A stretch of 64,000 bases of DNA from positions 16,723 through 80,722 of the forward strand of contig JAAFIG010000021.1 of the NCBI GenBank assembly GCA_013298595.1. Direction: 5' to 3'. Positions within the stretch are counted from its first letter, which is position 1. Every line of letters begins with the position of its first letter. A model generated the notes under the pieces. That model did not search any database. It was not told the DNA's origin and saw nothing but the letters and a program-made list of their open reading frames with translations. The position numbers and the translations under genes were made by a program. Of the stretch, positions 1-64,000 are shown one piece after another. Origin of the DNA: Deinococcales bacterium. GTDB lineage: Bacteria; Deinococcota; Deinococci; Deinococcales; JAAFIG01.

Positions 1-401
1 GTCGTAATGCTTGTTGGAAAGGCAAATTGGTAGTGCTAGTCAATCAATTCAGTGCCAGTGGTGCAGAGTACACCGCTCAGCTTTTTCAAGACGAAAAACG
101 GGCTCATATTATTGGCGAACAAACATATGGCGCTGGCAATACAGTTTCACGTGGCAATACATTACAAAACCGAGGCGCAATCAGTATTAGTATTGCCCGC
201 TCGAGACGATTTTTAGATGGTACATACAACCCTGCTTTTGTCACACCTAACACTGTTCTGTTCGAGAATCCAGAGCGTTTACAACAAGGTATTGATGATT
301 TACTCGAGGCTGCACTTGGAAAAGTCACAATAGCTTTACAAAAACCACAAGGCATAACACATCAAAAACTCCCCATTTCGTTTAGTGTGATAGAAAACTA
401 A
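1..401 (+). CDS. S41-family (C-terminal processing) peptidase, 3' end only
   Basis: The frame is open from base 3 to the TAA at 399-401, so the gene begins left of the window. The visible part carries the S41 nucleophile region NQFSASGAEYTAQLFQD, in which the serine of SASGAEY corresponds to the catalytic serine of CtpA/tricorn-core proteases. It is followed by the usual GEQTYGAGNT loop. Serine peptidases of this family degrade or trim envelope proteins. A second S41-like gene lies at 2386-3723, so the two may have belonged to one locus that an IS200-like element now splits. Signal peptide and PDZ domain cannot be judged. Confidence 0.8.
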   Translation, partial: RNACWKGKLVVLVNQFSASGAEYTAQLFQDEKRAHIIGEQTYGAGNTVSRGNTLQNRGAISISIARSRRFLDGTYNPAFVTPNTVLFENPERLQQGIDDLLEAALGKVTIALQKPQGITHQKLPISFSVIEN

Positions 402-406
402 ACAAC

Positions 407-955
407 TATGCACTAAAGTGCATAGGTTTCAGACGGACTCAAAGTCCCACTCAATCTTCCAATATAAACGCGTCCCGACTTGCACTTGATGGGCTTCTAT
501 GATGTTCCAAATACTTCGTTACCACTTCTTCCGTGATATTCCCTGTACTCCACACCCCATACCCTACTGCCCAAAAGTGCTGTCCCCAATATCGTTTCTT
601 GATGCTCGGAAATTCTTGTTGCAACAGTCTTGATGTTCGCCCTTTTAATCGTTTGACAATATCGCTCACATTCAGCTTTGGAGGATACTCGATCAATATA
701 TGCACATGGTCTTTGCTCACAACACCTTTCAAAACTACAATATCCTCAGCTTCGCATATTTGGATAATCAGTTCCCGACACCTTATTTTGATGTCCCCGA
801 CCAAGATGTGATACCGATACTTCGTCACCCACACGATATGCGCGGTCAGTCTCGAGACACTATGACTTCCAGAACGCGTTCGATTCACTCGGCTATCTTA
901 CACAGCTCCTATAAGTGGGTAGCAACTGAAAGTCTTGCACTAAAGTGCATGGTTT
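407..955 (-). mobile_element. IS200-like element with matching hairpin ends
   Basis: A single Y1-transposase gene is flanked by two near-identical hairpins: TGCACT-AA-AGTGCA at 409-422 (8-bp arms at 407-424) and again at 936-949. Both are followed by GGTTTC in the same orientation. Subterminal hairpins without terminal inverted repeats or target duplication are typical of IS200/IS605 elements, which move as single-stranded DNA. Exact tips cannot be fixed without an empty site. The element sits 20-25 bp from the start of the next gene. Confidence 0.7.
451..888 (-). CDS. tnpA: IS200-type transposase TnpA (HUH/Y1)
   Basis: The 145-residue protein has the family's normal length. It shows the opening HIVWVTKYRYHIL, the metal-binding HUH motif in KDHVHILIEYPP, and a C-terminal helix with the catalytic tyrosine in EEVVTKYLEHH. 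All active-site residues are present, so the gene looks intact. The enzyme nicks and joins single-stranded ends at the hairpins that flank it. No TnpB/IscB partner is present, so this is a minimal IS200-type element. It contains one CTCGAG, so it may have resided here long enough to pick up the host motif. Confidence 0.9.
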   Translation of the reverse strand: MNRTRSGSHSVSRLTAHIVWVTKYRYHILVGDIKIRCRELIIQICEAEDIVVLKGVVSKDHVHILIEYPPKLNVSDIVKRLKGRTSRLLQQEFPSIKKRYWGQHFWAVGYGVWSTGNITEEVVTKYLEHHRSPSSASRDAFILED

Positions 956-974
956 CCACCAGCGAGTTGGGACA

Positions 975-1733
975 ATGAATATCACCGACTTCTCGAAAAA
1001 AACAGGTATTGGTACGGATAGTTTACGGCACTATGATCGTCTAGGCTTGCTCTCCCCTACTCGCCAAGAAAATGGTTACCGCAATTACACAGATAAACAA
1101 CTCGAGACAGCCGCACAAATTCGGGCATTACGAGATTTAGATGTACCACTCGAGGAAATTGCTTTACTGCTTCAAGGCAGTATCAGCAATGCCGCACTAC
1201 TCGAGCAGCACGAAGCCCGTTTATTAACCCGTTTTGTCGCGCAACGCAAAGCGCTAACAACATTACAAGGTTTATTGCGTGGTAAACGCCGCAATAATAC
1301 GCTCGAAGTACAAGAAATGATTTTGCCTGCTAGTCATATCCTAAGCATTCGAGCCTTAGTGACTTGGGATGACATTGCCACTTTTCGTACAGAAACGACA
1401 CTCGAGTTTCAAACATTACTAGAAAGTCAAAAAGCCATTGCGGTCAACCAACCCATTGTGCTGCAACATAATCTTGATTTCGTCGTAGATCAATTAGACT
1501 TAGAGGTACTGATACCAGTTTCTAAAGCATTACATGGCAACGGTAGAATTCGAGCTGGACAGATGCCACAAATACGATTGATTTTTACTAAAAATACGCA
1601 AAAAGCCAACAACGCATTACCTGTGTACAAAAAATTATTTCAACACCTTGAGAATCAAGGATTTCGTACTGGCATTGCAGTTTGGCTCGAGGGTAGCAGC
1701 TCAATTGGTTTTGAAATTTTGGAGGCATCATGA
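975..1733 (+). CDS. MerR-family regulator with GyrI-like effector domain
   Basis: The N-terminal winged helix-turn-helix is of MerR type (DSLRHYDRLGLL, then ENGYRNYTDKQL), followed by a dimerisation helix. The C-terminal half resembles the BmrR/GyrI ligand-binding fold (ALPVYKKLFQHLENQGF). Such regulators bind hydrophobic compounds and activate nearby transporter or membrane genes. I start at ATG 975: an ATG at 945 lies inside the IS hairpin and would add ten unrelated residues. The stop overlaps the next start (ATGA at 1730), so it is co-transcribed with the membrane protein and S41 gene. Confidence 0.85.
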   Translation: MNITDFSKKTGIGTDSLRHYDRLGLLSPTRQENGYRNYTDKQLETAAQIRALRDLDVPLEEIALLLQGSISNAALLEQHEARLLTRFVAQRKALTTLQGLLRGKRRNNTLEVQEMILPASHILSIRALVTWDDIATFRTETTLEFQTLLESQKAIAVNQPIVLQHNLDFVVDQLDLEVLIPVSKALHGNGRIRAGQMPQIRLIFTKNTQKANNALPVYKKLFQHLENQGFRTGIAVWLEGSSSIGFEILEAS

Positions 1734-2377
1734 ATATATACTCGGTTTTGTTAATACTGCATATTGGCGCTGGTTGTATTACGTTAGTAACAGCTTTGAT
1801 TGCTACGCTCTCTAAGCAACTCGAGGCAAAACATCATATCCATGTCATCAGTGGAAAAATCTTTGCTATTGCGATGTCAATTATTTTTCTGACAGCTTTT
1901 CCAATGTCATTAATCAAATTTAATTTATTTTTACTACTAATTTCGGTTTTTAGTTTTTATATGATGCTGGCAGGTTGGTTATACGCTACCGACCGCAAAG
2001 GCAACCGCGCCAATGTATTACTAATTGTCTCGAGTATCATGTTAGTTGTCAGTACTGCCATGATTGGTTTTGGTATTTGGGCAATACTGAACGGCAATAG
2101 CAGCGCAATTCCAGTTTTTGTTTTTGGCGTGATTGGTACTTTACTCGCTCGAGCCGATTGGCTGGTTGCCCGAAAAGGTGGCGCGAAAGGAAAGTTTCGC
2201 ATTGCCAAGCATTTAGCATCAATGCTTGGAGCAACCATTGCAGCAGTTACGGCGTTCTTGGTCAATGTTGTTCAACTCGGGGGGTTTTTGGGTATTGCCA
2301 TGTGGTTGTTACCAACTTTAGTTTTAACACCTATTATTGTGATGCAAAGCCGTAAAGTGCAAAAAACAGTACAGTGA
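1730..2377 (+). CDS. DUF2306-like multi-pass membrane protein
   Basis: The 215-residue protein is almost entirely hydrophobic, with about six to seven predicted membrane segments. It has an N-terminal LLILHIGAGCITLVTAL and a loop with HIHVISGKIF that resembles the His-containing loop of DUF2306 proteins. No catalytic motif is evident. It overlaps the upstream MerR gene by four bases and abuts the downstream S41 gene, so the three form one operon. A second, better DUF2306 match is at 37139. Function unknown; a regulator-controlled export or stress role is only inference. Confidence 0.6.
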   Translation: MNIYSVLLILHIGAGCITLVTALIATLSKQLEAKHHIHVISGKIFAIAMSIIFLTAFPMSLIKFNLFLLLISVFSFYMMLAGWLYATDRKGNRANVLLIVSSIMLVVSTAMIGFGIWAILNGNSSAIPVFVFGVIGTLLARADWLVARKGGAKGKFRIAKHLASMLGATIAAVTAFLVNVVQLGGFLGIAMWLLPTLVLTPIIVMQSRKVQKTVQ

Positions 2378-2385
2378 TAGCGTTA

Positions 2386-3723
2386 ATGAAAAAACGCCTG
2401 ATAACCATTTTGCTTGTTTTACTCGCGCCGATTCCCATTATTCTGTTGGGATTGTACGGGTATGCTTGGATGGCTTTTGGACTCAATCCAATTGCCCTAA
2501 CTCGAGATATTGTCATGCTCCCCTTGCTCGAGTTACCTAATGATTTATTACAACTTGCCAGTCGTCCAAAACCAAGTCCTACACCCACACCAGCACTTAC
2601 TCGAGTAGGGCGTTGGCAGCAAGACCTCGAGTACTTATACAAAAATTTACCCAAATTACATGTGCAACCGTGGGCAAATACCAATCAGCGAACCTTCCAA
2701 GCTCGGACTGAAGCGCTTTCTAAACTGATTCCAACTGCTTCAGATACTGTACTACTGGCAGAATTCTCGAGTATTGTAGCCAGTTTAGGTGATGGTCACA
2801 GCGAATTATATAGTTTAGGCAGCACCATGCCTCGGCATCGTTTACCAGTGCAATTGAAATGGTTTAACCAGCAACTTTGGATTGTGGCAACCACACCCAA
2901 ACACGCCAATTTATTTGGACTCGAAGTGCTTAGCTTCGATGGTGTCAGCGCCTCAGAAGCTGCTCGGCGCATTCTGCCCTTTGCTCCAGCCGAAAATACC
3001 ACAGCCCAACTCAAAGCCACTGCCACCAGTTTAGGAATACTCGAGTTACTGCGCGGCGCGGGTATACGAGGTAATACAACAAGCATTCAGTTAGAACTCC
3101 GCAATACCCAAGGACAAAAAAGCACAGCGCAACTCGAGGGTTTAACAACGGCTATCTCGTACAGCAAAATGCTCGAAAAACCTGCACTATATCAACAAAA
3201 CCCCGAACAAGATTTTTGGTACAAATATCTCGAGCCGCAACAAATAACTTACTTAAAACTCAATAGTTTCAGCAATTTACTTGGTTTTTGGCAATTACTC
3301 GAAACCATACGCAACGAATCTCGAGTGAGCAAAAAATTGATTGTAGACCTGCGTGGTAACGGCGGTGGCAGTGGTTTACTGATACCCGCCTTACTCGAGA
3401 TCATTCGTTTCAAAGGTACACCCGCGTATGTTCTCACCGACCGTGATTCATTTTCAGCCGCTGTCAGTGCAACAGCTGCCCTAATAAAAATGGGTGCAAA
3501 ACACATCGGAGAAGCTCCAGGGCAAAAACCAAATTACTGGGGAACAGCCCAAATTTTTACTTTACCAAACTCGAAATTCGAGATTCAGTACGCCACTACC
3601 TTTGAACAAAATGTGGAAGGCAACCCCAATCAACTCGAGCCAGAAAAAATAGTTATACCCACTGCTAAGCAATACTTTAATAGCCAAGACCCTGTTCTCG
3701 AGACTGTACTAGCAGAGAAATAG
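2386..3723 (+). CDS. Membrane-anchored S41-like peptidase
   Basis: An N-terminal hydrophobic anchor (LITILLVLLAPIPIILLG) and a Pro/Thr linker (PKPSPTPTPALTR) lead to an extracytoplasmic domain. The S41 core is recognisable from LIVDLRGNGGGSG and the catalytic-serine segment LTDRDSFSAA, followed by MGAKHIGEAPG. The length, 445 residues, suits an S41 protein without an obvious PDZ domain. A GTG at 2374 would overlap the upstream stop; ATG 2386 gives a cleaner signal anchor. It is the third gene of the MerR operon. Substrate unknown; the general base was not identified with certainty. Confidence 0.75.
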   Translation: MKKRLITILLVLLAPIPIILLGLYGYAWMAFGLNPIALTRDIVMLPLLELPNDLLQLASRPKPSPTPTPALTRVGRWQQDLEYLYKNLPKLHVQPWANTNQRTFQARTEALSKLIPTASDTVLLAEFSSIVASLGDGHSELYSLGSTMPRHRLPVQLKWFNQQLWIVATTPKHANLFGLEVLSFDGVSASEAARRILPFAPAENTTAQLKATATSLGILELLRGAGIRGNTTSIQLELRNTQGQKSTAQLEGLTTAISYSKMLEKPALYQQNPEQDFWYKYLEPQQITYLKLNSFSNLLGFWQLLETIRNESRVSKKLIVDLRGNGGGSGLLIPALLEIIRFKGTPAYVLTDRDSFSAAVSATAALIKMGAKHIGEAPGQKPNYWGTAQIFTLPNSKFEIQYATTFEQNVEGNPNQLEPEKIVIPTAKQYFNSQDPVLETVLAEK

Positions 3724-4212
3724 CTATACACCAAGTTGGCGCTGAATGCTATTCAAAACAAACCAACTTGCTATGGTCACAAAAATCAGCAGAATAGCTG
3801 TCCAAACAAATTCTCCTGGGTCTTGCTGAATCAACAAAAACAATAAACCCGCGAAACCCAGTCGGACAAAACCAACTGTAAACACTTGTAACGCAGCCAC
3901 CCGAAACACTGATCGATACCAACGCAAACTCAGCAGTGGCATAGCAATAAAGATAAAACCAATGCAACCAGAAATCAGCACAACAAAAGCAATATTCTTG
4001 GAATTTATATTGTTACCCACAGTTAAAAAAATCATAACAACGGCAGGTGTCACAAAACTCTCGAGGGCATTAAGGGCAATAAAGCGCTTCACCAAAACAC
4101 CAAAAAGGTTAGAGTGCCGCGCCTTAAACCCCCAAATAATTCCCAAAATTCCTGACACAACAGCACACGTCAAAGCACAAATAATCATCAAATCAAGTCC
4201 AAGACCAAACAT
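3724..4212 (-). CDS. Small membrane protein, tandem paralogue 3
   Basis: This is the last gene of three adjacent minus-strand paralogues. The 162-residue, four- to five-helix protein shares the family signature: a first helix ending in GxxGxxW, then A.HSN.FG..VKRFIALNALESFVTPAVV, as in its neighbours. The spacer to the upstream paralogue is about 20 bp. I do not recognise a named family. The conserved asparagine, glutamate and proline in the second helix are unusual for a membrane segment and may be functional. Its stop abuts the convergent S41 gene. Confidence 0.65.
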   Translation of the reverse strand: MFGLGLDLMIICALTCAVVSGILGIIWGFKARHSNLFGVLVKRFIALNALESFVTPAVVMIFLTVGNNINSKNIAFVVLISGCIGFIFIAMPLLSLRWYRSVFRVAALQVFTVGFVRLGFAGLLFLLIQQDPGEFVWTAILLIFVTIASWFVLNSIQRQLGV

Positions 4213-4233
4213 GACTCGAGTGTACAGCGTAAT

Positions 4234-4755
4234 TCAAAGTTGTGTTTTTAACTTACTTTGCACATCGTCCAGCAAAAACAAACTCACTATGGTAACAATT
4301 ATCAGGCAAACCAAAATAAGACTAAAGCCAATGAGTAGACTATTCTGCGAGGCAAGATCAGTATTTTGCAACGTAACGATTACCAGCAAACCAAGCAAAG
4401 CAATGCTAACTCGAGCTAAACCAATTTTCAGCACTTGCAACGCCATTTTTCGGTAAACCAAATTCGTCCAAGATAAACTCGAGAGTGGTTGCAAAATCAG
4501 CACCAAAGCAAGTAAACCAACAGCTGTTCCAATCACAGCAAAATTTTTGGAATCTGCTGCACCAAGTAATAAAAGTAAATTTGGAGTGGCAAATATTTCG
4601 ATAGTATTACAGTCAATAAGCACCTTGACTCTAGCGCCAAACGGGTTGACATGTTGTGTTGCCATCAACCAAAAAAAGCCAAGAATACCTGCAATAACAG
4701 CACAACAAACAGCCAGTAAAATTAATAGAACAAATAAACCAGCACTTGAATTCAC
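4234..4755 (-). CDS. Small membrane protein, tandem paralogue 2
   Basis: This 173-residue middle copy has the same layout as its neighbours: helix 1 with AGILGFFWLMA, a loop QHVNPFGARVK, and helix 2 NTIEIFATPNLLLLL. It is the most diverged copy (VLIDCNTIE in place of RFIALNVLE). About five hydrophobic segments are predicted, with no soluble domain. It is probably translated from the same transcript as the other two, the gaps being about 20 bp. No function can be assigned. Confidence 0.65.
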   Translation of the reverse strand: MNSSAGLFVLLILLAVCCAVIAGILGFFWLMATQHVNPFGARVKVLIDCNTIEIFATPNLLLLLGAADSKNFAVIGTAVGLLALVLILQPLSSLSWTNLVYRKMALQVLKIGLARVSIALLGLLVIVTLQNTDLASQNSLLIGFSLILVCLIIVTIVSLFLLDDVQSKLKTQL

Positions 4756-4775
4756 AGCTCGAGTGTACTGCGAAT

Positions 4776-5267
4776 TTATTCGAGTTTACTCACTTGACGT
4801 TGAATACTTGTCAGCAAAAACCATCCTAGGATAGTAAAAACCAGTAATACTAAAAAGATAGCAAAGAATTCAACTTGATTACTTTGAACAGCCAGTAAAA
4901 AAATGGCTGCCAAGCCCACTCGAGTTAAACCAATGGCTAAAACCTGCAAAGCAGCATTGCGATACTCTTGAATCTGCCAGCGTAAACTGGAAAGCGGCGG
5001 TAGTAGCAACGCCAACGAAACACTCACAGCTATGAGTACAATTATTGTTAAATTCTCCTCGAGGTCTTCGTGTCCCAAGATCAGCACAACCGCTGGTGTT
5101 GCAAAGCTCTCAAGCACATTCAAAGCAATAAATCGTTTCACCCAAACCCCTAACGGATTAGTGTGCTGCGCTTTGAATAACCAAATCAAACCCAGAACTG
5201 CTGGAATACAGACACAAGCCACAGCCACAGCAATAATGGCAACAATCAGCACTTGCGTCGAATCCAT
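4776..5267 (-). CDS. Small membrane protein, tandem paralogue 1
   Basis: This is the promoter-proximal copy, 163 residues, about five hydrophobic segments. The signature reads GLIWLFKAQHTNPLGVWVK then RFIALNVLESFATPAVVLIL. A TAGGCT hexamer lies six bases before the ATG and no Shine-Dalgarno is visible, consistent with a leaderless mRNA starting here and running through paralogues 2 and 3. Three such copies in a row indicate local duplication followed by divergence, perhaps forming a hetero-oligomeric membrane complex (inference). Confidence 0.65.
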   Translation of the reverse strand: MDSTQVLIVAIIAVAVACVCIPAVLGLIWLFKAQHTNPLGVWVKRFIALNVLESFATPAVVLILGHEDLEENLTIIVLIAVSVSLALLLPPLSSLRWQIQEYRNAALQVLAIGLTRVGLAAIFLLAVQSNQVEFFAIFLVLLVFTILGWFLLTSIQRQVSKLE

Positions 5268-5322
5268 TTACTTAGCCTATAACACATCGAAGTCAACTGC
5301 ACCGTTTACAGCTCAGCACAAC

Positions 5323-6720
5323 CTATTCTTTAGAGTATGTCATCTCGAGCGGAATCACCCACTGGGTAAATTCGTCATCGGTAACGAACCCAAGTTTTAA
5401 AGCAGCTTCGCGTAAACTTAACCCTTCTTTGTGGGCTTTTTTCGCAATCGCTGCTGCTTTGTCATAACCAATATGCCGATTTAGGGCTGTAACCTGCATC
5501 AGATTTGTCCCCAAATTCTGAGCGATACGCTCGAGGTTCGGTTCGATACCCTCGGCACAATTATCATTAAACGAAACACAGGCATCACCCAGCAAAGAAA
5601 TACTCTCGAGTACATTATGTACCATTACTGGCTTAAAGACATTGAGTTGAAAATTGCCTTGCGAACCCGCAAATGCCACTGTTGCATCGTTACCAAAAAC
5701 TTGGGCAACCACCATGGTCATCGCTTCGGATTGTGTTGGATTGACTTTACCTGGCATGATACTCGAGCCTGGTTCGTTTTCGGGGATATCAATTTCGCCA
5801 ATGCCATTGCGTGGACCACTGGCTAACCAACGCACATCATTTGCCATTTTCATTAAAGCACCAGCCAACGTCCGCAAGCTACTCGAGGTTGTGACTAAGG
5901 CATCATGAGCCGAAAGAGCAGCAAATTTATTCGGCGCAGAAGTAAATGGTAAACCTGTAATTTCTGCCATTTTTTGCGCTGCTAAATCACCAAATTTCGG
6001 ATGAGCATTTAAGCCTGTACCAACTGCCGTACCACCGATAGCTAATTCGTACAAACCTTTTTCGGCATGACGAATTTGCTCGAGACAAAAATCTATTTGC
6101 GCTACCCAACCACCAATTTCTTGCCCAAGGGTAATTGGCGTAGCATCTTGAAGATGGGTACGTCCAACTTTAACAATACTCGAGAAAAGTTCGGCTTTTT
6201 GATGCAGTGTATCGCGTAAAATTTTTACTTTTGGGTACAACTGCCGATGCAATTCTTCGACCACGGCAATGTGCATGGCTGTTGGAAACGTATCGTTGCT
6301 ACTCTGCCCACGATTGACATGATCGTTTGGATGCACAGGTTTTTTACTACCCAATTCGCCACCTGCCAAAGCAATGGCTCGGTTGCTAATCACTTCGTTG
6401 GCATTCATATTACTTTGCGTACCAGAACCCGTTTGCCAAACCACCAACGGAAAATGATCGTCCAGTTTACCCACGATCACTTCATCAGCAGCTCGAAATA
6501 CCAAATCAGCTACATCTGATGGCAACTGCCCTAACTCGGCATTGGCAAGTGCAGCCGCTTTTTTCAGTACACCAAGCGCACGAATAATAGCTCGACCCCA
6601 AATAAAACGATCCCGCCCAATTGGGAAATTCTGAATACTACGTTGCGTCTGGGCACCCCAGTAACGGCTCGAGTCCACTTCTAAAGCGCCCATTGTGTCT
6701 GTTTCAATTCGAGTTGACAT
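5323..6720 (-). CDS. fumC: Fumarate hydratase class II
   Basis: The 465-residue enzyme interconverts fumarate and malate in the TCA cycle. It begins [12 protein letters not shown]...YWGAQTQRS as in FumC proteins, has the [17 protein letters not shown] segment around residues 100-115, [17 protein letters not shown], and the superfamily signature [13 protein letters not shown] near residues 316-328. It is the oxygen-stable, iron-free class. A TAAAAT hexamer six bases before the ATG suggests a leaderless transcript. It is divergent from the lipoprotein gene at 6853. Normal length and all key motifs. Confidence 0.96.
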
Positions 6721-6789
6721 ACAAAGATTTTACCATTGCTCGAGCGGGGCGATATTCCTCACTGCTCGTATTGCTCTTATCACGAATTT

Positions 6790-6818
6790 TTAACAATCCA
6801 CTTTAGACTGTCTATAAA
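6790..6818 (+). promoter_or_regulatory. Sigma-70-type promoter for the lipoprotein/M48 operon
   Basis: TTAACA (6790-6795) and TATAAA (6813-6818) are separated by exactly 17 bp and lie about 35 bp before the lipoprotein ATG, which has a GGGGG ribosome-binding site. Sequence match only. Confidence 0.6.
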
Positions 6819-6852
6819 GCATGAATTGCTTACTTACACATGGGGGTTTTCA

Positions 6853-7413
6853 ATGAATTTCAGCACAAAAACAAGTTTAGGTTTGGTTAGTCTCGTTTTA
6901 CTTGTCTCGTGTAGTAAGCCACTCGAGATGGGAGCATTGGTAGCTGCTGAAAAATTTGAATTACTTAGCACAGATCTAAAAAACGAAGGTAAACGCATTG
7001 CTTTTGATGGTTTTGTTTCGATTGGTGACACTTCAGGCTTTGGTTTGAAAACTTATATTGACCCCGATAACATCAATGCCGCTGTGACACTCGAGGGGTA
7101 CGGCGAAGGTAGCCGTTTAACGTACATCAAACCAAGTTTTGGTAAAGGCGCAAATCAAATGTATTTCCCCGAGAAGGCATCTTTTGAAGATGTGCTAGTT
7201 GCTACAAATGATGGTAAATCGTTCCAAGCCATGAAACAAAAATTTCGTATTTCTGCCACGATACACTTGGATGCTACGAAAACCAGTCAGCGCTTAATTA
7301 GCGCTGAGGGTAGTGTTTTAAAAACCTTTGCGGGAGAAATGAAACTCAATATCCCCAAGCTGATGCAAACCTACGAAATGACTTTGACGGATATACGCTT
7401 TGACCTTCCATAA
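6853..7413 (+). CDS. Putative lipoprotein
   Basis: I start at ATG 6853, preceded by TGGGGG, because it yields a lipoprotein signal peptide: Lys-containing N-region, hydrophobic core LGLVSLVLL and lipobox LVSC with the lipidated cysteine at residue 20. The mature part (about 167 residues) is beta-rich with no recognised motif. It is followed after 12 bp by an M48 metalloprotease gene, so the pair is probably co-transcribed. It may be a partner or substrate of that protease (inference only). Confidence 0.75.
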   Translation: MNFSTKTSLGLVSLVLLVSCSKPLEMGALVAAEKFELLSTDLKNEGKRIAFDGFVSIGDTSGFGLKTYIDPDNINAAVTLEGYGEGSRLTYIKPSFGKGANQMYFPEKASFEDVLVATNDGKSFQAMKQKFRISATIHLDATKTSQRLISAEGSVLKTFAGEMKLNIPKLMQTYEMTLTDIRFDLP

Positions 7414-7425
7414 ATCTCGAGCCTT

Positions 7426-9573
7426 ATGAAAACATTGAAATTACTTGGCTTTGTTTTATTGTTACCATTGCTTTTGGGAAGCATAGGATTTTGGCAATCA
7501 CAGCGTATTGGGGTAACACTCAAAGAAGATGCACTCAAACGCGTGATAGCCACACGTGAAATAACCGCTCTGCAAAAAGAAATCACTCGAGTTAAAGCCA
7601 TTCAAGCTCGAGAGCCAAATACTGTTTTTACGATGGGTGATAACTCAAGTATTAAGTTGAATGCAGCTCAGGTTTTAATGCAGTTAGATTCCGAATTAAG
7701 TCAAGTGAAGCTCGATCCTACTAAGTTGATGGCGCATACTTGGCAGCAGTATTTAGCTGGTTTTAGTGTCGTTGCGGCTTTACTGGCTTTGGTTGTGGGT
7801 AGTTTTGGCTTGCTAGTTGTTTTTATTGCCAGCCTGAATGCAATGCGGTCTCGAGGGGCTTTATTACGTGGTTTTAACGCAGCTCGAGGTTTGCTGCCAC
7901 TTTTAATTGTTACTTTAACTATGACACTTGGCTTGTCGTTTTGTTCGATACTGATTTTTGAAGCACTGGCTTCGTTTTTCTCTGGAGTTCGGCACGATGC
8001 ACGTTTAGAGATAGGAGCAGTACTAGTAGCCTTGGCTGGTTTTTACACGGTTTTCAGGTTGTTATGGTCATCACCGAGTACTTTCAAACGCTTTCGACCA
8101 GAACCTTTAGAAGTCCTTGGACAACGTATTGCAATCACCGAAGCACCCGATTTATGGGCTTTTATCAAAGATTTAGCCAAAAAAGCCAATGCACTCGAGC
8201 CTGAGCATATTATTTTTGGTTTAACAGATAGTTTTTATGTGACTTCAGGAGTTCTGCAACTCATGCCAAGTAAGTCTGTTCTCGAGGGGCGAACCTTACA
8301 TTTGCCCCTGCATGAAGTGGCGTTGCTGAGCCAAGAAGAAACAGCAGCCATTATTGGTCATGAGCTTGGTCATTTTTCTGGTCAAGACACCGAGTATAGC
8401 CAGCGTTTTATTCCAATTTATGCTGGTGTTTCACGCAACATGCAAAATTTAGCAGAACAACTTGGGACAGGAAGTTTTATTGAACTTATTATTTTGCAAC
8501 CTTCATTTTTGTTTAGTTCTTGGTTTATGGAACGTTTTGATATTGCTGTGCAACACTGGAGTCGGCAACGTGAATTTGCAGCCGATCAAGTGGGCATACA
8601 AGTTGCAGGTGCGACTGCATCTGCTAGTGCTTTAATCCGAGTTGCAGCCATTCGGGAAATCATCGGAGAAGTTTTTGATGCTATTTATAAAAATCCAAGC
8701 ACTGCTTCTCGAGATTTCATTGCTACCGTTCTGGCAGCGGCTGCGAATCATAAGTTAACCATACCTCTGGATTTACTTGAGCAAAGCGCCACACATCCCA
8801 CCGATACGCATCCACCGACTTCTCAACGGCTCGAGGCAATGGGTGTGGCTTTTCCGCCGCGAACCGATTTAGCGTTATTAGCCTTGCGTCGCAATCCTGC
8901 TAACACAAAGTTATGGCTCGAAGAGTCTTGGTTTACACAGTCAACACTGACCTTAACCCAAATTTCTGAGCAACTGAGTACTGATCTTTTAGCCAATGTT
9001 CTCGAGCAGGATTTAGCCTATGAAGTGGCTTTGCAAGAAGTTGCGAGTCAAGGTAAGCAAGAAGTAACAATTTACGAAAACACCTTATCCATGATGATAA
9101 TCTCAGTATTACTGACAGTCTTATTTGCTGCAATTGGTGGATCACTGCTTTTTTCGGATTTTGCTACAAAGATTTTTGCAATTGTGGTTTTAGGAGTCGC
9201 CGCATTTTTTGCTTATTTGGTTGCAATTTTTTATCGTCGTGGGCGTGACCCTGTGCTGCATTTAAGTATTGAAGGTTTGCAAATTCATAAAGACCATCTG
9301 ATACCCTGGAAAGCTGTTCGTAATTGGCAAACATTAAGTAATGGCGGCATTCATTTTATTCTCGAGTCAGGATTTGATTCAACCTTAAAAGGTGGTATTG
9401 GTTCTCGAGGCGTGTTTCAAAAGAAAACCAATACCTTGAAACTGATCCCCATGAGTTATCGTAAACTACAACTGGTACAAGTTTTTCAGTTGATTCATCA
9501 GTATCAGGCTGCCAGTCTAGCTCGAGCTGAGCTTGTGCAACGGCAAGTTGACCGAAGTGCAGAAGAACTATAG
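7426..9573 (+). CDS. M48-family membrane metalloprotease
   Basis: The 715-residue protein has an N-terminal hydrophobic segment, membrane helices around residues 105-130 and 155-190, then a zinc protease domain: HELGH at residues 312-316 and the downstream third ligand in SRQREFAADQVG. Further C-terminal helices (near TENTLSMMIISVLLTVLF in the sequence order) precede a small soluble domain with LHLSIEGLQIHKDHLIPWKAV, which looks like a bacterial PH-like fold. HtpX/Ste24-type enzymes clear misfolded membrane proteins. It is longer than HtpX (about 290) because of the extra N- and C-terminal regions. Confidence 0.85.
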   Translation: MKTLKLLGFVLLLPLLLGSIGFWQSQRIGVTLKEDALKRVIATREITALQKEITRVKAIQAREPNTVFTMGDNSSIKLNAAQVLMQLDSELSQVKLDPTKLMAHTWQQYLAGFSVVAALLALVVGSFGLLVVFIASLNAMRSRGALLRGFNAARGLLPLLIVTLTMTLGLSFCSILIFEALASFFSGVRHDARLEIGAVLVALAGFYTVFRLLWSSPSTFKRFRPEPLEVLGQRIAITEAPDLWAFIKDLAKKANALEPEHIIFGLTDSFYVTSGVLQLMPSKSVLEGRTLHLPLHEVALLSQEETAAIIGHELGHFSGQDTEYSQRFIPIYAGVSRNMQNLAEQLGTGSFIELIILQPSFLFSSWFMERFDIAVQHWSRQREFAADQVGIQVAGATASASALIRVAAIREIIGEVFDAIYKNPSTASRDFIATVLAAAANHKLTIPLDLLEQSATHPTDTHPPTSQRLEAMGVAFPPRTDLALLALRRNPANTKLWLEESWFTQSTLTLTQISEQLSTDLLANVLEQDLAYEVALQEVASQGKQEVTIYENTLSMMIISVLLTVLFAAIGGSLLFSDFATKIFAIVVLGVAAFFAYLVAIFYRRGRDPVLHLSIEGLQIHKDHLIPWKAVRNWQTLSNGGIHFILESGFDSTLKGGIGSRGVFQKKTNTLKLIPMSYRKLQLVQVFQLIHQYQAASLARAELVQRQVDRSAEEL

Positions 9574-9607
9574 CCTGAATTCATTTTTACTGATTACACT
9601 TAATATT

Positions 9608-10225
9608 ATGAAAGCACTAGCCATTATAACGATGATTTTTCTTAGCTTCAGCACTTGGGCAGCACCTGCATTAGGCAAACCAAAAAGTATTCTTGGCTCG
9701 AGTTTTTGTGCAATATATCAATGTCGTTGGATTGGTTTAAACGATAGTTTTGATAGTTTTGGTATTGGTCATTCCTGCGGTGTTGATTACGATTTCGATC
9801 ATTATCGATTAGAGCAAACGGCTGCTTTATATCAATACCGAACCTTGGGTGATAGAGATCAATTTGGTCAGTATGACCGCCGTAAAAATCCTGTGGTGGG
9901 TTTTCAATTATTATTCGGTTTTACAAAAACAAAATCCCTTGAGTACGAACGTATGATGCAGCGTTTACTCGAGTATGCCACAGGAGTCAAAGCGTTATTG
10001 CGATTTGCAAGACTTGAACAGTTGTACAGTATCGAGTTTCAGCGACGGGAAACGTACAACGCAACGCACCCAAATGATTTATTGCCTTTAGATTTTGAAA
10101 TAGAGTTACCAATTATGCTTAATCCAAAGAAAAAAAGTGATTATGTGCTACGGTTCTCTTATGGTGCTGGGAGAAGCACTGGTTACACAATTTTTATTGG
10201 GCAGTCAGGCACTTTTGAATGCTAG
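9608..10225 (+). CDS. Secreted protein of unknown function
   Basis: The ATG at 9608 gives a signal peptide (MKALAIITMIFLSFSTWAAPA, described here only to its cleavage region) with probable cleavage after AWAA-like residues. TACACT seven bases upstream suggests a leaderless start, separate from the M48 gene. The 205-residue mature protein has CAIYQCRWIGL near its start, whose cysteines could form disulphides. I recognise no family. Its 3' end overlaps that of the convergent DUF2239 gene by about 30 bp. Confidence 0.6.
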   Translation: MKALAIITMIFLSFSTWAAPALGKPKSILGSSFCAIYQCRWIGLNDSFDSFGIGHSCGVDYDFDHYRLEQTAALYQYRTLGDRDQFGQYDRRKNPVVGFQLLFGFTKTKSLEYERMMQRLLEYATGVKALLRFARLEQLYSIEFQRRETYNATHPNDLLPLDFEIELPIMLNPKKKSDYVLRFSYGAGRSTGYTIFIGQSGTFEC

Positions 10226-10748
10226 TCTCGAGGTACGTGTAAATATCTGCGTGCCAATCGGCAATAAGTTCTAAGAATCGCGCCCAATCTCTGGCATACA
10301 AAGCTCGAGTGGCTTCTTCGTAATTGGGTGCATCGCCAGTCATACTGGTCATAAAACGACTCATGGCTTCGATGGTTTGTCGTGTTTTTTCTTCGCTCGA
10401 GTTGCGTGTCACTTCGATTAAACGCCTCAAGGTTGCTGATGCCCCACTCGGTTGAGCCTCGAGCCATTGCCAGTGACGTGGTAGCAAAGTCACTTCGCGG
10501 CTGGTCACACCAAGTTTTGGTCTGCCACGCCCAGTCTGGACTGGTGGTATGGCTCGAGCGAGGATTTCTTCTGGGCTGCCACGAAAATCAAAATCGATTT
10601 GTTTGCCTGTTATATCTGCAAAGATCAGCATGTGGTGTTCGCCATGCTGTTCGATATGCTTTTTTGTCTCGAGTAGCATTGTTTCGAGGTTACCGTGGGC
10701 AATGCGTTTTTGTTGATAAAAACTGGTGTAAGTATCTTGGTTTTCCAT
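10194..10748 (-). CDS. DUF2239 family protein, probable autoregulator
   Basis: The 184-residue protein matches the DUF2239 pattern, notably GRGRPKLGVTSREVTLLPRH followed by WQWLEAQPSGASATLRRLIE. That segment resembles a ribbon-helix-helix DNA-binding module (strand SREVTLL plus two helices). The upstream region has two copies of ACCCAGATAAAA overlapping the promoter, so self-repression is likely. The -10 TAAAAT lies six bases before the ATG, giving a leaderless mRNA. The molecular role of the family is not established. Confidence 0.8.
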   Translation of the reverse strand: MENQDTYTSFYQQKRIAHGNLETMLLETKKHIEQHGEHHMLIFADITGKQIDFDFRGSPEEILARAIPPVQTGRGRPKLGVTSREVTLLPRHWQWLEAQPSGASATLRRLIEVTRNSSEEKTRQTIEAMSRFMTSMTGDAPNYEEATRALYARDWARFLELIADWHADIYTYLETSIQKCLTAQ

Positions 10749-10753
10749 GATTT

Positions 10754-10800
10754 TATTTTACCCAGATAAAAAGGTTTGTCAATTCTACCCAGATAAAATA
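10754..10800 (-). promoter_or_regulatory. Promoter with two operator copies for the DUF2239 gene
   Basis: On the minus strand TTGACA (10782-10777) and TAAAAT (10760-10755) are 16 bp apart, and the transcript would start at or next to the ATG. TTTTA-CCCAGA-TAAAA (756-771 of this kb) covers the -10 and spacer. A second copy, TTCTACCCAGATAAAA (783-798), covers the -35 edge, 27 bp away. The arrangement fits repression by a dimeric regulator bound side by side. Confidence 0.65.
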
Positions 10801-10819
10801 AGTTATTAGGCTTAGCAAC

Positions 10820-11323
10820 TCACCAACCCTGTGTACCGAGTTCGCCTTTAAATGGACCAACTACATCAGCTGTAATCCAACCACCATAAAAATTTCCTGC
10901 TTGCGCTGTGACTCGTTCATCGTCAACAAAACAACCATCGCCCGCTTGTATCACAACTCGAGACGCGTAAAAAGCAACATGATTTTGTAAGGCAAAATAG
11001 GCTTTGGTAGGGTTTGGATAGAACCAACCCACACTTCGTTGCAATTGCGTTCCAATACTTAAATCGTAATAAGCAGCTTCACCTTTGAATTCACAAAAGC
11101 TCGAGGCTGTACTGCGCTGCAAAAACTCGAGTTTGATATCCTCGGGTGGCACATAATAACTCGGTGGATGTGAAGTCTCGAGTAAACGTAAAGCCTGTGT
11201 TGAATCGGCTAAAACAAGCCCACCTGAAATAATCCGAATACGTTTTTTACAAACCTCGAGTCTTGGTGGACGAGGATAATCCCAAACACTTTCTTGTCCT
11301 TGTTGTGGTACAATTTTTTTCAT
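10820..11323 (-). CDS. DUF427 domain protein
   Basis: About 167 residues covering a full DUF427 domain: ESVWDYPRPPRLE, then LVLADSTQALRLLETSHPPSYY and a GWFYPNP strand. These beta-tent proteins are widespread and of uncertain enzymatic role. I use ATG 11323: a TAGACT hexamer lies six bases before it, which fits a leaderless start; a GTG three bases earlier is less likely. It is transcribed toward the DUF2239 gene but separate from it. Confidence 0.85.
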   Translation of the reverse strand: MKKIVPQQGQESVWDYPRPPRLEVCKKRIRIISGGLVLADSTQALRLLETSHPPSYYVPPEDIKLEFLQRSTASSFCEFKGEAAYYDLSIGTQLQRSVGWFYPNPTKAYFALQNHVAFYASRVVIQAGDGCFVDDERVTAQAGNFYGGWITADVVGPFKGELGTQGW

Positions 11324-11408
11324 CACTCAAGTCTAAAACGTTGCGGATTTCAACACAGCAAGACATCACCCGTTCTACTCTCGAGTTGCACTGTACTTGC
11401 AAACAGCC

Positions 11409-13106
11409 TTACTCGGGTAAATGCACCACTTGCAAAGCCCGATTTGATGTGCTGACAAAAACCATACTCGAGCCATTGGGAGAAACTTGCCAGTCGTCCA
11501 CTGCCACTTTGGTTTGTAAGTCAACCAGTTTTCTTTGTGCTGCATTACGAATATCCCACTCGAGTAAAATGTGGGTTTGGTCGTTTTTCATTGGGATAAA
11601 CACAACACGGTTTGCATCTCGGAAACGATACGCGCCAAACCAAGGCAATTTTTGGGTTGAGCCAGTTTGTGCATTTAATAAGTACAACCCATTTCTGGTT
11701 TTGCTATCAAAAGCGATGTAATACAAAACATATTGCCCATTTGGAGCGATAGTAATACCGCGAAAATTGAGCGCACTCGAGAAAATTTTCAGATTCTTTG
11801 ATCGGAGTTCTAAACGCATTAAAGTTCGGTCTCGAGTATTGGCTTGGCGTTTACCACTAAGTAGTAATTCTTTTTCATTTAACCATCCGCTCAGTCCACC
11901 GCCGTACAGAGTTGCAACCACTCGAGTATTTTTAAGTTGTAAACGTGGTTTGCGAATTAAATCGGCAACAAAAACATTGCTTTGTACGGTATCAAACCGA
12001 GCACTTTGATTAGAAGTTGTCCAAGCAATTTGCTTTTCAGATGGCGAGAAAAATACAGCATTGCTTGCAATACTGACTCGTTCACCAGAAGTTAAATCCT
12101 CAAGACGTGTTGGTGTTCCACTCAGAATTGCAAATTGCTCTGAAGGTGAGAGTCGAACAACACTCGAGATTTCTCGTTTGACAGCTTTGGGGTTTGCAAT
12201 GTCAATACTATAAATTGCAGCTGGTTCAGCTGTGGGTTTGTCAATAAACATTACACGTTTAGAATCTTTTGTCCAAAGTGGTGCAACACAACAACCAGCC
12301 TGAGAAATATCAAAAAGTGTGCCAATAGTATTTTCGCCATCGGTTGTACTAGATAAATTATTGCGGTAAATCCGATTGGGATAGGCTAAAGCGCGATCAT
12401 TCAGCACCACAGGAAACGGCAAAGCATAATTGTTTAACAATGCCCCACCACGTCGAGCCGATGGTTGATCCTCGAGTGATTGCCAACGACGTGGGTTATT
12501 CAGATTGCGTTGATAACCTCTGCCAAAACTTCCCAGCAAAGCAAGCGTATTCCAATCGGCTGCAATAAACCCAACAGGATTAAAAAAACGTTGATGACTG
12601 CGATCTCGAATCTCGAGATGTAAATGCGGTGCGCTAATACAAGTAAATTGCGAATCACCAGACAAACCAATTTGCTGACCACGTTTGACACGCTGCCCGA
12701 CTCGTAAACTCGAGCGCTGCAGTAAATGCCCATATAAACTTGCCAGATTCCCTGCGTGTTCAATCACCAGATTATGTGGTGCACTCCCATGGGAACCATC
12801 CACTTCTGAAACCACACCATCACCAATAGCAAGTACAGGTGTGCCACACGCTGCACTAAAATCCATACCAAAATGAATACCTTGTCCAGATCGGTAATCG
12901 GTGTTACGCCGACGATACGCTCCTGTGGTATTACCGTACAACTGCCCAAGTAACCACGAATTCACACTTGGTTCGCCTGCAAACGGTAAAGAGAATTGTC
13001 TGGCTGGCTGGGCTATCTGTGCGTCTGGCAGAGCAGGAGCTGAGTGGGATAACGCCACCGAAAAAACGCTCAACCCAAGTAACACCACCCAACCTCGAGA
13101 TTTCAT
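11409..13106 (-). CDS. Secreted M23 peptidase with C-terminal beta-propeller-like region
   Basis: The signal peptide (VVLLGLSVFSVALSHSAPA) is followed by an M23/LytM domain at about residues 50-190: metal ligands H78-x3-D82 (HFGMD) and the HLH motif at 161-163 (APHLHLEIRD). The C-terminal 350 residues contain repeats such as CVAPLWTKDSKRVMFID, FFSPSEKQIAWTTS and WQVSPNGSSMVFVS, as in TolB/WD40-like propellers. LytM enzymes cut peptidoglycan cross-links. The propeller may guide binding. TATAAC seven bases before the ATG suggests leaderless expression. Confidence 0.85.
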   Translation of the reverse strand: MKSRGWVVLLGLSVFSVALSHSAPALPDAQIAQPARQFSLPFAGEPSVNSWLLGQLYGNTTGAYRRRNTDYRSGQGIHFGMDFSAACGTPVLAIGDGVVSEVDGSHGSAPHNLVIEHAGNLASLYGHLLQRSSLRVGQRVKRGQQIGLSGDSQFTCISAPHLHLEIRDRSHQRFFNPVGFIAADWNTLALLGSFGRGYQRNLNNPRRWQSLEDQPSARRGGALLNNYALPFPVVLNDRALAYPNRIYRNNLSSTTDGENTIGTLFDISQAGCCVAPLWTKDSKRVMFIDKPTAEPAAIYSIDIANPKAVKREISSVVRLSPSEQFAILSGTPTRLEDLTSGERVSIASNAVFFSPSEKQIAWTTSNQSARFDTVQSNVFVADLIRKPRLQLKNTRVVATLYGGGLSGWLNEKELLLSGKRQANTRDRTLMRLELRSKNLKIFSSALNFRGITIAPNGQYVLYYIAFDSKTRNGLYLLNAQTGSTQKLPWFGAYRFRDANRVVFIPMKNDQTHILLEWDIRNAAQRKLVDLQTKVAVDDWQVSPNGSSMVFVSTSNRALQVVHLPE

Positions 13107-13278
13107 ATTGGTCGTTATACAGCTTTTAGTATCATTTGGCAGCAGGGTGGACTACGATCAAGACTTTACAAATGCAATCAATCTTGATATGAACAACCTT
13201 GTCTCGAGCATAGTTCGAGTCTCGAGAAAGCAATAGAACAAGCAAAAAGCCTTTGTCTATTTCCGTTACAATAACTTT

Positions 13279-14040
13279 ATGACAACCCAACCCATTGCTT
13301 TTATTACTGGTGCAGCCCAAGGTATTGGTAAACGCACCGCTGAAGTACTTGCCGAACGTGGTTACGCCTTAATCCTTAACGACCTTCGCCCGACCAATCT
13401 CGAGTTGGGTGTACCAACCCTCGAGGCAACAGGTGATATTTCCGATGAAGCAGTAGTCAAACGCTTTGTAACCCAAAGCCTCGAGCGGTTTGGACGCATC
13501 GATGTGCTGGTCAATAACGCTGGTATTAGTTGCATCACACCCGCCGAAGATACAAGCCTCGAGCAATGGGAACGAGTGATGGCGGTCAATTTAACCGCTC
13601 CTTTTTTGCTTTGCCGAGAATTTGGCAAGATCATGCTGGGGCAAAAAAGTGGCAGTATTGTCAATATTGCTAGTGTGGCAGGTTTGCTTGGCGTTTCGGA
13701 TCGCAGTGCGTACAACGCCAGCAAACATGGCTTAATTGGTTTGACCAAAACCCTCGCTGCCGAATGGGGCGGGCGTGGCGTGCGGGTCAATGCTGTTTGT
13801 CCAGGCTGGGTACTGACCGAAATGGATCATGCCGATACTGGTGTAGGCACGTATACCCATGCCGATATCACTGGGCGTGTACCAATGGGGCGTTACGCCC
13901 TGCCCGACGACATTGCCCAAGCTGTGGCATTCCTCGCCGACTCGAGCCAAAGTGGGTTTATTAATGGGCATAATTTATCTGTAGATGGAGGCTGGGCAAG
14001 TGATGGTAGCTGGGAGAATCTACGTTTGAAAAAACGTTAA
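13279..14040 (+). CDS. Short-chain dehydrogenase/reductase
   Basis: A 253-residue classical SDR with a Rossmann fold: cofactor motif TGAAQGIG (residues 10-17), NNAG (79-82), catalytic S132 and Y145-x3-K149 (SAYNASK), and PGWVLTEM. The acidic residue in NDLRP after beta-2 suggests NAD preference. Substrate unknown; FabG-like 3-oxoacyl reductases and sugar-alcohol dehydrogenases are closest in layout. TACAAT six bases before the ATG suggests a leaderless mRNA. Convergent with the macrodomain gene, four bases apart. Confidence 0.9.
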   Translation: MTTQPIAFITGAAQGIGKRTAEVLAERGYALILNDLRPTNLELGVPTLEATGDISDEAVVKRFVTQSLERFGRIDVLVNNAGISCITPAEDTSLEQWERVMAVNLTAPFLLCREFGKIMLGQKSGSIVNIASVAGLLGVSDRSAYNASKHGLIGLTKTLAAEWGGRGVRVNAVCPGWVLTEMDHADTGVGTYTHADITGRVPMGRYALPDDIAQAVAFLADSSQSGFINGHNLSVDGGWASDGSWENLRLKKR

Positions 14041-14043
14041 ATA

Positions 14044-14499
14044 CTATTCTCGAGGTAAAAAAACTTGGATTTGCACATCGGATAAATCTGCTAGTGCCAC
14101 CTCGAGGCAAGGTTTAACAACAACCCAATCCAAACCACCTAAACCACAGCCCAAAGCGGGCAAAGCAATTGAACGAATCTGCAACTCGAGAACAACTCGT
14201 TTTAAATCGATCAGACCAGCCTCGATGAACTCGAGCTGAGCAGGGTTACGCCAATGTTTTTTGGTTGGAAAATTAATAATCCAACGCGGTTGTGCTTGCT
14301 TGCCAGCATCAAAAACCAGCATCGAACCAATATCTAATAAACCTGCTTGGCAGGTACTGTGGTACATTTCGTAATTTTCGGGAAAACGCTTTTTGAACGC
14401 CAAAGCAATACCTTTGCCCATCACACCGACTGTATTGACAGCATTGACCAAGGCTTCGGTATTCGCGCTGAGTAAATCGCCTTCAACAAACTCGAGCAT
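14044..14499 (-). CDS. Macrodomain protein (DarG-type ADP-ribose hydrolase-like)
   Basis: A 151-residue single macrodomain. The ADP-ribose pocket is seen in GDLLSANTEALVNAVNTVG followed by VMGKGIALAFKKRFP, and the second loop is LPALGCGLGGLDW. The VMGKGIAL variant is the one found in DarG antitoxins, which remove ADP-ribose from DNA. No DarT toxin gene adjoins, and DarG's C-terminal domain is absent, so this is a stand-alone form. TACAGT eight bases upstream of the ATG is a possible leaderless -10. Confidence 0.85.
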   Translation of the reverse strand: MLEFVEGDLLSANTEALVNAVNTVGVMGKGIALAFKKRFPENYEMYHSTCQAGLLDIGSMLVFDAGKQAQPRWIINFPTKKHWRNPAQLEFIEAGLIDLKRVVLELQIRSIALPALGCGLGGLDWVVVKPCLEVALADLSDVQIQVFLPRE

Positions 14500-14523
14500 G
14501 ATGCGAAACTGTAACAGAAACCG

Positions 14524-14557
14524 AAAAGGACATAAACCATAAGATTCATGTCCTTTT
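14524..14557 (-). terminator. Terminator of tRNA-Lys
   Basis: Ten-bp stem AAAAGGACAT/ATGTCCTTTT with a 14-nt loop, giving a T-run on either strand. It lies between tRNA-Lys and the start of the macrodomain gene. Confidence 0.75.
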
Positions 14558-14562
14558 CTTTG

Positions 14563-14638
14563 TGGTGGCCCGTGAGGGGCACGATCCCCCGACCCACTGA
14601 TTAAAAGTCAGTTGCTCTACCGACTGAGCTAACGGGCC
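14563..14638 (-). tRNA. trnK: tRNA-Lys (anticodon TTT)
   Basis: A full 76-nt cloverleaf is readable on the minus strand. Acceptor GGCCCGT/ACGGGCC with encoded ACCA, D arm GCTC/GAGC, anticodon stem ACTGA/TCAGT with loop CTTTTAA, T stem GGGGG/CCCTC. The T loop is ATCGTGC instead of TTCRANN: positions 54 and 58, normally T and A, are A and T. A strong promoter precedes it and a terminator follows. Confidence 0.95.
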
Positions 14639-14670
14639 ACAAACTTTCCTCTCTCGAGGTTAGCCGAGAG

Positions 14671-14699
14671 AGTATATTGGCGGGTACTGAACTTGTCAA
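14671..14699 (-). promoter_or_regulatory. Promoter of tRNA-Lys
   Basis: On the minus strand TTGACA (14699-14694), a 17-bp spacer and TATACT (14676-14671). This is the closest match to consensus seen in the window. The transcript would start about 25 nt before the mature tRNA. Confidence 0.8.
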
Positions 14700-15529
14700 G
14701 GGTCTTGTCCAATTGCAATTTGTCTGGTTTGATCCGAAACCCAATCGCTCCAACTGCCTGTGTACAATTTTGCGCCATGCAAACCTGCAATCTCGAGCGC
14801 AAGCAAATTCGCACAAGCACTGACCCCACTACCGCAGTACAAAATTGTATCCTCGGGATTCTCGAGGTTAAAACGAGCTTGTTGGCTTTGCGGGCTTTTC
14901 CAAATGCCGTTTTCAAAGCTATCCGCCCAGTTCAGATTGATTGCCCCTGGAATATGCCCAGCTTTCTTATCAAGTGGTTCGGTTATCCCCATGTAACGCT
15001 CAGAAGCTCGAGAATCTATCAGGGTGGTGCTACTGGCTCGAGTAGCCACGGTTTGGGCATCCACGATCATCTCGGAGCGTACTCGAGGGGTGAAGGTGGT
15101 TGTAGGATACACTGGCACAGTAGTCTCGAGGGGTGCTGTCCAAGTGGCAATACCTCCATCTAACACTTGCACAGCATCATGCCCAAGGTAACGCAGCAAC
15201 CACCACAAATGCGCGGCATAAAAACCTTGTCCTGAGCTTGGATCGTCGTAAGCAATAATCTGGTGCTGATTGCCAATACCAAGGCTACCCAGTTTAGCGG
15301 CTAAAACATCAGGGTTCGGTAGTGGATGCCGCCCGCCAATACCATCTGGGTGCTTTACACTCGAGAGATCAGATTCTAAATCCAAAAAAACAGCACCAGC
15401 AATATGCCCAGCCTGATACGCCTCGAGTCCAGCGTTGGGTTTACCAAGCCAGAAACGAGTATCCACAATACGAAGATTGGGGTTAGCAATATGCTCGAGT
15501 AACCAAGTGGGGCTAACAAGTGGGTTCAT
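14696..15529 (-). CDS. 3-mercaptopyruvate/thiosulfate sulfurtransferase (tandem rhodanese)
   Basis: Two rhodanese domains in 277 residues. The N-terminal one is non-catalytic (WLLEHIANPNLRIVDTRFWL, then DIGGRHPLP-like region). The C-terminal one carries the active-site loop CGSGVSAC with persulfide cysteine 232. CGSGV is nearer to mercaptopyruvate sulfurtransferases than the CRKGVT of thiosulfate enzymes. I start at ATG 15529 rather than 30 bp upstream because TACGAT lies exactly six bases before it. The stop lies inside the tRNA-Lys promoter. Confidence 0.88.
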   Translation of the reverse strand: MNPLVSPTWLLEHIANPNLRIVDTRFWLGKPNAGLEAYQAGHIAGAVFLDLESDLSSVKHPDGIGGRHPLPNPDVLAAKLGSLGIGNQHQIIAYDDPSSGQGFYAAHLWWLLRYLGHDAVQVLDGGIATWTAPLETTVPVYPTTTFTPRVRSEMIVDAQTVATRASSTTLIDSRASERYMGITEPLDKKAGHIPGAINLNWADSFENGIWKSPQSQQARFNLENPEDTILYCGSGVSACANLLALEIAGLHGAKLYTGSWSDWVSDQTRQIAIGQDP

Positions 15530-15612
15530 AGGGAAATCGTACCAAGAAAGTAAGCACATTTAGAATTTCATTGCCTAAGGTGACAAGAACTATTCGAGAT
15601 AGAATAACTACT

Positions 15613-16818
15613 ATGATTTCTAAAAAAGTAGATGATTTAACCATTCAAGACATTGAAAACTTAGTAAGTACAGGTCAATCAGAAAGTCAAAGACTCGAGT
15701 ATAAACAAGAAATACGTTTTAAAGAACGAGAAGACAAAAAAGAACTCATCCGTGATTTAAGTGCCTTAGCAAACACTCAGGGCGGTTATTACATCATTGG
15801 AATTCAGGAGGAAAGGGGTGAAGCGATTGGATTGATGGGAATAGAATTAGACGATGTAGATAAATATCTCTTACAACTTGATCAAGTAATTAGGGATAGT
15901 CTCGAGCCACGTTTATTTGGGTTAAAGACACGATATTTTGAATTATCTACGGGTCGATTTGTTATTGTCATTTTTGTGCCACGCAGTCTGTTTCCACCCC
16001 ACCGAATGCGTGATGATACAATCTTTGAACGCTCAACTACAGGAAAGTACCCTTTGAATATGGATCAAATTCGCCGATTATTTACACGAGGTTTATTGCT
16101 TAGAGAGGAAATTCGCAACTTCATTCATGAACGCCAAGATTTAGTATGTACAAAACGAGATGGCGCTATTGAATTTAACGGTCATTCTGTTGTGATGGTA
16201 CATCTGATACCTTTCGCCGCTTTTGAATCGGAAATATCTATCGCAATCAATTCAAAAAATCGAGAAGCATTTGCGTCAAATATACGTCCGTTTGGACCCA
16301 ATACTGGTTGGAATTTAAATTTTAACGCAGATGGTTACATTTGGGGCGCACAAAATAATGAGAGAGGTTGGTATACCCAGCTTTTTAGAAACGGAATTTT
16401 TGAGGGAGCTTGCGATACTTTAATCAGGGACTACAACGGAATAAATGCCATTATGGTAAATCAACTAGAAATCAACACTATTGATTGGCTTGCTTAATGT
16501 TTAAAAACACTAAAAGGATTTGATATCTCTACACCATTTGAAATTGCAATTACACTACAAAATGTTAGAGATGCAAAAATACTTTATAGTGATGGATTTT
16601 CAACAGATGGATCACCTGTTAAAAAAGACGTATTTTATTTACCAACTACAACCCTTGAAAACATTGACGAATTATCATTTCTGCAAATTGATAATGTGGC
16701 AGATAGACAAACTATAGCTAAAAAACTGCAACCCGTATTTGATGTACTTTGGCAAGCAAGTGGCTTTGAACAAAGTAATAGCTATGATATCAATGGAAGA
16801 TGGTCTCCCAGAAACTAA
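15613..16818 (+). pseudogene. Schlafen/AlbA_2-type protein gene interrupted by an in-frame TAA
   Basis: The first part (15613-16497, 294 codons) has an AlbA_2 (Schlafen AAA-4) domain: SQRLEYKQEIRF, DLSALANTQGGYYIIGI and FEIRST-like FERSTTGKYPL. The TAA at 16495-16497 ends it, but the same reading frame continues open for 106 further codons to TAA 16816-16818 (CLKTLKGFDISTPFEI... to DINGRWSPRN). One nonsense change, for example CAA to TAA, would explain this. The protein may be truncated yet functional, or the base may be a sequencing error. TAGAAT seven bases before ATG 15613 fixes the start. Proteins of this kind bind nucleic acid and occur in defence and regulation. Confidence 0.75.
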
Positions 16819-16869
16819 ATGCCCATCAGGTATCCTTTTTGCACACTCACTCGAGTTTAGGTTAAGCTG

Positions 16870-17796
16870 TTACATCGATTTTTGCGAAGATTTTGCCAGT
16901 ATCATCTTGCCCAGCAATTCAATTTTTGGCAGTTGCAAATTAGCTTCGGTTAGCAGTGCAACTCGAGCAATCTCGAGGTTTAACGATTCAATTTCGGTTG
17001 GTCTGCCCAGATTGATATCTTGGAGTGTGGATATCAGTTGTCCATTGGAGCGCTTACTGACCAGCATAATTTGTTCCATCACTTCGGTTTCTTGTAAATC
17101 TAGCCCAAGTTTTTCCGTCAGGGTAATACACTCCAGAACCAATTCCCTTGCCAGTTCTGCCACTGCTTGATCTCGAGCAAAAACGCCGTTATCTATGTTG
17201 AGTAAAGGACAAATCGAATTAAATACAGCGTTTAAAATCACTTTTTTCCAAATTTCTCTTTGGATATTGCTTTCAGCTCGAAATGGAAACTTGGGAGTAT
17301 GCAAAGCATCAACGCATTGTTGTAAGCCTGTTTGGTTACCACTAATAATGCCAATCGGTGAACTGGTAACAGGGCGGAACAGAAAATGATTTTCGCTGCT
17401 GGCTTGACTGGTGACATACAAAACACAGCGGTATACTTCGGCAAATTGCGCCTCGAGAAAGGGCTTTTCAACACCAAGCCCATTTTGCATCATCACAATC
17501 GGACTGGTTGCAGCTTTTTCTTTGAGTTGCAAAGCAATGGCTTTATTGGCATAAGACTTCGTGGCAATTACAATAATGCCTTCGAGTTTGGGTAATTGAG
17601 CCAAAGAAATTGTTTCAATTGGTGCGCTTAGTTGGTGTGAATCATTATGTGCCGAAATAGTTTTAGTGCTTTTTGGTACATCGCTGGTGGTTGTTCGCAC
17701 AGCTATAACAGTTCGACCTGCATTGGCAAGATACACAGCTAATGGAGAACCCACTGCTCCTGAGCCAAGGATATAAATTGTGGCTTGCGATTTCAT
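16870..17796 (-). CDS. Ketopantoate reductase-like oxidoreductase
   Basis: About 308 residues. The N-terminal Rossmann motif is GSGAVGSPLAVYLANAG. It is followed by IVIATKSYAN and MQNGLGVE, and a helical C-terminal domain with the family's KKVILNAVFNSI and SNGQLISTLQDINLGRPTE. The family reduces ketopantoate with NADPH in pantothenate and CoA synthesis, but many paralogues act on other 2-keto acids, so I do not assign panE firmly. The reading frame may begin at 17814, four bases after the rarA stop, so the two are probably co-transcribed. Confidence 0.82.
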   Translation of the reverse strand: MKSQATIYILGSGAVGSPLAVYLANAGRTVIAVRTTTSDVPKSTKTISAHNDSHQLSAPIETISLAQLPKLEGIIVIATKSYANKAIALQLKEKAATSPIVMMQNGLGVEKPFLEAQFAEVYRCVLYVTSQASSENHFLFRPVTSSPIGIISGNQTGLQQCVDALHTPKFPFRAESNIQREIWKKVILNAVFNSICPLLNIDNGVFARDQAVAELARELVLECITLTEKLGLDLQETEVMEQIMLVSKRSNGQLISTLQDINLGRPTEIESLNLEIARVALLTEANLQLPKIELLGKMILAKSSQKSM

Positions 17797-17817
17797 TTTT
17801 CGAGCATACAGCATCCA

Positions 17818-19080
17818 TTAAGGACTCGAGAATTTTGTTCTTAATGCTTCGAGTCGAGTTCGGATTTTTTCTTCCCAGCCCTCCCCTGTTGCAACATAAA
17901 AATGGTTTTGCTCGAGTTCTGATGGCAAGTACGTTTGCTTAAAACTACCTTCGGGGTCGTCAAAATAATACGCGTACCCTTTTCCGTAACCTAGGGTTTT
18001 CATATAACTGGTTGGTGCATTTCGTAAGTGCAGTGGCACAGGTGCGCCAGTGTGTTGTTGGGCTGCCTCGAGTGCAGCTTTCCAAGCGGTGTACACACTA
18101 TTGCTTTTTGGGGCTAGAGCTAAGTACACCACGGCTTGAGCAAGGGCTAAATCACCTTCTGGGCTACCTAGAAATTCGGCGCTGTCCTTTGCTGCGATAG
18201 CTAGACGCAACGCAACTGGGTCTGCTAATCCAATATCCTCGGATGCCATTCGCACTAAACGCCGTGCCACATATAAACTATCTGCACCACCTGCAATCAT
18301 CCGAGCCAACCAGTATAAGGCTGCATCCACATGTGAAGCTCGCACAGATTTATGCAATGCCGAAATCAGGTTGTAAAAATCTTCGCCATTTTTATCCATA
18401 GCAGGAGTTTGTGCACCCAGTGCCTCACGGATACTCTCGAGTGTGATGTGTTCACCTGTTTGGGCTGCTACCTCGAGCGCAGTTAAGGCTTTGCGGGCAT
18501 CGCCATCCACAGCTCTGGAAAGTGCCTCAAGTGCATCTAAATCCGCTTTGGCATTTGGTAAACCTCGAGCATCGATTAAAGCACGATTGAGTAATCCAAG
18601 AATCTCTTCGGGTGGTATTGGCTCGAGTTTTAAAGTGCGTGCTCTCGAGCGTAACGCAGAATTTATTTCAAAGCTAGGATTTTCAGTTGTTGCGCCAATA
18701 AGTACCAGTAAGCCAGATTCAACATGCGGCAAAAGTGCATCTTGCTGGGCTTTGTTAAACCGATGGATTTCATCTAAAAATAACACTGTTCGTTGCCCAA
18801 AACCTCTGGCGGTTTCGGCATGTCCCACAACATCACGCACATCTTTGATACCAGCACTAACTGCCGATAAACCAATAAATTGGGCATTGGCTAAACTCGA
18901 GATTAAACGAGCCAGCGTGGTTTTTCCGCATCCAGGGCTACCCCACAAAATCAGGCTCGAGAGTTGCCCTCGCTCGAGCATTAAGCGTAACGGTTTGCCT
19001 TGACCTGTTAGATGTGGTTGCCCAACAACTTCTTCAAGGGTTTGAGGGCGCATTCGTTCGGCGAGTGGTGCGTTTAGCAT
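17818..19080 (-). CDS. rarA: Replication-associated AAA+ ATPase RarA (MgsA)
   Basis: A 420-residue clamp-loader-like ATPase. Start [19 protein letters not shown], Walker [10 protein letters not shown] at 47-55, Walker [16 protein letters not shown], sensor 1 [12 protein letters not shown], and the C-terminal MgsA tetramerisation region ([32 protein letters not shown]). RarA acts at stalled replication forks and gaps. Length and motifs are complete. TATGCT six bases before the ATG suggests leaderless transcription. Confidence 0.95.
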
Positions 19081-19115
19081 AGGAAAAGCATAAACAATTT
19101 TACGAAGGAGTATGC

Positions 19116-19931
19116 TTGACTATGCCACTAACCGAAATCTTTGACGCTCGTCTTGACCCTCGAGTCCGAATGTTCGATACCCCAGAAGTCAGTTGTTTTG
19201 CTGTACTGACCAGCTCACATGCCATTATCGTGGATACTTTTGGCACACCTGAAGAAGCCCTCGAGATGATACACTTGTTACAACCCAATCTCGAGAATCG
19301 GCAATTATTGGTCATAAACACCCATCAGCATTGGGATCATGTTTGGGGGAACAGTATTTTTGCCAGCAATGGAATATTCCCTGCACCGATTCTAGCGCAT
19401 ATTCATGCAAAAGATGAACTCGAGATGCTGCAAAAAGAATTACTTGAGAAACAAGCTTCAGATTCTCGTTTTGCTCATGTACAAATTTTACCACCAAATA
19501 TCTATATCGAAAATGCTTTCATTGATGCTGGTGAATTAACTCTCGAGTTGGTACCTACTTTTGGACATGCTCATGACCAAATTGCCATTTGGATTCCTGA
19601 AATAGAAACACTACTTGCCGCTGATGCACTCGAGTTTCCATTTCCTTATGGCAATGATGTACCGCAATTACTTGTAACCATGCACGATTTGCAAGAGCTT
19701 AAACCTCGAGTGGTTTTACCCTGTCATGGTGGCATTCATGATGCCAGTTTAATCACAAAAAACCTCGAGTATTTTGCTTGGCTGAAAAAACAAATTCGTA
19801 TAGGTGAAAAATACACATTTACTGATGCCCTCGAGTTTTTACAACTAGATTCTACTGATAAAATCTACGCCGATTTTCACAAATTAAACATTGCTGCTAC
19901 TCAAAAAATACTGGCTTCTCGAGAGCATTAA
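19116..19931 (+). CDS. Metallo-beta-lactamase-fold hydrolase
   Basis: The 271-residue protein has the HxHxDH metal motif in [12 protein letters not shown], then a later histidine in PTFGHAHDQ, the bridging aspartate in [11 protein letters not shown] and the last histidine in LPCHGG. The Shine-Dalgarno AAGGAG (19105-19110) is five bases from a TTG at 19116 and eleven from an ATG at 19122; either could start. Substrate unknown. Convergent with the HAD gene, with a four-base overlap. Confidence 0.85.
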
Positions 19932-20512
19932 GCCATAACCTGCTCAAATATATTTTTTATCTCGAGCAAGGTTTGGATTCGTTGCACACCAAGAATTTCT
20001 TTATTATATGGTTCATCGAGCAAGTAGCAAACAATACCAGCTGCTTGGGCTGCACCTGCATCGGGTTGGGTATCACCGACCATGATCGCATTTCTGACGC
20101 GCACCTCGAGTATTTGCAAGGCTTTGAGCAACATGTCAGGCGCAGGTTTCATTGATGCTTCATCCCTCGAGAGTACCAAATCAAAAGCAATGCCGTGTTT
20201 TTCGCACATGGTTTGGGCACTCAAGCTTGAGTTATTTGTCACCAAAGCTGTTTTAATGCCTCGAGTTTGTAAAATCGCGAGTAATTCCTTAGTACCCGCT
20301 CGCAACTCACTGGTCGCTGCAATTTTTGCTTCAAAATCCAGTAACTGCGTTGTTGCCTCAGGTGGTAAACGCCCAAGACTTGGCACAATCAATTCGTTGG
20401 TGGCAATACCCCAGCGTTGTTTATACTCGAGTAATTCTGGGTTGTTATGCAAATGCGGCTCGAGGAGTGTGCCATCCATATCGAACAGCACAGCGTGTCG
20501 TGTAGCAATCAT
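19928..20512 (-). CDS. HAD-superfamily phosphatase
   Basis: A 194-residue haloacid-dehalogenase fold. Motif I is LFDMDGTLLEP, motif II is LVTNNSS, motif III lysine is in ASMKPAPDML, motif IV is MVGDTQPDAGAAQAAG. The helical cap between motifs I and II suggests a phosphoglycolate phosphatase-like (Gph) enzyme or a nucleotidase. The substrate cannot be set from sequence. TAGATT six bases before the ATG suggests a leaderless mRNA. Confidence 0.88.
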   Translation of the reverse strand: MIATRHAVLFDMDGTLLEPHLHNNPELLEYKQRWGIATNELIVPSLGRLPPEATTQLLDFEAKIAATSELRAGTKELLAILQTRGIKTALVTNNSSLSAQTMCEKHGIAFDLVLSRDEASMKPAPDMLLKALQILEVRVRNAIMVGDTQPDAGAAQAAGIVCYLLDEPYNKEILGVQRIQTLLEIKNIFEQVMA

Positions 20513-20530
20513 GCTTGGAATCTACCATGC

Positions 20531-21169
20531 TTATGACATCCCTAAAAGCACTTTGTATAGCTTACCTTTGCGATTTGATCGCCGAGCATACTTGGCAGCT
20601 ACGGCTAATAACTCGAGCTGCATGGCTTTAGCCTCCGCAGAACTCAGTTGTACCTGTGTGTACTCGAGCATGGTTGGTGGTGAAGTTGCATCGGCTGGTA
20701 AACAAAAGTCCTCGGCAGATTTGACTGGACGCACCGACCACTGCTTTTCTTGGACAGTAAAAAGCACGCCCCAATCTCGAGACAAGTTTTCACCTGCTTG
20801 CACATAGGCTCGCAGAAAATCAGTAAAAATCGGTGTATACACATTGTTAGCAAGGGCTACTAAATCCTCAGCAGATGTTGCTGTATACGGCACAAAATAA
20901 GCTTGGGCAGTTGAACCATACAACCGCATCGAGCCTTTAGCGACAGGTACAGATTGTGTCTCGAGCAGTAAACCCAACCGCTGCCAGCGTTTGACTCGGT
21001 ACAACATGGTATTCGGTAATTCACCAACCTCGAGTGCCGCTTGCGAAACCGAAATTTCTCGATGCAAAAAAGGCAAGAATGCACTACGTTGACGTGAATC
21101 GAATAAAACGTCAATGGCTTCTAATGAATTTAGGACAGCTAACTCAACAGGTGAATAGAGTGTCTGCAT
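20531..21169 (-). CDS. Winged helix-turn-helix (ArsR-like) protein
   Basis: The N-terminal 90 residues form an ArsR-like winged helix (REISVSQAALEVGELPNTMLYRVKRWQRLGLL), in which the recognition helix follows the ELPNTMLY turn. The remaining 120 residues are helical with no recognised motif and probably form a dimer or ligand domain. It is divergently arranged with the hydrolase at 21200, with about 30 bp between starts, so it may regulate that gene. TATCAT lies eight bases before the start. Confidence 0.7.
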   Translation of the reverse strand: MQTLYSPVELAVLNSLEAIDVLFDSRQRSAFLPFLHREISVSQAALEVGELPNTMLYRVKRWQRLGLLLETQSVPVAKGSMRLYGSTAQAYFVPYTATSAEDLVALANNVYTPIFTDFLRAYVQAGENLSRDWGVLFTVQEKQWSVRPVKSAEDFCLPADATSPPTMLEYTQVQLSSAEAKAMQLELLAVAAKYARRSNRKGKLYKVLLGMS

Positions 21170-21199
21170 TTCATGTCATGATACTTGTACAGTCGGGGC

Positions 21200-21871
21200 A
21201 TGATAACCGAAGTCGCTCGAGATGTTTTTCATATTCCCTTACTTGGCACAGCATCTATCAACGCGTATTTGATTGGCGATGTGCTGATAGACGCTGGTAT
21301 TCGCAGTTCAGCCTCTAAACTCGAGCGAGCACTGATTGCTCACAAATTGCGAGCACATGCTTTAACTCATGTGCATTCAGATCATCAAGGCTCGAGCCAT
21401 ACAATTTGTCAGGCACGAAAAATTCCTTTGTGGGTTCATGAAGAAGAAGTCGAAATCATGGAAAAAGGCGCACCTGCCATGCAGCATAATTCACCAAATA
21501 ACACCATTACACAACTCCAGCGCCACTTCTGGGCAGGCAAAGCCCATCCTGTATCTCGAGCTTTACAAGCAGGTGATGACATCAATGGTTTTGAAGTTCT
21601 CGAGACCCCAGGTCATGCTCGAGGGCATATTTCGTTATGGCGTGAAACAGACAAAACTTTAATCATTGGTGATGTACTCACCAATATGAATGTGCTCACA
21701 ACCCAAGCTGGTTTACGAGAACCGCTAAGTATTTTTACCTTGGACATCGCACAGAATCGGCAGCATATCAAACGCTTAGCCAAACTCGAGCCTGCCCTGG
21801 TTTTGTTTGGGCATGGCAAACCATTGCGTGACCCAGAAGCGTTGCTGCGATTTTCTTCTACCATTGAGTGA
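21200..21871 (+). CDS. Metallo-beta-lactamase-fold hydrolase (glyoxalase II-like)
   Basis: About 223 residues. HxHxDH in LTHVHSDHQGS, next histidine in ETPGHARGHISLW, metal-bridging aspartate in LIIGDVLTN, last histidine in LFGHGKPL. I start at ATG 21200 since TACAGT lies six bases before it; a TTG at 21185 is the alternative. The layout is that of small glyoxalase II-like or lactonase-like hydrolases. It is divergent from an ArsR-like regulator. Confidence 0.85.
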   Translation: MITEVARDVFHIPLLGTASINAYLIGDVLIDAGIRSSASKLERALIAHKLRAHALTHVHSDHQGSSHTICQARKIPLWVHEEEVEIMEKGAPAMQHNSPNNTITQLQRHFWAGKAHPVSRALQAGDDINGFEVLETPGHARGHISLWRETDKTLIIGDVLTNMNVLTTQAGLREPLSIFTLDIAQNRQHIKRLAKLEPALVLFGHGKPLRDPEALLRFSSTIE

Positions 21872-21925
21872 ATATGTTGATGTTTAATCAGTCGTAAGGG
21901 GCGGGGCTTGCCCCATCTTTAGGGT

Positions 21926-22297
21926 TTAAACAAATTTCTCGAGGTAAACCAAAGTTAATTCGTCTGAAATAATCTTTCTTCGACACTCGAGATAGCCTAA
22001 TTTTTTGTACAAATAAACGTTTTTTTCACTACGGTGCTCGGTAAATAACTCGAGCCGATGGTTCTTGAACTTGTCTTCAATTGTTTGCAATAACTGCTGA
22101 CCTATTCCTTGCCCCGCATGTTCTGGATGCACAATCAACCGACCAATGTGCACGGTTCGCCCATCCACTTGAGCACGTATTGAACCAATGATTTGCTGTT
22201 CAGACATTGCAACCAGGCAAGTACTTTCTGTAAACTCGAGTGGAAATTCTGCTGGTGTTTGCGTTAAAGCTGGAATAATTGTATTTGGATAAAGCAA
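21926..22297 (-). CDS. GNAT-family N-acetyltransferase
   Basis: About 123 residues with the acetyl-CoA-binding motif A, RLIVHPEHAGQGIGQQLLQ, preceded by the strand VHIG and followed by LELFTEHRSEKNVYLYKKLGY. The protein is short for the family and the frame is open upstream to a stop near 22355, but no ATG or GTG occurs there. The TTG at 22297 preceded by GAGG is the best visible start. Substrate unknown. Confidence 0.78.
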   Translation of the reverse strand: MLYPNTIIPALTQTPAEFPLEFTESTCLVAMSEQQIIGSIRAQVDGRTVHIGRLIVHPEHAGQGIGQQLLQTIEDKFKNHRLELFTEHRSEKNVYLYKKLGYLECRRKIISDELTLVYLEKFV

Positions 22298-22386
22298 TGC
22301 CTCAGATTGATAACAAAGGTATTGTAAGCCAGAATTTCCTCGAGTTGCCTAGTATTGGCACGAAGGTTGAGTATGAAGGTATGACT

Positions 22387-22779
22387 TCATGAAAACGAGC
22401 TGGTCGCATAGACATGAGGCTCGAGTTTGGCTTGTAATTTTTGTGGCGCAACCGCACAATACGCTTCAAGTAAATGGTTGTAAATCACTTCCCACTCGAG
22501 ACCAGCATCAAATCGCACGCCCAGCCAACCTCGGTATCCAACATAGGGTGGTGAAAAATATGCTTTGGGGTTTTGGGCAATCATGGCTTGTTGAAATTCC
22601 ATGCTACCAGCACACCAAATAGCAATCCAACCAACATTGTGATGATTGTCGTTGTACATTAAAAAACACTTTGATTTCCTGACAAAAAACGTTGGTGCAC
22701 CATGACTCAGCCGCTCGGAGACCTCAGGCATTTGCAAACAGTACAACCGAATTTTCTCGAGGATTTCTTTGGAAGTCAT
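22387..22779 (-). CDS. MmcQ/YjbR family protein
   Basis: A complete 130-residue YjbR-like domain: LPEV-like MPEVSERLSHGAPTFFVRKS, then FLMYNDNHHNVGWIAIWC and PPYVGYRGWLGVRFD. The fold resembles the CyaY/DNA-binding 'double-wing' type and the biological role is unclear. TAGGAT lies six bases before the ATG. It starts a run of small stand-alone domain genes that extends to 26.9 kb. Confidence 0.88.
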   Translation of the reverse strand: MTSKEILEKIRLYCLQMPEVSERLSHGAPTFFVRKSKCFLMYNDNHHNVGWIAIWCAGSMEFQQAMIAQNPKAYFSPPYVGYRGWLGVRFDAGLEWEVIYNHLLEAYCAVAPQKLQAKLEPHVYATSSFS

Positions 22780-22841
22780 GGTATTATCCTAGCAAGCAAC
22801 TCCGCAAGATTTGTCAAATCTACTCGTGTTACCTTGGCGGC

Positions 22842-23288
22842 ATGAAAATACAAACCTTAGCAAAACCTATCAGCATTATTGGTCTCGAATTACGCACCAA
22901 CAACGACATTGCCAGCAGAGAAATCCCGCTACATTGGGAGAAATTTATGGGTGCAAATCTACTCGAGCAAATTCCCAATAAAATCTCGAGTGATATTTAC
23001 GCAATTTACACCAATTTTGAGCATCAGGGTTTGAATAATGCTGGTGTTTACTCGTGTGTACTTGGGGCTTCGGTGAGTCATCTCGAGCAAATTCCAGATG
23101 GTTTGATGACTGTGCAACTGCCCGTCTCGAGTTACGAAATTATTCCTGTGCCACATGGTCGCCCTGATTTGGTTGGGCAAGTTTGGCAGCAGATTTGGCA
23201 ACAAGATACGACGAAGCGCACGTTTCTTGCCGATTTTGAAGTGTACAAACCTGATGGCAGTATCAACATCTGGCTTGGTGTGCGTTAA
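22842..23288 (+). CDS. GyrI-like small-molecule-binding domain protein
   Basis: 148 residues. The layout matches the effector-binding (AraC_E_bind/GyrI-like) fold: an N-terminal strand SIIGLELRTNN, helix IPLHWEKFM, strand IYAIYTNFE, and C-terminal FEVYKPDGSINIWLGV. No DNA-binding domain is attached. It is followed 13 bp later by an AraC-type regulator that carries its own GyrI-like domain. ATG 22842 is chosen because the longer frame runs back into the opposite-strand MmcQ gene. Confidence 0.8.
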   Translation: MKIQTLAKPISIIGLELRTNNDIASREIPLHWEKFMGANLLEQIPNKISSDIYAIYTNFEHQGLNNAGVYSCVLGASVSHLEQIPDGLMTVQLPVSSYEIIPVPHGRPDLVGQVWQQIWQQDTTKRTFLADFEVYKPDGSINIWLGVR

Positions 23289-23301
23289 AATAGGCTGAAT
23301 C

Positions 23302-24159
23302 GTGAATCGCGCCCATGATGCCCTGACCTACGATCAACGCTTGCAGCGTGTGGCAGCGTATATCCAAGCTAACCTCGCCGCGTCTTTTGATTTGCAAACA
23401 TTAGCCGATATCGCCCATTTATCGCCGTATCATTTTCATCGAATTTACCATGCAATTTCTGGTGAAACAATTGCTGCTACTGTTAAACGCTTGCGTTTGC
23501 AACGGGCTGCTGGGTACTTAGTGCAAACCTCACTAAGCATTGCCGAAATTGCCAAACAAACAGGCTATGCCAACGTACAATCCTTTACTCGGATTTTCAA
23601 ACAAGAATTTTTATTACCACCAGCCTTGTATCGTCAAAACGGTAGCCATACACGATTTCAAACCACCACCGAAACAATTGCAACACTCAGGCGGGAAGTA
23701 CGAATTCTTGAGTTGCCAGCCATGTTGGGCATTTGTGCCGAGCATCATGGTTCGTACTTAATGATCGAAAAAGCTTTTGACACAGTTTTTCGTTACGTGC
23801 AAGCCCATCATCTCGAGGATGCCATCACAGCTGTGGTAGGTATTTACGATGATGACCCATTTGCTGTTGCCGAATCAAAACTCCGATCTCGAGCTTGTAT
23901 CATGCTGGCTTTCGATACTCAACCAAAACCACCAATAGCTCGAGTGCAAATCGAAGCGGGCACATGTGCGATGTTACGTCACCAAGGTCCGTATGCCGAT
24001 ATGCGTGTTGCTTATCTGTGGTTGTACGGGCAGTGGTTGCCACACTCAGGGTATTTGGTCGCCGATGCTCCAGTGTTCGAGGTTTACTTAAATCATCCTC
24101 GAGATACCAAACCATCTGATTTACTGGTGGATATTTACTTGCCTTTGCAAACGAGGTGA
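23302..24159 (+). CDS. AraC-type regulator with C-terminal GyrI-like domain
   Basis: 285 residues from a GTG. The two helix-turn-helix units are N-terminal (LQTLADIAHLSPYHFHRIYH and SIAEIAKQTGYANVQSFTRI), and the effector domain is C-terminal (MLGICAEHHGSY... and FEVYLNHPRDTKPSDLLVDI), as in Rob/SoxS-like regulators fused to GyrI. These typically respond to drugs or toxic small molecules. Its stop overlaps the Shine-Dalgarno of the DUF1801 gene. Confidence 0.88.
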   Translation: MNRAHDALTYDQRLQRVAAYIQANLAASFDLQTLADIAHLSPYHFHRIYHAISGETIAATVKRLRLQRAAGYLVQTSLSIAEIAKQTGYANVQSFTRIFKQEFLLPPALYRQNGSHTRFQTTTETIATLRREVRILELPAMLGICAEHHGSYLMIEKAFDTVFRYVQAHHLEDAITAVVGIYDDDPFAVAESKLRSRACIMLAFDTQPKPPIARVQIEAGTCAMLRHQGPYADMRVAYLWLYGQWLPHSGYLVADAPVFEVYLNHPRDTKPSDLLVDIYLPLQTR

Positions 24160-24163
24160 ACCA

Positions 24164-24610
24164 ATACAAAACTTTACAAACCCCGATATCGCCACTATTT
24201 TTGCCAATTACCCAGAGCCATTACAAACAAAATTACTCGAGTTGCGAGAACTAATTTTTGCGGTGGCTGCGAAAACCAAAGGCGTTGGCAAGCTCGAGGA
24301 AGTTCTGCGTTGGCAGCAACCAAGTTTTATCACCATCTCGAGAAGTGGTAGCTTGATTCGGATTGATCGAATCAAGAATTCGGCAAGTTTATATGGCATA
24401 TTTTTTCTGTGCCAAACAAGTTTTGTGGCTACTTTTTGGGAATTGTACGGCGCGGAATTTGTTTTCCAAGGCAATCGCTGCATTATTTTGGATAGTCATA
24501 AAACTTTTGACCCCAAGAAACTCGAGCATTGCATTGCACTGGCATTGACCTATCATCAAAAACCATCAGCACAACTCGAGCGTATTGCAAAAAAACGTAT
24601 TTCAATCTAG
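24164..24610 (+). CDS. DUF1801 family protein with possible ATA start
   Basis: The domain reads NFTNPDIATIFANYPEPLQ, then LLELRELIFAVAAKTKGVG, then LRWQQPSF, matching the whole DUF1801 fold. Family proteins begin a few residues before the equivalent of NFTNP, so a TTG at 24242 would cut off a conserved helix. No ATG, GTG or TTG occurs between the upstream stop at 24089 and 24242. The ATA at 24164 lies five to six bases after a good GAGGTGA ribosome site, so it is the likeliest start or a mutated ATG. Confidence 0.65.
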   Translation: MQNFTNPDIATIFANYPEPLQTKLLELRELIFAVAAKTKGVGKLEEVLRWQQPSFITISRSGSLIRIDRIKNSASLYGIFFLCQTSFVATFWELYGAEFVFQGNRCIILDSHKTFDPKKLEHCIALALTYHQKPSAQLERIAKKRISI

Positions 24611-24633
24611 GCTACGATCAGGAGAATTCACCC

Positions 24634-25080
24634 ATGCCCTATCCCGCAATTGAATACGCCGAAGCCTTCCTTGGACATCGTGAACCACTGCTGAGTTTAC
24701 TCGAGAAAATCCCCAATGAACATGGTAATTTTACGGCTCGAGATGGTTCTATGACTTTGCTCGAGATGGTGGATCATTTGTACCTTACAGATGTTTACTT
24801 GCTAGGTATTTTTGATGGTATTAAGTTTGTGCCACCACCACCGAGTGATGATTTACAAAGTGCCGTGGCTCGTTTTAAGACCAGTATTCCAAAAGTTTAT
24901 CAAAAACTCGAGAGCTTAACCGATGCACAGCTCAGTGCAGAAATCCAAGCCTTTGGCAAACCGTGGAAAGCGTATCGTTTAATTGAATTTGGACGCGAAC
25001 ACGAAGCACACCATAAGGGACAAATTTGGGTCATGGCACGGTTAATGGGGATTGAACCACCAATGTTTTATAAGTTCTAA
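24634..25080 (+). CDS. DinB-family protein
   Basis: 148 residues forming a four-helix bundle of the DinB/YfiT type. The metal-binding histidines are seen in EMVDHLYLTD (helix 2) and in REHEAHHKGQIWVMARLMG (last helix). The family includes thiol transferases dependent on bacillithiol or mycothiol. ATG 24634 follows GGAG at the right distance. Part of the small-domain cluster. Confidence 0.88.
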   Translation: MPYPAIEYAEAFLGHREPLLSLLEKIPNEHGNFTARDGSMTLLEMVDHLYLTDVYLLGIFDGIKFVPPPPSDDLQSAVARFKTSIPKVYQKLESLTDAQLSAEIQAFGKPWKAYRLIEFGREHEAHHKGQIWVMARLMGIEPPMFYKF

Positions 25081-25127
25081 GCCATCTAACGATGGTACAA
25101 TTGGCTACCCTACTCTAAACTTTTGCC

Positions 25128-25364
25128 ATGTCCGAAGAAGATTTAGGTTTTACCTATCAAACCAGTAAATCTGGTGAAGTTCGTATCTCGAGAAATGGTA
25201 GGGAAATCACGGTTTTACGCTATGACGCCGCCCAAGCCTTTCTCGAGGATGTGGACGGTGCCACGTTGCTTGAGGAACAACAATTGATGGCAAGACTAAC
25301 AGGGCATTACAAGCATGGGAATGAGCGATTAGCCGCGCAACATCCAAGAAATCAACGAAGATAG
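25128..25364 (+). CDS. Small protein of unknown function
   Basis: 78 residues, charged and cytoplasmic, with a central segment SGEVRISRNGREITVLR and a C-terminal basic tail. TAAACT lies six bases before the ATG, which supports expression as a leaderless mRNA. I recognise no family; the same-strand context is a run of small domain proteins. Confidence 0.6.
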   Translation: MSEEDLGFTYQTSKSGEVRISRNGREITVLRYDAAQAFLEDVDGATLLEEQQLMARLTGHYKHGNERLAAQHPRNQRR

Positions 25365-25431
25365 TGGTTGCTCGAATTCTCGAGGAAAATCTGTCATACT
25401 GTGACCAGACCCACAATTCTCGAGGAGAACA

Positions 25432-25977
25432 ATGCAAGTGTACTTAGACAATATCAAAGCCAAAACAGGTAAAACCCCAGCCGATTTTGGCATTCTAGCC
25501 ACAGAAAAAGGCTTGGTTAAGCACAGCGATATTATTGCTTGGTTAAAAACCGATTTTGGACTAGGACACGGTCATGCCAATGCCATTGCGGCTGTGCTAA
25601 GAAACCCCGAATTTGGTAAAACCAGCACAGAAGATAAGCTCGAGAAAATATTTACGGGCAGCAAAGCCTCTTGGCGAGCAACCTTTGAAACTTTGCTCGA
25701 GAAAATTAAAGTATTTGCGCCTGATCTCGAGTTAGCCCCAACCGATACGTATATCAGTTTATTAAAAAATAAGAAGAAGTTTGCGATTGTACAACCATCG
25801 AGTAAAGACCGTTTAGATATCGGTATTAAACTCAAAAGCCTCAAGGAATCCACTCAACTCGAGCTTGCAGGTACTTGGAATACTATGGTTACTCATCGGG
25901 TACGTATTAGCGACGAAAGCGAGATCAATGCCGAAGTATTATCATGGCTCGAGCAAGCCTACCTTGCTATTAAGTAA
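25432..25977 (+). CDS. DUF4287/DUF5655 domain protein
   Basis: The N-terminal 65 residues match DUF4287 (YLDNIKAKTGKTPADFG, then DIIAWLKTDFGLGHGHANAI). The C-terminal 110 residues match DUF5655, which resembles a predicted transport or nucleic-acid-binding module (ATFETLLEKI and KDRLDIGIKLK). The ribosome site is part of the host palindrome: CTCGAGGAG lies 6 bases before the ATG. Function unknown. Confidence 0.82.
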   Translation: MQVYLDNIKAKTGKTPADFGILATEKGLVKHSDIIAWLKTDFGLGHGHANAIAAVLRNPEFGKTSTEDKLEKIFTGSKASWRATFETLLEKIKVFAPDLELAPTDTYISLLKNKKKFAIVQPSSKDRLDIGIKLKSLKESTQLELAGTWNTMVTHRVRISDESEINAEVLSWLEQAYLAIK

Positions 25978-25985
25978 AGGAAAAT

Positions 25986-26387
25986 ATGTCGAGAATGATG
26001 TTTGTTAATCTACCCGTCGAGAATCTCGAGCAAAGCAAAACCTTTTATACCCAATTGGGTTTTACATTTAATCCGCAATTCACCAATGAAACAGGTGCTT
26101 GTATGATTATTTCCGAAAGCAATTTTGCCATGCTTGTCACCAAACCATTCTTTCAAACCTTCACACCTAATCCCATTGCCGATGCCCATACAACCACGCA
26201 ATGCCTGATTGCCATCAATTGTGAATCTCGAGAAGAAGTGGTTTCTATGATTGAAAAAGCTGTTGCTGCTGGCGGCAAAACGTATAAAGAACCCAACGAC
26301 CATGGTTTTATGTACCAACATGGTTTTCAAGATTTAGATGGGCATATTTGGGAACCATTTTGGATGAACCCAGAACACGTCCAATAA
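25986..26387 (+). CDS. VOC-family (glyoxalase-like) protein
   Basis: 133 residues, two beta-alpha-beta-beta-beta units of the vicinal oxygen chelate fold: FVNLPVENLEQSKTFYTQLGF and FQDLDGHIWEPFWMN. The C-terminal glutamate of HIWEPFW is a usual metal ligand. These predicted lactoylglutathione-lyase relatives often lack known substrates. It begins 8 bp after the DUF4287 stop, with AGGAAA as ribosome site, so the two are co-transcribed. Confidence 0.86.
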   Translation: MSRMMFVNLPVENLEQSKTFYTQLGFTFNPQFTNETGACMIISESNFAMLVTKPFFQTFTPNPIADAHTTTQCLIAINCESREEVVSMIEKAVAAGGKTYKEPNDHGFMYQHGFQDLDGHIWEPFWMNPEHVQ

Positions 26388-26420
26388 AACCACAACTCGA
26401 GTAAATAAGGTATACACTCA

Positions 26421-26864
26421 ATGAAAACTTTTCAAACCACATTGTTACAAGCAGGCAAAACAGCTACTGGCATCGAAGTTCCAGCCGATATTGTGGATAG
26501 TCTCAGCTCGAGTAAAAAACCTGCTGTTAAAGTCAACATCAATGGCTACACCTACCGCAGCACCATCGCGGTGCTGGGTGGTAAATATCTAATTCCAGTC
26601 AGTGCCGAACACCGCACAGGAGCAAAAGTCAACGGTGGCGATAGCATTACGGTCAGCCTCGAGTTAGACACCGAACCTCGAGTGCTCGAAATACCCGCAG
26701 ATTTAGCTGTTGCTCTCGAGCAAAATGCGGCTGCCAAAGCAAAATTTGAGAAATTATCGTACAGCCAAAAACGCATTCACACATTATCTGTAGAAGGTAC
26801 AAAAAATCCCGAAACTCGAGCTAAACGCATTATCAAAGCCATTGAAACATTACAAGGAAATTGA
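26421..26864 (+). CDS. DUF1905/YdeI-type protein
   Basis: 147 residues. A DUF1905 beta-barrel (FQTTLLQAGKTATGIEVP, then VKVNINGYTYRSTIA and GDSITVSLELDTEPR) is followed by a YdeI/OmpD-associated helical tail (KFEKLSYSQKRIHTL and KNPETRAKRIIKAIE). Cytoplasmic, function not established. It closes the cluster of small domain proteins. Confidence 0.85.
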   Translation: MKTFQTTLLQAGKTATGIEVPADIVDSLSSSKKPAVKVNINGYTYRSTIAVLGGKYLIPVSAEHRTGAKVNGGDSITVSLELDTEPRVLEIPADLAVALEQNAAAKAKFEKLSYSQKRIHTLSVEGTKNPETRAKRIIKAIETLQGN

Positions 26865-26960
26865 TAACTCGCGTTTCAATCATAAATTGTATCTTAAACC
26901 CATGTTCTTCTGTGGGTTGCGATAACTTCTCAGACTGCACTTCACTTAGACTACTCATCT

Positions 26961-27713
26961 ATGGAATGGATCTCAGACCCAGCAGCGTGGACAGCACTTC
27001 TCACATTAGCAGCACTCGAAATCGTACTCGGCGTAGATAACGTCATTTTTATCAGCATATTAGCCGCAAAATTACCCAAAGAACAACAAGCCAAAGCCAG
27101 ACAAACAGGTTTAATTCTTGCGGCTGGAATGCGAATTTTATTTTTATTCTCGATCTCATTGATTCTGCAATTAAAAGCCGATTTGTTTAATATTTTCGGA
27201 CAAGGAATATCAGGCAAAGACCTGATTTTACTCGCAGGTGGCTTATTTTTACTCTACAAAGCCACCAAAGAAATTCACGATAAACTCGAGGGCGAACATG
27301 GCAAAGTCTCGAGTCGGGTTGCACCAACCTTTGCCGCTGTTATTGGTCAGGTGCTGATACTCGATTTGGTTTTTAGTATTGACAGTGTAATAACAGCGGT
27401 TGGTATGACCACCATTGTTCCAGTCATGGTGATTGCTGTGCTGATTTCAGTGGCGATTATGCTCTTTGCCTCAGGTGGCATCTTTAACTTTGTTAACCAA
27501 CACCCAAGCGTCAAAATTCTGGCATTATCGTTTTTATTACTGATTGGATTTACCCTGATAGCCGAGGCATTCGATGTTAAAATTCCTAAAGGCTATGTGT
27601 ACTTTGCCATGGGCTTCTCGGTAATGGTTGAATTCCTTAATTTACGAGCCAGCACCCGCAAAGCCAAACCAGTAGAATTGCATCAACCGATTGTTGAAGA
27701 CAAACCTGCATAA
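26961..27713 (+). CDS. terC: TerC-family membrane protein (metal exporter type)
   Basis: 250 residues with about seven helices. The family's acidic membrane motifs are present: LEIVLGVDNVIFISIL and LDLVFSIDSVITAVG, in which the paired aspartates are thought to bind metal. Bacterial relatives export manganese, often at the time of protein secretion. I looked for a yybP-ykoY riboswitch in the 96 bp upstream and found none. TAGACT lies eight bases before the ATG. Confidence 0.9.
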   Translation: MEWISDPAAWTALLTLAALEIVLGVDNVIFISILAAKLPKEQQAKARQTGLILAAGMRILFLFSISLILQLKADLFNIFGQGISGKDLILLAGGLFLLYKATKEIHDKLEGEHGKVSSRVAPTFAAVIGQVLILDLVFSIDSVITAVGMTTIVPVMVIAVLISVAIMLFASGGIFNFVNQHPSVKILALSFLLLIGFTLIAEAFDVKIPKGYVYFAMGFSVMVEFLNLRASTRKAKPVELHQPIVEDKPA

Positions 27714-27724
27714 ATTTGTACGAC

Positions 27725-27762
27725 AAATCCCCCTCGAGCTTAGTCAATCTCGAGGGGATTTT
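27725..27762 (+). terminator. Terminator after terC, stem built on CTCGAG
   Basis: AAATCCCCCTCGAG (27725-27738) pairs with CTCGAGGGGATTT (27749-27761) and runs into TTTTATTTT. One bulged C. Each arm contains the host palindrome. Confidence 0.8.
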
Positions 27763-27842
27763 ATTTTGAACTAAGAATCAGTTGGTTACCTTGTGGATTG
27801 CCCAAAAACATTATGCAAGGTATGCCTCGCCCTACGAGTCAA

Positions 27843-28430
27843 CTAACGTTTAATTAAAGCAAATTCAAAAATCTTGGTTGGACGGTTCTTCTCGATGTTC
27901 ATGTTTTCGGTGCGTAAACCAGTGAATAATTGGTTGTTCTCGAGTTTTAGAATGTCGAATTCTTGCGAGTAATCTTTGACGTTAATCACGCCAAATGCCA
28001 TGCAACCGGTAATGCTAATGTCGCGTTCAGTGTTGATTGGCAGTTTGCTGTCACCGCAACCAGCTTGGTTGAGAGCCGCTTGAATATCTGGAACATGGGC
28101 GGTGATGAATTTAGCAGTTTGACCCCAAGTGACTTTTAAGGTGTTGCTGTTGATGGCTTCGCCGAACGTGTAGGGTCCAATAATTTTGTTGGTGAACAAC
28201 TGCACGTTACAAGCAGGGTCAGCAAAAATGGTGTATTTGAGTTGCCAAGTGCCTGTGGTGAAAACAAAATTGCGTTTAATGAAGGCGGTATCAGAACCTA
28301 AGACAAATGTTTCGCACCCCTTACTTTCCCATGTACCAACAATATCGGTGTTCTTAAAAGCAGTTTGCTGAGCGGAAACTTGAAGGGCAGCCAAACCAGC
28401 AACGATAGCAGCGAGAATAATTTTTTTCAT
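27843..28430 (-). CDS. Secreted APCDD1-like domain protein
   Basis: I start at ATG 28430, which has AAAGGAG upstream and gives a signal peptide (KKIILAAIVAGLAALQVSAQ). The mature 175 residues read VGTWESKGCETF, IKRNFVFTTGTWQLKYTIFAD, PACNVQLF, GPYTFGE. This alternation of W, C and aromatic positions is like the APCDD1 domain, a beta-barrel of extracellular lipid-binding proteins. That match is by memory of the pattern, so treat the family name as tentative. Confidence 0.65.
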   Translation of the reverse strand: MKKIILAAIVAGLAALQVSAQQTAFKNTDIVGTWESKGCETFVLGSDTAFIKRNFVFTTGTWQLKYTIFADPACNVQLFTNKIIGPYTFGEAINSNTLKVTWGQTAKFITAHVPDIQAALNQAGCGDSKLPINTERDISITGCMAFGVINVKDYSQEFDILKLENNQLFTGLRTENMNIEKNRPTKIFEFALIKR

Positions 28431-28553
28431 AAGAACTCCTTTTTGGCAATACAATGCCGTCTCGAGGCGTGCAGCACTCTGAGTGAAGAGAAGATTTTGA
28501 GCGGACTTGCTCGAGGAAAACTGTTTTTACTCGAGCAAGCGAGACTGGTTGAA

Positions 28554-28949
28554 TTAGCGGGGTGCGGGTTGTAACACACTGATTAAATTGCCGTACAAGT
28601 CTTTGAGGTAAAATTGCCGTCCCCAGGGCATATTCTCTGGTTCGCCCATCAGTTCTACACCTTTTGCTTTGAATTCTGCGTGGGTTTTATCGGCATCATC
28701 GGTAGTGAAAACCAGCAGGGCAGTATCGCCAGCTTGTTTGCCAATTGCATTTTTTTGTTCTTCTGAAGCTGCCACATCCAAACTAATCTCTGGGTAATCC
28801 ACACCAACTGGAGCAACGGTAATCCAACGTTGTTCTGGGGTGAATGGGACATCCATGCGTAACTCGAGTCCAAGGGATTCTTGGTAGAACTGCAGGGCTT
28901 GATCTTGATTACTAACGAGAACTGTGATGTATGCGTATCCGTTTAACAT
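28554..28949 (-). CDS. VOC-family protein
   Basis: 131 residues, two VOC half-domains: YITVLVSNQDQALQFYQESLGL and YLKDLYGNLISVLQP. The strand GRQFYLKDLYGN carries the usual D.YGN motif of bleomycin-resistance and glyoxalase relatives. AGGAGAAACACC precedes the ATG. Unlinked to the VOC gene at 25986. Substrate unknown. Confidence 0.86.
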   Translation of the reverse strand: MLNGYAYITVLVSNQDQALQFYQESLGLELRMDVPFTPEQRWITVAPVGVDYPEISLDVAASEEQKNAIGKQAGDTALLVFTTDDADKTHAEFKAKGVELMGEPENMPWGRQFYLKDLYGNLISVLQPAPR

Positions 28950-29054
28950 GGTGTTTCTCCTTTAGGTGCTTTGTTTGGCGCTTTCCTTGGCGCTTGAAAA
29001 GAGTTTAATGGAGCAGGGGGCATGGGCGCTTATCCAAAATTGCTAAGTTTGAAA

Positions 29055-29954
29055 TCAGACTCGAGAAGCCAAACGGTACTGAGTCGGTGCAACCCGAAAC
29101 CGAGCTTTGAAATTCCTCGAGAATGTTCCGAGGCTATCAAAACCCAAGTCAAAACAAATGTCTGTCACGTCTTTATCGGTGTCGGTCAGCCATTTCTTAG
29201 CCAATTCAAGGCGTTTATGGGTGACAAATTGGTACGGGGCGAGTTCAAAGACTTGCTTAAAAAGACGCAAAAAGTGATGCGGTGATAAGTTCACCACATC
29301 GGCAATGCTAAATAAATTGATTGGCTCGAGGAACGAGGCTTCAATAAAATCTCGGGCAATGTGTAAACGCCGAAATAATTCTTCTCGAGTGCTGCGTTTT
29401 GCGGCTGGCAAACGCTCAATGTCTGCTTCGAGATTGCGATGCAGCACCAGTAAATGCTCAATAATCGGGTGCATCGCTTGCTCGAGCGGGTCTTGGCTGA
29501 CTTCTGCCCAGATAAAGGCTCGTAAAACACCCATGAATTGCGATAAGCGCACATCCCGAGGGTAAGTGCGTTCGTAAAACTCGAGTGGTAAACGCAAATC
29601 GGGGTTATCTAATTGTTTTTCTGGTGGTAATGCCGCTGCGCTGTACACATCTGCGCCCAGCCCCGTGCGGAAACGAAGCGTTAGCACTTCGGTATTATCT
29701 TCGATGCGGTGAGCATGACGCTGATTATCGTTCAGTAGCAAATACCGATCTGGTGTGACTGCAAACCGAGCGCGTCCGACTTCGTGCAACTCGAGACCAG
29801 AAAAAACGCTGTACAAAGACAAAGATGTGGTATGCACAGGGATTTCTTGGGCGTTGCCTTTGGCATGAATTAAGACATTCATCCACCCCTTTGGGTTAGG
29901 TGCGTCCAAACTGCGTCCAATGGTTTTTAGGGCGGCATAATCGGTTAAGAACAC
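29055..29954 (-). CDS. AraC-family transcriptional regulator
   Basis: 299 residues from a GTG. The N-terminal 180 residues form a sensing domain with a cupin-like start (VHTTSLSLYSVFSGLE). The C-terminal 100 residues carry two helix-turn-helix motifs (NLFSIADVVNLSPHHFLRLFKQ and DVTDICFDLGFDSLGTFSRNFK). TACAAT lies five bases before the GTG. It points towards the VOC gene, which could be a target (inference). Confidence 0.86.
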   Translation of the reverse strand: MFLTDYAALKTIGRSLDAPNPKGWMNVLIHAKGNAQEIPVHTTSLSLYSVFSGLELHEVGRARFAVTPDRYLLLNDNQRHAHRIEDNTEVLTLRFRTGLGADVYSAAALPPEKQLDNPDLRLPLEFYERTYPRDVRLSQFMGVLRAFIWAEVSQDPLEQAMHPIIEHLLVLHRNLEADIERLPAAKRSTREELFRRLHIARDFIEASFLEPINLFSIADVVNLSPHHFLRLFKQVFELAPYQFVTHKRLELAKKWLTDTDKDVTDICFDLGFDSLGTFSRNFKARFRVAPTQYRLASRV

Positions 29955-30124
29955 ACGGTATTGTAACTCGAGAGATTATTGTGTCACTGCAAGCTACTGA
30001 ACATGTTTGGGAATCAGCTTTTTTATTATGCAACCAGAAAACGAACTGACTCGAGACAGAGCATTAAGCAAATTCAAACTTAAAACTCGAGTGCAATACC
30101 AAAGATGTTGCACAAGTCTTACAA

Positions 30125-30694
30125 TTACTGTATCGCTGCTCGTAAAAACAAAACGGTTTCTCTAACATATGTTTCGGTAGGGATACCCGTTTGCCCAATC
30201 AAACAATCGTAAGCCACACGATTTAAGGTGCTGTCTAATAATCTCACCAGTACACGTAAATCAGCACCTTGTCGCAAGAAACCACGGGTTTGGTCTTGCT
30301 CAAGTTTTTTGGTAAGCAAAGTCAAAACAGGGATACGTTGTGATTGACCTTGTGGTGTTTCCGAAAACAATAAGGCATCCGTTTTCAAAAATCCAAGAAT
30401 ATCTTGGTAGGCACGACTGCTATTTAAGGCGACATGCAAAATTGTCTCGAGTTGCGCGACCAATGGTTGGTCTAGCATCATCACATTGTGAATGGCTGTG
30501 GCAACTGAATCATTTAATTCTTGACCAAGTGCATCTATTAAAGAATTTTTTGAGTGAAAATAACGATAAAACGTACCTTGTGCCACACCTGCTAATCGAA
30601 CGATTTCGGGTACGCTGACATCATCAAAGCGGCGTTGAGAGAATAAATTACGAGCCGCTTCAATGATGCGTTGACGTTTGTCAGATACAATCAC
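30125..30694 (-). CDS. TetR-family repressor
   Basis: 189 residues. N-terminal helix-turn-helix QRIIEAARNLFSQRRFDDV, VPEIVRLAGVAQGTFYRYFHSK; helical ligand-binding C-terminus. It is the last gene of a three-gene operon (ABM-like, SCP2-like, TetR), and a pair of matching palindromes overlaps the operon promoter at 31741-31783, so self-repression released by a ligand is likely. It starts from GTG. Confidence 0.88.
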   Translation of the reverse strand: MIVSDKRQRIIEAARNLFSQRRFDDVSVPEIVRLAGVAQGTFYRYFHSKNSLIDALGQELNDSVATAIHNVMMLDQPLVAQLETILHVALNSSRAYQDILGFLKTDALLFSETPQGQSQRIPVLTLLTKKLEQDQTRGFLRQGADLRVLVRLLDSTLNRVAYDCLIGQTGIPTETYVRETVLFLRAAIQ

Positions 30695-30755
30695 AGGTGT
30701 AGCCTATCGCAAATCGGACTTAGCGTGCTAAATGTCTTTTAGGGTTATGAATTGG

Positions 30756-31094
30756 CTAAGCAGATTTCAAAAGCCTATCAAGAGCTAAGGCTTCACGCAT
30801 ATTGCCCTCGAGTTTCATACGACCTGTTACCATACCAGCCATTGGGTGCAATTTCCCCAGCACCAAGGCTGCAAAATCAGCACTGGTTAAACTGACTTTG
30901 AATTTGGCTTCTAAGCCATGCTGTGAAGGGTTGCCTGTTAGCCAGCCTTGGATTAAACCAGCTTGTGCAGCTAATGTGAAGTCTTGGGTTGTATCTGTAA
31001 AATAAAAAGCAATGATTGTGTTGAGTTGAGCTAACGTGGTTGGTGTGAGTTTTGCTTTGAGTTGCTCGAGCGCTGTCTGTAATGTTGGGTTCAT
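30756..31094 (-). CDS. SCP2 sterol-carrier domain protein
   Basis: 112 residues covering one SCP2 domain: FYFTDTTQDFTLAAQAG, then EAKFKVSLTSADFAALVLGKLHP and MVTGRMKLEGNMREALALDRLL. The conserved GKL.P..a...GK.k..Gd tail is clear (GRMKLEGN). These domains bind hydrophobic ligands such as lipids. Second gene of the TetR operon, 14 bp after the ABM-like gene. Confidence 0.88.
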   Translation of the reverse strand: MNPTLQTALEQLKAKLTPTTLAQLNTIIAFYFTDTTQDFTLAAQAGLIQGWLTGNPSQHGLEAKFKVSLTSADFAALVLGKLHPMAGMVTGRMKLEGNMREALALDRLLKSA

Positions 31095-31108
31095 GGTTTT
31101 TCCTTTTT

Positions 31109-31726
31109 CTATGAATGGGCAGCAAAAGCCAGTGTGTAAAACCGAAAATCTGGGCTAGCAATTTGAATGGTTTCTTCAAGATTGATGTCCTCGTCTGCCA
31201 TGCTACTGATGGCGGTTATTAAGTCGGCTTCACTGTCCCATAAGCTGTAATTAACGGCGCATTCACCATCAAGACTACGATGAAAGTTGGCACTGCGATA
31301 CCCCACAAAATCAAGTGAAATTTTTTCGTTGTTAGCAATGACCAACTCGAGTAAACGGTGTTGTTTTGTGGGTAAAGTAGAAATTTCATTGATGAAAGTT
31401 ACACCTTGATAATCATTCGTAATCACACTGATTGCTTCTGGGCTGCGGTCATGGGTGTAAAACACTTCATAGGTGCGGATATTGTGTTCAAATTGGCTGG
31501 TGAATACTGGAAGATTGTGGTTTTTTTGCCATTGAATGTAACTGCAAATGCGACTGTGGTCGGTGGAAGATAACAAGTTAATGGCTACAAACCCAGAAGT
31601 ACCAACAAAGTGTTCAGCTTGTTTTTTGAGTGCTTGTAGTGCATTTTCGTGTTGGTCGTCTGACAAATGGAAAAAACCAATTTGTGTGGTAAGGGTGATG
31701 TTTTTTTCGATAAGGGTTGGATTCAT
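31109..31726 (-). CDS. Tandem antibiotic-biosynthesis-monooxygenase-like protein
   Basis: 205 residues with two dimeric alpha-beta barrel repeats. First: ITLTTQIGFFHLSDDQHENALQ... GFVAINLLSSTDHSRICSYIQW. Second: VTFINEISTLPTKQHRLLELV... GYRSANFHRSLDGECAVNYSLW. Each repeat ends in the aromatic strand typical of ABM domains, so the chain would form an intramolecular dimer. First gene of the TetR-controlled operon, with AAGGAG seven bases before ATG. It may modify or bind a toxic hydrophobic molecule (inference). Confidence 0.72.
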   Translation of the reverse strand: MNPTLIEKNITLTTQIGFFHLSDDQHENALQALKKQAEHFVGTSGFVAINLLSSTDHSRICSYIQWQKNHNLPVFTSQFEHNIRTYEVFYTHDRSPEAISVITNDYQGVTFINEISTLPTKQHRLLELVIANNEKISLDFVGYRSANFHRSLDGECAVNYSLWDSEADLITAISSMADEDINLEETIQIASPDFRFYTLAFAAHS

Positions 31727-31740
31727 AAAATACTCCTTTT

Positions 31741-31790
31741 ACTAGAATGACAGTCATTCTAGTAAATTGTAATGACAGTCATTCTAGTTT
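31741..31790 (-). promoter_or_regulatory. Double TetR-type operator over the ABM/SCP2/TetR promoter
   Basis: A perfect palindrome with 11-bp arms and central A (ACTAGAATGAC-A-GTCATTCTAGT) spans 31741-31763. A second core, AATGACAGTCATT, spans 31771-31783, 25 bp away centre to centre. On the minus strand TAGAAT (31761-31756) could be the -10, with AATGAC 16 bp upstream. Both promoter elements lie inside operator sequence. Confidence 0.82.
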
Positions 31791-31858
31791 TGTGTATTCG
31801 GTAATACCTCAAGGATTCACCACCAGCATCAGGTTTGTTGAGTCGCAAACTCGAGTGA

Positions 31859-32470
31859 CTAGTCTGTGACAGCAAGTCGCACACCCAAAGCCGCAAAAAT
31901 AACCGCAAACGACCTACGAAGCCAAAACAGGGTTTTAGGTGATTGCAACACAAAATTTCGCACTGCACTAGCAAGAACACCGTAGACCACAAAAACAATC
32001 AGGGTAATTAGCATAAAAACAGCACTGAGCAACAAGAAAATCCCAATTGGCGAGTCGGAATCTCGAGGAATAAATAGTGGTAAGAACGCCAAAAAGAAAA
32101 TGGTTAATTTGGGATTGAGGATATTGAGTAAAAACGCCTTCACTGCAATCTGCCAAGCGCTTTTGCTCGAGCCAGCCGAATTAAACGTCAGGGCGTTATT
32201 ATCGCGCCACATTTGCCATGCCAAATACAACAAGTACGCTGCACCAACAAATTTAAGCAATTGAAAAACCACTGCACTGATATGTAGCACCAATGTAAGC
32301 CCCAAAATACTTGCCAGTAAATGCGGCAAAATACCAGCCGTACAACCAACGGCGGCAGCAATACTGGCACGCCAACCCAGAAAAATACCTGTGGAAATCG
32401 TGTAAATTGCACCAGTACCAGGAATTAACACCACAATCAAAGAAGTCAGTAAAAACTCAGCATTCAACAC
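31859..32470 (-). CDS. LysE/RhtB-family amino-acid exporter
   Basis: 203 residues with six helices. The N-terminal signature is LIVVLIPGTGAIYTISTG, followed by GCTAGILPHLL and FLLNILNPKLTIFFLAFLP. The family exports amino acids or homoserine lactones. I start at GTG 32470 as AGGAGG lies six bases before it; the longer frame would add an 11-residue hydrophilic tail. It lies 36 bp after an AraC-type regulator on the same strand, a common pairing. Confidence 0.88.
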   Translation of the reverse strand: MLNAEFLLTSLIVVLIPGTGAIYTISTGIFLGWRASIAAAVGCTAGILPHLLASILGLTLVLHISAVVFQLLKFVGAAYLLYLAWQMWRDNNALTFNSAGSSKSAWQIAVKAFLLNILNPKLTIFFLAFLPLFIPRDSDSPIGIFLLLSAVFMLITLIVFVVYGVLASAVRNFVLQSPKTLFWLRRSFAVIFAALGVRLAVTD

Positions 32471-32506
32471 ATTAAGCCTCCTGCTCGAGTCTCGAGCAAA
32501 CAAAGC

Positions 32507-33358
32507 CTACTGTGGCAAGCTGTACGCGTCTTGTACGCTCTTGCGGTACTGGGCGGGCGTAACTGCCCAAAGTCGTTTGAACCAGCGCGTTAAATGGCTC
32601 TGATCGGTAAAACCACAAGCCAAAGCAACCTCGGCAATACCCTGTCCCTCGAGTAATAATTTCTTGGCATTTCGCACCCGAACCTGACGCAAAAACGCAT
32701 GAGGCGCAATACCAACGGTTTTGGTAAAAACATGAACCAAATGAAACCGATTCAAACCCGTGACTCGAGAAAGAGCATCCAAAGAAACATCTGCCGAAAA
32801 ATTTTCCTCGAGAAACTGTTTCATTAGCGTCACGGCTCGAGGTTCACGCCCAAATTTCCGTGGTCGCAGATTCACATCAGCATAACGCTCAATAAAACGC
32901 GCCAGCACAGATTGCAATAAAGTCTCAGACTCGAGCAGCGAAGTATCTGGCTTCTCGAGCAACCGATGCAAATGCAAAAAATCTTGTGCAACCACATCAT
33001 CCGAAATCACACCCGACTGAAAAAACGGCAAGCCTCGAGAACACCCAGATACATCCGACACAACACCCTCGAGGAAACTTGGCTCGAGATAAAACATTCG
33101 ATAACCCCAACCCTCGAGCGTCACAGGCTGCCCTGTATGCGGTTCATCAGGAATACACAAATTAATCTGCCCTCGAGCCGCCACGATGTTTTCACCACGG
33201 TAGAAATACCCAAGAGCGCCATGTTCAATCACACCAATTGCGTACTGCTCATGCGTATGCAAAGGAAACGACTGCGTAAGATGCTGACTGCGCAAAAGTT
33301 CCAAGTTATGAAGTCTTGGAATTCGCCAGATTTTAGAGATGGGTGGGGCGGGAAGCAT
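32507..33358 (-). CDS. AraC-family regulator with cupin sensor
   Basis: 283 residues. Cupin-like N-terminus (FPLHTHEQYAIGVIEHGAL and NLCIPDEPHTGQP) and C-terminal AraC helix-turn-helix pair (DVSLDALSRVTGLNRFHLVH and GIAEVALACGFTDQSHLTRW). Proteins of this AraC_binding/HTH_18 layout commonly control adjacent LysE exporters, as here. TATCAT lies seven bases before the ATG. The gap to the lysE-like gene carries GCTCGAG-T-CTCGAGC, which could form a small hairpin. Confidence 0.87.
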   Translation of the reverse strand: MLPAPPISKIWRIPRLHNLELLRSQHLTQSFPLHTHEQYAIGVIEHGALGYFYRGENIVAARGQINLCIPDEPHTGQPVTLEGWGYRMFYLEPSFLEGVVSDVSGCSRGLPFFQSGVISDDVVAQDFLHLHRLLEKPDTSLLESETLLQSVLARFIERYADVNLRPRKFGREPRAVTLMKQFLEENFSADVSLDALSRVTGLNRFHLVHVFTKTVGIAPHAFLRQVRVRNAKKLLLEGQGIAEVALACGFTDQSHLTRWFKRLWAVTPAQYRKSVQDAYSLPQ

Positions 33359-33412
33359 TGCGGCAATGATACCGAATTTTCTCGAGAAAAAATTGAAGAA
33401 TAACTCGCATGA

Positions 33413-33601
33413 TTATTGTGGCGGCAACCCAAAACGCTGACGAACTTCTTGTGAGGTAAAATGCCGTCCTGCATCAATATCAGCTTGACCAGCTTCAACA
33501 GCTTGATGTACATAAATCGCGTACTGTAAATCTTCCCATGTTGCATCGTCAGGCAACTGCTCGAGCAAACGCTGGGCTTGTTCACGAATCAGGGTTTTCA
33601 T
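33413..33601 (-). CDS. Orphan antitoxin-like small protein
   Basis: 62 residues. AQRLLEQLPDDATWEDLQYAIYVHQAVEAGQADID and a tail HFTSQEVRQRF (quoted in parts) match small RelB/ParD-associated antitoxins of the 'LLEELPDDVSWED.. IYVREKVE.G..D...G....EEVK.RF' type. The partner toxin, usually a RelE/ParE-like protein of about 90 residues, is not adjacent on either side. It ends next to the putative acquired island. The longer open frame upstream of ATG 33601 is not protein-like. Confidence 0.7.
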   Translation of the reverse strand: MKTLIREQAQRLLEQLPDDATWEDLQYAIYVHQAVEAGQADIDAGRHFTSQEVRQRFGLPPQ

Positions 33602-33753
33602 GGGTATAAAGATACAACTAGAACTTAAAAGTAGCAAGAAAATAATGTAATTCGAGATTAAACCCCAACCCATAGTTCTTTTACAAAAGATACTACGCCA
33701 TGTCCGAAATAAATCGCTTGACTTCGAGTGAACTCTAAGGTTTAAGGTTAGGT

Positions 33754-34131
33754 ATGTCCATTGATTATTCAATTGCAGAAATTTCACAGCGAACAAAGCT
33801 AAGTGACCATACACTGCGTTACTACGAGCAAATAGGACTTATTGGACCTATTTTTCGCACAAAAGCGGGGTATCGTCGCTATCAGCAAAAAGACATTGAA
33901 GCCATTGAATTTGTTAAACATCTTCGGGCAACGGGGATGTCTGTTGCAGATATGACACGAATGGGTGAGTTGCGTGCTCAAGGTCTTCATACACAAGCAA
34001 CTCGGATGCAGATTCTTTTTAACCATCGCAACGCTGTGCGATTACAAATCAACGAATTAGAAGCTAACTTAATTGCAATAGAAGATAAATTAGCTTCACA
34101 TGGCTGGATCATTAATACAAAGGAATCATGA
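33754..34131 (+). CDS. MerR-family regulator
   Basis: 125 residues, a full MerR DNA-binding domain and coiled-coil with no effector domain: SIAEISQRTKLSDHTLRYYE, IGLIGPIFRTKAGYRRYQ, IEFVKHLRATGMSVADM. It lacks the metal-binding cysteines of MerR/ZntR, so it is of the aldehyde/oxidative-stress type (AdhR/NmlR-like). The stop overlaps the hydrolase start (ATGA). The pair lies in a 1.48-kb stretch with no CTCGAG, which suggests recent transfer. Confidence 0.87.
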   Translation: MSIDYSIAEISQRTKLSDHTLRYYEQIGLIGPIFRTKAGYRRYQQKDIEAIEFVKHLRATGMSVADMTRMGELRAQGLHTQATRMQILFNHRNAVRLQINELEANLIAIEDKLASHGWIINTKES

Positions 34132-35012
34132 CAATGAAAACACTAAAATCTTTCTTCAAAAGTGAAGCTGGCATCATTCATTACGAAATTCAGGGTGATG
34201 GTTTTCCTGTTTTAGTTGTACCAGGTGGTCCGGGTTCAAGTCATGGTAAGTTTCCCGAACTTGCTGCACATCATAAAGTTGTATATTTTGACCCACTTGG
34301 AACGGGTCAATCAGATCGTCTTGTTAACCAGCAGAGTTATACGGTGGAGCTATATGCAAAAACCATGTTGCAATTGCTCGATCACCTTGGTATTCAAACA
34401 ACGCATGTGCTAGGAGTGTCCTTTGGAGGTATTCCTGCGGCTGAGTTTGCTGCGTCTTATCCTGAGCGGGTCACATCATTGATTCTTTCCAATGCACAAG
34501 TAGATGCCCAAAGTTGGCAGTTGGGAAATATAGATGCCTTTAATCACCATATTCGTCATCAATACCCAGAAGTATGGGAAAAAATTATGAATCTCCGAGC
34601 GGCAGGAGTCTTATCAAATGACCCACGTTATCAAGACCTTTTAGCACTTCCCAATAAACAGATGTTGTGGGCTGGCGTTGACCCAATTGCACTTCCTCCA
34701 AGTGAGGAGGAAACATTTGATGAACACACGTATTTGGCATTTATTGGGAATGACCCTGAGTGGACAATCAATGGAACATTGTCTGGTCACACGGTTTTGG
34801 ATCGGCTTGCTCATTTGGGATTACCAACTTTGATTCTGACAGGTCGGCGCGATTTAATGTCTTCTCCTGCATTAGCAAAACGCATTGTAGATGCGTTATT
34901 GCCAAGCAAAACAACGCAAGTGATTTTTGAACGGTCTGCACATCGCCCTTGGGCTGAAGAACCAGATAGTTATTTTAATTTGCTATATACGTTTATGGAA
35001 CGCCTATCGTAA
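34128..35012 (+). CDS. Alpha/beta hydrolase (proline iminopeptidase-like)
   Basis: 294 residues. Oxyanion-hole region VVPGGPGSSHG, FDPLGTGQSDR, nucleophile elbow GVSFGG, aspartate in LILTGRRDLMSSP and histidine in ERSAHRPWAEE. The GGPG and the DPLGTGQS segment are those of proline iminopeptidase and related hydrolases. A MerR regulator is translationally coupled upstream and presumably controls it. CTCGAG-free like its partner. Physiological substrate unknown. Confidence 0.87.
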   Translation: MTMKTLKSFFKSEAGIIHYEIQGDGFPVLVVPGGPGSSHGKFPELAAHHKVVYFDPLGTGQSDRLVNQQSYTVELYAKTMLQLLDHLGIQTTHVLGVSFGGIPAAEFAASYPERVTSLILSNAQVDAQSWQLGNIDAFNHHIRHQYPEVWEKIMNLRAAGVLSNDPRYQDLLALPNKQMLWAGVDPIALPPSEEETFDEHTYLAFIGNDPEWTINGTLSGHTVLDRLAHLGLPTLILTGRRDLMSSPALAKRIVDALLPSKTTQVIFERSAHRPWAEEPDSYFNLLYTFMERLS

Positions 35013-35124
35013 AATAATTTTTACGACAGATTTGCCATAAACTTTGCTCGAGCAGAAAAGAAACTCACATTTGAAGGGTACACCAACTAATGTCAATATT
35101 CACTTTTCCTGAAATAAATTAATT

Positions 35125-36549
35125 CTAAGGCAGAATCTCGAGGGTACGGATTTTATTGAATCCTGTTTGGCTTTCCCAAACACCTTGATTAGCCAGTCGA
35201 ATCGCAAATTCACTTCTGTTTTTTAAGTTTGTTTCAGGGTCAAAAAGATGCAGAAGCACGTCGTACTGACCTGCTTCTAAGTTACTTGGTAGCGTTAAAG
35301 TCGTCTCGAGTTGCGTGGTCTGACCAGCTATCCAGAATCGTGGGTCAAGCAAACGATTTTCTGGGATGCCCCGCCCATCGGTAATGTTGAGGATATACGT
35401 TTTTTTGCCACGCAGAACCAGCGCCAATCCTCGAGGGTTAAAAGGCACAGCAAATCCTGTGTTTTTTAGACTGATTTTTAAACTGAGTTTTTCACTTGCT
35501 TTGATTGCATTGGGCATGGTGGTCTCGAGTAATTCAAAACGGTAGCCTAGTCGGCGTTTAATGTCTTCTAAACACCCTTCTTTTTGCCATCTGGCGTAGA
35601 CATCGATGTGGTAGCCACGGTTTAAGGCGGTGTATTTCATGCGTTGCAAATCGAGTAACGCGTTTTCACAACCAATAAAGGGTTGCGCTTCGGTGTTGGC
35701 ATTGCAAGTTTCGCCTCCTTGGGGTAAGAACCGATTGTCTGACTCGAGAAAGGCTTTGATGGATTCTCGAGCTTCAGCATTTTCTGGATACGTGCCCCAA
35801 TCGGTTTTGGAAGCTAAGAAACAATCGTTGTGAGCACCAACTCGAGCTTGGTCTGAACCCGTAAAGGCTTTTGTGGTATCTAACGGAGCTGTTCCAAAAA
35901 TTTGTTGTTTATGCTTTGGATAACGCAGTGCCAGCATTCTTGTTTTTGGTAGGATTTGCAGTATTCGTTGCACAATCTGGGTTGATGCGGCATTGACTCC
36001 ATTAGAACCAACCAGTTGATTGGTGGAGCTGTGCCATTCGCCCCATGCGCCAATAAAACCTGCTTCCATAAAATCCAGAATATCGGCATTATTCTTGAGT
36101 AACGGCTCGAGTTGATCGAGGTGCGAAAGTACGCGTTCTAACGAGGCATCAGGGTCTTTGTATGGGTACGACCCGCCTTCTGGGAAGTTGTACGTGAAAC
36201 GCGGAATGATTTTCAGACCTGCATCTCTGACTTTGGTAAATTCGGTATTCAAAAAAGCCAACGCTTCTGGGCTAATGGCGGTTTCGAGGAATTCATCGAG
36301 CATGATGTACAAACGCAGGGTCGAAACACCTTCGGCTCGAGCTTGACGCAACGAATTGGTGTTTAGTGGGTTTAATTTTGTTCCACGATCCATCAAACCT
36401 TCTTGTTGATAAAATCCGCGTTCTGGGTTGGCAAAATTTTCCAAACTTGGTTGGTATGTCTGGGTGCGGAGAACAGGAGCAGATGTGGGCGCAGCCGAGG
36501 CACAAGCGCAAATAACGCCGAGTAACAAGAAAAGTTGGTGCTTTTTCAT
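35125..36549 (-). CDS. Secreted DUF4874/DUF4832 protein
   Basis: 474 residues with an N-terminal signal peptide (LLLGVICACASAAPT). DUF4874 lies first (NPERGFYQQEGLMDR, LRLYIMLDEFLE, RFTYNFPE), in the manner of a TIM-barrel glycosidase-like domain with FMEAGFIGAWGEWHSS. The C-terminal DUF4832 runs from about residue 230 (LALRYPKHKQQ, HNDCFLASKTDWGTY). Such proteins are probable extracellular carbohydrate-active enzymes, although no activity is proven. CATAAT/TAATCT lies just before the ATG. Confidence 0.87.
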   Translation of the reverse strand: MKKHQLFLLLGVICACASAAPTSAPVLRTQTYQPSLENFANPERGFYQQEGLMDRGTKLNPLNTNSLRQARAEGVSTLRLYIMLDEFLETAISPEALAFLNTEFTKVRDAGLKIIPRFTYNFPEGGSYPYKDPDASLERVLSHLDQLEPLLKNNADILDFMEAGFIGAWGEWHSSTNQLVGSNGVNAASTQIVQRILQILPKTRMLALRYPKHKQQIFGTAPLDTTKAFTGSDQARVGAHNDCFLASKTDWGTYPENAEARESIKAFLESDNRFLPQGGETCNANTEAQPFIGCENALLDLQRMKYTALNRGYHIDVYARWQKEGCLEDIKRRLGYRFELLETTMPNAIKASEKLSLKISLKNTGFAVPFNPRGLALVLRGKKTYILNITDGRGIPENRLLDPRFWIAGQTTQLETTLTLPSNLEAGQYDVLLHLFDPETNLKNRSEFAIRLANQGVWESQTGFNKIRTLEILP

Positions 36550-36660
36550 GACTCAAGATTATGCGGTTCAATTCCCAATGGTATGAGTCACCTGTGAAGT
36601 ATTTTACGAACGAATTTTCTCGAGTTGAAATTCCGATTCGCTCGGCTAGAAACCAATAGT

Positions 36661-36787
36661 ATTTGTAATTCAATTAAAACAGGTTTTGTATCAACTTCAA
36701 GTCATATTGACCAAAGGAAGTTTGCTTATGGTTTTTCTTACCTTGATCGGTTTGCTCATTCTACATTTGTATGGTTATAGATTATAA
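36661..36787 (+). pseudogene. Remnant of a kelch-type gene: duplicated leader and signal peptide
   Basis: Bases 36665-36694 (TTGTAATTCAATTAAAACAG, then GTTTTGTAT) match the region upstream of the kelch gene near 37920 almost exactly. An ATG at 36728 then encodes MVFLTLIGLLI before stopping after 19 codons at 36787, while the kelch protein starts MVFLKALIGLLI. It therefore looks like the 5' end of a paralogue that lost the rest, or a duplicated leader. Confidence 0.6.
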
Positions 36788-36819
36788 GTACCATTGTTTA
36801 GGTTACTAATCTAACAACA

Positions 36820-36851
36820 CCTCGAGCCTCAGCTTTTGCTCGAGGGTTTTA
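36820..36851 (+). terminator. Terminator with CTCGAG stem
   Basis: CCTCGAGC (36820-36827) pairs with GCTCGAGG (36838-36845), followed by GTTTTATTT. It ends the remnant at 36661-36787. The rest of 36550-37138 holds no other gene that I can support. Confidence 0.65.
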
Positions 36852-37138
36852 TTTCAGCTTGAACTTGGGCAGCAGACGGTACATTAGATTTGTACCAGCC
36901 ATCACAGGTATGCAGTTCTACACCACATTTTGGGTTTAGACTTCAATCGTGAAAATAAGCAATTTTTCGTTATAGACAACCATTACACTTTGACCATGAA
37001 CCCACCAAGTCACTGGCTCACGCGATCAGCATACATAATACTTGTTCCTAATTCAAAGCGTATTTTGGCATTGCAAACACCAGTAAATTGTGCTGCGAGT
37101 AACTTATACCTCGAGTTCAGCAATCAAAGGGGACACTA

Positions 37139-37747
37139 ATGCTCAAAGGTATACCTTGGTTGGTGATGACGGTGCTTGCACTGGTAGTTGCTGGTTATGC
37201 CATTGCCATCCTGTTCGCAGCAGAACTCAGACCCGCGCTCATTAAAATTCTTTTCAATGAAGTCCCTATTGTTGCTGTCGCACATTTTGCTGGCGGAGCG
37301 ATTGCTTTAGCAGTTGGCGCTTTCGGATTTAACACTACGCTTCGCCATCGTTTTCTCGGAGTCCATCGGTGGCTTGGTCGGTTGTATGTCATGGCGGTTA
37401 TTGTTGGCGGCATTGCATCTTTCTTGCTGGCATTACGTGCCAATGGTGGACTTATCGCGCAATGGGGATTTGGCGTGCCTGCGGTGTGTTGGCTTGGCAG
37501 CACGCTTAGTGCTTACTTCCAGATTCGAGGCGGCAATCTGAACGCACATCAAAACTGGATGATGCGTAGTTATGCGCTTACGTTATCAGCTGTCACGCTA
37601 CGTATATATTTGCCTGCCAGTCAGATGCTAGGAATACCAATTGTGACAGCATTACCAGTAATTGCTTGGCTCGCTTGGGTTCCCAACCTTTTAATTGTCG
37701 AGTTGTTGATATGGTTTCGACGCTCTCGAACACCCATTGTTGCTTAA
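37139..37747 (+). CDS. DUF2306 membrane protein
   Basis: 202 residues with seven or so helices. The DUF2306 signature is clear: HFAGGAIALAVGAFGF, LRHRFLGVHRWLGRLYV and NLNAHQNWMMRSYALTLSAVTLR. These proteins are predicted membrane proteins of unknown function. AAAGGGG precedes the ATG. The gene lies in a 980-bp stretch with no CTCGAG, between two copies of the kelch leader sequence, so it may be an insertion. Confidence 0.85.
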   Translation: MLKGIPWLVMTVLALVVAGYAIAILFAAELRPALIKILFNEVPIVAVAHFAGGAIALAVGAFGFNTTLRHRFLGVHRWLGRLYVMAVIVGGIASFLLALRANGGLIAQWGFGVPAVCWLGSTLSAYFQIRGGNLNAHQNWMMRSYALTLSAVTLRIYLPASQMLGIPIVTALPVIAWLAWVPNLLIVELLIWFRRSRTPIVA

Positions 37748-37984
37748 CTGCCCATACAACCAGAGGGAAATCCCAGAAACTTGGACAGGTACGGTCATTC
37801 TCAAGGCTTGTATGTTTCCAGAGTCAATTTCAAAGTAATCCGAAATTTGTGCATCCCAAGTAGTGCCCACCACGAGCCTTCTTTGCCATTTTGTGCTAAA
37901 TCTTAGACAACTTACTTGTAATTCAATTGAAACAGGTTTTGCATAGACTTCTTTTACGTCCGCATGGAAAGAAGGAGGGTTTCT

Positions 37985-39088
37985 ATGGTTTTTCTAAAAG
38001 CCCTAATTGGTTTACTGATCCCAATAACTGCCCTTGCGTCTTTACACTCAGTAAACACTGAACGTATTTTGCCTGCCGCTCATCTAACAATTCCTCGAGC
38101 AGCCCATTCAGCTACTAAGTTACCGAATGGAAAAGTTCTGATTGCAGGTGGTTGTGTTGCCGATGGCTGTGAACGTGAAGTCACCAATACCGCAGAAGTT
38201 TTTGACTCAACGAGCGGTGTGTTTTCTCGAGTAGGCAATATGACGACAGCTCGAGTTGGGCATCAAGCTATTTTGTTAAAGACAGGTTTAGTCTTGATTG
38301 TTGGTGGTTGGACTGGGCAGAACACCACTGCCAAAGCCGAATTATTTGATTTTAAGACAGGGCAGTTCACCTTTGTTGGCAATATGCTCCAAGAGCGGGA
38401 TGGTTTTACAGCGACACGCCTTCAGGATGGACGTATTTTGATTGCTGGTGGGTATCGTGGGGCGATTCAAAGACTGATAGATGCAGAAATTTTTGACCCA
38501 ACAACCAATCAGTTTATGCGTGTTGGTAATATGAATTCACCTCGAATGGCGCATAGCGCAGCTTTACTTTCGGATGGACGGGTTTTAATTGTTGGTGGTT
38601 CGCAAGCTAAAGGTCGTGTTGTTGCTAGTGCCGAAATTTTTGACCCAACCGATAATTTGTTTTCAATCGTTTCCAATATGAATGTTCCACAGCATAAACA
38701 AGCGGCTGTTAGCCTTGAAGATACTCGAGTCCTGATTGTAGGTGGCGCAAATTCTAATGATTTTACGGGGCAGTATACGACAACAGAAATTTTTGATACT
38801 AAAACATATCGGTTTACCTCGAGTGGTAACATGAATGTGGCTCGTTTCAAAATTTCGGATAGTGTAGTTCAACTCCAAAATGGTCAAGTGTTGATTGCAG
38901 GCAGTGACCGCCAAGCTGAGGTTTTTGACCCTGATACCAATACATTTCGTCTGGTTCAAGGCGAATTTGATGCTGAACGGGCTTATATGACAGCAACGCG
39001 TTTAGACGATGGAAGTGTGTTGATTGTAGGAGGTTACGACTCAAGTATCCGTGTGACTGATCGTACTTGGTTGTATACCACGAAGTAA
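37985..39088 (+). CDS. Secreted kelch-repeat beta-propeller protein
   Basis: 367 residues from ATG 37985, which follows AAGGAGG. Signal peptide FLKALIGLLIPITALAS. The mature chain has six to seven kelch blades, each ending in a strand of the form L.(D/N)G.VLI.GG: LPNGKVLIAGG, LKTGLVLIVGG, LQDGRILIAGG, LSDGRVLIVGG, LEDTRVLIVGG, LQNGQVLIAG, LDDGSVLIVGG. The sandwiched A.(E/V)F(D) strands alternate. Such extracellular propellers bind proteins or glycans. A truncated relative of its 5' end is at 36661. Confidence 0.87.
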   Translation: MVFLKALIGLLIPITALASLHSVNTERILPAAHLTIPRAAHSATKLPNGKVLIAGGCVADGCEREVTNTAEVFDSTSGVFSRVGNMTTARVGHQAILLKTGLVLIVGGWTGQNTTAKAELFDFKTGQFTFVGNMLQERDGFTATRLQDGRILIAGGYRGAIQRLIDAEIFDPTTNQFMRVGNMNSPRMAHSAALLSDGRVLIVGGSQAKGRVVASAEIFDPTDNLFSIVSNMNVPQHKQAAVSLEDTRVLIVGGANSNDFTGQYTTTEIFDTKTYRFTSSGNMNVARFKISDSVVQLQNGQVLIAGSDRQAEVFDPDTNTFRLVQGEFDAERAYMTATRLDDGSVLIVGGYDSSIRVTDRTWLYTTK

Positions 39089-39150
39089 TCGACTAAAATC
39101 TCAATGAAAACGCTACAAGCTTCTAGCAATAGCCTTTGCTCGAGGTAACA

Positions 39151-39180
39151 AAAAAGGGGGAGCCTTGGCTTCCCCTTTTT
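39151..39180. terminator. Bidirectional terminator between kelch gene and ilvC
   Basis: AAAAAGGGGGAGCC (39151-39164) and GGCTTCCCCTTTTT (39167-39180) pair with one mismatch. T-runs occur on both sides, so it serves both convergent genes. Confidence 0.85.
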
Positions 39181-39190
39181 CTCGAGTTTG

Positions 39191-40261
<1,071 letters not shown>

Positions 40262-40263
40262 TC

Positions 40264-40291
40264 AGTGTACCAGATGGACACATGGGTTCAA
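40264..40291 (-). promoter_or_regulatory. Possible ilvC promoter
   Basis: On the minus strand TTGAAC (40291-40286), a 16-bp spacer and TACACT (40269-40264), followed by an approximately 60-nt leader. No attenuator or T-box fold was seen. The rest of 40292-40520 holds no gene. Confidence 0.4.
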
Positions 40292-40534
40292 TGTACCAAG
40301 ATTTAGGCTATTTTTGGGAATTTTTGCCCCGTTTTGAGTCAATTTAACAAATTTTTGCTTGGCGGAGTCTTTCAGTATTGATTAAAATGAAACTACTCTA
40401 CCCTCGAGCTATTCATCCTAAACTCGGGCTTAGATACTACATTTAGTACCTCTAAAAGTTTTCTTTTGATACTTACCCCACAGCTTTTCTTAAAGCCAAA
40501 TCGGTTTTTTAGTTTTTGCAGGTAAACTAAACAA

Positions 40535-41713
40535 ATGCGTTTACCTATTTCGGCTGTTGTACCAGATTACGCTGGTGGCAGCATTGTTAATCTTAGCTCG
40601 AGTTTTGCTGGTCATTTTGGTGTGCAAGCTTTAGCTGCGCCACTTGCAACAGCTTTACCTTTAGATGATGTTGAAACCATTGTTTTATTTGTGGTGGATG
40701 GTTTAGGGCAATGGCAACTCGAGAAGCATCTGGCAGACCATGATATGCCTACAGTGCGGGGTTTACTCGAGGAAAGCCAAGTAGGTACTTTGACCAGTGT
40801 TTTTCCGAGTACCACTATGGCAGCCATTACGGGTTTGCATATGGCAGCTACGCCTGCTCAGACTGGATGGCTTGGTTATTTGATGTGGCTTGAAGAAGTT
40901 CAAGCTGTCACAGAGATGATTGGGCAAGTTGATGTGGCAAAGCAACAAAAACTCGAGTCTCCACATTTTCTTAAACACACCGAAGGTATGTACGCGCAAC
41001 TCGAGCGGGTTGGGGTGAGTGCGTATTCGGTTGCTCCTACCGAGTACAGAGGAACATGGTTAAACGAGTGGTATTGGCAGGGGGCAATGCAGTACGGGTA
41101 TGTTACAGCCAATACTTGTGCCAGTGTTGGGCAAGTGGCATTGCAACTCGAGGGTAAAAAAATCGTTGTTGTGTATTGGGCAGATTACGATTCGGTTTGT
41201 CATAAGCACGGACCTTCAAGCCGAGCAGCTTCGGATGAAGTCAGCGCTGTGGATCATGCTTTGCAGCGTTTTATCAAGCATATTCCCAAGGATGGTAAAA
41301 CACTTTTTGCGTTAACTGCCGATCATGGGCAAATAGATTTACTCGAGAAAAAAGCCATTTACCTCGAGCAAAACCAAGAGTTCATGCAGTGCTTACGCAG
41401 TCCACCTTCGGGTGACCGGGTCTGCCGTAATTTGCGGGTGCATCCCGAGAAAATTACTTTAGCCCGAGAAATTCTTGAGGTACATTCGGATACCATTTTG
41501 GCTTCTGAGGCTTGGGAGGCAGGTTTATTTGGTGGTTTGCCCGACAAAGAAACCTTTCGTCAGCGGGTTGGCGATATCATTGCTTTTCCTCGAGATGGTG
41601 CACAATTGTTGTTTACTTTTCCGAATAAACAACCAAGCCGTCCTCATCGGGGTTCGCATGGGGCGCTCTCGAGTGAAGAAATGGTTGTGCCTTTAATTGT
41701 CACACGGTTTTGA
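40535..41713 (+). CDS. Alkaline phosphatase-superfamily phosphodiesterase
   Basis: 392 residues of the type I phosphodiesterase/nucleotide pyrophosphatase fold. Metal ligands: VVDGLG at the first strand, the threonine nucleophile in SVFPSTTMAAITGL, then YWADYDSVCHKHGP, ALTADHGQIDL and a late GSHGALSSEE. Cytoplasmic as written, with no signal peptide. Substrate unknown: nucleotides or phosphodiester head groups are possible. TAAACT lies six bases before the ATG, consistent with a leaderless mRNA. Confidence 0.87.
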   Translation: MRLPISAVVPDYAGGSIVNLSSSFAGHFGVQALAAPLATALPLDDVETIVLFVVDGLGQWQLEKHLADHDMPTVRGLLEESQVGTLTSVFPSTTMAAITGLHMAATPAQTGWLGYLMWLEEVQAVTEMIGQVDVAKQQKLESPHFLKHTEGMYAQLERVGVSAYSVAPTEYRGTWLNEWYWQGAMQYGYVTANTCASVGQVALQLEGKKIVVVYWADYDSVCHKHGPSSRAASDEVSAVDHALQRFIKHIPKDGKTLFALTADHGQIDLLEKKAIYLEQNQEFMQCLRSPPSGDRVCRNLRVHPEKITLAREILEVHSDTILASEAWEAGLFGGLPDKETFRQRVGDIIAFPRDGAQLLFTFPNKQPSRPHRGSHGALSSEEMVVPLIVTRF

Positions 41714-41756
41714 ACCTCGAGCTGCCAAAGAGCGTACACTGTATCAAGGAGACATC

Positions 41757-42173
41757 ATGACGAAGTATGTTCTAGCAATTGTTTTAGCTGGTATGGGTTT
41801 TGTTTTTGCGGCTGGTTTAAAAGGCTTACCCAGTACTTTGGGGGGGTTTGAAAAATGGGCTGTGGTAGCTAAAAACTTGGATACTGGTGGACCTCATAGT
41901 GGTTTAAGTAAACAAGTTTTTGCTAATAAAATAGCAGCAGCCGCTTGGAAGAAAACAGGTAAATTACCTGTCGGTAGTATTGTTGTTAAAACCAGTGGCA
42001 AAATCTCGAGTCCTGGATTTGTGGCTGTGATGTATAAAAGAAGTTCAGGTTGGTACTACGAAGAGTACTTTGCCAAAAATGGTTCGTATAGCATTGGTGC
42101 GGGCGGAGCAAATGGGCAAGCATTGTGTAAAGATTGCCATGCTGGTGGTAAAGACGAATTATTTACTCGTTAA
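41757..42173 (+). CDS. Periplasmic cytochrome P460-like c-type haem protein
   Basis: 138 residues from ATG 41757, preceded by AAGGAG. A signal peptide (YVLAIVLAGMGFVFAAG) precedes a domain with GFVAVMYKRSSGWYYEEYF and a C-terminal CxxCH haem site (C124-KD-C127-H128). The GPHSGLSKQVFAN start and the C-terminal haem site fit the cytochrome P460/c' beta family, whose members bind or oxidise NO and hydroxylamine. That the haem lysine cross-link is present cannot be judged. Confidence 0.78.
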   Translation: MTKYVLAIVLAGMGFVFAAGLKGLPSTLGGFEKWAVVAKNLDTGGPHSGLSKQVFANKIAAAAWKKTGKLPVGSIVVKTSGKISSPGFVAVMYKRSSGWYYEEYFAKNGSYSIGAGGANGQALCKDCHAGGKDELFTR

Positions 42174-42185
42174 GTTTTTTTTAGT

Positions 42186-42217
42186 AACGCGACAGATCAG
42201 TTGATCTGTCGCGTTTT
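42186..42217 (+). terminator. Terminator after the cytochrome gene
   Basis: Perfect 14-bp inverted repeat AACGCGACAGATCA/TGATCTGTCGCGTT followed by TT; an additional T-run follows the stop codon upstream. Confidence 0.85.
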
Positions 42218-42405
42218 ACTGTCACTAAGCCATTTACTCAAGGGTGAACTACGCCGCTCGGCAGATGATTTTGTCCTGACAAAAGCGCACAATAGTAACC
42301 ACGAAAGGAGGCGAGTTTGAAAACCTTCAACCCGCCGCACTTGAGATAGCAAAACCCAAAGCTACACGAGTGCGAAACCCCAGATTCCAAATTTAGGAGT
42401 ACACC

Positions 42406-42564
42406 ATGAATTACCAACTTGCTCTGCACCTTGGTCAGGAACGCCTCGAGTCTCTTCGTCACGAAGCCAGTTTAATGCGACAAATCAAAGCCTTGCTTGC
42501 TCCACGTCCAATGAAACGCAATCAGTCTTTGCAGCAATTTGAACAACGCCGTGTTTCTACTTAA
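42406..42564 (+). CDS. 52-residue small protein
   Basis: An ATG at 42406 with AGGAG eight bases upstream opens a 52-codon frame. The product is basic and helical: LALHLGQERLESLRHEASLM, then RQIKALLAPRPMKRNQSLQQ, ending FEQRRVST. A clear terminator follows, so it is a discrete transcription unit. The 230 bp before it contain another good ribosome site (AAAGGAGG at 42304-42311) before a TTG that opens only ten codons. I recognise no family. It contains one CTCGAG. Confidence 0.6.
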   Translation: MNYQLALHLGQERLESLRHEASLMRQIKALLAPRPMKRNQSLQQFEQRRVST

Positions 42565-42588
42565 AATTTCTTCTACTTTCTCCTCCTA

Positions 42589-42620
42589 CCCTGCTTGTTT
42601 CATGCCAAGCAGGGAAATTT
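42589..42620 (+). terminator. Terminator after the 52-residue gene
   Basis: CCCTGCTTG (42589-42597) pairs with CAAGCAGGG (42606-42614), followed by AAATTTTTG. Confidence 0.8.
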
Positions 42621-42715
42621 TTGTTTCACTTCCAAAACAACTGGTTTTGCCTGTCTTGGCTATTAGGTTATCGTCAATACTCGAATTCTGCTAAGAACTC
42701 CATAAACTAGCTCCC

Positions 42716-43600
42716 ATGCCTTGGCTCGAGAACCGTTCAATTTCGGCAACAGCGACAACGGCATTCGATGCGTTTTTGCATGATTTCAATGCAAAGCTAT
42801 CGGATGCAAGTACAAATCGCGCTGAATTATGTCGTGAATTACTCGCCGAGTTCTTGTATGCCAGTTCGTATGCCGATCTCGAGGCTCGTTTGCCTTTGGT
42901 GGCTTTGAATCTCGATCCGAACAATGTTTTACTCGAGGCAGAGCATTATCAGCCGCTGGATCACACTAAATTTGCTCGAGTCAAACCGCTTTTATGGCTT
43001 TGGTATAATTTTGACACTAGCCCAGCCGCCCAGAATTTAGCCTTTGGTATTGCGTTTCGCCGAGTTTTAGCTCAGCATATTTTTGCCCACTGTGGACAGA
43101 ACATTAAAATTTTTCCTGGCGTGCAGTTTAGTGTTGGCTATAATGTCTCGGCTGGTGATGATGTGGTGATTCATCGCAATGTGCTGATTGATGATATTGG
43201 TGGCGTAACGCTGCATAATCATGTTTCAATTTCCGACTATGCCAATATTTACAGCCATACCCACAGCCCACTCGAGCCTAATGATGTAACTTTAAAGCAT
43301 ACAACCATTGGGGCTGGAGTCAGAATTACCTACCATGCCACAGTCTTAGCAGGTAGCACCATTTCCGATGACAGTATCGTTGGCACCATGAGTATTGTGA
43401 CTAAGGATATCGAACCGCATGTGATTGCTTATGGTATTCCAGCTAAACCCATGCGTGAAAAGTTGCGTCCGCCAATGCCAATTGTGGTTGACTCAAGGGT
43501 TTTTGTGCACCCAGAAGACCGTCAGGGCAATCCAGATTACCCAACGGCAGGAACAAATAATGCCACGAAAGCATTAAAAACCCTCAGTATTAGCCGTTAA
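42716..43600 (+). CDS. Hexapeptide-repeat acyltransferase
   Basis: 294 residues. The N-terminal 110 residues are helical. From about 135 the left-handed beta-helix begins: IKIFPGVQFSVGYNVSAGDDVVIH, then ISDYANIYSHTHSP, TTIGAGVRITYHATVLAGSTI and VGTMSIVTKDIEPHVIAYGIPAK. The HTHS histidine is the usual catalytic one for O-acetyltransferases. Acceptor unknown (sugar or serine). TAAACT lies seven bases before the ATG. Confidence 0.85.
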   Translation: MPWLENRSISATATTAFDAFLHDFNAKLSDASTNRAELCRELLAEFLYASSYADLEARLPLVALNLDPNNVLLEAEHYQPLDHTKFARVKPLLWLWYNFDTSPAAQNLAFGIAFRRVLAQHIFAHCGQNIKIFPGVQFSVGYNVSAGDDVVIHRNVLIDDIGGVTLHNHVSISDYANIYSHTHSPLEPNDVTLKHTTIGAGVRITYHATVLAGSTISDDSIVGTMSIVTKDIEPHVIAYGIPAKPMREKLRPPMPIVVDSRVFVHPEDRQGNPDYPTAGTNNATKALKTLSISR

Positions 43601-43666
43601 CAAACAGTTTATTTTGGGGCGGGGTTCCGTTTTGCCGTTTTCTCGAGTAGACTCTTTTCATGAGGT

Positions 43667-43723
43667 CACTGCGGTTAAGCGCTGGATTTAGTGGCACAAG
43701 CGGCTCTACCGATCCGCCTTGTG
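43667..43723 (+). other. Structured leader upstream of the aminotransferase
   Basis: CACAAG-CGG (43695-43703) pairs with CCGCCTTGTG (43714-43723), with one bulge. It is preceded by CACT...AGTG (43667-43693) enclosing GCG/CGC. No riboswitch class could be recognised. The TTTTTAGCTCGAGCTAA region near 43760-43777 lies between this and the start codon. Confidence 0.35.
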
Positions 43724-43797
43724 TATTCTAAATCGTTTTTCGTGTTGCTTAACAATCTTTTTTAGCTCGAGCTAATCTCGAGCCGTGGGGTGAATTC

Positions 43798-45090
43798 ATG
43801 AATTCAAATTTTTCTTTACCAAATCAGAAATCCAAAGCCATTCTCGAGCGGTATGCCAGTTCGATGAGTACATCTAATGCTGTTTCTTTTCCAATGGTTA
43901 TTTCGCATGGCGAAGGTTGCTGGTTAACAGATGTGGATGGCAATAAATACTTAGATATGATGGCTGGAATTGCTGTTAATACCACTGGTTATGCCCATCC
44001 TGCGGTGGTTAAGGCGGTGCAAGAACAAGCTGCTAAAGTGCAACACTTATGCTTTGCTGTTTTTGCCTCCGAACCACAAGTGGCATTAGCCGAACGCTTA
44101 AAAAAGCATGTTGGACAAGATTATCGTGTTTTCTTTGGCAATAGTGGCACCGAAGGTATCGAAGCGGCTATGAAATTAGCCCGTTACCACACCAAACGCC
44201 CTTATTTTATTGCTTTTACAGGTAGTTTTCATGGTCGTAGCATGGGTGCTCTGAGTTTAACCGCCAGTGTTTCCAAGTACCGTAAAGGGTTTGGTAATCT
44301 TGTTCCAGGTGTTTTTCATGCACCTTACCCGCAACCATATAAGTACCCGCGCACTGCCGAGATGGTTCTCGAGCATCTCGAGTTTTTGTTTAAGCACACC
44401 ACTCCACCCGAAGAAGTAGCTGGTATTTTTGTTGAACCCATCCAAGGCGAAGGTGGGTATATTGTGCCACCTGCTGGTTTTATGCAGGATTTACGCAGTA
44501 TTTGCGATAAGCATGGCATTTTATTGGTCGCTGATGAAGTCCAAACAGGGGTTGGACGCACTGGGCAATTCTTAGCTTCGGAGTTTGATAATGTTCAACC
44601 AGACATTGTGGTACTAGCAAAAGGGCTTGCCAGTGGTTACCCGATTAGTGCAGTCATGTTCAAAGAACACATTTCGACATGGGGTGCAGGCGCACACGGC
44701 ACAACCTTTGGTGGTAATCCTGTCTCGAGTGCCGCTGCACTTGCTACCCTTGATATTCTCGAGAATGGTGCGATGGAAAATGCTCGAGTACAAGGCGAGT
44801 ACTTATTAGGTCGGATGCGGGCATTACAAGCTCGAGTACCACAATTAGGTGATGTGCGTGGACGTGGATTGATGATTGGTTTAGAGTTTGTCAAAGACCC
44901 TGTATCTAAGCTCGAGCATCCAGAGTTACGTGACCGTGTGCAGCAACTGGGTTTAGAGCATGGTTTAATTTTACTTGGGGCTGGCAGTCATGCTATTCGT
45001 TTGGCACCACCACTGGTTTTAACAACCGAGGATGCCAAATATGCAGCCGATACTTTAGAAAAAATTATTCTTGAAGCAGCAAGCCACTAG
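43798..45090 (+). CDS. Class III aminotransferase (4-aminobutyrate/acetylornithine type)
   Basis: 430 residues, PLP-dependent. GNSGTEGIEAAMKLARYHT, FHGRSMGALSLTAS, PIQGEGGYIVPP, DEVQTGVGRTGQF and the PLP lysine in VVLAKGLASGYPISAV. The SFP start (NAVSFPMVISHGEGCWLTDVDG) and length are those of 4-aminobutyrate aminotransferases; acetylornithine aminotransferase is shorter (about 400). No arginine or lysine biosynthesis genes adjoin, so the substrate is not fixed. GGGGTG precedes the ATG. Confidence 0.92.
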   Translation: MNSNFSLPNQKSKAILERYASSMSTSNAVSFPMVISHGEGCWLTDVDGNKYLDMMAGIAVNTTGYAHPAVVKAVQEQAAKVQHLCFAVFASEPQVALAERLKKHVGQDYRVFFGNSGTEGIEAAMKLARYHTKRPYFIAFTGSFHGRSMGALSLTASVSKYRKGFGNLVPGVFHAPYPQPYKYPRTAEMVLEHLEFLFKHTTPPEEVAGIFVEPIQGEGGYIVPPAGFMQDLRSICDKHGILLVADEVQTGVGRTGQFLASEFDNVQPDIVVLAKGLASGYPISAVMFKEHISTWGAGAHGTTFGGNPVSSAAALATLDILENGAMENARVQGEYLLGRMRALQARVPQLGDVRGRGLMIGLEFVKDPVSKLEHPELRDRVQQLGLEHGLILLGAGSHAIRLAPPLVLTTEDAKYAADTLEKIILEAASH

Positions 45091-45107
45091 TTTTTTTACA
45101 AGTAATG

Positions 45108-45140
45108 AACTGGGCTGGTGTTAACCGCCCAGTTTTTTAT
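45108..45140 (+). terminator. Terminator after the aminotransferase gene
   Basis: AACTGGGC (45108-45115) pairs with GCCCAGTT (45127-45134), followed by TTTTATT. Confidence 0.88.
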
Positions 45141-45180
45141 TACTAAAATTCTCAGATAAACCCAAGCTACACTACATAAC

Positions 45181-46335
45181 ATGAAATTGTTTCGTTGGTC
45201 ATGGTTACTCGCATTTGGTGTTGCTGGCGTTGTTTTAGCCCAACAAACAGTATCGGTGCTGATTAATAATAAAACAGCGCAACTCGAGACTGTACAGCGT
45301 AATGGCAAGGTTTTTGTGGAGGCAGTAGCATTTGCTAAAGCGCTTGGTGCAACCGCTAAACTCGAGGGGGGCAAACTTAGTGTAACAACAGCCAATGCAC
45401 CTTTGTATACGCAAGGCACAACTCAGCAAGCAGGTGGGATAGGTGTGCTGGGGCAGTCTTATACACTTGGGCGGACAAAACCGTTAAATTTTTTGTTACG
45501 CAGTGCTGAATTTCAAGTCTCGAGGGTTGTGATTGGTAGTGAAATTTATGCACCAAGCTTGGATCAAAAATTATTGTTATTGCGTGGTACGGTGCAAAAT
45601 CCACAAAAAGTCGAAGCGTATTTATCCAATTATCATTTTAAATTAACAGCTGTGGATACAAATGGCGAAAATCATGTGTTTGCGAATTTTCTAGGCAGAG
45701 AAGGCAGTACTACGGCTTTAAATCTTTACTTAAAACCGACACAAAAAATAGACGTTTTTATTCCAATTCTGGTGCCTGCCAAAGGTACTATTCCTAAGTT
45801 GATTATCGAAAATAAAGACGAAAATGGCTCACCTGTATTGCGTTACGATCTGAGTAAATCTATTCGTGGTTTAAGTGCGCCTTATGCAGCTACTGACCCT
45901 TTTACAGCCTTATCCGTTGTGACCGCCACATCGGGTGTGTATTACTCAACAAAAAAATTTGATTTTAAACTCGCTTCAGTTGATTACTCAACTGAAGCCA
46001 TGACTAATGAATCACTCGAGCCATCAGAGCGCTTGTTGCTGGCAACTTTTGTTGCTCGTAACCCAATAGATAACTCTGATAGTCGGTATTTATTAGACTT
46101 AAAAAATGACCTCGAGTTTAGTGCCTTAGATGCGGATGATAATATCAACAAAGCGTTGTACGACTGGTATAAAGTCAGCCGACCTGAACCACTGCGTGAA
46201 TTCCCACAAATGGTCTTTAATCAAGAAGCCAAATTCCGTATTGCTTTTAAAATTCCTCGAGACCTGTTGGTAAAAAAGCTCAAAGTTCGTGGTGGATTAC
46301 GTGATTTTGTTTTTGATGTTTCGGGTACGAAATAA
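45181..46335 (+). CDS. Secreted protein with copper amine oxidase N-like (stalk) domain
   Basis: 384 residues. Signal peptide LLAFGVAGVVLAQ. The N-terminal 60 residues (VSVLINNKTAQLETVQRNGK and VEAVAFAKALGATAKLEGGK) match the copper amine oxidase N-like fold, which acts as a structural stalk. The rest (to 384) has two immunoglobulin-like beta regions with LLRGTVQNPQ and LLATFVARNP in repeated context. No active site. TACACT lies seven bases before the ATG. Confidence 0.75.
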   Translation: MKLFRWSWLLAFGVAGVVLAQQTVSVLINNKTAQLETVQRNGKVFVEAVAFAKALGATAKLEGGKLSVTTANAPLYTQGTTQQAGGIGVLGQSYTLGRTKPLNFLLRSAEFQVSRVVIGSEIYAPSLDQKLLLLRGTVQNPQKVEAYLSNYHFKLTAVDTNGENHVFANFLGREGSTTALNLYLKPTQKIDVFIPILVPAKGTIPKLIIENKDENGSPVLRYDLSKSIRGLSAPYAATDPFTALSVVTATSGVYYSTKKFDFKLASVDYSTEAMTNESLEPSERLLLATFVARNPIDNSDSRYLLDLKNDLEFSALDADDNINKALYDWYKVSRPEPLREFPQMVFNQEAKFRIAFKIPRDLLVKKLKVRGGLRDFVFDVSGTK

Positions 46336-46440
46336 GTTTGCATTACAATTTTAAGATGCAGCTGTCACTCGAGATTTCGAGAATACTACTCACCTACAAT
46401 CTCTAGGCAACGTGTTTTCAATTACCTCAGGGCAAAAAGT

Positions 46441-46470
46441 ATAACAACTGCAATCGAATGCAGTTGTTAT
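46441..46470 (+). terminator. Probable terminator hairpin
   Basis: Perfect 12-bp stem ATAACAACTGCA/TGCAGTTGTTAT with loop ATCGAA; the T-run is weak (GGGTTGTTATTT). It follows the stalk-domain gene. Confidence 0.6.
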
Positions 46471-46551
46471 GGGTTGTTATTTAACCTGCCTGACACATTT
46501 TAATGTGTAAGATACTCCTATGTGCGCTTTTCCACATCGCGTGTAAAATGC

Positions 46552-46568
46552 GTGTGCAATTTGCACAC
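46552..46568. promoter_or_regulatory. Perfect palindrome upstream of the chemosensory operon
   Basis: GTGTGCAA-T-TTGCACAC, eight-bp arms, 76 bp before the first gene. TTGTTC and GCTAAT/TAATAG between it and the gene could be promoter elements. It may be a regulator site. Confidence 0.45.
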
Positions 46569-46644
46569 TGTTCTTGTTCAAAGCCTGATAGCGTATGCTA
46601 ATAGAGATACGTTCTCAATTCCAAGTTTCAACCCGAGGTATTTC

Positions 46645-47013
46645 ATGGCAAAAATCATCGCTGTAGACGATTCAATGGCAGACTTAAAACTCGAAGAATC
46701 TATTTTAATCGGTGCAGGACATCAAGTTTCTTTGTGTATCAATGGTGATGGTGTCGAAGCGTTAATCGCTGCCGAACAACCCGATCTGATTTTGTTAGAT
46801 GTTGTCATGCCACAGCGCAATGGATACGAAATTCTACGCAAATTACGCCGCGAAGAAAGCAGTAAAGGCATTCCTGTTTGTATTATCTCGAGTAAAGATC
46901 AACCTACAGATATCGAATGGGGCAAACGCCAAGGTGCCTCGGATTACTTACCAAAACCCTACACTGCCGATGGTTTATTGGCAATGGTGGCTCGTTTAAC
47001 CGCTAAGGAGTGA
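46645..47013 (+). CDS. Single-domain response regulator (PilH/CheY-like)
   Basis: 122 residues, a complete receiver: acidic pair DDS at 8-10, phospho-acceptor D52 (LILLDVVMP), threonine/serine in CIISSKD and lysine in YLPKPY. No output domain. I start at ATG 46645 after CGAGG; the longer frame is leader. First gene of the chemosensory operon. In PilG/PilH systems such proteins receive phosphate from the CheA-like kinase and act on pilus motors. Confidence 0.9.
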   Translation: MAKIIAVDDSMADLKLEESILIGAGHQVSLCINGDGVEALIAAEQPDLILLDVVMPQRNGYEILRKLRREESSKGIPVCIISSKDQPTDIEWGKRQGASDYLPKPYTADGLLAMVARLTAKE

Positions 47014-47018
47014 ATGCA

Positions 47019-47477
47019 ATGGTATCAAATCGTGTTTGTGTGGTTCGTTTCGGACAGCATATTGTTGCTGTTCCAGGCGCGTATGCTCGGCAAATTCATA
47101 GTTTAACCGAGTTGCGCCGCACACCCCGAACCCCAAATACATTACTTGGTTTATTTGCAGTCCGCTCACAAGTGATACCTATTGTGACACTCGAGCCTTT
47201 ACTTGGTCTAAACATCGAAAAACATGAATTTGCTGTACAACTCGAGTTTGAAAAAAAGCAATTTGGTTTTGCCATAGATGCAGCTCTAGGATTTGTAGTC
47301 TTTGAAAGTGCCCCTTTTTCCGATACAACTTTAGATGCAATTTGCGAAGGCGGTATGGTATTTGAAGGTAAAACCATTGGATTGTTGGCTTTACCCAAAT
47401 TAATACAGTCTCTCTCGGGTATTTTTGCTCCACAAGCCCCTCGTTTTTTTGCACCTGCAACTCAAGCGTTGTCCTAA
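47019..47477 (+). CDS. CheW/PilI-like adaptor
   Basis: 152 residues. The CheW fold is recognised from CVVRFGQHIVAVPGAYARQI, TPNTLLGLFAVRSQVIPIVT (the family's G.inlRG.i.pv.dl position) and FGFAIDAALGFVVF. It would couple the receptors to the CheA kinase. ATG 47019 lies eight bases after AAGGAG, which overlaps the end of the upstream gene. It is diverged, so CheW is called on position and fold. Confidence 0.8.
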   Translation: MVSNRVCVVRFGQHIVAVPGAYARQIHSLTELRRTPRTPNTLLGLFAVRSQVIPIVTLEPLLGLNIEKHEFAVQLEFEKKQFGFAIDAALGFVVFESAPFSDTTLDAICEGGMVFEGKTIGLLALPKLIQSLSGIFAPQAPRFFAPATQALS

Positions 47478-47531
47478 AATTCTGGTTTTTGTTGTGAATG
47501 TGCTTGGTTTTTCCAAGCTGGAGGTTTGAAA

Positions 47532-49844
47532 ATGAATACAACCAAAGATAAGCCCAAATCCTCGTTATTCGGTCGTAAAGCGGCTGAGAAGCCGAGTTCT
47601 TCGATTACTTCGGTAGAATTTGAAAGTCCTACCAGTGCCAACTTGCCACGCGGCGGCTTTTTGGTATCTACACGTTTGTTGTTATTGGTGCTTGCTTTGG
47701 CATTGCCTTTAGCGTTAGCCACATTTTTGGTTTTAAACCAACAACAACAAAGTATTAACAACGCTTCTCGAGAACGTGATGGTGCAGAGTATCTACGCAC
47801 TGTTGGACAATTATTGCAACGTTTTTCCGAGCACCGCAGCTTATTAACACAACAACGTTCTGGTGCTCAAAGCATCTCACAAGCTCGTCAGAAAAAAGCC
47901 GAGGAAATCAACACTCAACTTGGTGCTTTAGATACTTTAGATAATCGTTTTGGGGCTACTTTCCAAAGTAAAGAAAATTATGCTCGAGTCAAAAGCAGTT
48001 GGCGTGCCATCGAGGAGAGTTTTGCAACCTCGAGTGCTGATAGTAATTTCGAGTCACATAACCGTTTAATTCGTACCGAGATGTTTGATCTGATTCGTAC
48101 CATTGCCAATAATTCCAATTTGGTTCTTGACTCTTCGTTGGATACGTATTACACCGTTGATTTGGTAACCGATAAATTACCAAGAATTGTGGATAATATC
48201 GGTCAGGTTTCTGGTTTAGGCGTTGGTATTCTCAGTCGTAAACGCATTGTTGAAGACGAAAAATTCCGTATCAATTCTTTGTTATCCCAAATTCGTGCGG
48301 GTTTAAGTGAAGCTGAACGTTCGGCTGCTTTTGCTGCAAAAGCCAATCCAAAAGAACTTAATCAATTTAGTTTGCAACAAAATGGCTTTAATCGTGCTGC
48401 CGAAGGGACACTCTCAGATGTTGTAGATCGCACTTTTATTCAAGGTATCACCAGTGTTGTTGGTGGCTACCCAGTCGAAACTTTTTTGAATGGTATGAAT
48501 CGGTTATTGACCAATTACTATAGTTTGTACGATAACGCTTTGGTTAAACTCAATCAGTTACTTAAAGACCGTGTCAATAACTTGCAGAATATTCAACGCA
48601 TTGGTTTACTGGCGTTGCTGGGCTTATTTGCACTTGTGGCTTTCTTAGCTTTCTTGATTACCCGTTCAATCACTAAACCATTATCTGATATGTCTAAAGT
48701 GGCTGAAAAATTCGGTTCAGGCGATTTATCAGAATCCATGCCTGTTCGCTCGAGAGACGAAATTGGTCAATTAGGTCAAGCCTTTAATACCTCGGTTGTG
48801 CAGTTGCGTAGCTTCCTCGAGGAACAACGCAATGAAGGTATTCGTTCTAAGCAATTGCAAGATAACATTGGTGATTTCTTGAATGTCGCCATGGATATCT
48901 CTGGTGGCGATCTGACCCGTAAAGGTAAAGTTTCTGAAGACGTACTTGGAAACGTTGTAGACGCTATTAACTTAATGACCGAAGAATTCGGGTATCTACT
49001 CAAAGATGTGCAATCAACCACCGAGCAAGTCAATAATGGAGCACGGCAATTAACCCACGCCAGCCGTAACATTGTGCAAGGTGCTGTAGCCCAAGAAGAA
49101 ATCGCGCAACAAGCGCAATCGCAAGCCCTTTTGGTCAGTCAGCAAATTGAAGAAATGTCTGGTACTGCTGCCAATACCGCGTTGATTGCACAACGTACCC
49201 TCGATGCCAGCCGTGAAGGTCAGCAAGCTGTGCAAGAAACTTTGACTGGTATGAATGCCATTCGTCGCGAGGTCAGTAACATCTCGAAATCGGTTAAAAG
49301 CCTTTCGGATCGTTCGCTCGAGATTCAAGAAATCGTGGATACCATTTCGGGTATTGCTGCTCAAACAAACTTGCTTTCTTTAAATGCTGCGATTGAAGCT
49401 TCGGGTGCAGGTGAAGCTGGTGCGCGTTTTGCGATTGTGGCAGACGAAGTGCGTCGTTTGGCAGAAGATTCCGCTAAATCCACAAGCCGTGTCGCAGGTC
49501 TGATTAAGAGTATTCAAACCGAAATTCAGGGTTTGGTAATTGGTATTGAAGACGGTACAAAAGAAGTGGAACAAGGGTATAAAATCGCTTCACAAGCAGG
49601 TAATCAGCTCGAGCAGATTGCACAATTAGCACAACAATCCTCTGATTTCGCTTCGCAAATTTCCGAGGTAACCCGCAGCCAAGTAGGTCGCGTGCAATTG
49701 GTAACGCAAGCTGTGCAGAACATCGCTGAAACCGCGCAAGCGGCTCGTGAACAAAGCCAAAGCGGTCAGAATAATGCCGAGCAATTACGTCAACTCGCCC
49801 AAAACCTTGCCTCGAACCTCGAGCGTTTCCGTTTACCTGCCTAA
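47532..49844 (+). CDS. PilJ-like methyl-accepting chemoreceptor 1
   Basis: About 770 residues. Cytoplasmic start of 45 residues, first membrane helix ([21 protein letters not shown]), a 280-residue periplasmic helical sensor, second helix near 355-376 ([18 protein letters not shown]), HAMP ([18 protein letters not shown]), and a second HAMP-like segment around 443-490. The signalling domain has the hairpin tip [21 protein letters not shown] and [19 protein letters not shown]. The tip is close to the canonical one, so CheW/CheA docking is expected. GGAGG precedes ATG 47532. Confidence 0.93.
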
Positions 49845-49857
49845 AGGAGTGTAAAGC

Positions 49858-51795
49858 ATGACTGCATTTGAGCAAGTAAATAACACTCAACAAACTGGTT
49901 TGGGTCGTTCGCGTGGTATGGGCAATTGGCTTAATAACTTAGCTGTGTTGTGGAAAATTGCTTTGATCGCTTTGGTCTTAGCCATTGGTATGCTTTTATT
50001 GGTGATTACAAGTTTAAGTTTTACTGCCGTTCTACGGTTTCATACCAATAATTTGTATAGTTTCATGCTTATTCCAATCAGTAGTTTACAAGAAGCTCGG
50101 TTGAAATCTATTGAGACAGTGCGAACACTCGAGGTACTAGATTCATCGCAGACAGTGTTAGATACCGAGCAAAAGCAAGGTGTTTTCGATCAAGCAAAAG
50201 ATTATGCTAAGCAAATCAATGAGATCATTGATCGGTATAGTAAGGAATGGGTCACAACCACAAGCCCTGAATTTACAGCCATTTTACAAAAATATGGGCA
50301 ACAAAAAGCCCAAGATAGCGAAGTTCTACAACTCAAAGAACTGAACGCCTTAAATACCCGTATGAACGCCACATTAGATGCTTTTATTAAAGCCAAAGGC
50401 AACACCCCTGTCGGCAGTGCCGAATTAACCAGTGGGTACTTTGAAATCAGTGATCGTTTACAAGATTTGATAAATCTCAATTTAGATTTTGCAAAACTAT
50501 CTGACCAAGATGCAGCTATAGCTGGGCGTAACGGTGTTATTCTCGAGTTTGTTGTATTTGGCGTTGTACTTTTGGTAGGTATTGGTACTGTAGCATTGAT
50601 TGCTCGCTCAATTACACAGCGTTTAGCAAAACTCGAAACAGCTGCTCGAGCTTTGCGTAGTGGTAATTTAGATTTTGAAGCTGATGTTTCTGGACGCGAC
50701 GAAATTGGTTTGGTGTCTGGGGCTTTAAATACTTCGGTGGCACAGTTAAAGAATTTGCTCAGCGAACAAAACCTCGAGCGTGAACGTGGTATTGCTTTGC
50801 AAGCCAATGTTTCACAGTTCCTTGGTGTTGCTATGGATATTGCTGGTGGTGATTTAACCAAAAAAGGTCAGGTTACCGATGACGCACTTGGTAATGTGGT
50901 AGATGCAATTAATCTGATGACCGAAGAATTCGGTGCACTCCTTGGTAATGTACGGGCTGCGGCAAATCGGGTCTCGAGTGGCGCGAATACCATGACCGAA
51001 ACCTCGCAGAGCATTCTTGGTAATGTGCAATCTCAAGCAGCTTTGGCTAAAGGAGCTGAATCGCAAACCAATCGTGTGGCACAAGCCATGCAGAGTTTGG
51101 CAATGACGGCTGATAAGGGTGCAACGGCTGCTCAATTTACCTTAGAAGCCTCGAGTGTTGGTACGCAAGCCGTGGCGCAAACCCGTGAGCAATTCACAGC
51201 CATTCGTACACAAATGCTTGAGATGGTGCAAGGTATGCAGAACTTGGCACAGCGCTCCGATGAGATTAACGAAGTGGTGCGTACCATTTCTCGTTTTGCT
51301 TCACAAACAAATCTTTTGGCACTTGGTGCGTCACTCGAGGCAGCAGGTGCTGGTTCGGCGGGTGCACGTTTCGGTGCTGTGGCAAATGCGGTGCGTACAC
51401 TGGCAGATGATTCTGCAAAAGCCGCCAGTCGTATTACTGGTATCGTGAAAGATGTACAAACCGAAATTCAAAGCTTATCTGTGCGTGCCTCTGACGGTGC
51501 CACCCAAGTGCAAAAAGGTACTGAAATCGCAGCTCAAGCTGGTGAACGCTTAGACCGTATTTCCGATTTGGCAAAACAATCCTCTCAGGTGGCTCAAGAC
51601 ATTGCAGCCTTAGCAACTGAACAAGCAGAATCGGTCGAAGCTGTACGTGAAAATGTGACACAAATTGCCTTAACTGCTCAGACCACCGAAACTGGTACTC
51701 GTCAAGGTGGCGCGGCAGCTTCTGAGTTGCAAACCCTTTCGCAAAGCCTGACTCAAAGCCTCGAGCGTTTCCGTCTGCCGAGCGCAGCCAATTAA
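49858..51795 (+). CDS. Methyl-accepting chemoreceptor 2 with altered tip
   Basis: 645 residues. Membrane helices near 32-58 and 224-250, periplasmic sensor of about 165 residues, HAMP, second HAMP-like segment, and a signalling domain. The tip reads NLLALGASLEAAGAGSAGARF and AVANAVRTLADDSAKAAS: relative to receptor 1 the asparagine-alanine and the glutamate of EVRRL are replaced. It thus may bind CheA/CheW less well or act as partner of receptor 1. AAAGGAG precedes it. The two receptors share the C-terminal domain closely, so they are duplicates. Confidence 0.92.
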   Translation: MTAFEQVNNTQQTGLGRSRGMGNWLNNLAVLWKIALIALVLAIGMLLLVITSLSFTAVLRFHTNNLYSFMLIPISSLQEARLKSIETVRTLEVLDSSQTVLDTEQKQGVFDQAKDYAKQINEIIDRYSKEWVTTTSPEFTAILQKYGQQKAQDSEVLQLKELNALNTRMNATLDAFIKAKGNTPVGSAELTSGYFEISDRLQDLINLNLDFAKLSDQDAAIAGRNGVILEFVVFGVVLLVGIGTVALIARSITQRLAKLETAARALRSGNLDFEADVSGRDEIGLVSGALNTSVAQLKNLLSEQNLERERGIALQANVSQFLGVAMDIAGGDLTKKGQVTDDALGNVVDAINLMTEEFGALLGNVRAAANRVSSGANTMTETSQSILGNVQSQAALAKGAESQTNRVAQAMQSLAMTADKGATAAQFTLEASSVGTQAVAQTREQFTAIRTQMLEMVQGMQNLAQRSDEINEVVRTISRFASQTNLLALGASLEAAGAGSAGARFGAVANAVRTLADDSAKAASRITGIVKDVQTEIQSLSVRASDGATQVQKGTEIAAQAGERLDRISDLAKQSSQVAQDIAALATEQAESVEAVRENVTQIALTAQTTETGTRQGGAAASELQTLSQSLTQSLERFRLPSAAN

Positions 51796-51803
51796 GAGAA
51801 ATC

Positions 51804-54716
51804 ATGACTGCTTATGCCCGCCCATCAGATTTAATCGAAAGTTTCCTCGCTGAAGCCTGGGAAACCACTGGTGAACTTGAATCGTCACCTTTTCTACTGG
51901 CTCATCCCGATGGTATTCGGCGATTAGTCGTGGCTTCGCATCGCTTAAAAGGCAGTGCTGGTTTGTACCAATTTTCTGAAATCTCGAGTTTAGCTGGTTT
52001 GTTAGAACGTGTTTTTGAAAGCGCCCATTTATTTGGTAACGAAGAACGGCGTTTAACCCTGGATTTCTCGGCACAAGTCACAGCTGTGCTGTCCGAAGCC
52101 CTCGAGCGCATTCAAACAGCTGGCGATGAAGGCGAACCTGGTTTGGCGTTGGCTGCCCTTGGTGGTGGCGATTTGTTGCAACGCTTACTGGCGTTTAATC
52201 CAACACATTTTCGCCGTAGTGAAGCACAAATGGGTGATAGCCAAGGTTTTATCGAAGAACTTGGTGATACCAACACCCAATCTGTTAACATAGATACCGC
52301 TGGGCAATTACGCGATGAATTACAACGCTTTTTTCGTCAACAACCCGATGTTTGGGAATATTTTGCCCCTGAAATGCTCGAGAATTTAGAATTGGTTTCA
52401 CATGGTTTAGAAACCCTCGAGAAAGAAGATCCAACCCCTGCTATTAACGAGATGTTCCGTGGTTTTCACACAGTCAAAGGAGCAAGTTACTCAGTTGGTT
52501 GTAATCCGATTGGTCAATTAGCCCATCGTCTCGAGGATGCACTGGTGCTGATTCGTGATGGTCAAAGCACTTGGAATGACCAATTTGGTAATGCTGTTGC
52601 CCAAGGTATTGATGGTTTAAGCCGTATGATTGCTACTGCCGAAGGACGCGAAGTGGCACTGGCTGGGGCACTCGAGGCAACCCATCAAGCATTGGATGTT
52701 ATTTTAGGGGTACAGCGTATTCCAGAACCTGTTGTTGCTCCAGCAGTACAAGTTAAACCTGTTACTCCAGCCCCGGCTGAACCAGAAAATACAGATCAAA
52801 CCGCCAATGCTTCGTTGCGGGTTGGTGTTAATCGTCTCGAGCGAGTGCTCAATTTATCGGGTGAAGTGCTGTTAACCCGTGCTCGTTTTGATAATTTTTC
52901 CCGCCGACTCGAGGATTTATCTGATTTGTTAGCAGGTAGCCGCGCTCGTCTTGAAAAAACCAGTGCAGATATCACCGAGCGTTTTGGCAATCCCAAATTT
53001 ATGGCAACCGAAGAACTCGAAACACCACTCGAGCCAGAGTTACCTGCCGAACCACAAAGCCAATTGGTCGAAGATGTGCAAGCCATGTTTTCCGAACTTG
53101 AATTTGATCGTTACGACGACACCAGCTTAATTGCTCGTGGTGTTGCCGAGTTAACCGCCGACATTGGCGAGTTGCAAAACCAACTCGAGGATTTAGGGCG
53201 CGGCTTTAAACGCGAAACCCAAGATTTCGAGAAACTTACGCGTTCATTGCGTTTAGAAGCAGGTCGTTTACGGCTTGTGCCACTCTCGAGGTTATACCAG
53301 CGTTTACGTCGCCAAGTGCGAAGCACCAGCCAAGCTGTGGATAAACTGGTGCGCCTTGAACTCAGTGGTGAAAATGTTGAAATTGATAATTTGGTACTCG
53401 AGAATCTGCTCGATCCATTTATTCACCTTGTCAACAACGCTGTTATTCACGGTATCGAAGCCCCCGATCAGCGTCGCCGTCGGGGTAAAGATGCCAATGG
53501 GTTAGTGCGCGTTAGTGCCATGCGGCGCGGTGCTAACTTAATTATTGAAATCCAAGACGATGGCGCAGGTATTGACCTTGAAACAGTCAAACGCAAAGCC
53601 CTCGAGCGCAACTTAAAAACCCCCCAAGAACTGGCTGTCATGACCGAGGAAGCTGCCGCTGAACTGATTTTCCTACCTGGTTTATCCACTGCCTCGAGCA
53701 TTTCAGATCGGGCTGGTCGTGGTGTGGGTATGGATGTGGTAGCCAACAATATTCGCCGCTTAAATGGCGCTGTTTCAATCCAAACCGAAATAGGGTTTGG
53801 TACGCGTTTTACCCTGCGTATCCCAGCCAATTTAATTGTTTCCGATATTCTTGGTGTCAAAGTTTCAGGTGAACACTTTGCTGTGCCCGCCGAAACTGTT
53901 CGGGCATTACGTAGCTTAGACATGCGCGATGTCAAAACCCGCCCTACCCCAGAAGGGATTGAGCGCTACTTCCAATTACAAAACGAAGATTTCACCCTCA
54001 GCCACCTTGCCGATATTCTCGAGTTACCACGCAGTATCAACGATAGCAAACGCTTAAACGTGATGATTCTCGAAAGCGAAGCAGGACGTTTAGCCTACGA
54101 AGTAGACACCATGATCGGACTCGAGCAAGCTGTGGTCAGGCAACTTGATGCGCCATTTGATCAAATTGCCCATATCTCAGGTGCATCGGTCAGTGCCGAA
54201 GGTGATGTTATTTTGATGCTCGATCCAAACGGTTTAGCCAAGCTCGAGCGTGGTGAAATCAACGCACCTGCCACCATCCAAGTTCAGCGCCGCACCCGTA
54301 TGCTCTTAGTAGACGATTCCTTATCGGTACGTAAAGTGGTTTCTGGTTTGCTCACCCGTATGGGTTGCGATGTGATTACCGCCTCGGATGGCGAAGAAGC
54401 CTTAACCATTATCACAGGCGATCTCGAGTTTGATGCGATTATCACCGATCTTGAAATGCCTCGCAAAAGCGGTTTCGAGTTGCTTGATGAACTGCGCCGC
54501 CGCCCAGCCTTTGCTAAACTACCCGTAGCCATGCTCACCACCCGTGCCAGTGATAAACACCGCGAATTTGCTTTAGCCCTTGGTGTTTCCGAATACTTCT
54601 CTAAACCCATAGATGAAGCCCGTCTCGAGCGTTTCTTATTACGTGTTCGCAGTGAACAAAATACAAGTTTATTTAACTTCACCGATATCGCGCAATTACA
54701 TCTGGAGGACGCATGA
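51804..54716 (+). CDS. Hybrid CheA-type histidine kinase (ChpA/PilL-like)
   Basis: 970 residues. First Hpt at about 1-105 with phosphorylatable H46 (VASHRLKGSAG), second Hpt with H222 (MFRGFHTVKGASYSVG), dimerisation helices near 355-500, ATP-binding domain with N-box HLVNNAVIHGIEAP, G1 DDGAGID and G2 GRGVGMDVV, CheW-like docking domain, and a C-terminal receiver from about 832 with acceptor D882 (IITDLEMPRKSG). Two Hpt sites and one receiver make an internal phosphorelay possible. Such enzymes control type IV pilus motility. Confidence 0.94.
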   Translation: MTAYARPSDLIESFLAEAWETTGELESSPFLLAHPDGIRRLVVASHRLKGSAGLYQFSEISSLAGLLERVFESAHLFGNEERRLTLDFSAQVTAVLSEALERIQTAGDEGEPGLALAALGGGDLLQRLLAFNPTHFRRSEAQMGDSQGFIEELGDTNTQSVNIDTAGQLRDELQRFFRQQPDVWEYFAPEMLENLELVSHGLETLEKEDPTPAINEMFRGFHTVKGASYSVGCNPIGQLAHRLEDALVLIRDGQSTWNDQFGNAVAQGIDGLSRMIATAEGREVALAGALEATHQALDVILGVQRIPEPVVAPAVQVKPVTPAPAEPENTDQTANASLRVGVNRLERVLNLSGEVLLTRARFDNFSRRLEDLSDLLAGSRARLEKTSADITERFGNPKFMATEELETPLEPELPAEPQSQLVEDVQAMFSELEFDRYDDTSLIARGVAELTADIGELQNQLEDLGRGFKRETQDFEKLTRSLRLEAGRLRLVPLSRLYQRLRRQVRSTSQAVDKLVRLELSGENVEIDNLVLENLLDPFIHLVNNAVIHGIEAPDQRRRRGKDANGLVRVSAMRRGANLIIEIQDDGAGIDLETVKRKALERNLKTPQELAVMTEEAAAELIFLPGLSTASSISDRAGRGVGMDVVANNIRRLNGAVSIQTEIGFGTRFTLRIPANLIVSDILGVKVSGEHFAVPAETVRALRSLDMRDVKTRPTPEGIERYFQLQNEDFTLSHLADILELPRSINDSKRLNVMILESEAGRLAYEVDTMIGLEQAVVRQLDAPFDQIAHISGASVSAEGDVILMLDPNGLAKLERGEINAPATIQVQRRTRMLLVDDSLSVRKVVSGLLTRMGCDVITASDGEEALTIITGDLEFDAIITDLEMPRKSGFELLDELRRRPAFAKLPVAMLTTRASDKHREFALALGVSEYFSKPIDEARLERFLLRVRSEQNTSLFNFTDIAQLHLEDA

Positions 54717-55444
54717 AAGCTATGATTGTCAGTGCTGACACAGCACGCGTACAGATGTTAGCTGTGCCTCTCAAAGCCAATGATTTCCAAGTCGAAATGG
54801 CATCTACTGCCATGCACGCTGCCAGTATGCTCGAGCGTTCACAACCCGATGTGATTATCTGCGAAGCTGTGCTCAGCGATATGAGTGGTTGCGATTTACA
54901 CGAAATTATTCGCGGCGACCCCAGTTTAGTCACCACTGGCTTTATTTTACTTGCTCCCGAGAAACCGGCTGAGTTTGAAATGCGTAAACACGACTTGGTT
55001 ATGAACCCAAATTCCAATCCAACCGATATTGCTTTAATTGCTAAACGCCTTGTCCAAGAAGTCTTAACCCAAGTCAACAGCGAAATCCGTGCCAGTCAAG
55101 AACGTGCTCCCAGTATTGGTGGTTCACTTGACGATGCCGATTTATTAAATTTGGTGCAATGGTTAGCCAAATCCAATAGCACAGGCAAACTGGTTATTCA
55201 CATGGATGGCGCATATGGTGGCATATACTTTTCTCAAGGTAGACCAACCCATGCCGAATACAATGGACGTATTGGCGAAGAAGCCGTGATTCGCTTATTT
55301 GGACAAGCCAGCCATGCCATTCAAGGACATTTCTCTTTTGAAAAACTCGAGCCAGACGCGCTTGACTTGCAAACCAGAACCATTCGCAAATCCCTATTCC
55401 AATTATTGATGGAACTCGCCAACTTTGAAAGCGTCTCGAGATAA
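54713..55444 (+). CDS. Pseudo-receiver plus PATAN (DUF4388) protein
   Basis: 243 residues. The first 120 form a receiver-like fold without the active site: the acceptor aspartate is E51 (VIICEAVLSDMSG), the acidic pair DD is SAD, and the lysine is missing (VMNPN). The C-terminal domain is PATAN/DUF4388: DADLLNLVQWLAKSNSTGKL, then GGIYFSQGRPTHAEYNGRIG. PATAN proteins bridge signalling and pilus motors in cyanobacteria and Deinococcota. Overlaps the CheA stop by four bases, so translation is coupled. Confidence 0.85.
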   Translation: MKAMIVSADTARVQMLAVPLKANDFQVEMASTAMHAASMLERSQPDVIICEAVLSDMSGCDLHEIIRGDPSLVTTGFILLAPEKPAEFEMRKHDLVMNPNSNPTDIALIAKRLVQEVLTQVNSEIRASQERAPSIGGSLDDADLLNLVQWLAKSNSTGKLVIHMDGAYGGIYFSQGRPTHAEYNGRIGEEAVIRLFGQASHAIQGHFSFEKLEPDALDLQTRTIRKSLFQLLMELANFESVSR

Positions 55445-55462
55445 CATCGGAGAAAATAACAT

Positions 55463-56281
55463 ATGAAAATTTTAATCGTAGATGACTCCGTAAGCGTTCG
55501 CAAAGCCCTCGAGCGTTTGCTTGCCCCGCGCCAATACCATGTTTTAAGTGCCTCGAGTGCCGAGCATGCGATGGAATTAATCAGCAATGATGTGCCACAA
55601 CTGATTATTGCTGATGTCGTGATGCCAAACATGAACGGCTTTGAGCTAACCGCAAAACTCAAAAGTTTAGATCGTTTAAGACACGTTCCTGTGCTTTTAA
55701 TTAGCGGTATTGTCGATGCTGCTGTCACTGCCCAAGCCAAAGAAGCTGGTGCAGAAGGCGTGGTCAGTAAACCATTCACCCCAGAAGATTTATTCCCACG
55801 TATAGATGCGGCTCTTGCCAAAGCAGGGCAAGCCGAAGTTCAAGAACCACTGGCGACACTCGAGCCAATTGATATTCCAGAAGTTGTCGAAATCGCCCCA
55901 AAGGTAAATACAGGTCATGGTGTGGATTTCAGCAATCACCTTGCCCCTTTCCTTGAGAAACCAGAAGTCGAAACAGTGCTGATTGTTGCCACCACCGTAG
56001 ATGCTAGTGTGCTTGCCGAACATGGTAAACCACTCGACGAAGCCCCATTGATTGGTACGTATGTTCGGACTTTAACCAGCATTTCCAATGGTTTAGGTAT
56101 CAACTTAGGAGGCGAGGATTTACATAGTTTCTCGCTCGAGTATCAAGGCAAAAGCTTATTGGTCAGCCGCATTAACGATACCAGTGCCATTGCCTTAATT
56201 GTCAACGCACCAAGCGTACCAAGTACTGTGCGTTATCTTGCCACTCGTCAAATGCCAAGCCTGCAACAAGCCTTCGCATAA
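55463..56281 (+). CDS. Receiver plus roadblock/LC7-like protein
   Basis: 272 residues. N-terminal receiver with D51 (IIADVVMPNMNG), DDS pair and VVSKPF lysine, so phosphorylatable. After a Pro/Glu-rich linker (to about 150) comes a 110-residue domain resembling roadblock/LC7 (TVLIVATTVDASVLAEHGKP, then TYVRTLTSISNGLGIN, FSLEYQGKSLLVSRIND and TSAIALIVN). Roadblock proteins such as MglB regulate Ras-like polarity GTPases; no MglA partner is in the window. Eighth-position output of the chemosensory operon. Confidence 0.78.
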   Translation: MKILIVDDSVSVRKALERLLAPRQYHVLSASSAEHAMELISNDVPQLIIADVVMPNMNGFELTAKLKSLDRLRHVPVLLISGIVDAAVTAQAKEAGAEGVVSKPFTPEDLFPRIDAALAKAGQAEVQEPLATLEPIDIPEVVEIAPKVNTGHGVDFSNHLAPFLEKPEVETVLIVATTVDASVLAEHGKPLDEAPLIGTYVRTLTSISNGLGINLGGEDLHSFSLEYQGKSLLVSRINDTSAIALIVNAPSVPSTVRYLATRQMPSLQQAFA

Positions 56282-56283
56282 CC

Positions 56284-57048
56284 GTGGAAAGCCAGCCATT
56301 CTCGAGATTATCTATCGTTTACGACGCAATTTTTGCTGATGTCGAATACACCGATTGGTGCGAGTTTAGTCTCGAGGTACTCCAAGAACTTGGTTGGCTT
56401 GAAGCAAAAACAGGATATAAACTGCTCGATGTTGCTTGTGGAACAGGCAACAGTGCTCTGCCCTATCTTGAACGAGGATTTATTGTTTCAGGAGCCGATG
56501 CCAGCGCTGATATGCTCGAGATTGCTAAGCAAAAATTAGACAATGCATCATTATTTCAACAAAGTTTTCTTGAGTTAAACACAGGTCAGCAATACAAAAT
56601 CATCACTTGTCTATTTGATAGTTTAAATAATTTGCTTGCACCAACCGATCTTGAAAATGCACTACAAAGAATTTATTTGCACCTCGAGTCAGAAGGGGTT
56701 TTTGTCTTTGATTGCAACACCCCACTTGGTGTTACAGACCTCTGGGATGATAACGAATTCAAAGGCGAAGTCCGCCTCGAGAATGGCTTAGCGCATTACC
56801 ATTGGACACACCAAGCCTTAGAACCCAACCTCGGTGAGGTAACAGCCCAAATCTGGATTATGGACACCCAAGGGGCATTACAACAAGAATTCAGCGAAAC
56901 CCATCTTGAACGAGGTTACACCCATACCCAACTCGAGACACTGCTACAAGCTGTTGGTTTTGCCGAAACACATTTTTACGAATACCCAGATGGCGCAGAT
57001 GTCACCAGTCAAACCCCACGCTTTTGGGGGTTCGCTAAAAAAACATGA
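56284..57048 (+). CDS. Class I SAM-dependent methyltransferase
   Basis: 254 residues from GTG, two bases after the previous stop. SAM-binding motif I is LLDVACGTGNSALPYLERG, motif II acidic loop SGADASADML, and motif IV CLFDSLNNLLAP. It is not CheR-like (no CheR N-terminal domain). The tight spacing places it in the chemosensory operon, where it could be incidental. Small-molecule or protein methylation; substrate unknown. Confidence 0.83.
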   Translation: MESQPFSRLSIVYDAIFADVEYTDWCEFSLEVLQELGWLEAKTGYKLLDVACGTGNSALPYLERGFIVSGADASADMLEIAKQKLDNASLFQQSFLELNTGQQYKIITCLFDSLNNLLAPTDLENALQRIYLHLESEGVFVFDCNTPLGVTDLWDDNEFKGEVRLENGLAHYHWTHQALEPNLGEVTAQIWIMDTQGALQQEFSETHLERGYTHTQLETLLQAVGFAETHFYEYPDGADVTSQTPRFWGFAKKT

Positions 57049-57076
57049 TTGCTCAAAATTTTTGCTTGCCTAAAAC

Positions 57077-57110
57077 AAAAAGACGAAGGCAGCCTGCACC
57101 TTCGTCTTTA
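57077..57110. terminator. Bidirectional terminator
   Basis: AGACGAAGG (57081-57089) pairs with CCTTCGTCT (57099-57107) and A/T runs flank it. It separates the chemosensory operon from the convergent peptide transporter operon. Confidence 0.85.
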
Positions 57111-57133
57111 ATCTTTGAACTTTTTACCTGACC

Positions 57134-58147
57134 TTAAAGCACATCATCACGAATACAAGCTTTGAAATGCCCAGGTGCCACTTCTTTTAATTCGGGAATG
57201 GTGTGTTCGCATTCGGTAATTTTGTAACGGCAACGAGTACGGAAAACACAACCACTTGGTGGATTAATTGGCGAAGGAATATCACCCTCGAGAATAATGC
57301 GTTCACGCTTAATGGTTGGATCAGGAATAGGCGCAGCCGACAACAAAGCCTCTGTGTATGGGTGCTTGGGATTGGTGTACAACTCGCGGCTCGGCGCAAT
57401 TTCCATAATCCGCCCGAGGTACATCACCACAACGCGGTCGCAGATATACTCCACAACTGATAAATCGTGAGCAATAAACAACATGGTTAAACCAAGATCG
57501 CGTTGCAAATCCTCGAGCAAATTGACCACTTGCGCTTGAATACTGACATCCAAAGCCGAAACAGGTTCGTCTGCCACAATAAATTTTGGGTCTACAGCTA
57601 ATGCTCGAGCAATACCAATACGTTGACGTTGCCCGCCGCTAAATTCGTGCGGATAACGCCGCATATGATCTGGACTAAGCCCAACTCGACGCAACAAATC
57701 CGCCACGCGATCCACTCGAGCTTGACCTTTAGCCAAATTATGAATCAGCAAAGCCTCACCAATGATATCGCCCACTGTCATACGCGGATTCAAACTGGCA
57801 AATGGGTCTTGGAAAATAATTTGCATTTCCTTGCGGTACTCACGCATCTCGGATTTCGAGAGCTTCACCACATCCACGCCATTAAACTTCACTTCGCCAG
57901 AAGTTGGTTCAATTAAACGCAGCAACGCACGTCCAGCTGTGGTTTTACCACTACCAGACTCACCCACCAAACCAAGCACTTCGCCTTTAGCAATCTTAAA
58001 AGAAACATCGCTCACGGCTTTGACATTCGCCACAACTCGAGACAACAAACCACCACGAATTGGGAAGTACTTAACCAAATTATTGACTTCTAAAAGCGGC
58101 ATTTCGGTTGTGTTAACAGGTTTTTTATCAAGCATCGGTGCAGTCAT
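57134..58147 (-). CDS. Peptide ABC transporter ATP-binding protein (OppF/DppF)
   Basis: 337 residues from ATG 58147, which follows AAGGAG; a TTG six bases earlier is less likely. Walker [11 protein letters not shown]-loop [15 protein letters not shown], signature [15 protein letters not shown], Walker [13 protein letters not shown], and the C-terminal oligopeptide-transporter cysteine region ([20 protein letters not shown]). Last of five genes of the importer; overlaps the OppD stop. It energises uptake with OppD. Confidence 0.94.
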
Positions 58148-58149
58148 GA

Positions 58150-59166
58150 TCAAAGCTCCTTCCAGCGAATGCAGCGGCTCATATGCCCACTACCAGTATC
58201 CTCGAGAGCCGGAATGGCTTCTTTACAAGCATCAATTGCGAATTTGCAACGCGGATGAAAAGCACAACCACTTGGTAAGTACAACGGATTTGGCACATTA
58301 CCAGGAATTGCCTCGAGCCGTTTTTGATCCACCACACCATGATCTACCCGAGGAATACTATTGAGCAAACCCATGGTGTACGGATGCTTTGGTTGTTTGA
58401 AAATCTCAACCACATCGCCTTCTTCGACCACACGCCCACCATACATCACCACAACACGATCAGCCATTTCAGCCACCACACCAAGGTTATGGGTGATAAA
58501 CAAAATACTCATACCGATCTCGCGTTGCAACTTACGCATCAAATCAAGAATCTGGGCTTGAATCGTCACATCCAAAGCCGTGGTTGGTTCATCAGCAATC
58601 AAGAGTGCTGGATTACAAGACAATGCCATCGCAATCATTACCCGTTGACGCATACCACCCGACATCTGATGCGGATAATTGGTCACACGACGACGCGCCT
58701 CTGGAATACCCACCAACTCGAGCATGGTAATAGCCACTTCCATCGCTTCTTTTTTGGTTTTCCCTTGATGCAACACCACTGCCTCAGCAATTTGGTCACC
58801 AACGGTATACACGGGGTTTAAGCTGGTCATGGGTTCTTGGAAAATCATCGAAACTTCGTTACCACGAATTTTTCGCATTTCTGCTTCGGACAGCTTGGTT
58901 AAATCCCTTGGCGTACCATCACGACCACGGAAAATAACGGTGCCATCAACAATTTTACCCGGAGGGCTAGGGATCAGCCGCATAATACTCAGGCTTGTAA
59001 CACTCTTACCACTACCCGATTCACCCACCACTGCCAGTGTTTCACCTTTTTGAATATGAAAAGTGACACCATCAACGCTTTTGACCACACCTTCATCAGT
59101 GTAAAAATACGTTTTTAAGTTATTCACCTCGACCAGCGTCTCACTGCTACTCGGCACATTAGCCAT
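58150..59166 (-). CDS. Peptide ABC transporter ATP-binding protein (OppD/DppD)
   Basis: 338 residues. Walker [19 protein letters not shown]-loop [13 protein letters not shown], signature [17 protein letters not shown], Walker [13 protein letters not shown], and the C-terminal [17 protein letters not shown] motif that binds a [4Fe-4S]-type or structural metal in relatives. AGGAGG-like AATTCCTCC lies upstream of the ATG in antisense. It forms a heterodimer with the downstream OppF-like protein. Confidence 0.94.
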
Positions 59167-59205
59167 AATTAAATTCCTCCAAAAAAGATGAGCGTAAGTG
59201 TAACA

Positions 59206-60348
59206 TTATTGGCGTTTACGTGGGTCAAAAGCATCACGCAAGCCGTCTCCAAGAAATTGCCAACATAACACAGCAAGTACAATAAAGAACCCCGGAATCA
59301 ACATCCACGGACGATAAATAATACTGGCGAAACCACCCTCTTGAGCTTGGTTAATCATTGAACCCCAACTTGAATATGGTTCACGAATACCTTTACCCAA
59401 AAAGGAAAGCCCTGATTCTGCAAGAATTGCACTCGGAATACCCAAAGATAAATTCACAATTAGCAAAGAGAATGTGATTGGTAACATATGAATACCAATA
59501 ATTCGTGCTTCTTTAGCGCCAAGGCTAGTAGCCGCTTGTACCATGTCAGACTCACGCAATGCACTGATTTGAGAACGAACAGTTCGTGCTAAACCACCCC
59601 ATCCAATAAAGCCAAGTAGAAAAATAATGCCATAAAAAACCAGTATTGGATCTAAATCTTGGGGTAACACAGAGGTTAGTGTGAGCAACAAAAACAGTGA
59701 TGGGATTGCTCCAATAATTTCAACTAAACGCATAATGACATTATCAACCCATCCGCCGTAATAACCAGCTATACCACCGAATATCAATCCAAGTGTAGTT
59801 GAAAGTGTCACTGCAAAAATACCAATAGTTAAACTGACAGCAGCCCCATACCAAAGTCTCGAGAACACATCACGTCCATACAAATCTGCACCCATAATAA
59901 AGATATTACACGGCTGACTGACACCAAATAATCGAATGTTTGTTGGGATAAGAAAGAACAGATTATATGGTTGATCCGGACGAGGCATCATAAATTGAAC
60001 TGGACATTTGATATCTTTTTGATCAATAAATGTTTGAGCAAAAGTCACAGGATCAAGATCTTGTTTTGTTGCATAAACAAAAGGTGCTGTTAAACGACCA
60101 GATTCATCAAAAAAATGTACTCGTGTTGGTGGATGGAATCGCGTGATATTTGAAGTACTGTACTCCGCTAAACCATATGGTGAAATAAATGGAGAAAAAA
60201 TTGTACCGATATACATTGCCAGCAAAATCATGCCACCAAATAAAGCTAGTTGGTGTTTACGAAATTGTTCCCAGACAACCTGCGTCCGAGATTTAGCATA
60301 TGGCGCCATGCCTTCACGAGCATCTGGATTTAAAGAAGAAGTACTCAT
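59206..60348 (-). CDS. Peptide ABC transporter permease (OppC/DppC)
   Basis: 380 residues. N-terminal helix with preceding RTQVVWEQFRKHQLALFGG (typical OppC_N), a long extracytoplasmic loop of about 100 residues, then the permease core with the EAA motif SLGAKEARIIGIHMLP. About six helices. The loop between the first two helices carries FFDESGRLTAPFVY and two cysteines (DIKCPVQF and QPCNIFI) that could pair outside. Overlaps the OppB stop by a base. Depleted in CTCGAG. Confidence 0.92.
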   Translation of the reverse strand: MSTSSLNPDAREGMAPYAKSRTQVVWEQFRKHQLALFGGMILLAMYIGTIFSPFISPYGLAEYSTSNITRFHPPTRVHFFDESGRLTAPFVYATKQDLDPVTFAQTFIDQKDIKCPVQFMMPRPDQPYNLFFLIPTNIRLFGVSQPCNIFIMGADLYGRDVFSRLWYGAAVSLTIGIFAVTLSTTLGLIFGGIAGYYGGWVDNVIMRLVEIIGAIPSLFLLLTLTSVLPQDLDPILVFYGIIFLLGFIGWGGLARTVRSQISALRESDMVQAATSLGAKEARIIGIHMLPITFSLLIVNLSLGIPSAILAESGLSFLGKGIREPYSSWGSMINQAQEGGFASIIYRPWMLIPGFFIVLAVLCWQFLGDGLRDAFDPRKRQ

Positions 60349-61331
60349 CAGAAATACCTAATTCGCGGATCAACCACCGCAAGTAAAAAGTCAGAAATCA
60401 AATTACCGATCACCAATAAGACTAAAGAAACAGCAGTTGTGCTGAGTAACACGTAGATATCTTGGCTGTTAATTGCCTCAAGAAAAACTGGGGTTAGACC
60501 AGGCCAATTAAAAACCACTTCGATAAATCCAGCGCCTGAAAGTATAGCTGGCAATAAGCCCCCTATACCCGCAATAAATGGCGTGAGTGCATTTCGCAAT
60601 GTATGTTTATAAATGACAGTACGCTCAGCTAAGCCTTTTGCCCTCGCTGTTCGCACAAAGTCTTGATTTAAAAACTCGAGCATCTGAGCACGAAAAGTTC
60701 GGGATAGCCCAGCAATGTCACCAATCAGTAAGGCTAACATAGGTGCCATGATATGCCAGAGAATATCTAAGAATTTACCAATGAAACTGAGTGAATCAAA
60801 ATTTTCAGAGGTCATACCACCAACGGGTAATAAAAACGTTCCTGTCTGTAATTTAAATGATACAAGAGCAAAAATAATTAGTAATGCCAGAAAAAAAGAA
60901 GGAAATCCAATAAAGAAATATGAAATTAAGCTAATCACTTTATCGCCTAAACTGTATTGCCGGATCGCCCCATAGATTCCTATTGGAACCGCAATTAAAT
61001 ACAACAAAATAAGTTCACCAAATACCAGCATAGCGCTATTGGCAATTTTAGGCGCGATTAAATCCCAGACAGCAATATTGCTATCAAACGAAATACCAAG
61101 ATTGCCTGTCACAAAATTACCAAGCCAGCGTATATATTGTTCTGGTAAACTTTTGTCCAAACCAAATTGACGTTCAAGACGTTCGATAGTTGCTGCTGTT
61201 GTACGAACATCCAATTTGCGTTCATCCAAGAAATTACCTGGCGCAGCTTGAATAACAAGGAATGTCAACATAGTTGCCCCAATAAAGACAGGGATTAGGT
61301 TGAGAAAACGTCGAAGTATAAATCCTAGCAT
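60348..61331 (-). CDS. Peptide ABC transporter permease (OppB/DppB)
   Basis: 327 residues from ATG 61331 (GAGAG upstream); the longer frame covers the hairpin that separates it from the binding-protein gene. It starts LGFILRRFLNLIPVFIGATML as OppB proteins do and has an EAA motif in RTARAKGLAERTVIYKHTLRN. Six helices. It forms the translocation channel with the OppC-like subunit. Confidence 0.92.
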   Translation of the reverse strand: MLGFILRRFLNLIPVFIGATMLTFLVIQAAPGNFLDERKLDVRTTAATIERLERQFGLDKSLPEQYIRWLGNFVTGNLGISFDSNIAVWDLIAPKIANSAMLVFGELILLYLIAVPIGIYGAIRQYSLGDKVISLISYFFIGFPSFFLALLIIFALVSFKLQTGTFLLPVGGMTSENFDSLSFIGKFLDILWHIMAPMLALLIGDIAGLSRTFRAQMLEFLNQDFVRTARAKGLAERTVIYKHTLRNALTPFIAGIGGLLPAILSGAGFIEVVFNWPGLTPVFLEAINSQDIYVLLSTTAVSLVLLVIGNLISDFLLAVVDPRIRYF

Positions 61332-61358
61332 TTCAGTCTCTCTTATTTTTTGCGTGAC

Positions 61359-61384
61359 CGAGGGCGGGAAAATTCCCGCCCTCG
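61359..61384 (-). terminator. Hairpin between binding protein and permease genes
   Basis: CGAGGGCGGGAA (61359-61370) pairs with TTCCCGCCCTCG (61373-61384): 12-bp arms, GC-rich, no long T-run. It probably stabilises the binding-protein mRNA or gives partial termination, so that less permease is made. Confidence 0.65.
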
Positions 61385-61398
61385 AGAGATTGCTTAAA

Positions 61399-63144
61399 TT
61401 ATTGTGCAATCCAAGTTAAGTCAATATTGCGTGAGCCATTGACTGAGTTTCCAATGGTTGTCGCATATTCGCCACGAACGCGGGAGTTCCATGTGAAGTG
61501 TACATTTGGTGAAACCAAGTAAACCCACGCTTGTTCAGCACTTTGTGTATCTTGAACTTCTCGAGTAATGGCAACACGCTTTGCAGTATCCAGTTCTTGG
61601 CGACCACGTGCGTACAAAGCTGTAACTTTGGTTTCCCAAGCAGCAAGGCATGTTCCTGAACCGTTAAAGGCATGTAAGTTGGTACCACATGGTTCAACAT
61701 TTGAACCCAATGGGTAAACACGGCTACCACCAGACAGACCAAGCAAAATAGCATCGAATTTACGGTCATCGCCTGTTGAAAGCAACTGTGCTACTAATGT
61801 GTTGAAGTCAATTGGACGGAAGTTGACTTTCACACCAGCTTTCTTCGCTTCGTCAGCAAAAATCTTTGAATATGCTTCACGAGTTGTATTACCAGCATTG
61901 GTTGACAAATCGAACTCGAGTACTTTACCTTCGCGGTTAACTAAGTAACCATCTGCATTTTTCTTGGTAAAACCAAGTTTGCCAAGTAATTCAGTAGCAG
62001 CTTCGAGATTGTAATCATATTTTTTAGCTGTTGGTGAAACCCATTGCGTAAAGGCAGCATAAACACTTGTGTACGCTGGTTGACCTAAACCGCCAAGTAC
62101 GATGTTAATCATTGCAGCACGGTTAGTAATGTGGCTCATAGCACGGCGGAAGTTTGAATCACGGAAGATTTTTTGTTTAAACGGATCAGATTTGCGATTC
62201 CAGTTCCAAACAATCCATTGGCTGCTGGCTGCTGCACTGACATTTGGACGCAGCACAGCTTTCAACCCGCCTGAGTCCGTAGACGCTTTGATCTGACGTA
62301 AATCGTCGGCATTACGAACGCCGAAGGTATCAAGATTACCTGCAAGGTAAGCTGCAAATGCAGCATTTTGATCTTTGACAATAGTGTAGTTGTAACCATC
62401 TAAGTATGGAAGTGCACCACCAGCAGAGTCTTTATTCCATTCACCATAGGTAGCACTACGTTCAAATGTAGCACGTTCACCAGCACGGTAACCTGTTGGT
62501 TTCCACTGACCAGAGAATACCAATTCTTCTGGTTTTGTTGCCAAAGACCACATGGCTTTGATACCTGCTGCGCCTTTACTGGCATAAACAGGAGCAAAAA
62601 TGTGGGAAGGCCAAGGATCATACGCGGCTGTAGCGATTGCATCAACATCTACCGTTGGAAAGACGATTTTAATTGTATCGTTATCGACTTTAGAGATCAC
62701 AATTGGTTTTTCATTGATAAAGAAGCTATCGTAACTGTTACTGCCAACATCTTCATCTGTGTGGATTTTAAAAGTTGTAACCCAATCGTCTGCAACGATA
62801 GGTTTACCATCTGACCACTTCATACCTTTACGGATGTTAACTGTCCAAACAAGTTTATCCTTAGAGACTGTATAGCTTGAAGCCATATAAGGAATATATT
62901 CGCCTGCTGCTGGATCAAAGCGGAAAAATCCACCAGCCGACATCACATCAGGAAGATTGGTCGCTTCTGCTGTTGTAAACGGGTTATAGGTCTTAAACTC
63001 CGAAATCGAAAAATCGCGGTACGTACCCCCACGTTTTGCTTCGGCTGGAGCTGTAACGCTCCATTTTGCTGGGTGAACAAACGCTTGTGCTGCGGCGCTG
63101 CTGCCCAACGCCATTGCAGCTAATGCTACTAGTGCTTTCTTCAT
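61399..63144 (-). CDS. Peptide ABC transporter substrate-binding protein (family 5)
   Basis: 581 residues. Signal peptide KKALVALAAMALGSSAAAQA; no lipobox cysteine, so probably soluble or anchored otherwise. Family 5 features: GGTYRDFSISEFKTYNPF near the N-terminus, GMKWSDGKPIVADDWVTTF, and FRRAMSHITNRAAMINIV. AGGAGG five bases before the ATG. First of five genes of the importer. It lacks CTCGAG for about 1.2 kb, which may reflect strong codon constraint. Confidence 0.93.
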   Translation of the reverse strand: MKKALVALAAMALGSSAAAQAFVHPAKWSVTAPAEAKRGGTYRDFSISEFKTYNPFTTAEATNLPDVMSAGGFFRFDPAAGEYIPYMASSYTVSKDKLVWTVNIRKGMKWSDGKPIVADDWVTTFKIHTDEDVGSNSYDSFFINEKPIVISKVDNDTIKIVFPTVDVDAIATAAYDPWPSHIFAPVYASKGAAGIKAMWSLATKPEELVFSGQWKPTGYRAGERATFERSATYGEWNKDSAGGALPYLDGYNYTIVKDQNAAFAAYLAGNLDTFGVRNADDLRQIKASTDSGGLKAVLRPNVSAAASSQWIVWNWNRKSDPFKQKIFRDSNFRRAMSHITNRAAMINIVLGGLGQPAYTSVYAAFTQWVSPTAKKYDYNLEAATELLGKLGFTKKNADGYLVNREGKVLEFDLSTNAGNTTREAYSKIFADEAKKAGVKVNFRPIDFNTLVAQLLSTGDDRKFDAILLGLSGGSRVYPLGSNVEPCGTNLHAFNGSGTCLAAWETKVTALYARGRQELDTAKRVAITREVQDTQSAEQAWVYLVSPNVHFTWNSRVRGEYATTIGNSVNGSRNIDLTWIAQ

Positions 63145-63239
63145 GCCATCCTCCTAAAGTTTAGCTGACCAAGGTTTGGTCGGTCTTGCTCGAGTGCAGA
63201 GATTCTGAACTGAGTTCAAGAGTTGTGCTAACGTTGTTG

Positions 63240-63268
63240 AGAATATCAGGCTGGTGTTTGAACGTCAA
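63240..63268 (-). promoter_or_regulatory. Promoter of the peptide transporter operon
   Basis: On the minus strand TTGACG (63268-63263), 17-bp spacer and TATTCT (63245-63240), 96 bp before the binding-protein ATG. A further upstream direct repeat TTGTGTCAAG occurs twice, at about 63319-63340. Confidence 0.6.
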
Positions 63269-63351
63269 GCTATTTGGCTTAGTGAATTTTAACGTATACG
63301 ACGCTTAAATAGTCTTTTCTTGACACAACCTTGACACAAAAAGGGCAGACA

Positions 63352-63381
63352 AAAACCTCGAGCCTTTATACTCGAGGTTTT
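63352..63381 (-). terminator. Terminator of secG, stem built on CTCGAG
   Basis: AAAACCTCGAG (63352-63362) and CTCGAGGTTTT (63371-63381), loop CCTTTATA; on the minus strand the stem ends in TTTT. Confidence 0.82.
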
Positions 63382-63400
63382 AAAAATAGTATAATGGGAG

Positions 63401-63637
63401 TTACAGACGAATTAAATTGAGTGCAATTGCAAGAACAATAAATGCCGCACCACAGTAAATGGTTAGGTTTACAAGCACACCACCTGTACCGCGTCCGCTC
63501 ATAAAGTCCGATGCACCACCACCACCAAGACTACCTGATAAACCACCTTGTTTTGGTTCTTGGAGAATGACAAAGTAAATCATGATTGCTGCAACGAGCA
63601 AGAAGATAATCAGTAGGAGTGTAAATAAAATTGCCAT
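63401..63637 (-). CDS. secG: Preprotein translocase subunit SecG
   Basis: 78 residues with two membrane helices: LFTLLLIIFLLVAAIMIYFVIL and VLVNLTIYCGAAFIVLAIAL, joined by the SecG loop QEPKQGGLSGSLGGGGASDF. The length is that of Gram-positive/Deinococcota SecG. I start at ATG 63637, after AAGGAAC; the frame upstream of it runs into tRNA-Leu. It assists SecYE in export and is probably co-transcribed with tRNA-Leu. Confidence 0.93.
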   Translation of the reverse strand: MAILFTLLLIIFLLVAAIMIYFVILQEPKQGGLSGSLGGGGASDFMSGRGTGGVLVNLTIYCGAAFIVLAIALNLIRL

Positions 63638-63668
63638 AAGTTCCTTATCTAAAACATTTAGGTGCTTG

Positions 63669-63751
63669 TGGTGCCGAAGGGGGGACTCGAACCCCCACGG
63701 TTTCCCGTCCGATTTTGAGTCGGGTGCGTCTACCAATTCCGCCACTTCGGC
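63669..63751 (-). tRNA. trnL: tRNA-Leu (anticodon CAA)
   Basis: The 83-nt cloverleaf has acceptor GCCGAAG, D arm GGCGG/AATTGGTAGACGC, anticodon loop CTCAAAA (CAA), variable arm ACGGGAAACCGT that forms a 4-bp stem, a canonical T loop TTCGAGT, and encoded CCA. It reads TTG codons. It precedes secG on the same strand. Confidence 0.93.
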
Positions 63752-63781
63752 TGACACGACTTACCACTTGGTAGCCGTGGG

Positions 63782-63810
63782 AGTGTATCACCTTGTTTGC
63801 TTTTCGGCAA
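63782..63810 (-). promoter_or_regulatory. Promoter of tRNA-Leu and secG
   Basis: On the minus strand TTGCCG (63810-63805), 17-bp spacer and TACACT (63787-63782). Transcription would start about 25 nt before the tRNA. Confidence 0.6.
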
Positions 63811-63849
63811 GGGTATTTTTGGTTAGTTTACTTAAACTCGAGTTAAAAA

Positions 63850-64000
63850 TTAAAACCCAATGGCTTTTAGGTACTCGAGAAAAGGGGCACTGCCTGTTAG
63901 TAGGGCGATCAATGCACCAATAGCAAGCGACGGTCCAAATGGCATAACACTTTCGCCACCTCGAACTTTATGAATAATGCCGATGACTGCACCAATGGCG
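63850..64000 (-). CDS. pilD: Prepilin peptidase, C-terminal fragment
   Basis: Reading the minus strand from the edge gives IGIIHKVRGGESVMPFGPSL, then AIGALIALLTGSAPFLEYLK and the stop at 63852-63850. The FGPSLAIGALIALL helix after a short charged loop is the C-terminal end of type IV prepilin peptidases (A24), which process pilins and pseudopilins in the membrane. The catalytic aspartates lie beyond the window. It fits with the pilus chemosensory operon. Confidence 0.82.
   Translation of the reverse strand, partial: AIGAVIGIIHKVRGGESVMPFGPSLAIGALIALLTGSAPFLEYLKAIGF

Follow-up and report, generated by a model that had tools for sequence, protein, structure and literature searches.

CTCGAG is the highly iterated palindrome of a lineage outside the cyanobacteria, a little-known family related to Meiothermus, and its hyper-abundance is confirmed in the window (the whole analysed stretch, 64,000 bp) as well as in the 4.58 Mb draft genome from which the window comes (G000). 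The window contains 361 copies, approximately one per 177 bp, throughout genes, in all three frames, and spacers. This agrees with the first-pass annotation, which had proposed one copy per 180 bp or so and whose count of 56 in bases 1-10000 was reproduced exactly, where 1.7 are expected from base composition. Over the whole window, base composition predicts 11.7 copies, which corresponds to a 31-fold excess. In 200 simulations under an order-1 Markov null, a window held 6.2 copies on average and never more than 14, and an order-3 model built after masking the motif expects 6.3, for an excess of about 57-fold. As CTCGAG contains about 69% of the TCGA of this genome, Markov models of maximum order are useless for this word. 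Among all 6-mers, CTCGAG is by far the most over-represented, and the second palindrome, TTGCAA, reaches only 2.6-3.1x. The enrichment is not restricted to the window, nor is the genome-wide count close to a Markov expectation: 27,159 copies are spread across the genome, one per 169 bp, and the reversed word GAGCTC occurs 15 times. The sparser parts of the window, and a gene lying in one of them, are the following:

57000..64000, unstranded: sparse stretch with 18 CTCGAG in 7 kb (2.6/kb), across an oligopeptide-type ABC transporter operon.
61399-63144: extracellular solute-binding protein family 5 gene, in the ABC transporter operon of the sparse stretch.
33560..35046, unstranded: longest CTCGAG-free gap of the window, 1,487 bp.

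Other palindromes are very strongly avoided beside this excess. In samples of G000, G001 and G003 (L030-L056, L062-L064, L070-L076), GGCC reaches only 0.01-0.03 of its expected count, with GAGCTC and AGGCCT close to absent.

Word counts were taken over 111 genomes of the phylum. The family of the window is placed within Deinococcota, in the order of Meiothermus, and a fumarase scan recovered Meiothermus taiwanensis as a named relative. The three other genomes of the family (G001-G003) contain 26,619, 27,118 and 28,178 copies, so that all four lie between 26,600 and 28,200. In the sister family, G012 (21,868 copies in 3.5 Mb) and G016 (14,690 in 1.9 Mb) are as dense as the family of the window, G008 has 13,552 in 3.8 Mb, and G004 has only 683 in 2.3 Mb. 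Meiothermus-like genomes exhibit a moderate enrichment, and high-GC genomes reach a few-fold excess through codon preference. The labels Thermus-, M. ruber-, Marinithermus- and Truepera-like are presumptive for the comparison genomes and were given in part from base composition. A sequencing or assembly artefact is ruled out by the four separate assemblies, by the conservation of orthologous sites and by the amino-acid excess described below.

The placement of the motif was analysed in 464 kb of the G000 genome. ORFs contain 6.0 CTCGAG per kb and the remaining DNA 5.4 per kb, which is 30.8x over local composition in coding DNA and 34.7x in noncoding DNA, and the density is level along ORFs. 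Since coding and noncoding enrichment are about equal and the density is flat along ORFs, CTCGAG does not act as a signal at the level of peptide, RNA or promoter. The 2576 coding copies are distributed as 1477, 620 and 479 over frames 0, 1 and 2, and together with the noncoding copies they bear out the earlier observation that all frames and spacers are occupied. The related claim that the codons CTC, CGA and TCG are largely bound to the motif is partly right: 54% of CTC codons touch it, and the proportion falls to 37% for CGA and 31% for TCG. GAG codons touch it in 53% of cases.

The Leu-Glu dipeptide is 2.36-fold over its expected count in G000, where CTCGAG writes 69% of it. The excess amounts to 2.1-2.5 in G001, G002, G003 and G012, 1.9 in G008 and 3.05 in G016, the last from a very small sample, and the ratio is 0.94 in the motif-poor sister genome G004 and 1.01 over 79 unrelated loci. 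No excess is observed for Leu-Asp, Glu-Leu or Val-Glu. As the dipeptide itself is raised, the DNA word has altered proteins, beyond the choice of codons.

Resident DNA is where CTCGAG accumulates. Methyltransferase genes contain 3-5 copies per kb and metH contains 10 per kb. An AT-rich island (33% GC) at G000:C66 (L045 7590-11147), which is likely a recent acquisition, contains one copy in 3.6 kb versus about 20 expected. The genes of this island include an ORF resembling methyltransferases, accompanied by two more of defence type.

Copies of CTCGAG exclude one another at short range. Their pair correlation below 18 bp is 0.06-0.47 in G000, approximately 0.3-0.85 in G001 and 0.2-0.6 in G002, G003 and G012 pooled, whereas frequent control hexamers exceed 1 at most of these distances. 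Leu-Glu pairs encoded by CTCGAG show values of 0.06-0.11 at a distance of 2-3 codons, and this exclusion is much weaker among the Leu-Glu pairs of other genomes (0.53). At a spacing of 6-9 bp the enrichment drops nearly to background, as if a second CTCGAG within a footprint brought no gain. Neither long-range phasing nor a 10.5 bp periodicity was seen in the pair-correlation analysis.

The comparison of homologous sites, which the first-pass annotation had suggested, was carried out between G000 and G001 over 36 kb of aligned DNA at 73% identity; it is unpolarised, no outgroup being close enough to tell gains from losses. CTCGAG is identical at 144 of the 213 orthologous sites (68%), versus 20% for hexamers overall, and it ranks first against 253 frequent hexamers, whose mean conservation is 25% (sd 10%). 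The conservation extends to each frame (78%, 49% and 57%, versus the 20% baseline). Where a Leu-Glu pair is conserved, 96 of 107 (90%) remain CTCGAG, whereas comparable six-fold/two-fold dipeptides show a hexamer identity of 28%, and 19 of the 37 Leu-Glu pairs spelled otherwise in G000 are CTCGAG in G001. Words that differ from the motif by one base (one-offs) correspond to CTCGAG in 15 of 87 cases, about 9x the generic single-change rate (1.9%). These changes span several substitution types, with CTTGAG and CTCAAG converting most (7/22). Conversely, the rate at which a given one-off replaces CTCGAG is about 5x below the generic single-change rate. Because the comparison is unpolarised, the gain and loss figures jointly mirror the stationary excess and, taken alone, do not distinguish selection from biased conversion.

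Our tentatively favoured explanation is weak selection at each site, or drive, for the binding of a putative chromosome-wide protein at CTCGAG. The word would be the recognition site of a sequence-specific chromosomal DNA-binding (or DNA-modifying) protein and would be retained genome-wide by a weak advantage at each site. Mutation would create the motif, and selection or an equivalent directional drive would retain it, both between genes and within them in any frame, with enough force to alter proteins. Each copy would take up about 16-18 bp, and a second copy inside this footprint would add little, which could explain the near-background enrichment there. The selection strength 2Nes would be roughly 3-5, as estimated from the 31-fold excess together with synonymous Leu-Glu data. 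We infer the existence of the protein, its footprint and its role in chromosome organisation from a pattern with which selection or drive through such a protein fits best, because CTCGAG is conserved in all frames, uniformly dense, mutually exclusive at short range and indifferent to gene context.

The main rival, and a serious one, although rated lower, is methylation-coupled biased mismatch repair (the model of Elhai), a published model for cyanobacterial HIPs (PMC4390886). A CTCGAG methyltransferase would mark the site and methyl-dependent repair would convert near-misses, so that abundance would be a by-product. The positions of CTCGAG would likewise stay conserved if a biased repair pathway restored them efficiently, and counts at equilibrium cannot tell biased conversion and selection apart. 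The ninefold conversion of one-offs, foremost of CTTGAG and CTCAAG, is consistent with this model, as is the cognate methyltransferase of each alternate cyanobacterial HIP (PMC4390886). Moderately enriched Meiothermus-like genomes likewise carry a relative of the XhoI-type methyltransferase (about 52% identity) and no detected XhoI endonuclease. In contrast, the model does not predict the spacing exclusion, and the family lacks any close relative of the XhoI-type methyltransferase, the best full-length match being 27% identity, in G002 only. It is rated lower mainly because no methyltransferase common to the CTCGAG-rich genomes was found in the five Pfam families covered. DNA methyltransferases of PF00145, PF01555, PF07669, PF02384 and PF02086 (C5, N4/N6, Eco57I, N6 and D12 types) were mapped and clustered, and although each genome has methyltransferases, none of these five families provides an enzyme common to all rich genomes; the genomes are drafts at 91-94% completeness, specificity is unreadable from sequence and divergent enzymes can share it. 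The orphan CTCGAG methyltransferase proposed in the first-pass annotation was thus looked for in these families and not found. Repair bias, which it had also proposed, is ruled out in the family in its very-short-patch form (a Vsr endonuclease with a C5 methyltransferase), as the four family genomes lack Vsr; the cause may lie in a more general biased repair or in chromosome organisation, which that annotation had also listed. Vsr is also absent from G012 and G016, and G008 is the sole carrier among the genomes searched, its gene adjoining a C5 methyltransferase (G008:C11).

Individual enzymes were rejected as candidates. The C5 enzyme of G000 has close orthologs in G001 (74%) and G012 (59%) only. 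A loose C5 cluster covers five rich genomes, misses G000 and shares only about 27-37% identity. The C5 enzymes may instead match the observed avoidance of GGCC/CCGG. The gamma-class methyltransferase of G000 at C11, the catalytic part of which resembles M.TaqI (E 2e-8), has no ortholog found in G001-G003. At G000:C34 (L044 8650-10496), an N4/N6 methyltransferase gene is followed by an overlapping 275-aa ORF without a relative in the compared loci, possibly the endonuclease of the adjoining enzyme.

XhoI restriction-modification is ruled out as the cause, the endonuclease (PF04555) being absent from the rich genomes, with no match in G000-G003, G008, G012 or G016. Three species of family f4 possess XhoI-family endonucleases, as does one Truepera-like genome. 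Within the f4 genus, species with the endonuclease contain 1,390-1,947 CTCGAG, versus 3,640-4,718 in sister species. In L025-L027 (f4 genus g10) and in L028-L029 and L090 (G009), these endonucleases adjoin methyltransferases of two different classes, and one segment of the G009 endonuclease carries in-frame stops.

A purely context-dependent mutation bias toward CTCGAG, with neither selection nor a repair reader, is improbable. It is compatible with the uniform enrichment of coding and noncoding DNA, but the fivefold deficit of one-offs replacing CTCGAG indicates that sites are retained and not only gained. The short-range exclusion of copies also argues against it, as does the variety of one-offs that convert, which is unlike a single mutational signature.

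Even less probable is a DNA uptake sequence, with natural transformation preferring DNA that bears CTCGAG. Uptake drive, a class described in PMC1939737, can multiply short words across a genome. Nevertheless, fragment-level uptake would need several-fold fewer sites than one per 169 bp, which makes the uptake mark considered in the first-pass annotation unlikely, and CTCGAG is only 6 bp long and palindromic. The Thermus relatives are naturally competent; Thermus is not known to show an uptake bias. The uptake sequences of Pasteurellaceae and Neisseriaceae are similar in being short words in large genome-wide excess; CTCGAG is shorter, palindromic and several times denser. Finally, a preference for the Leu-Glu pair or for its codons (CTC GAG), suggested by the majority of coding copies in frame 0 and by the few-fold excess that high-GC genomes reach in this way, is ruled out as the cause by the equally high noncoding enrichment, by the conservation of frames 1 and 2, and by the lack of any excess of Leu-Asp, Glu-Leu and Val-Glu.

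A longer form of the word, the 8-mer CCTCGAGG, is amplified in related genomes. Within the family it is disfavoured among CTCGAG sites (0.34, 0.53, 0 and 0.32 of expectation in G000, G001, G002 and G003), and palindromic extension of CTCGAG is in general mildly avoided. In G008, CCTCGAGG is the amplified word, with 6,195 copies (43x; L078-L082, L236-L239), and CTCGAG outside it is at 5.4x, near the high-GC baseline. CCTCGAGG reaches 16-23x in Thermus-like genomes and 12-20x in Meiothermus- and Marinithermus-like genomes, with codon preference adding to the excess in high-GC genomes. It holds 81-85% of all TCGA in two Thermus-like genomes and 58% in a third, and TCGA outside CTCGAG is at 0.02-0.13 of expectation. 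In the Thermus-like G049 (L247-L250), G053 (L251-L254) and G046 (L234-L235, L240-L246), CCTCGAGG stands at 16-20x, an exception to avoidance of the TaqI type. An orthologous comparison in Thermus found 4 of 9 CCTCGAGG sites conserved, too few sites to judge. More speculatively, and with some doubt, CTCGAG (in the family and one sister genus) and CCTCGAGG (in G008 and the Thermus-, Meiothermus- and Marinithermus-like genomes) could be variants of one ancient order-wide chromosomal site. This site would be bound by a conserved putative nucleoid protein that covers about 18 bp, and would have spread in the family of the window to one per 169 bp, reshaping the proteome.

A viral scan for three close CTCGAG copies returned mostly high-GC contigs. 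Bases 1-2516 of contig IMGVR_UViG_3300017987_004407 (L379), at 42% GC, contain 12 copies in 2.5 kb (29x). This start of the contig may represent host sequence beside a provirus of a related bacterium.

The pattern supports the HIP-like reading of the first-pass annotation and belongs to the HIP class (sensu Elhai 2015): CTCGAG is palindromic, in excess genome-wide, present in coding and intergenic DNA, and conserved at orthologous sites. Like HIP1 (GCGATCGC, cyanobacteria), it is a palindrome in large excess across the genome, within genes as well as between them. It is not HIP1, since the word differs, CGATCG is strongly depleted (0.08x) and the relatives are Meiothermus-like. At about 5.9 per kb (5,900 per Mb), it is three to six times denser than HIP1, versus 1-2 per kb (1,000-2,000 per Mb) for published HIPs (PMC4390886); the passages on HIP1 in PMC6604393 give one per 1131 bp in Synechocystis 6803 and cite a statistical analysis (Xu et al. 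2018) according to which HIP1 is maintained by selection. The alternate cyanobacterial HIPs (GGCGCC, rCCGGy, GCsGC) are likewise palindromes of six-base scale amplified in a lineage. They are sporadic and have a cognate methyltransferase, whereas CTCGAG covers a whole family and part of its sister family, with no shared methyltransferase found. XhoI and PaeR7I also recognise CTCGAG, but as restriction-modification systems whose PF04555 endonuclease the rich genomes lack. A search of a partial literature collection found no mention of an excess of CTCGAG or CCTCGAGG in this group.

About three decades after HIP1 became known, there is, to our knowledge, no agreement on its function. CTCGAG is an independent case of a HIP, in a different phylum. 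Its sister lineages either share the word, are without it (G004) or bear the 8-bp form, and this contrast constitutes a natural experiment on selection versus methylation-coupled repair. The related excess of CCTCGAGG in Thermus-like genomes would carry the question to cultured, transformable organisms. A DNA signal can double a dipeptide proteome-wide, which matters for models of codon usage and protein evolution, and in this family the pattern points to a chromosome-wide function or a DNA-repair bias.

What the first reader, a model, noticed from the sequence alone, without database searches (positions are those of the whole stretch)
46645..57048. Pilus-type chemosensory operon with paired receptors, pseudo-receiver-PATAN and receiver-roadblock outputs
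Order: receiver, CheW, receptor 1, receptor 2 (altered tip), two-Hpt hybrid CheA, pseudo-receiver-PATAN, receiver-roadblock, methyltransferase. CheR and CheB are absent. The roadblock output hints at a link with a Ras-like polarity switch, and PATAN at pilus motor control. Two receptors fused into one array with a divergent tip, plus a receiver that cannot be phosphorylated (E51), give a layout that differs from Pseudomonas Pil-Chp.
Basis: partly seen in the sequence, partly recalled or inferred. Interest (0 to 1): 0.65.

Follow-up and report, generated by a model that had tools for sequence, protein, structure and literature searches.

The report
Pilus chemosensory operon with roadblock output
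This is a pilus-type chemosensory gene cluster, kept in the same order across the Deinococcota including Deinococcus radiodurans, whose last signalling protein carries a hidden domain of the MglB (roadblock) fold, which makes it a candidate direct link between a chemosensory array and the Ras-like switch that sets cell polarity in other bacteria.

Summary
Window 46645-57048 encodes receiver, CheW, two receptors, a two-Hpt hybrid CheA, pseudo-receiver-DUF4388 ('PATAN'), receiver-roadblock and a methyltransferase. The first seven genes are an old Deinococcota cassette, in the same order in Meiothermus, Calidithermus, Trueperaceae and on Deinococcus megaplasmids, including D. radiodurans. The methyltransferase is a local addition and is not CheR.

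Public annotation calls the protein only 'response regulator'. Its receiver has a complete phosphorylation site; the DUF4388 protein's receiver has lost the acid pair and lysine in all 21 orthologs read.

Among 111 genomes the receiver-roadblock occurs in 29 of 30 with this CheA and in none of 81 without it, even where the gene has moved away. Thermus has MglA but lacks both. Nearly all Meiothermus lack CheB and CheR, so the system probably works without receptor methylation; this genome's CheB and CheR sit at other loci.

Most likely, CheA phosphorylates receiver-roadblock, which acts on MglA/MglB polarity. That last step is inferred. New variant of a known kind.

The parts
46645..47010 (+). 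Single-domain receiver (RR1, CheY/PilG-like), complete active site (D12, D13, D57, S87, K109 in CheY numbering)
   Evidence: Pfam Response_reg E 6.8e-21; site audit; conserved first gene of the cassette
47010..47477 (+). CheW coupling protein
   Evidence: Pfam CheW E 2.4e-12; conserved second gene
47532..49844 (+). Receptor 1 (MCP): two TM helices, HAMP, signalling domain; tip [16 protein letters not shown]; no strict methylation consensus
   Evidence: Pfam MCPsignal E 1.2e-32, HAMP; TM and site scans; tip
49858..51795 (+). Receptor 2 (MCP) with altered tip LALGASLEAAGAGSAG; no strict methylation consensus
   Evidence: Pfam MCPsignal E 4.7e-31; tip; site scans
51804..54716 (+). Hybrid CheA: Hpt1 (His46), Hpt2 (His222), dimerisation, HATPase, CheW, C-terminal receiver
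   Evidence: Pfam; His sites; Deinococcota clade with support 100/99
54713..55444 (+). Degenerate receiver plus C-terminal DUF4388 ('PATAN') domain (residues 137-236)
   Evidence: Pfam DUF4388 E 1.8e-11; receiver 27.6 bits against a 30.2 cut-off; D12, D13 and K109 lost in all 21 orthologs
55463..56281 (+). Receiver-roadblock protein: phosphorylatable receiver (D51), low-confidence linker, MglB-like roadblock domain
55925..56278 (+). Roadblock/LC7 domain (residues 155-272), order H-E-E-H-E-E-E-H
   Evidence: AF2 pLDDT 90.5, pTM 0.84; Foldseek best E 3.4e-7, top hits roadblock proteins; Z 17.7 to MxMglB and 15.8 to TthMglB
56284..57048 (+). Class I SAM methyltransferase, probably co-transcribed here, not CheR and not part of the conserved cassette
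   Evidence: Pfam Methyltransf_25 E 5.9e-13; no counterpart in related clusters
46440..46471 (+). Terminator-like hairpin upstream of the unit
   Evidence: consensus match only
57079..57109 (-). Terminator-like hairpin between the unit and the convergent oppF-like gene
   Evidence: consensus match only

Best explanation
A Deinococcota form of the type IV pilus-class (Tfp-like) chemosensory system. Two membrane receptors, through CheW, control a two-Hpt hybrid CheA. CheA phosphorylates the plain receiver and the receiver-roadblock protein. Phosphorylation of the latter changes what its MglB-like roadblock domain binds, most likely the MglA/MglB GTPase switch (for example by pairing with MglB, as roadblock MglC does with RomR and MglB in Myxococcus), and so reverses or biases the pole at which pili are active. 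The DUF4388 (PATAN) protein, whose receiver cannot take phosphate, acts as an unphosphorylated adaptor, most likely on a pilus motor. The system probably works without receptor methylation. Shown by computation: gene content and order, roadblock fold, intact and lost phosphorylation sites, strict co-occurrence of receiver-roadblock with this CheA, presence of mglA, mglB and pil genes. Inferred: phosphotransfer, the MglA/MglB target, the pilus motor target, lack of adaptation.
For: Seven-gene order kept in Meiothermus, Calidithermus, Trueperaceae and Deinococcus megaplasmids; CheA monophyletic at 100/99. Roadblock domain: Foldseek and VIA hits are MglB and other roadblock proteins, its profile finds MglB and CvnB chains in the PDB though with modest E (0.0045-0.053), and profile-profile match to this genome's roadblock proteins E 2.5e-7 over 111 columns. 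Receiver-roadblock in 29 of 30 genomes with this CheA and 0 of 81 without, and kept in two relatives where it left the cluster. D7, D8, D51, S81 and K103 invariant in 15 orthologs. Genuine MglA (PDB E 1.3e-100) and MglB (E 1.7e-56; NCBIfam MglB equivalog over its cut-off) in this genome; MglA in 29 of 30 array genomes. CheB and CheR absent from most array-bearing Thermaceae and no strict methylation consensus in either receptor. A DUF4388 gene lies directly upstream of pilT; PATAN regulators bind PilB in Synechocystis (PMC10519157).
Against: No interaction or activity was tested. mglA is nearly universal here (99 of 111 genomes), so its co-occurrence gives no specific support. The roadblock domain is diverged (12-17% identity to the closest solved structures; 14.2 bits against Pfam's cut-off of 23 in the window copy) and fades further in Deinococcus. 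Deinococcus cells are cocci without rheotaxis (PMC12393216), where pole reversal makes less sense. Several other roadblock proteins and a second Ras-like GTPase in the genome could be the partners instead. The co-occurrence count is not corrected for shared ancestry.
Confidence: 0.5

Rival explanations
1. The roadblock domain acts on another small GTPase of the genome (the GTPase of the DUF4388-GTPase-roadblock trio at C34, or the Ras-like protein at C6), not on MglA; the array then steers a different GTPase module.
For: A DUF4388-GTPase-roadblock trio exists at C34 and another Arf/Ras-like protein at C6; three tandem roadblock proteins at C59.
Against: Closest solved structures include MglB, the partner of MglA; no link of those modules to the chemosensory cluster was seen.
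Confidence: 0.2
2. The roadblock domain is only a dimerisation or scaffold module; the protein acts directly on pilus motors or on the array, without any GTPase.
For: Roadblock proteins form dimers, and a diverged domain (28-50% identity outside the closest genera while the receiver keeps 54-72%) fits a structural role.
Against: The fold is specifically of the GTPase-regulating roadblock group, and a few residues of the domain are invariant (P162, L164, G188, S206, G212, E226, R257).
Confidence: 0.2
3. The cluster controls a non-motility function (natural transformation, adhesion, exopolysaccharide), as in alternative-cellular-function systems.
For: CheA with several Hpt and a C-terminal receiver occurs in both Tfp and ACF classes (PMC10782961); Deinococcus are cocci; no pil gene is in the cluster.
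Against: Pilus motors are in the genome, a DUF4388 gene lies next to pilT, and PATAN regulators bind PilB in cyanobacteria (PMC10519157, PMC7690835).
Confidence: 0.2

Closest known systems
Cyanobacterial tax/Pix/Pil chemotaxis-like systems (Synechocystis tax1-tax3)
   Same: CheW, MCP, CheA, a PATAN-domain regulator and a plain CheY in one cluster (PMC5812497); PATAN linked to the pilus motor PilB (PMC10519157); no CheB or CheR rang in the Synechococcus elongatus control genome though CheW did
   Different: There PATAN is N-terminal to the receiver (PMC10519157); here the receiver is N-terminal, has lost its phosphorylation site, and a receiver-roadblock protein is added
Pseudomonas Pil-Chp
   Same: Receptor, CheW, multi-Hpt hybrid CheA, CheY-like receivers
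   Different: [quoted passage not shown] aeruginosa (PMC12632253); here no CheR/CheB in the cluster, plus DUF4388 and roadblock outputs
Myxococcus Frz with RomR/MglC/MglB/MglA
   Same: A chemosensory system acting on a polarity module in which a receiver protein (RomR) works with roadblock proteins (MglC, MglB) (PMC10329633)
   Different: Here receiver and roadblock are one protein, encoded with the array; in Myxococcus they are separate proteins and how Frz acts on the module is called unknown in that paper
MglB (Thermus, Myxococcus)
   Same: Roadblock fold; Z 15.8-17.7 over 116 residues
   Different: 12-15% identity; fused to a receiver; GAP activity untested

Membership tests
Tfp-like (pilus-class) chemosensory system | CheA with several Hpt domains and C-terminal receiver | tested here: met
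   architecture as described for Tfp and ACF classes in PMC10782961, so not exclusive to Tfp
Tfp-like (pilus-class) chemosensory system | CheA falls in the Tfp class by phylogenomic assignment | tested here: inconclusive
   own tree lacks cyanobacterial and curated class references; the Deinococcota form their own clade
Tfp-like (pilus-class) chemosensory system | Genome encodes type IV pilus motors | tested here: met
   One long PilB-like and three shorter PilT-like ATPase hits; one checked and over the PilT-family cut-off
Tfp-like (pilus-class) chemosensory system | Controls pilus function | not testable with these tools
   needs mutants
Pseudomonas Pil-Chp | Methyltransferase PilK and methylesterase ChpB in the system | tested here: not met
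   None in the cluster; absent genome-wide from most array-bearing Thermaceae
Roadblock/LC7 superfamily (C-terminal domain) | Roadblock fold | tested here: met
Roadblock/LC7 superfamily (C-terminal domain) | Sequence similarity to the family profile | tested here: inconclusive
   Window copy 14.2 bits, under Pfam's cut-off of 23; 11 of 15 orthologs match at E up to 1, best E 7e-5; profile-profile E 2.5e-7
MglB (GTPase-activating protein of MglA) | Binds MglA and stimulates its GTPase | not testable with these tools
   needs protein assays; not filed as MglB
PATAN domain | Match to Pfam DUF4388 (PF14332) | tested here: met
   E 1.8e-11, 44.6 bits over the cut-off of 25
PATAN domain | DUF4388 and PATAN are the same domain | tested here: inconclusive
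   From own knowledge; PF14332 rings in Synechococcus elongatus, but no held paper names both
CheR (for the methyltransferase at 56284) | PF01739 match | tested here: not met
   Only general class I methyltransferase models match

The most novel reading that the evidence does not exclude
A phospho-switched roadblock protein, encoded with the array, directly couples a pilus-type chemosensory system to the MglA/MglB Ras-like polarity switch across the Deinococcota, as a one-protein counterpart of the RomR/MglC link in Myxococcus, and does so without methylation-based adaptation.
Probability: 0.4. Interest if true: 0.8.

Novelty: new variant of a known kind. Interest (0 to 1): 0.6.

Why it matters
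How a chemosensory array acts on the MglA/MglB polarity module is described as unknown for Myxococcus Frz (PMC10329633), and P. aeruginosa has Pil-Chp but no homologs of that polarity system (PMC12632253). Here one protein has both a phosphorylatable receiver and an MglB-like roadblock domain, is inherited with the array, and occurs in culturable bacteria (Meiothermus and Deinococcus radiodurans), while Thermus has MglA but lacks the array and this protein: a natural comparison that makes the question testable. It also gives a function hypothesis for D. radiodurans genes annotated only as 'response regulator' and 'DUF4388'.

Tried and rejected
Folding the full-length receiver-roadblock and searching the PDB gave only receivers, since that domain fills the list; solved by folding the roadblock part alone. 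A possible phospho-mimic role of E51 was rejected: other orthologs carry D, S, T, N, G or L there. The methyltransferase as a replacement for CheR was rejected. Roadblock genes near PilG-like receivers outside the Deinococcota were sought in 62 fetched loci: none found at E up to 0.05, while weak matches to the DUF4388-domain profile occur in Blastocatellia and Desulfobacterota loci; a first run of this test was faulty and was discarded, as was a first site audit with the numbering one residue off (redone). A plasmid search for cyanobacterial PATAN proteins found none. Makarova et al. 2006, which per PMC4316618 already reports MglB homologs near PATAN genes, is not held, so I cannot say whether the D. 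radiodurans cluster was noticed there. No cyanobacterial CheA could be added to the tree. The E. coli MG1655 che region was fetched as a control.

Full report
Setting. The window lies in a 4.58 Mb genome (contig 14, positions 16723-80722; 94% complete). Its nearest named relatives are uncultured Deinococcales MAGs, then Meiothermus, Calidithermus and Trueperaceae.

The observation. All eight genes are present as described. Their spacing is operon-like: overlaps or gaps of at most 55 bases. CheA has two Hpt domains, both with the phosphorylatable histidine (His46, His222), and a C-terminal receiver, the architecture typical of the Tfp and ACF classes (PMC10782961). Receptor 2 has a divergent tip; the same LALGASLEAAGAG form is seen in a Thermaceae genus (L066, L067), while Meiothermus second receptors read LALNA[AS]FEAAGAG. 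Hence the second receptor is divergent more widely in the phylum, not only here.

Conservation. The order receiver, CheW, receptors, CheA, DUF4388 protein, receiver-roadblock is found in Meiothermus, Calidithermus, Trueperaceae and other Deinococcales, and on megaplasmids of Deinococcus radiodurans, D. wulumuqiensis, D. proteolyticus and D. aetherius, with one to three receptors. In Meiothermus and in one close relative (L079) an MHYT membrane protein sits among the receptor genes; the window lacks it. The methyltransferase has no counterpart in these clusters. The Deinococcota CheA form one clade (support 100/99).

The roadblock domain. Pfam gives only a weak match in the window copy (E 0.036), but 11 of 15 orthologs match (best 7e-5). 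A profile of the domain finds, in the PDB, roadblock proteins: an archaeal roadblock, MglB of Myxococcus and CvnB5 (E 0.0045-0.053; the sixth hit, at E 0.2, is unrelated). It matches a profile of this genome's own MglB and other roadblock proteins over 111 columns (E 2.5e-7). The full-length model shows it as helix, two strands, helix, three strands, helix with high confidence; modelled alone it reaches pLDDT 90.5 and pTM 0.84. The Foldseek hits listed are roadblock-containing proteins (best E 3.4e-7); VIA-align gives Z 18.2 (archaeal roadblock), 17.7 (M. xanthus MglB, 1.9 A, 116 residues), 15.8 (Thermus MglB) and 11.7 (MglC).

Phosphorylation sites. The receivers of RR1 and of receiver-roadblock have the complete set (D12, D13, D57, S87, K109 in CheY numbering), and these are invariant in 15 receiver-roadblock orthologs. 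The DUF4388 protein has lost the acid pair and the lysine in all 21 orthologs read; the aspartate itself is lost in 16 and kept in five, including D. radiodurans. The window's glutamate is a lineage detail. Phosphate output thus should pass through RR1 and receiver-roadblock, and the DUF4388 protein should be deaf to it. Cyanobacterial PATAN regulators carry PATAN at the N-terminus (PMC10519157); here it is C-terminal.

Co-occurrence. In 111 genomes, this CheA occurs in 30 and the receiver-roadblock in 29 of the same 30; the exception, G106, is 85% complete; no genome has receiver-roadblock without the CheA. In two relatives (G002, G003) the receiver-roadblock gene lies on another contig than the cluster, yet is kept. 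The count is not corrected for ancestry. Thermus lacks both, in line with the report that T. [quoted passage not shown]

Adaptation. CheB and CheR are absent from nearly all array-bearing Thermaceae genomes, most 99% complete (G075 has partial matches to both and G095 a sub-cut-off CheB match). This genome has both, CheB beside a second CheA at C27 and CheR beside a CheW at C45. Neither receptor has a strict methylation consensus, against four in E. coli Tar, though proteobacterial pilus-type receptors often lack it too. So the system probably works without methylation in Thermaceae; in this genome cross-use of CheB/CheR cannot be excluded.

Partners. The genome has genuine MglA and MglB, a PilB-like and three PilT-like ATPases (one confirmed as PilT family), a DUF4388-GTPase-roadblock trio, three tandem roadblock proteins and 19 DUF4388 matches. 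One DUF4388 gene lies 44 bases upstream of, and in line with, pilT. PATAN genes near mglA and mglB have been noted before (PMC4316618).

Mechanism. The best-supported reading is an array that phosphorylates RR1 and receiver-roadblock, the latter acting on MglA/MglB, with the DUF4388 protein as a phosphate-independent adaptor to a pilus motor. In Myxococcus a receiver protein (RomR) and roadblock MglC form a complex with MglB that MglA-GTP breaks (PMC10329633); a fused receiver-roadblock is a one-protein counterpart. Everything after the sequence and fold is inference. Rivals are another GTPase target, a pure dimerisation role, and a non-motility output.

Novelty. The system is a variant of a known kind (pilus-class chemosensory, closest in make-up to cyanobacterial tax clusters). 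What seems new, as far as the held literature shows, is the hidden MglB-like domain in its conserved response regulator, its strict co-inheritance with CheA across the phylum, and its presence in D. radiodurans. Searches of the held papers found no description of a receiver-roadblock regulator in Deinococcota; receiver-linked output domains of Thaumarchaeota include one (NitrOD3) related to roadblock (PMC5847659).

Noticed in passing
L046:5701-6456 (+), L079:10814-11569 (+), and Meiothermus clusters generally: An MHYT membrane protein (PF03707, four repeats) is encoded among the receptor genes of this chemosensory cluster in Meiothermus and one close relative, but not in the window: a possible extra sensor.
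   Followed up: partly
L056:9325-10449 (-) and 10494-11318 (-) (own genome, contig 56): A stand-alone DUF4388 protein is encoded 44 bases upstream of, and in line with, a PilT-family ATPase, supporting a DUF4388-pilus motor link in this organism.
   Followed up: yes
L061:7015-8717 (+) (own genome, contig 34): A DUF4388 protein, a small GTPase (ATP_bind_1/Ras-like) and a roadblock protein are encoded side by side.
   Followed up: partly
L060:3050-4210 (-) (own genome, contig 59): Three small roadblock proteins encoded in tandem (the third just under the Pfam cut-off), with no GTPase seen in the 8.4 kb contig.
   Followed up: no
L058:6350-12474 (-) and L059:7648-9428 (-) (own genome): A second chemosensory system split over two loci: CheW, MCP, CheA and CheB on contig 27; CheW and a CheR with weak TPR matches on contig 45.
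   Followed up: partly
window 45181-46335 (+): A 384-residue ORF just upstream with a signal-peptide-like start and no Pfam or NCBIfam match.
   Followed up: no
L065 (G003) 13337-14137 and L064 (G002) 16816-17601: In two relatives the receiver-roadblock gene has left the chemosensory cluster and lies in unrelated neighbourhoods, yet is kept.
   Followed up: yes
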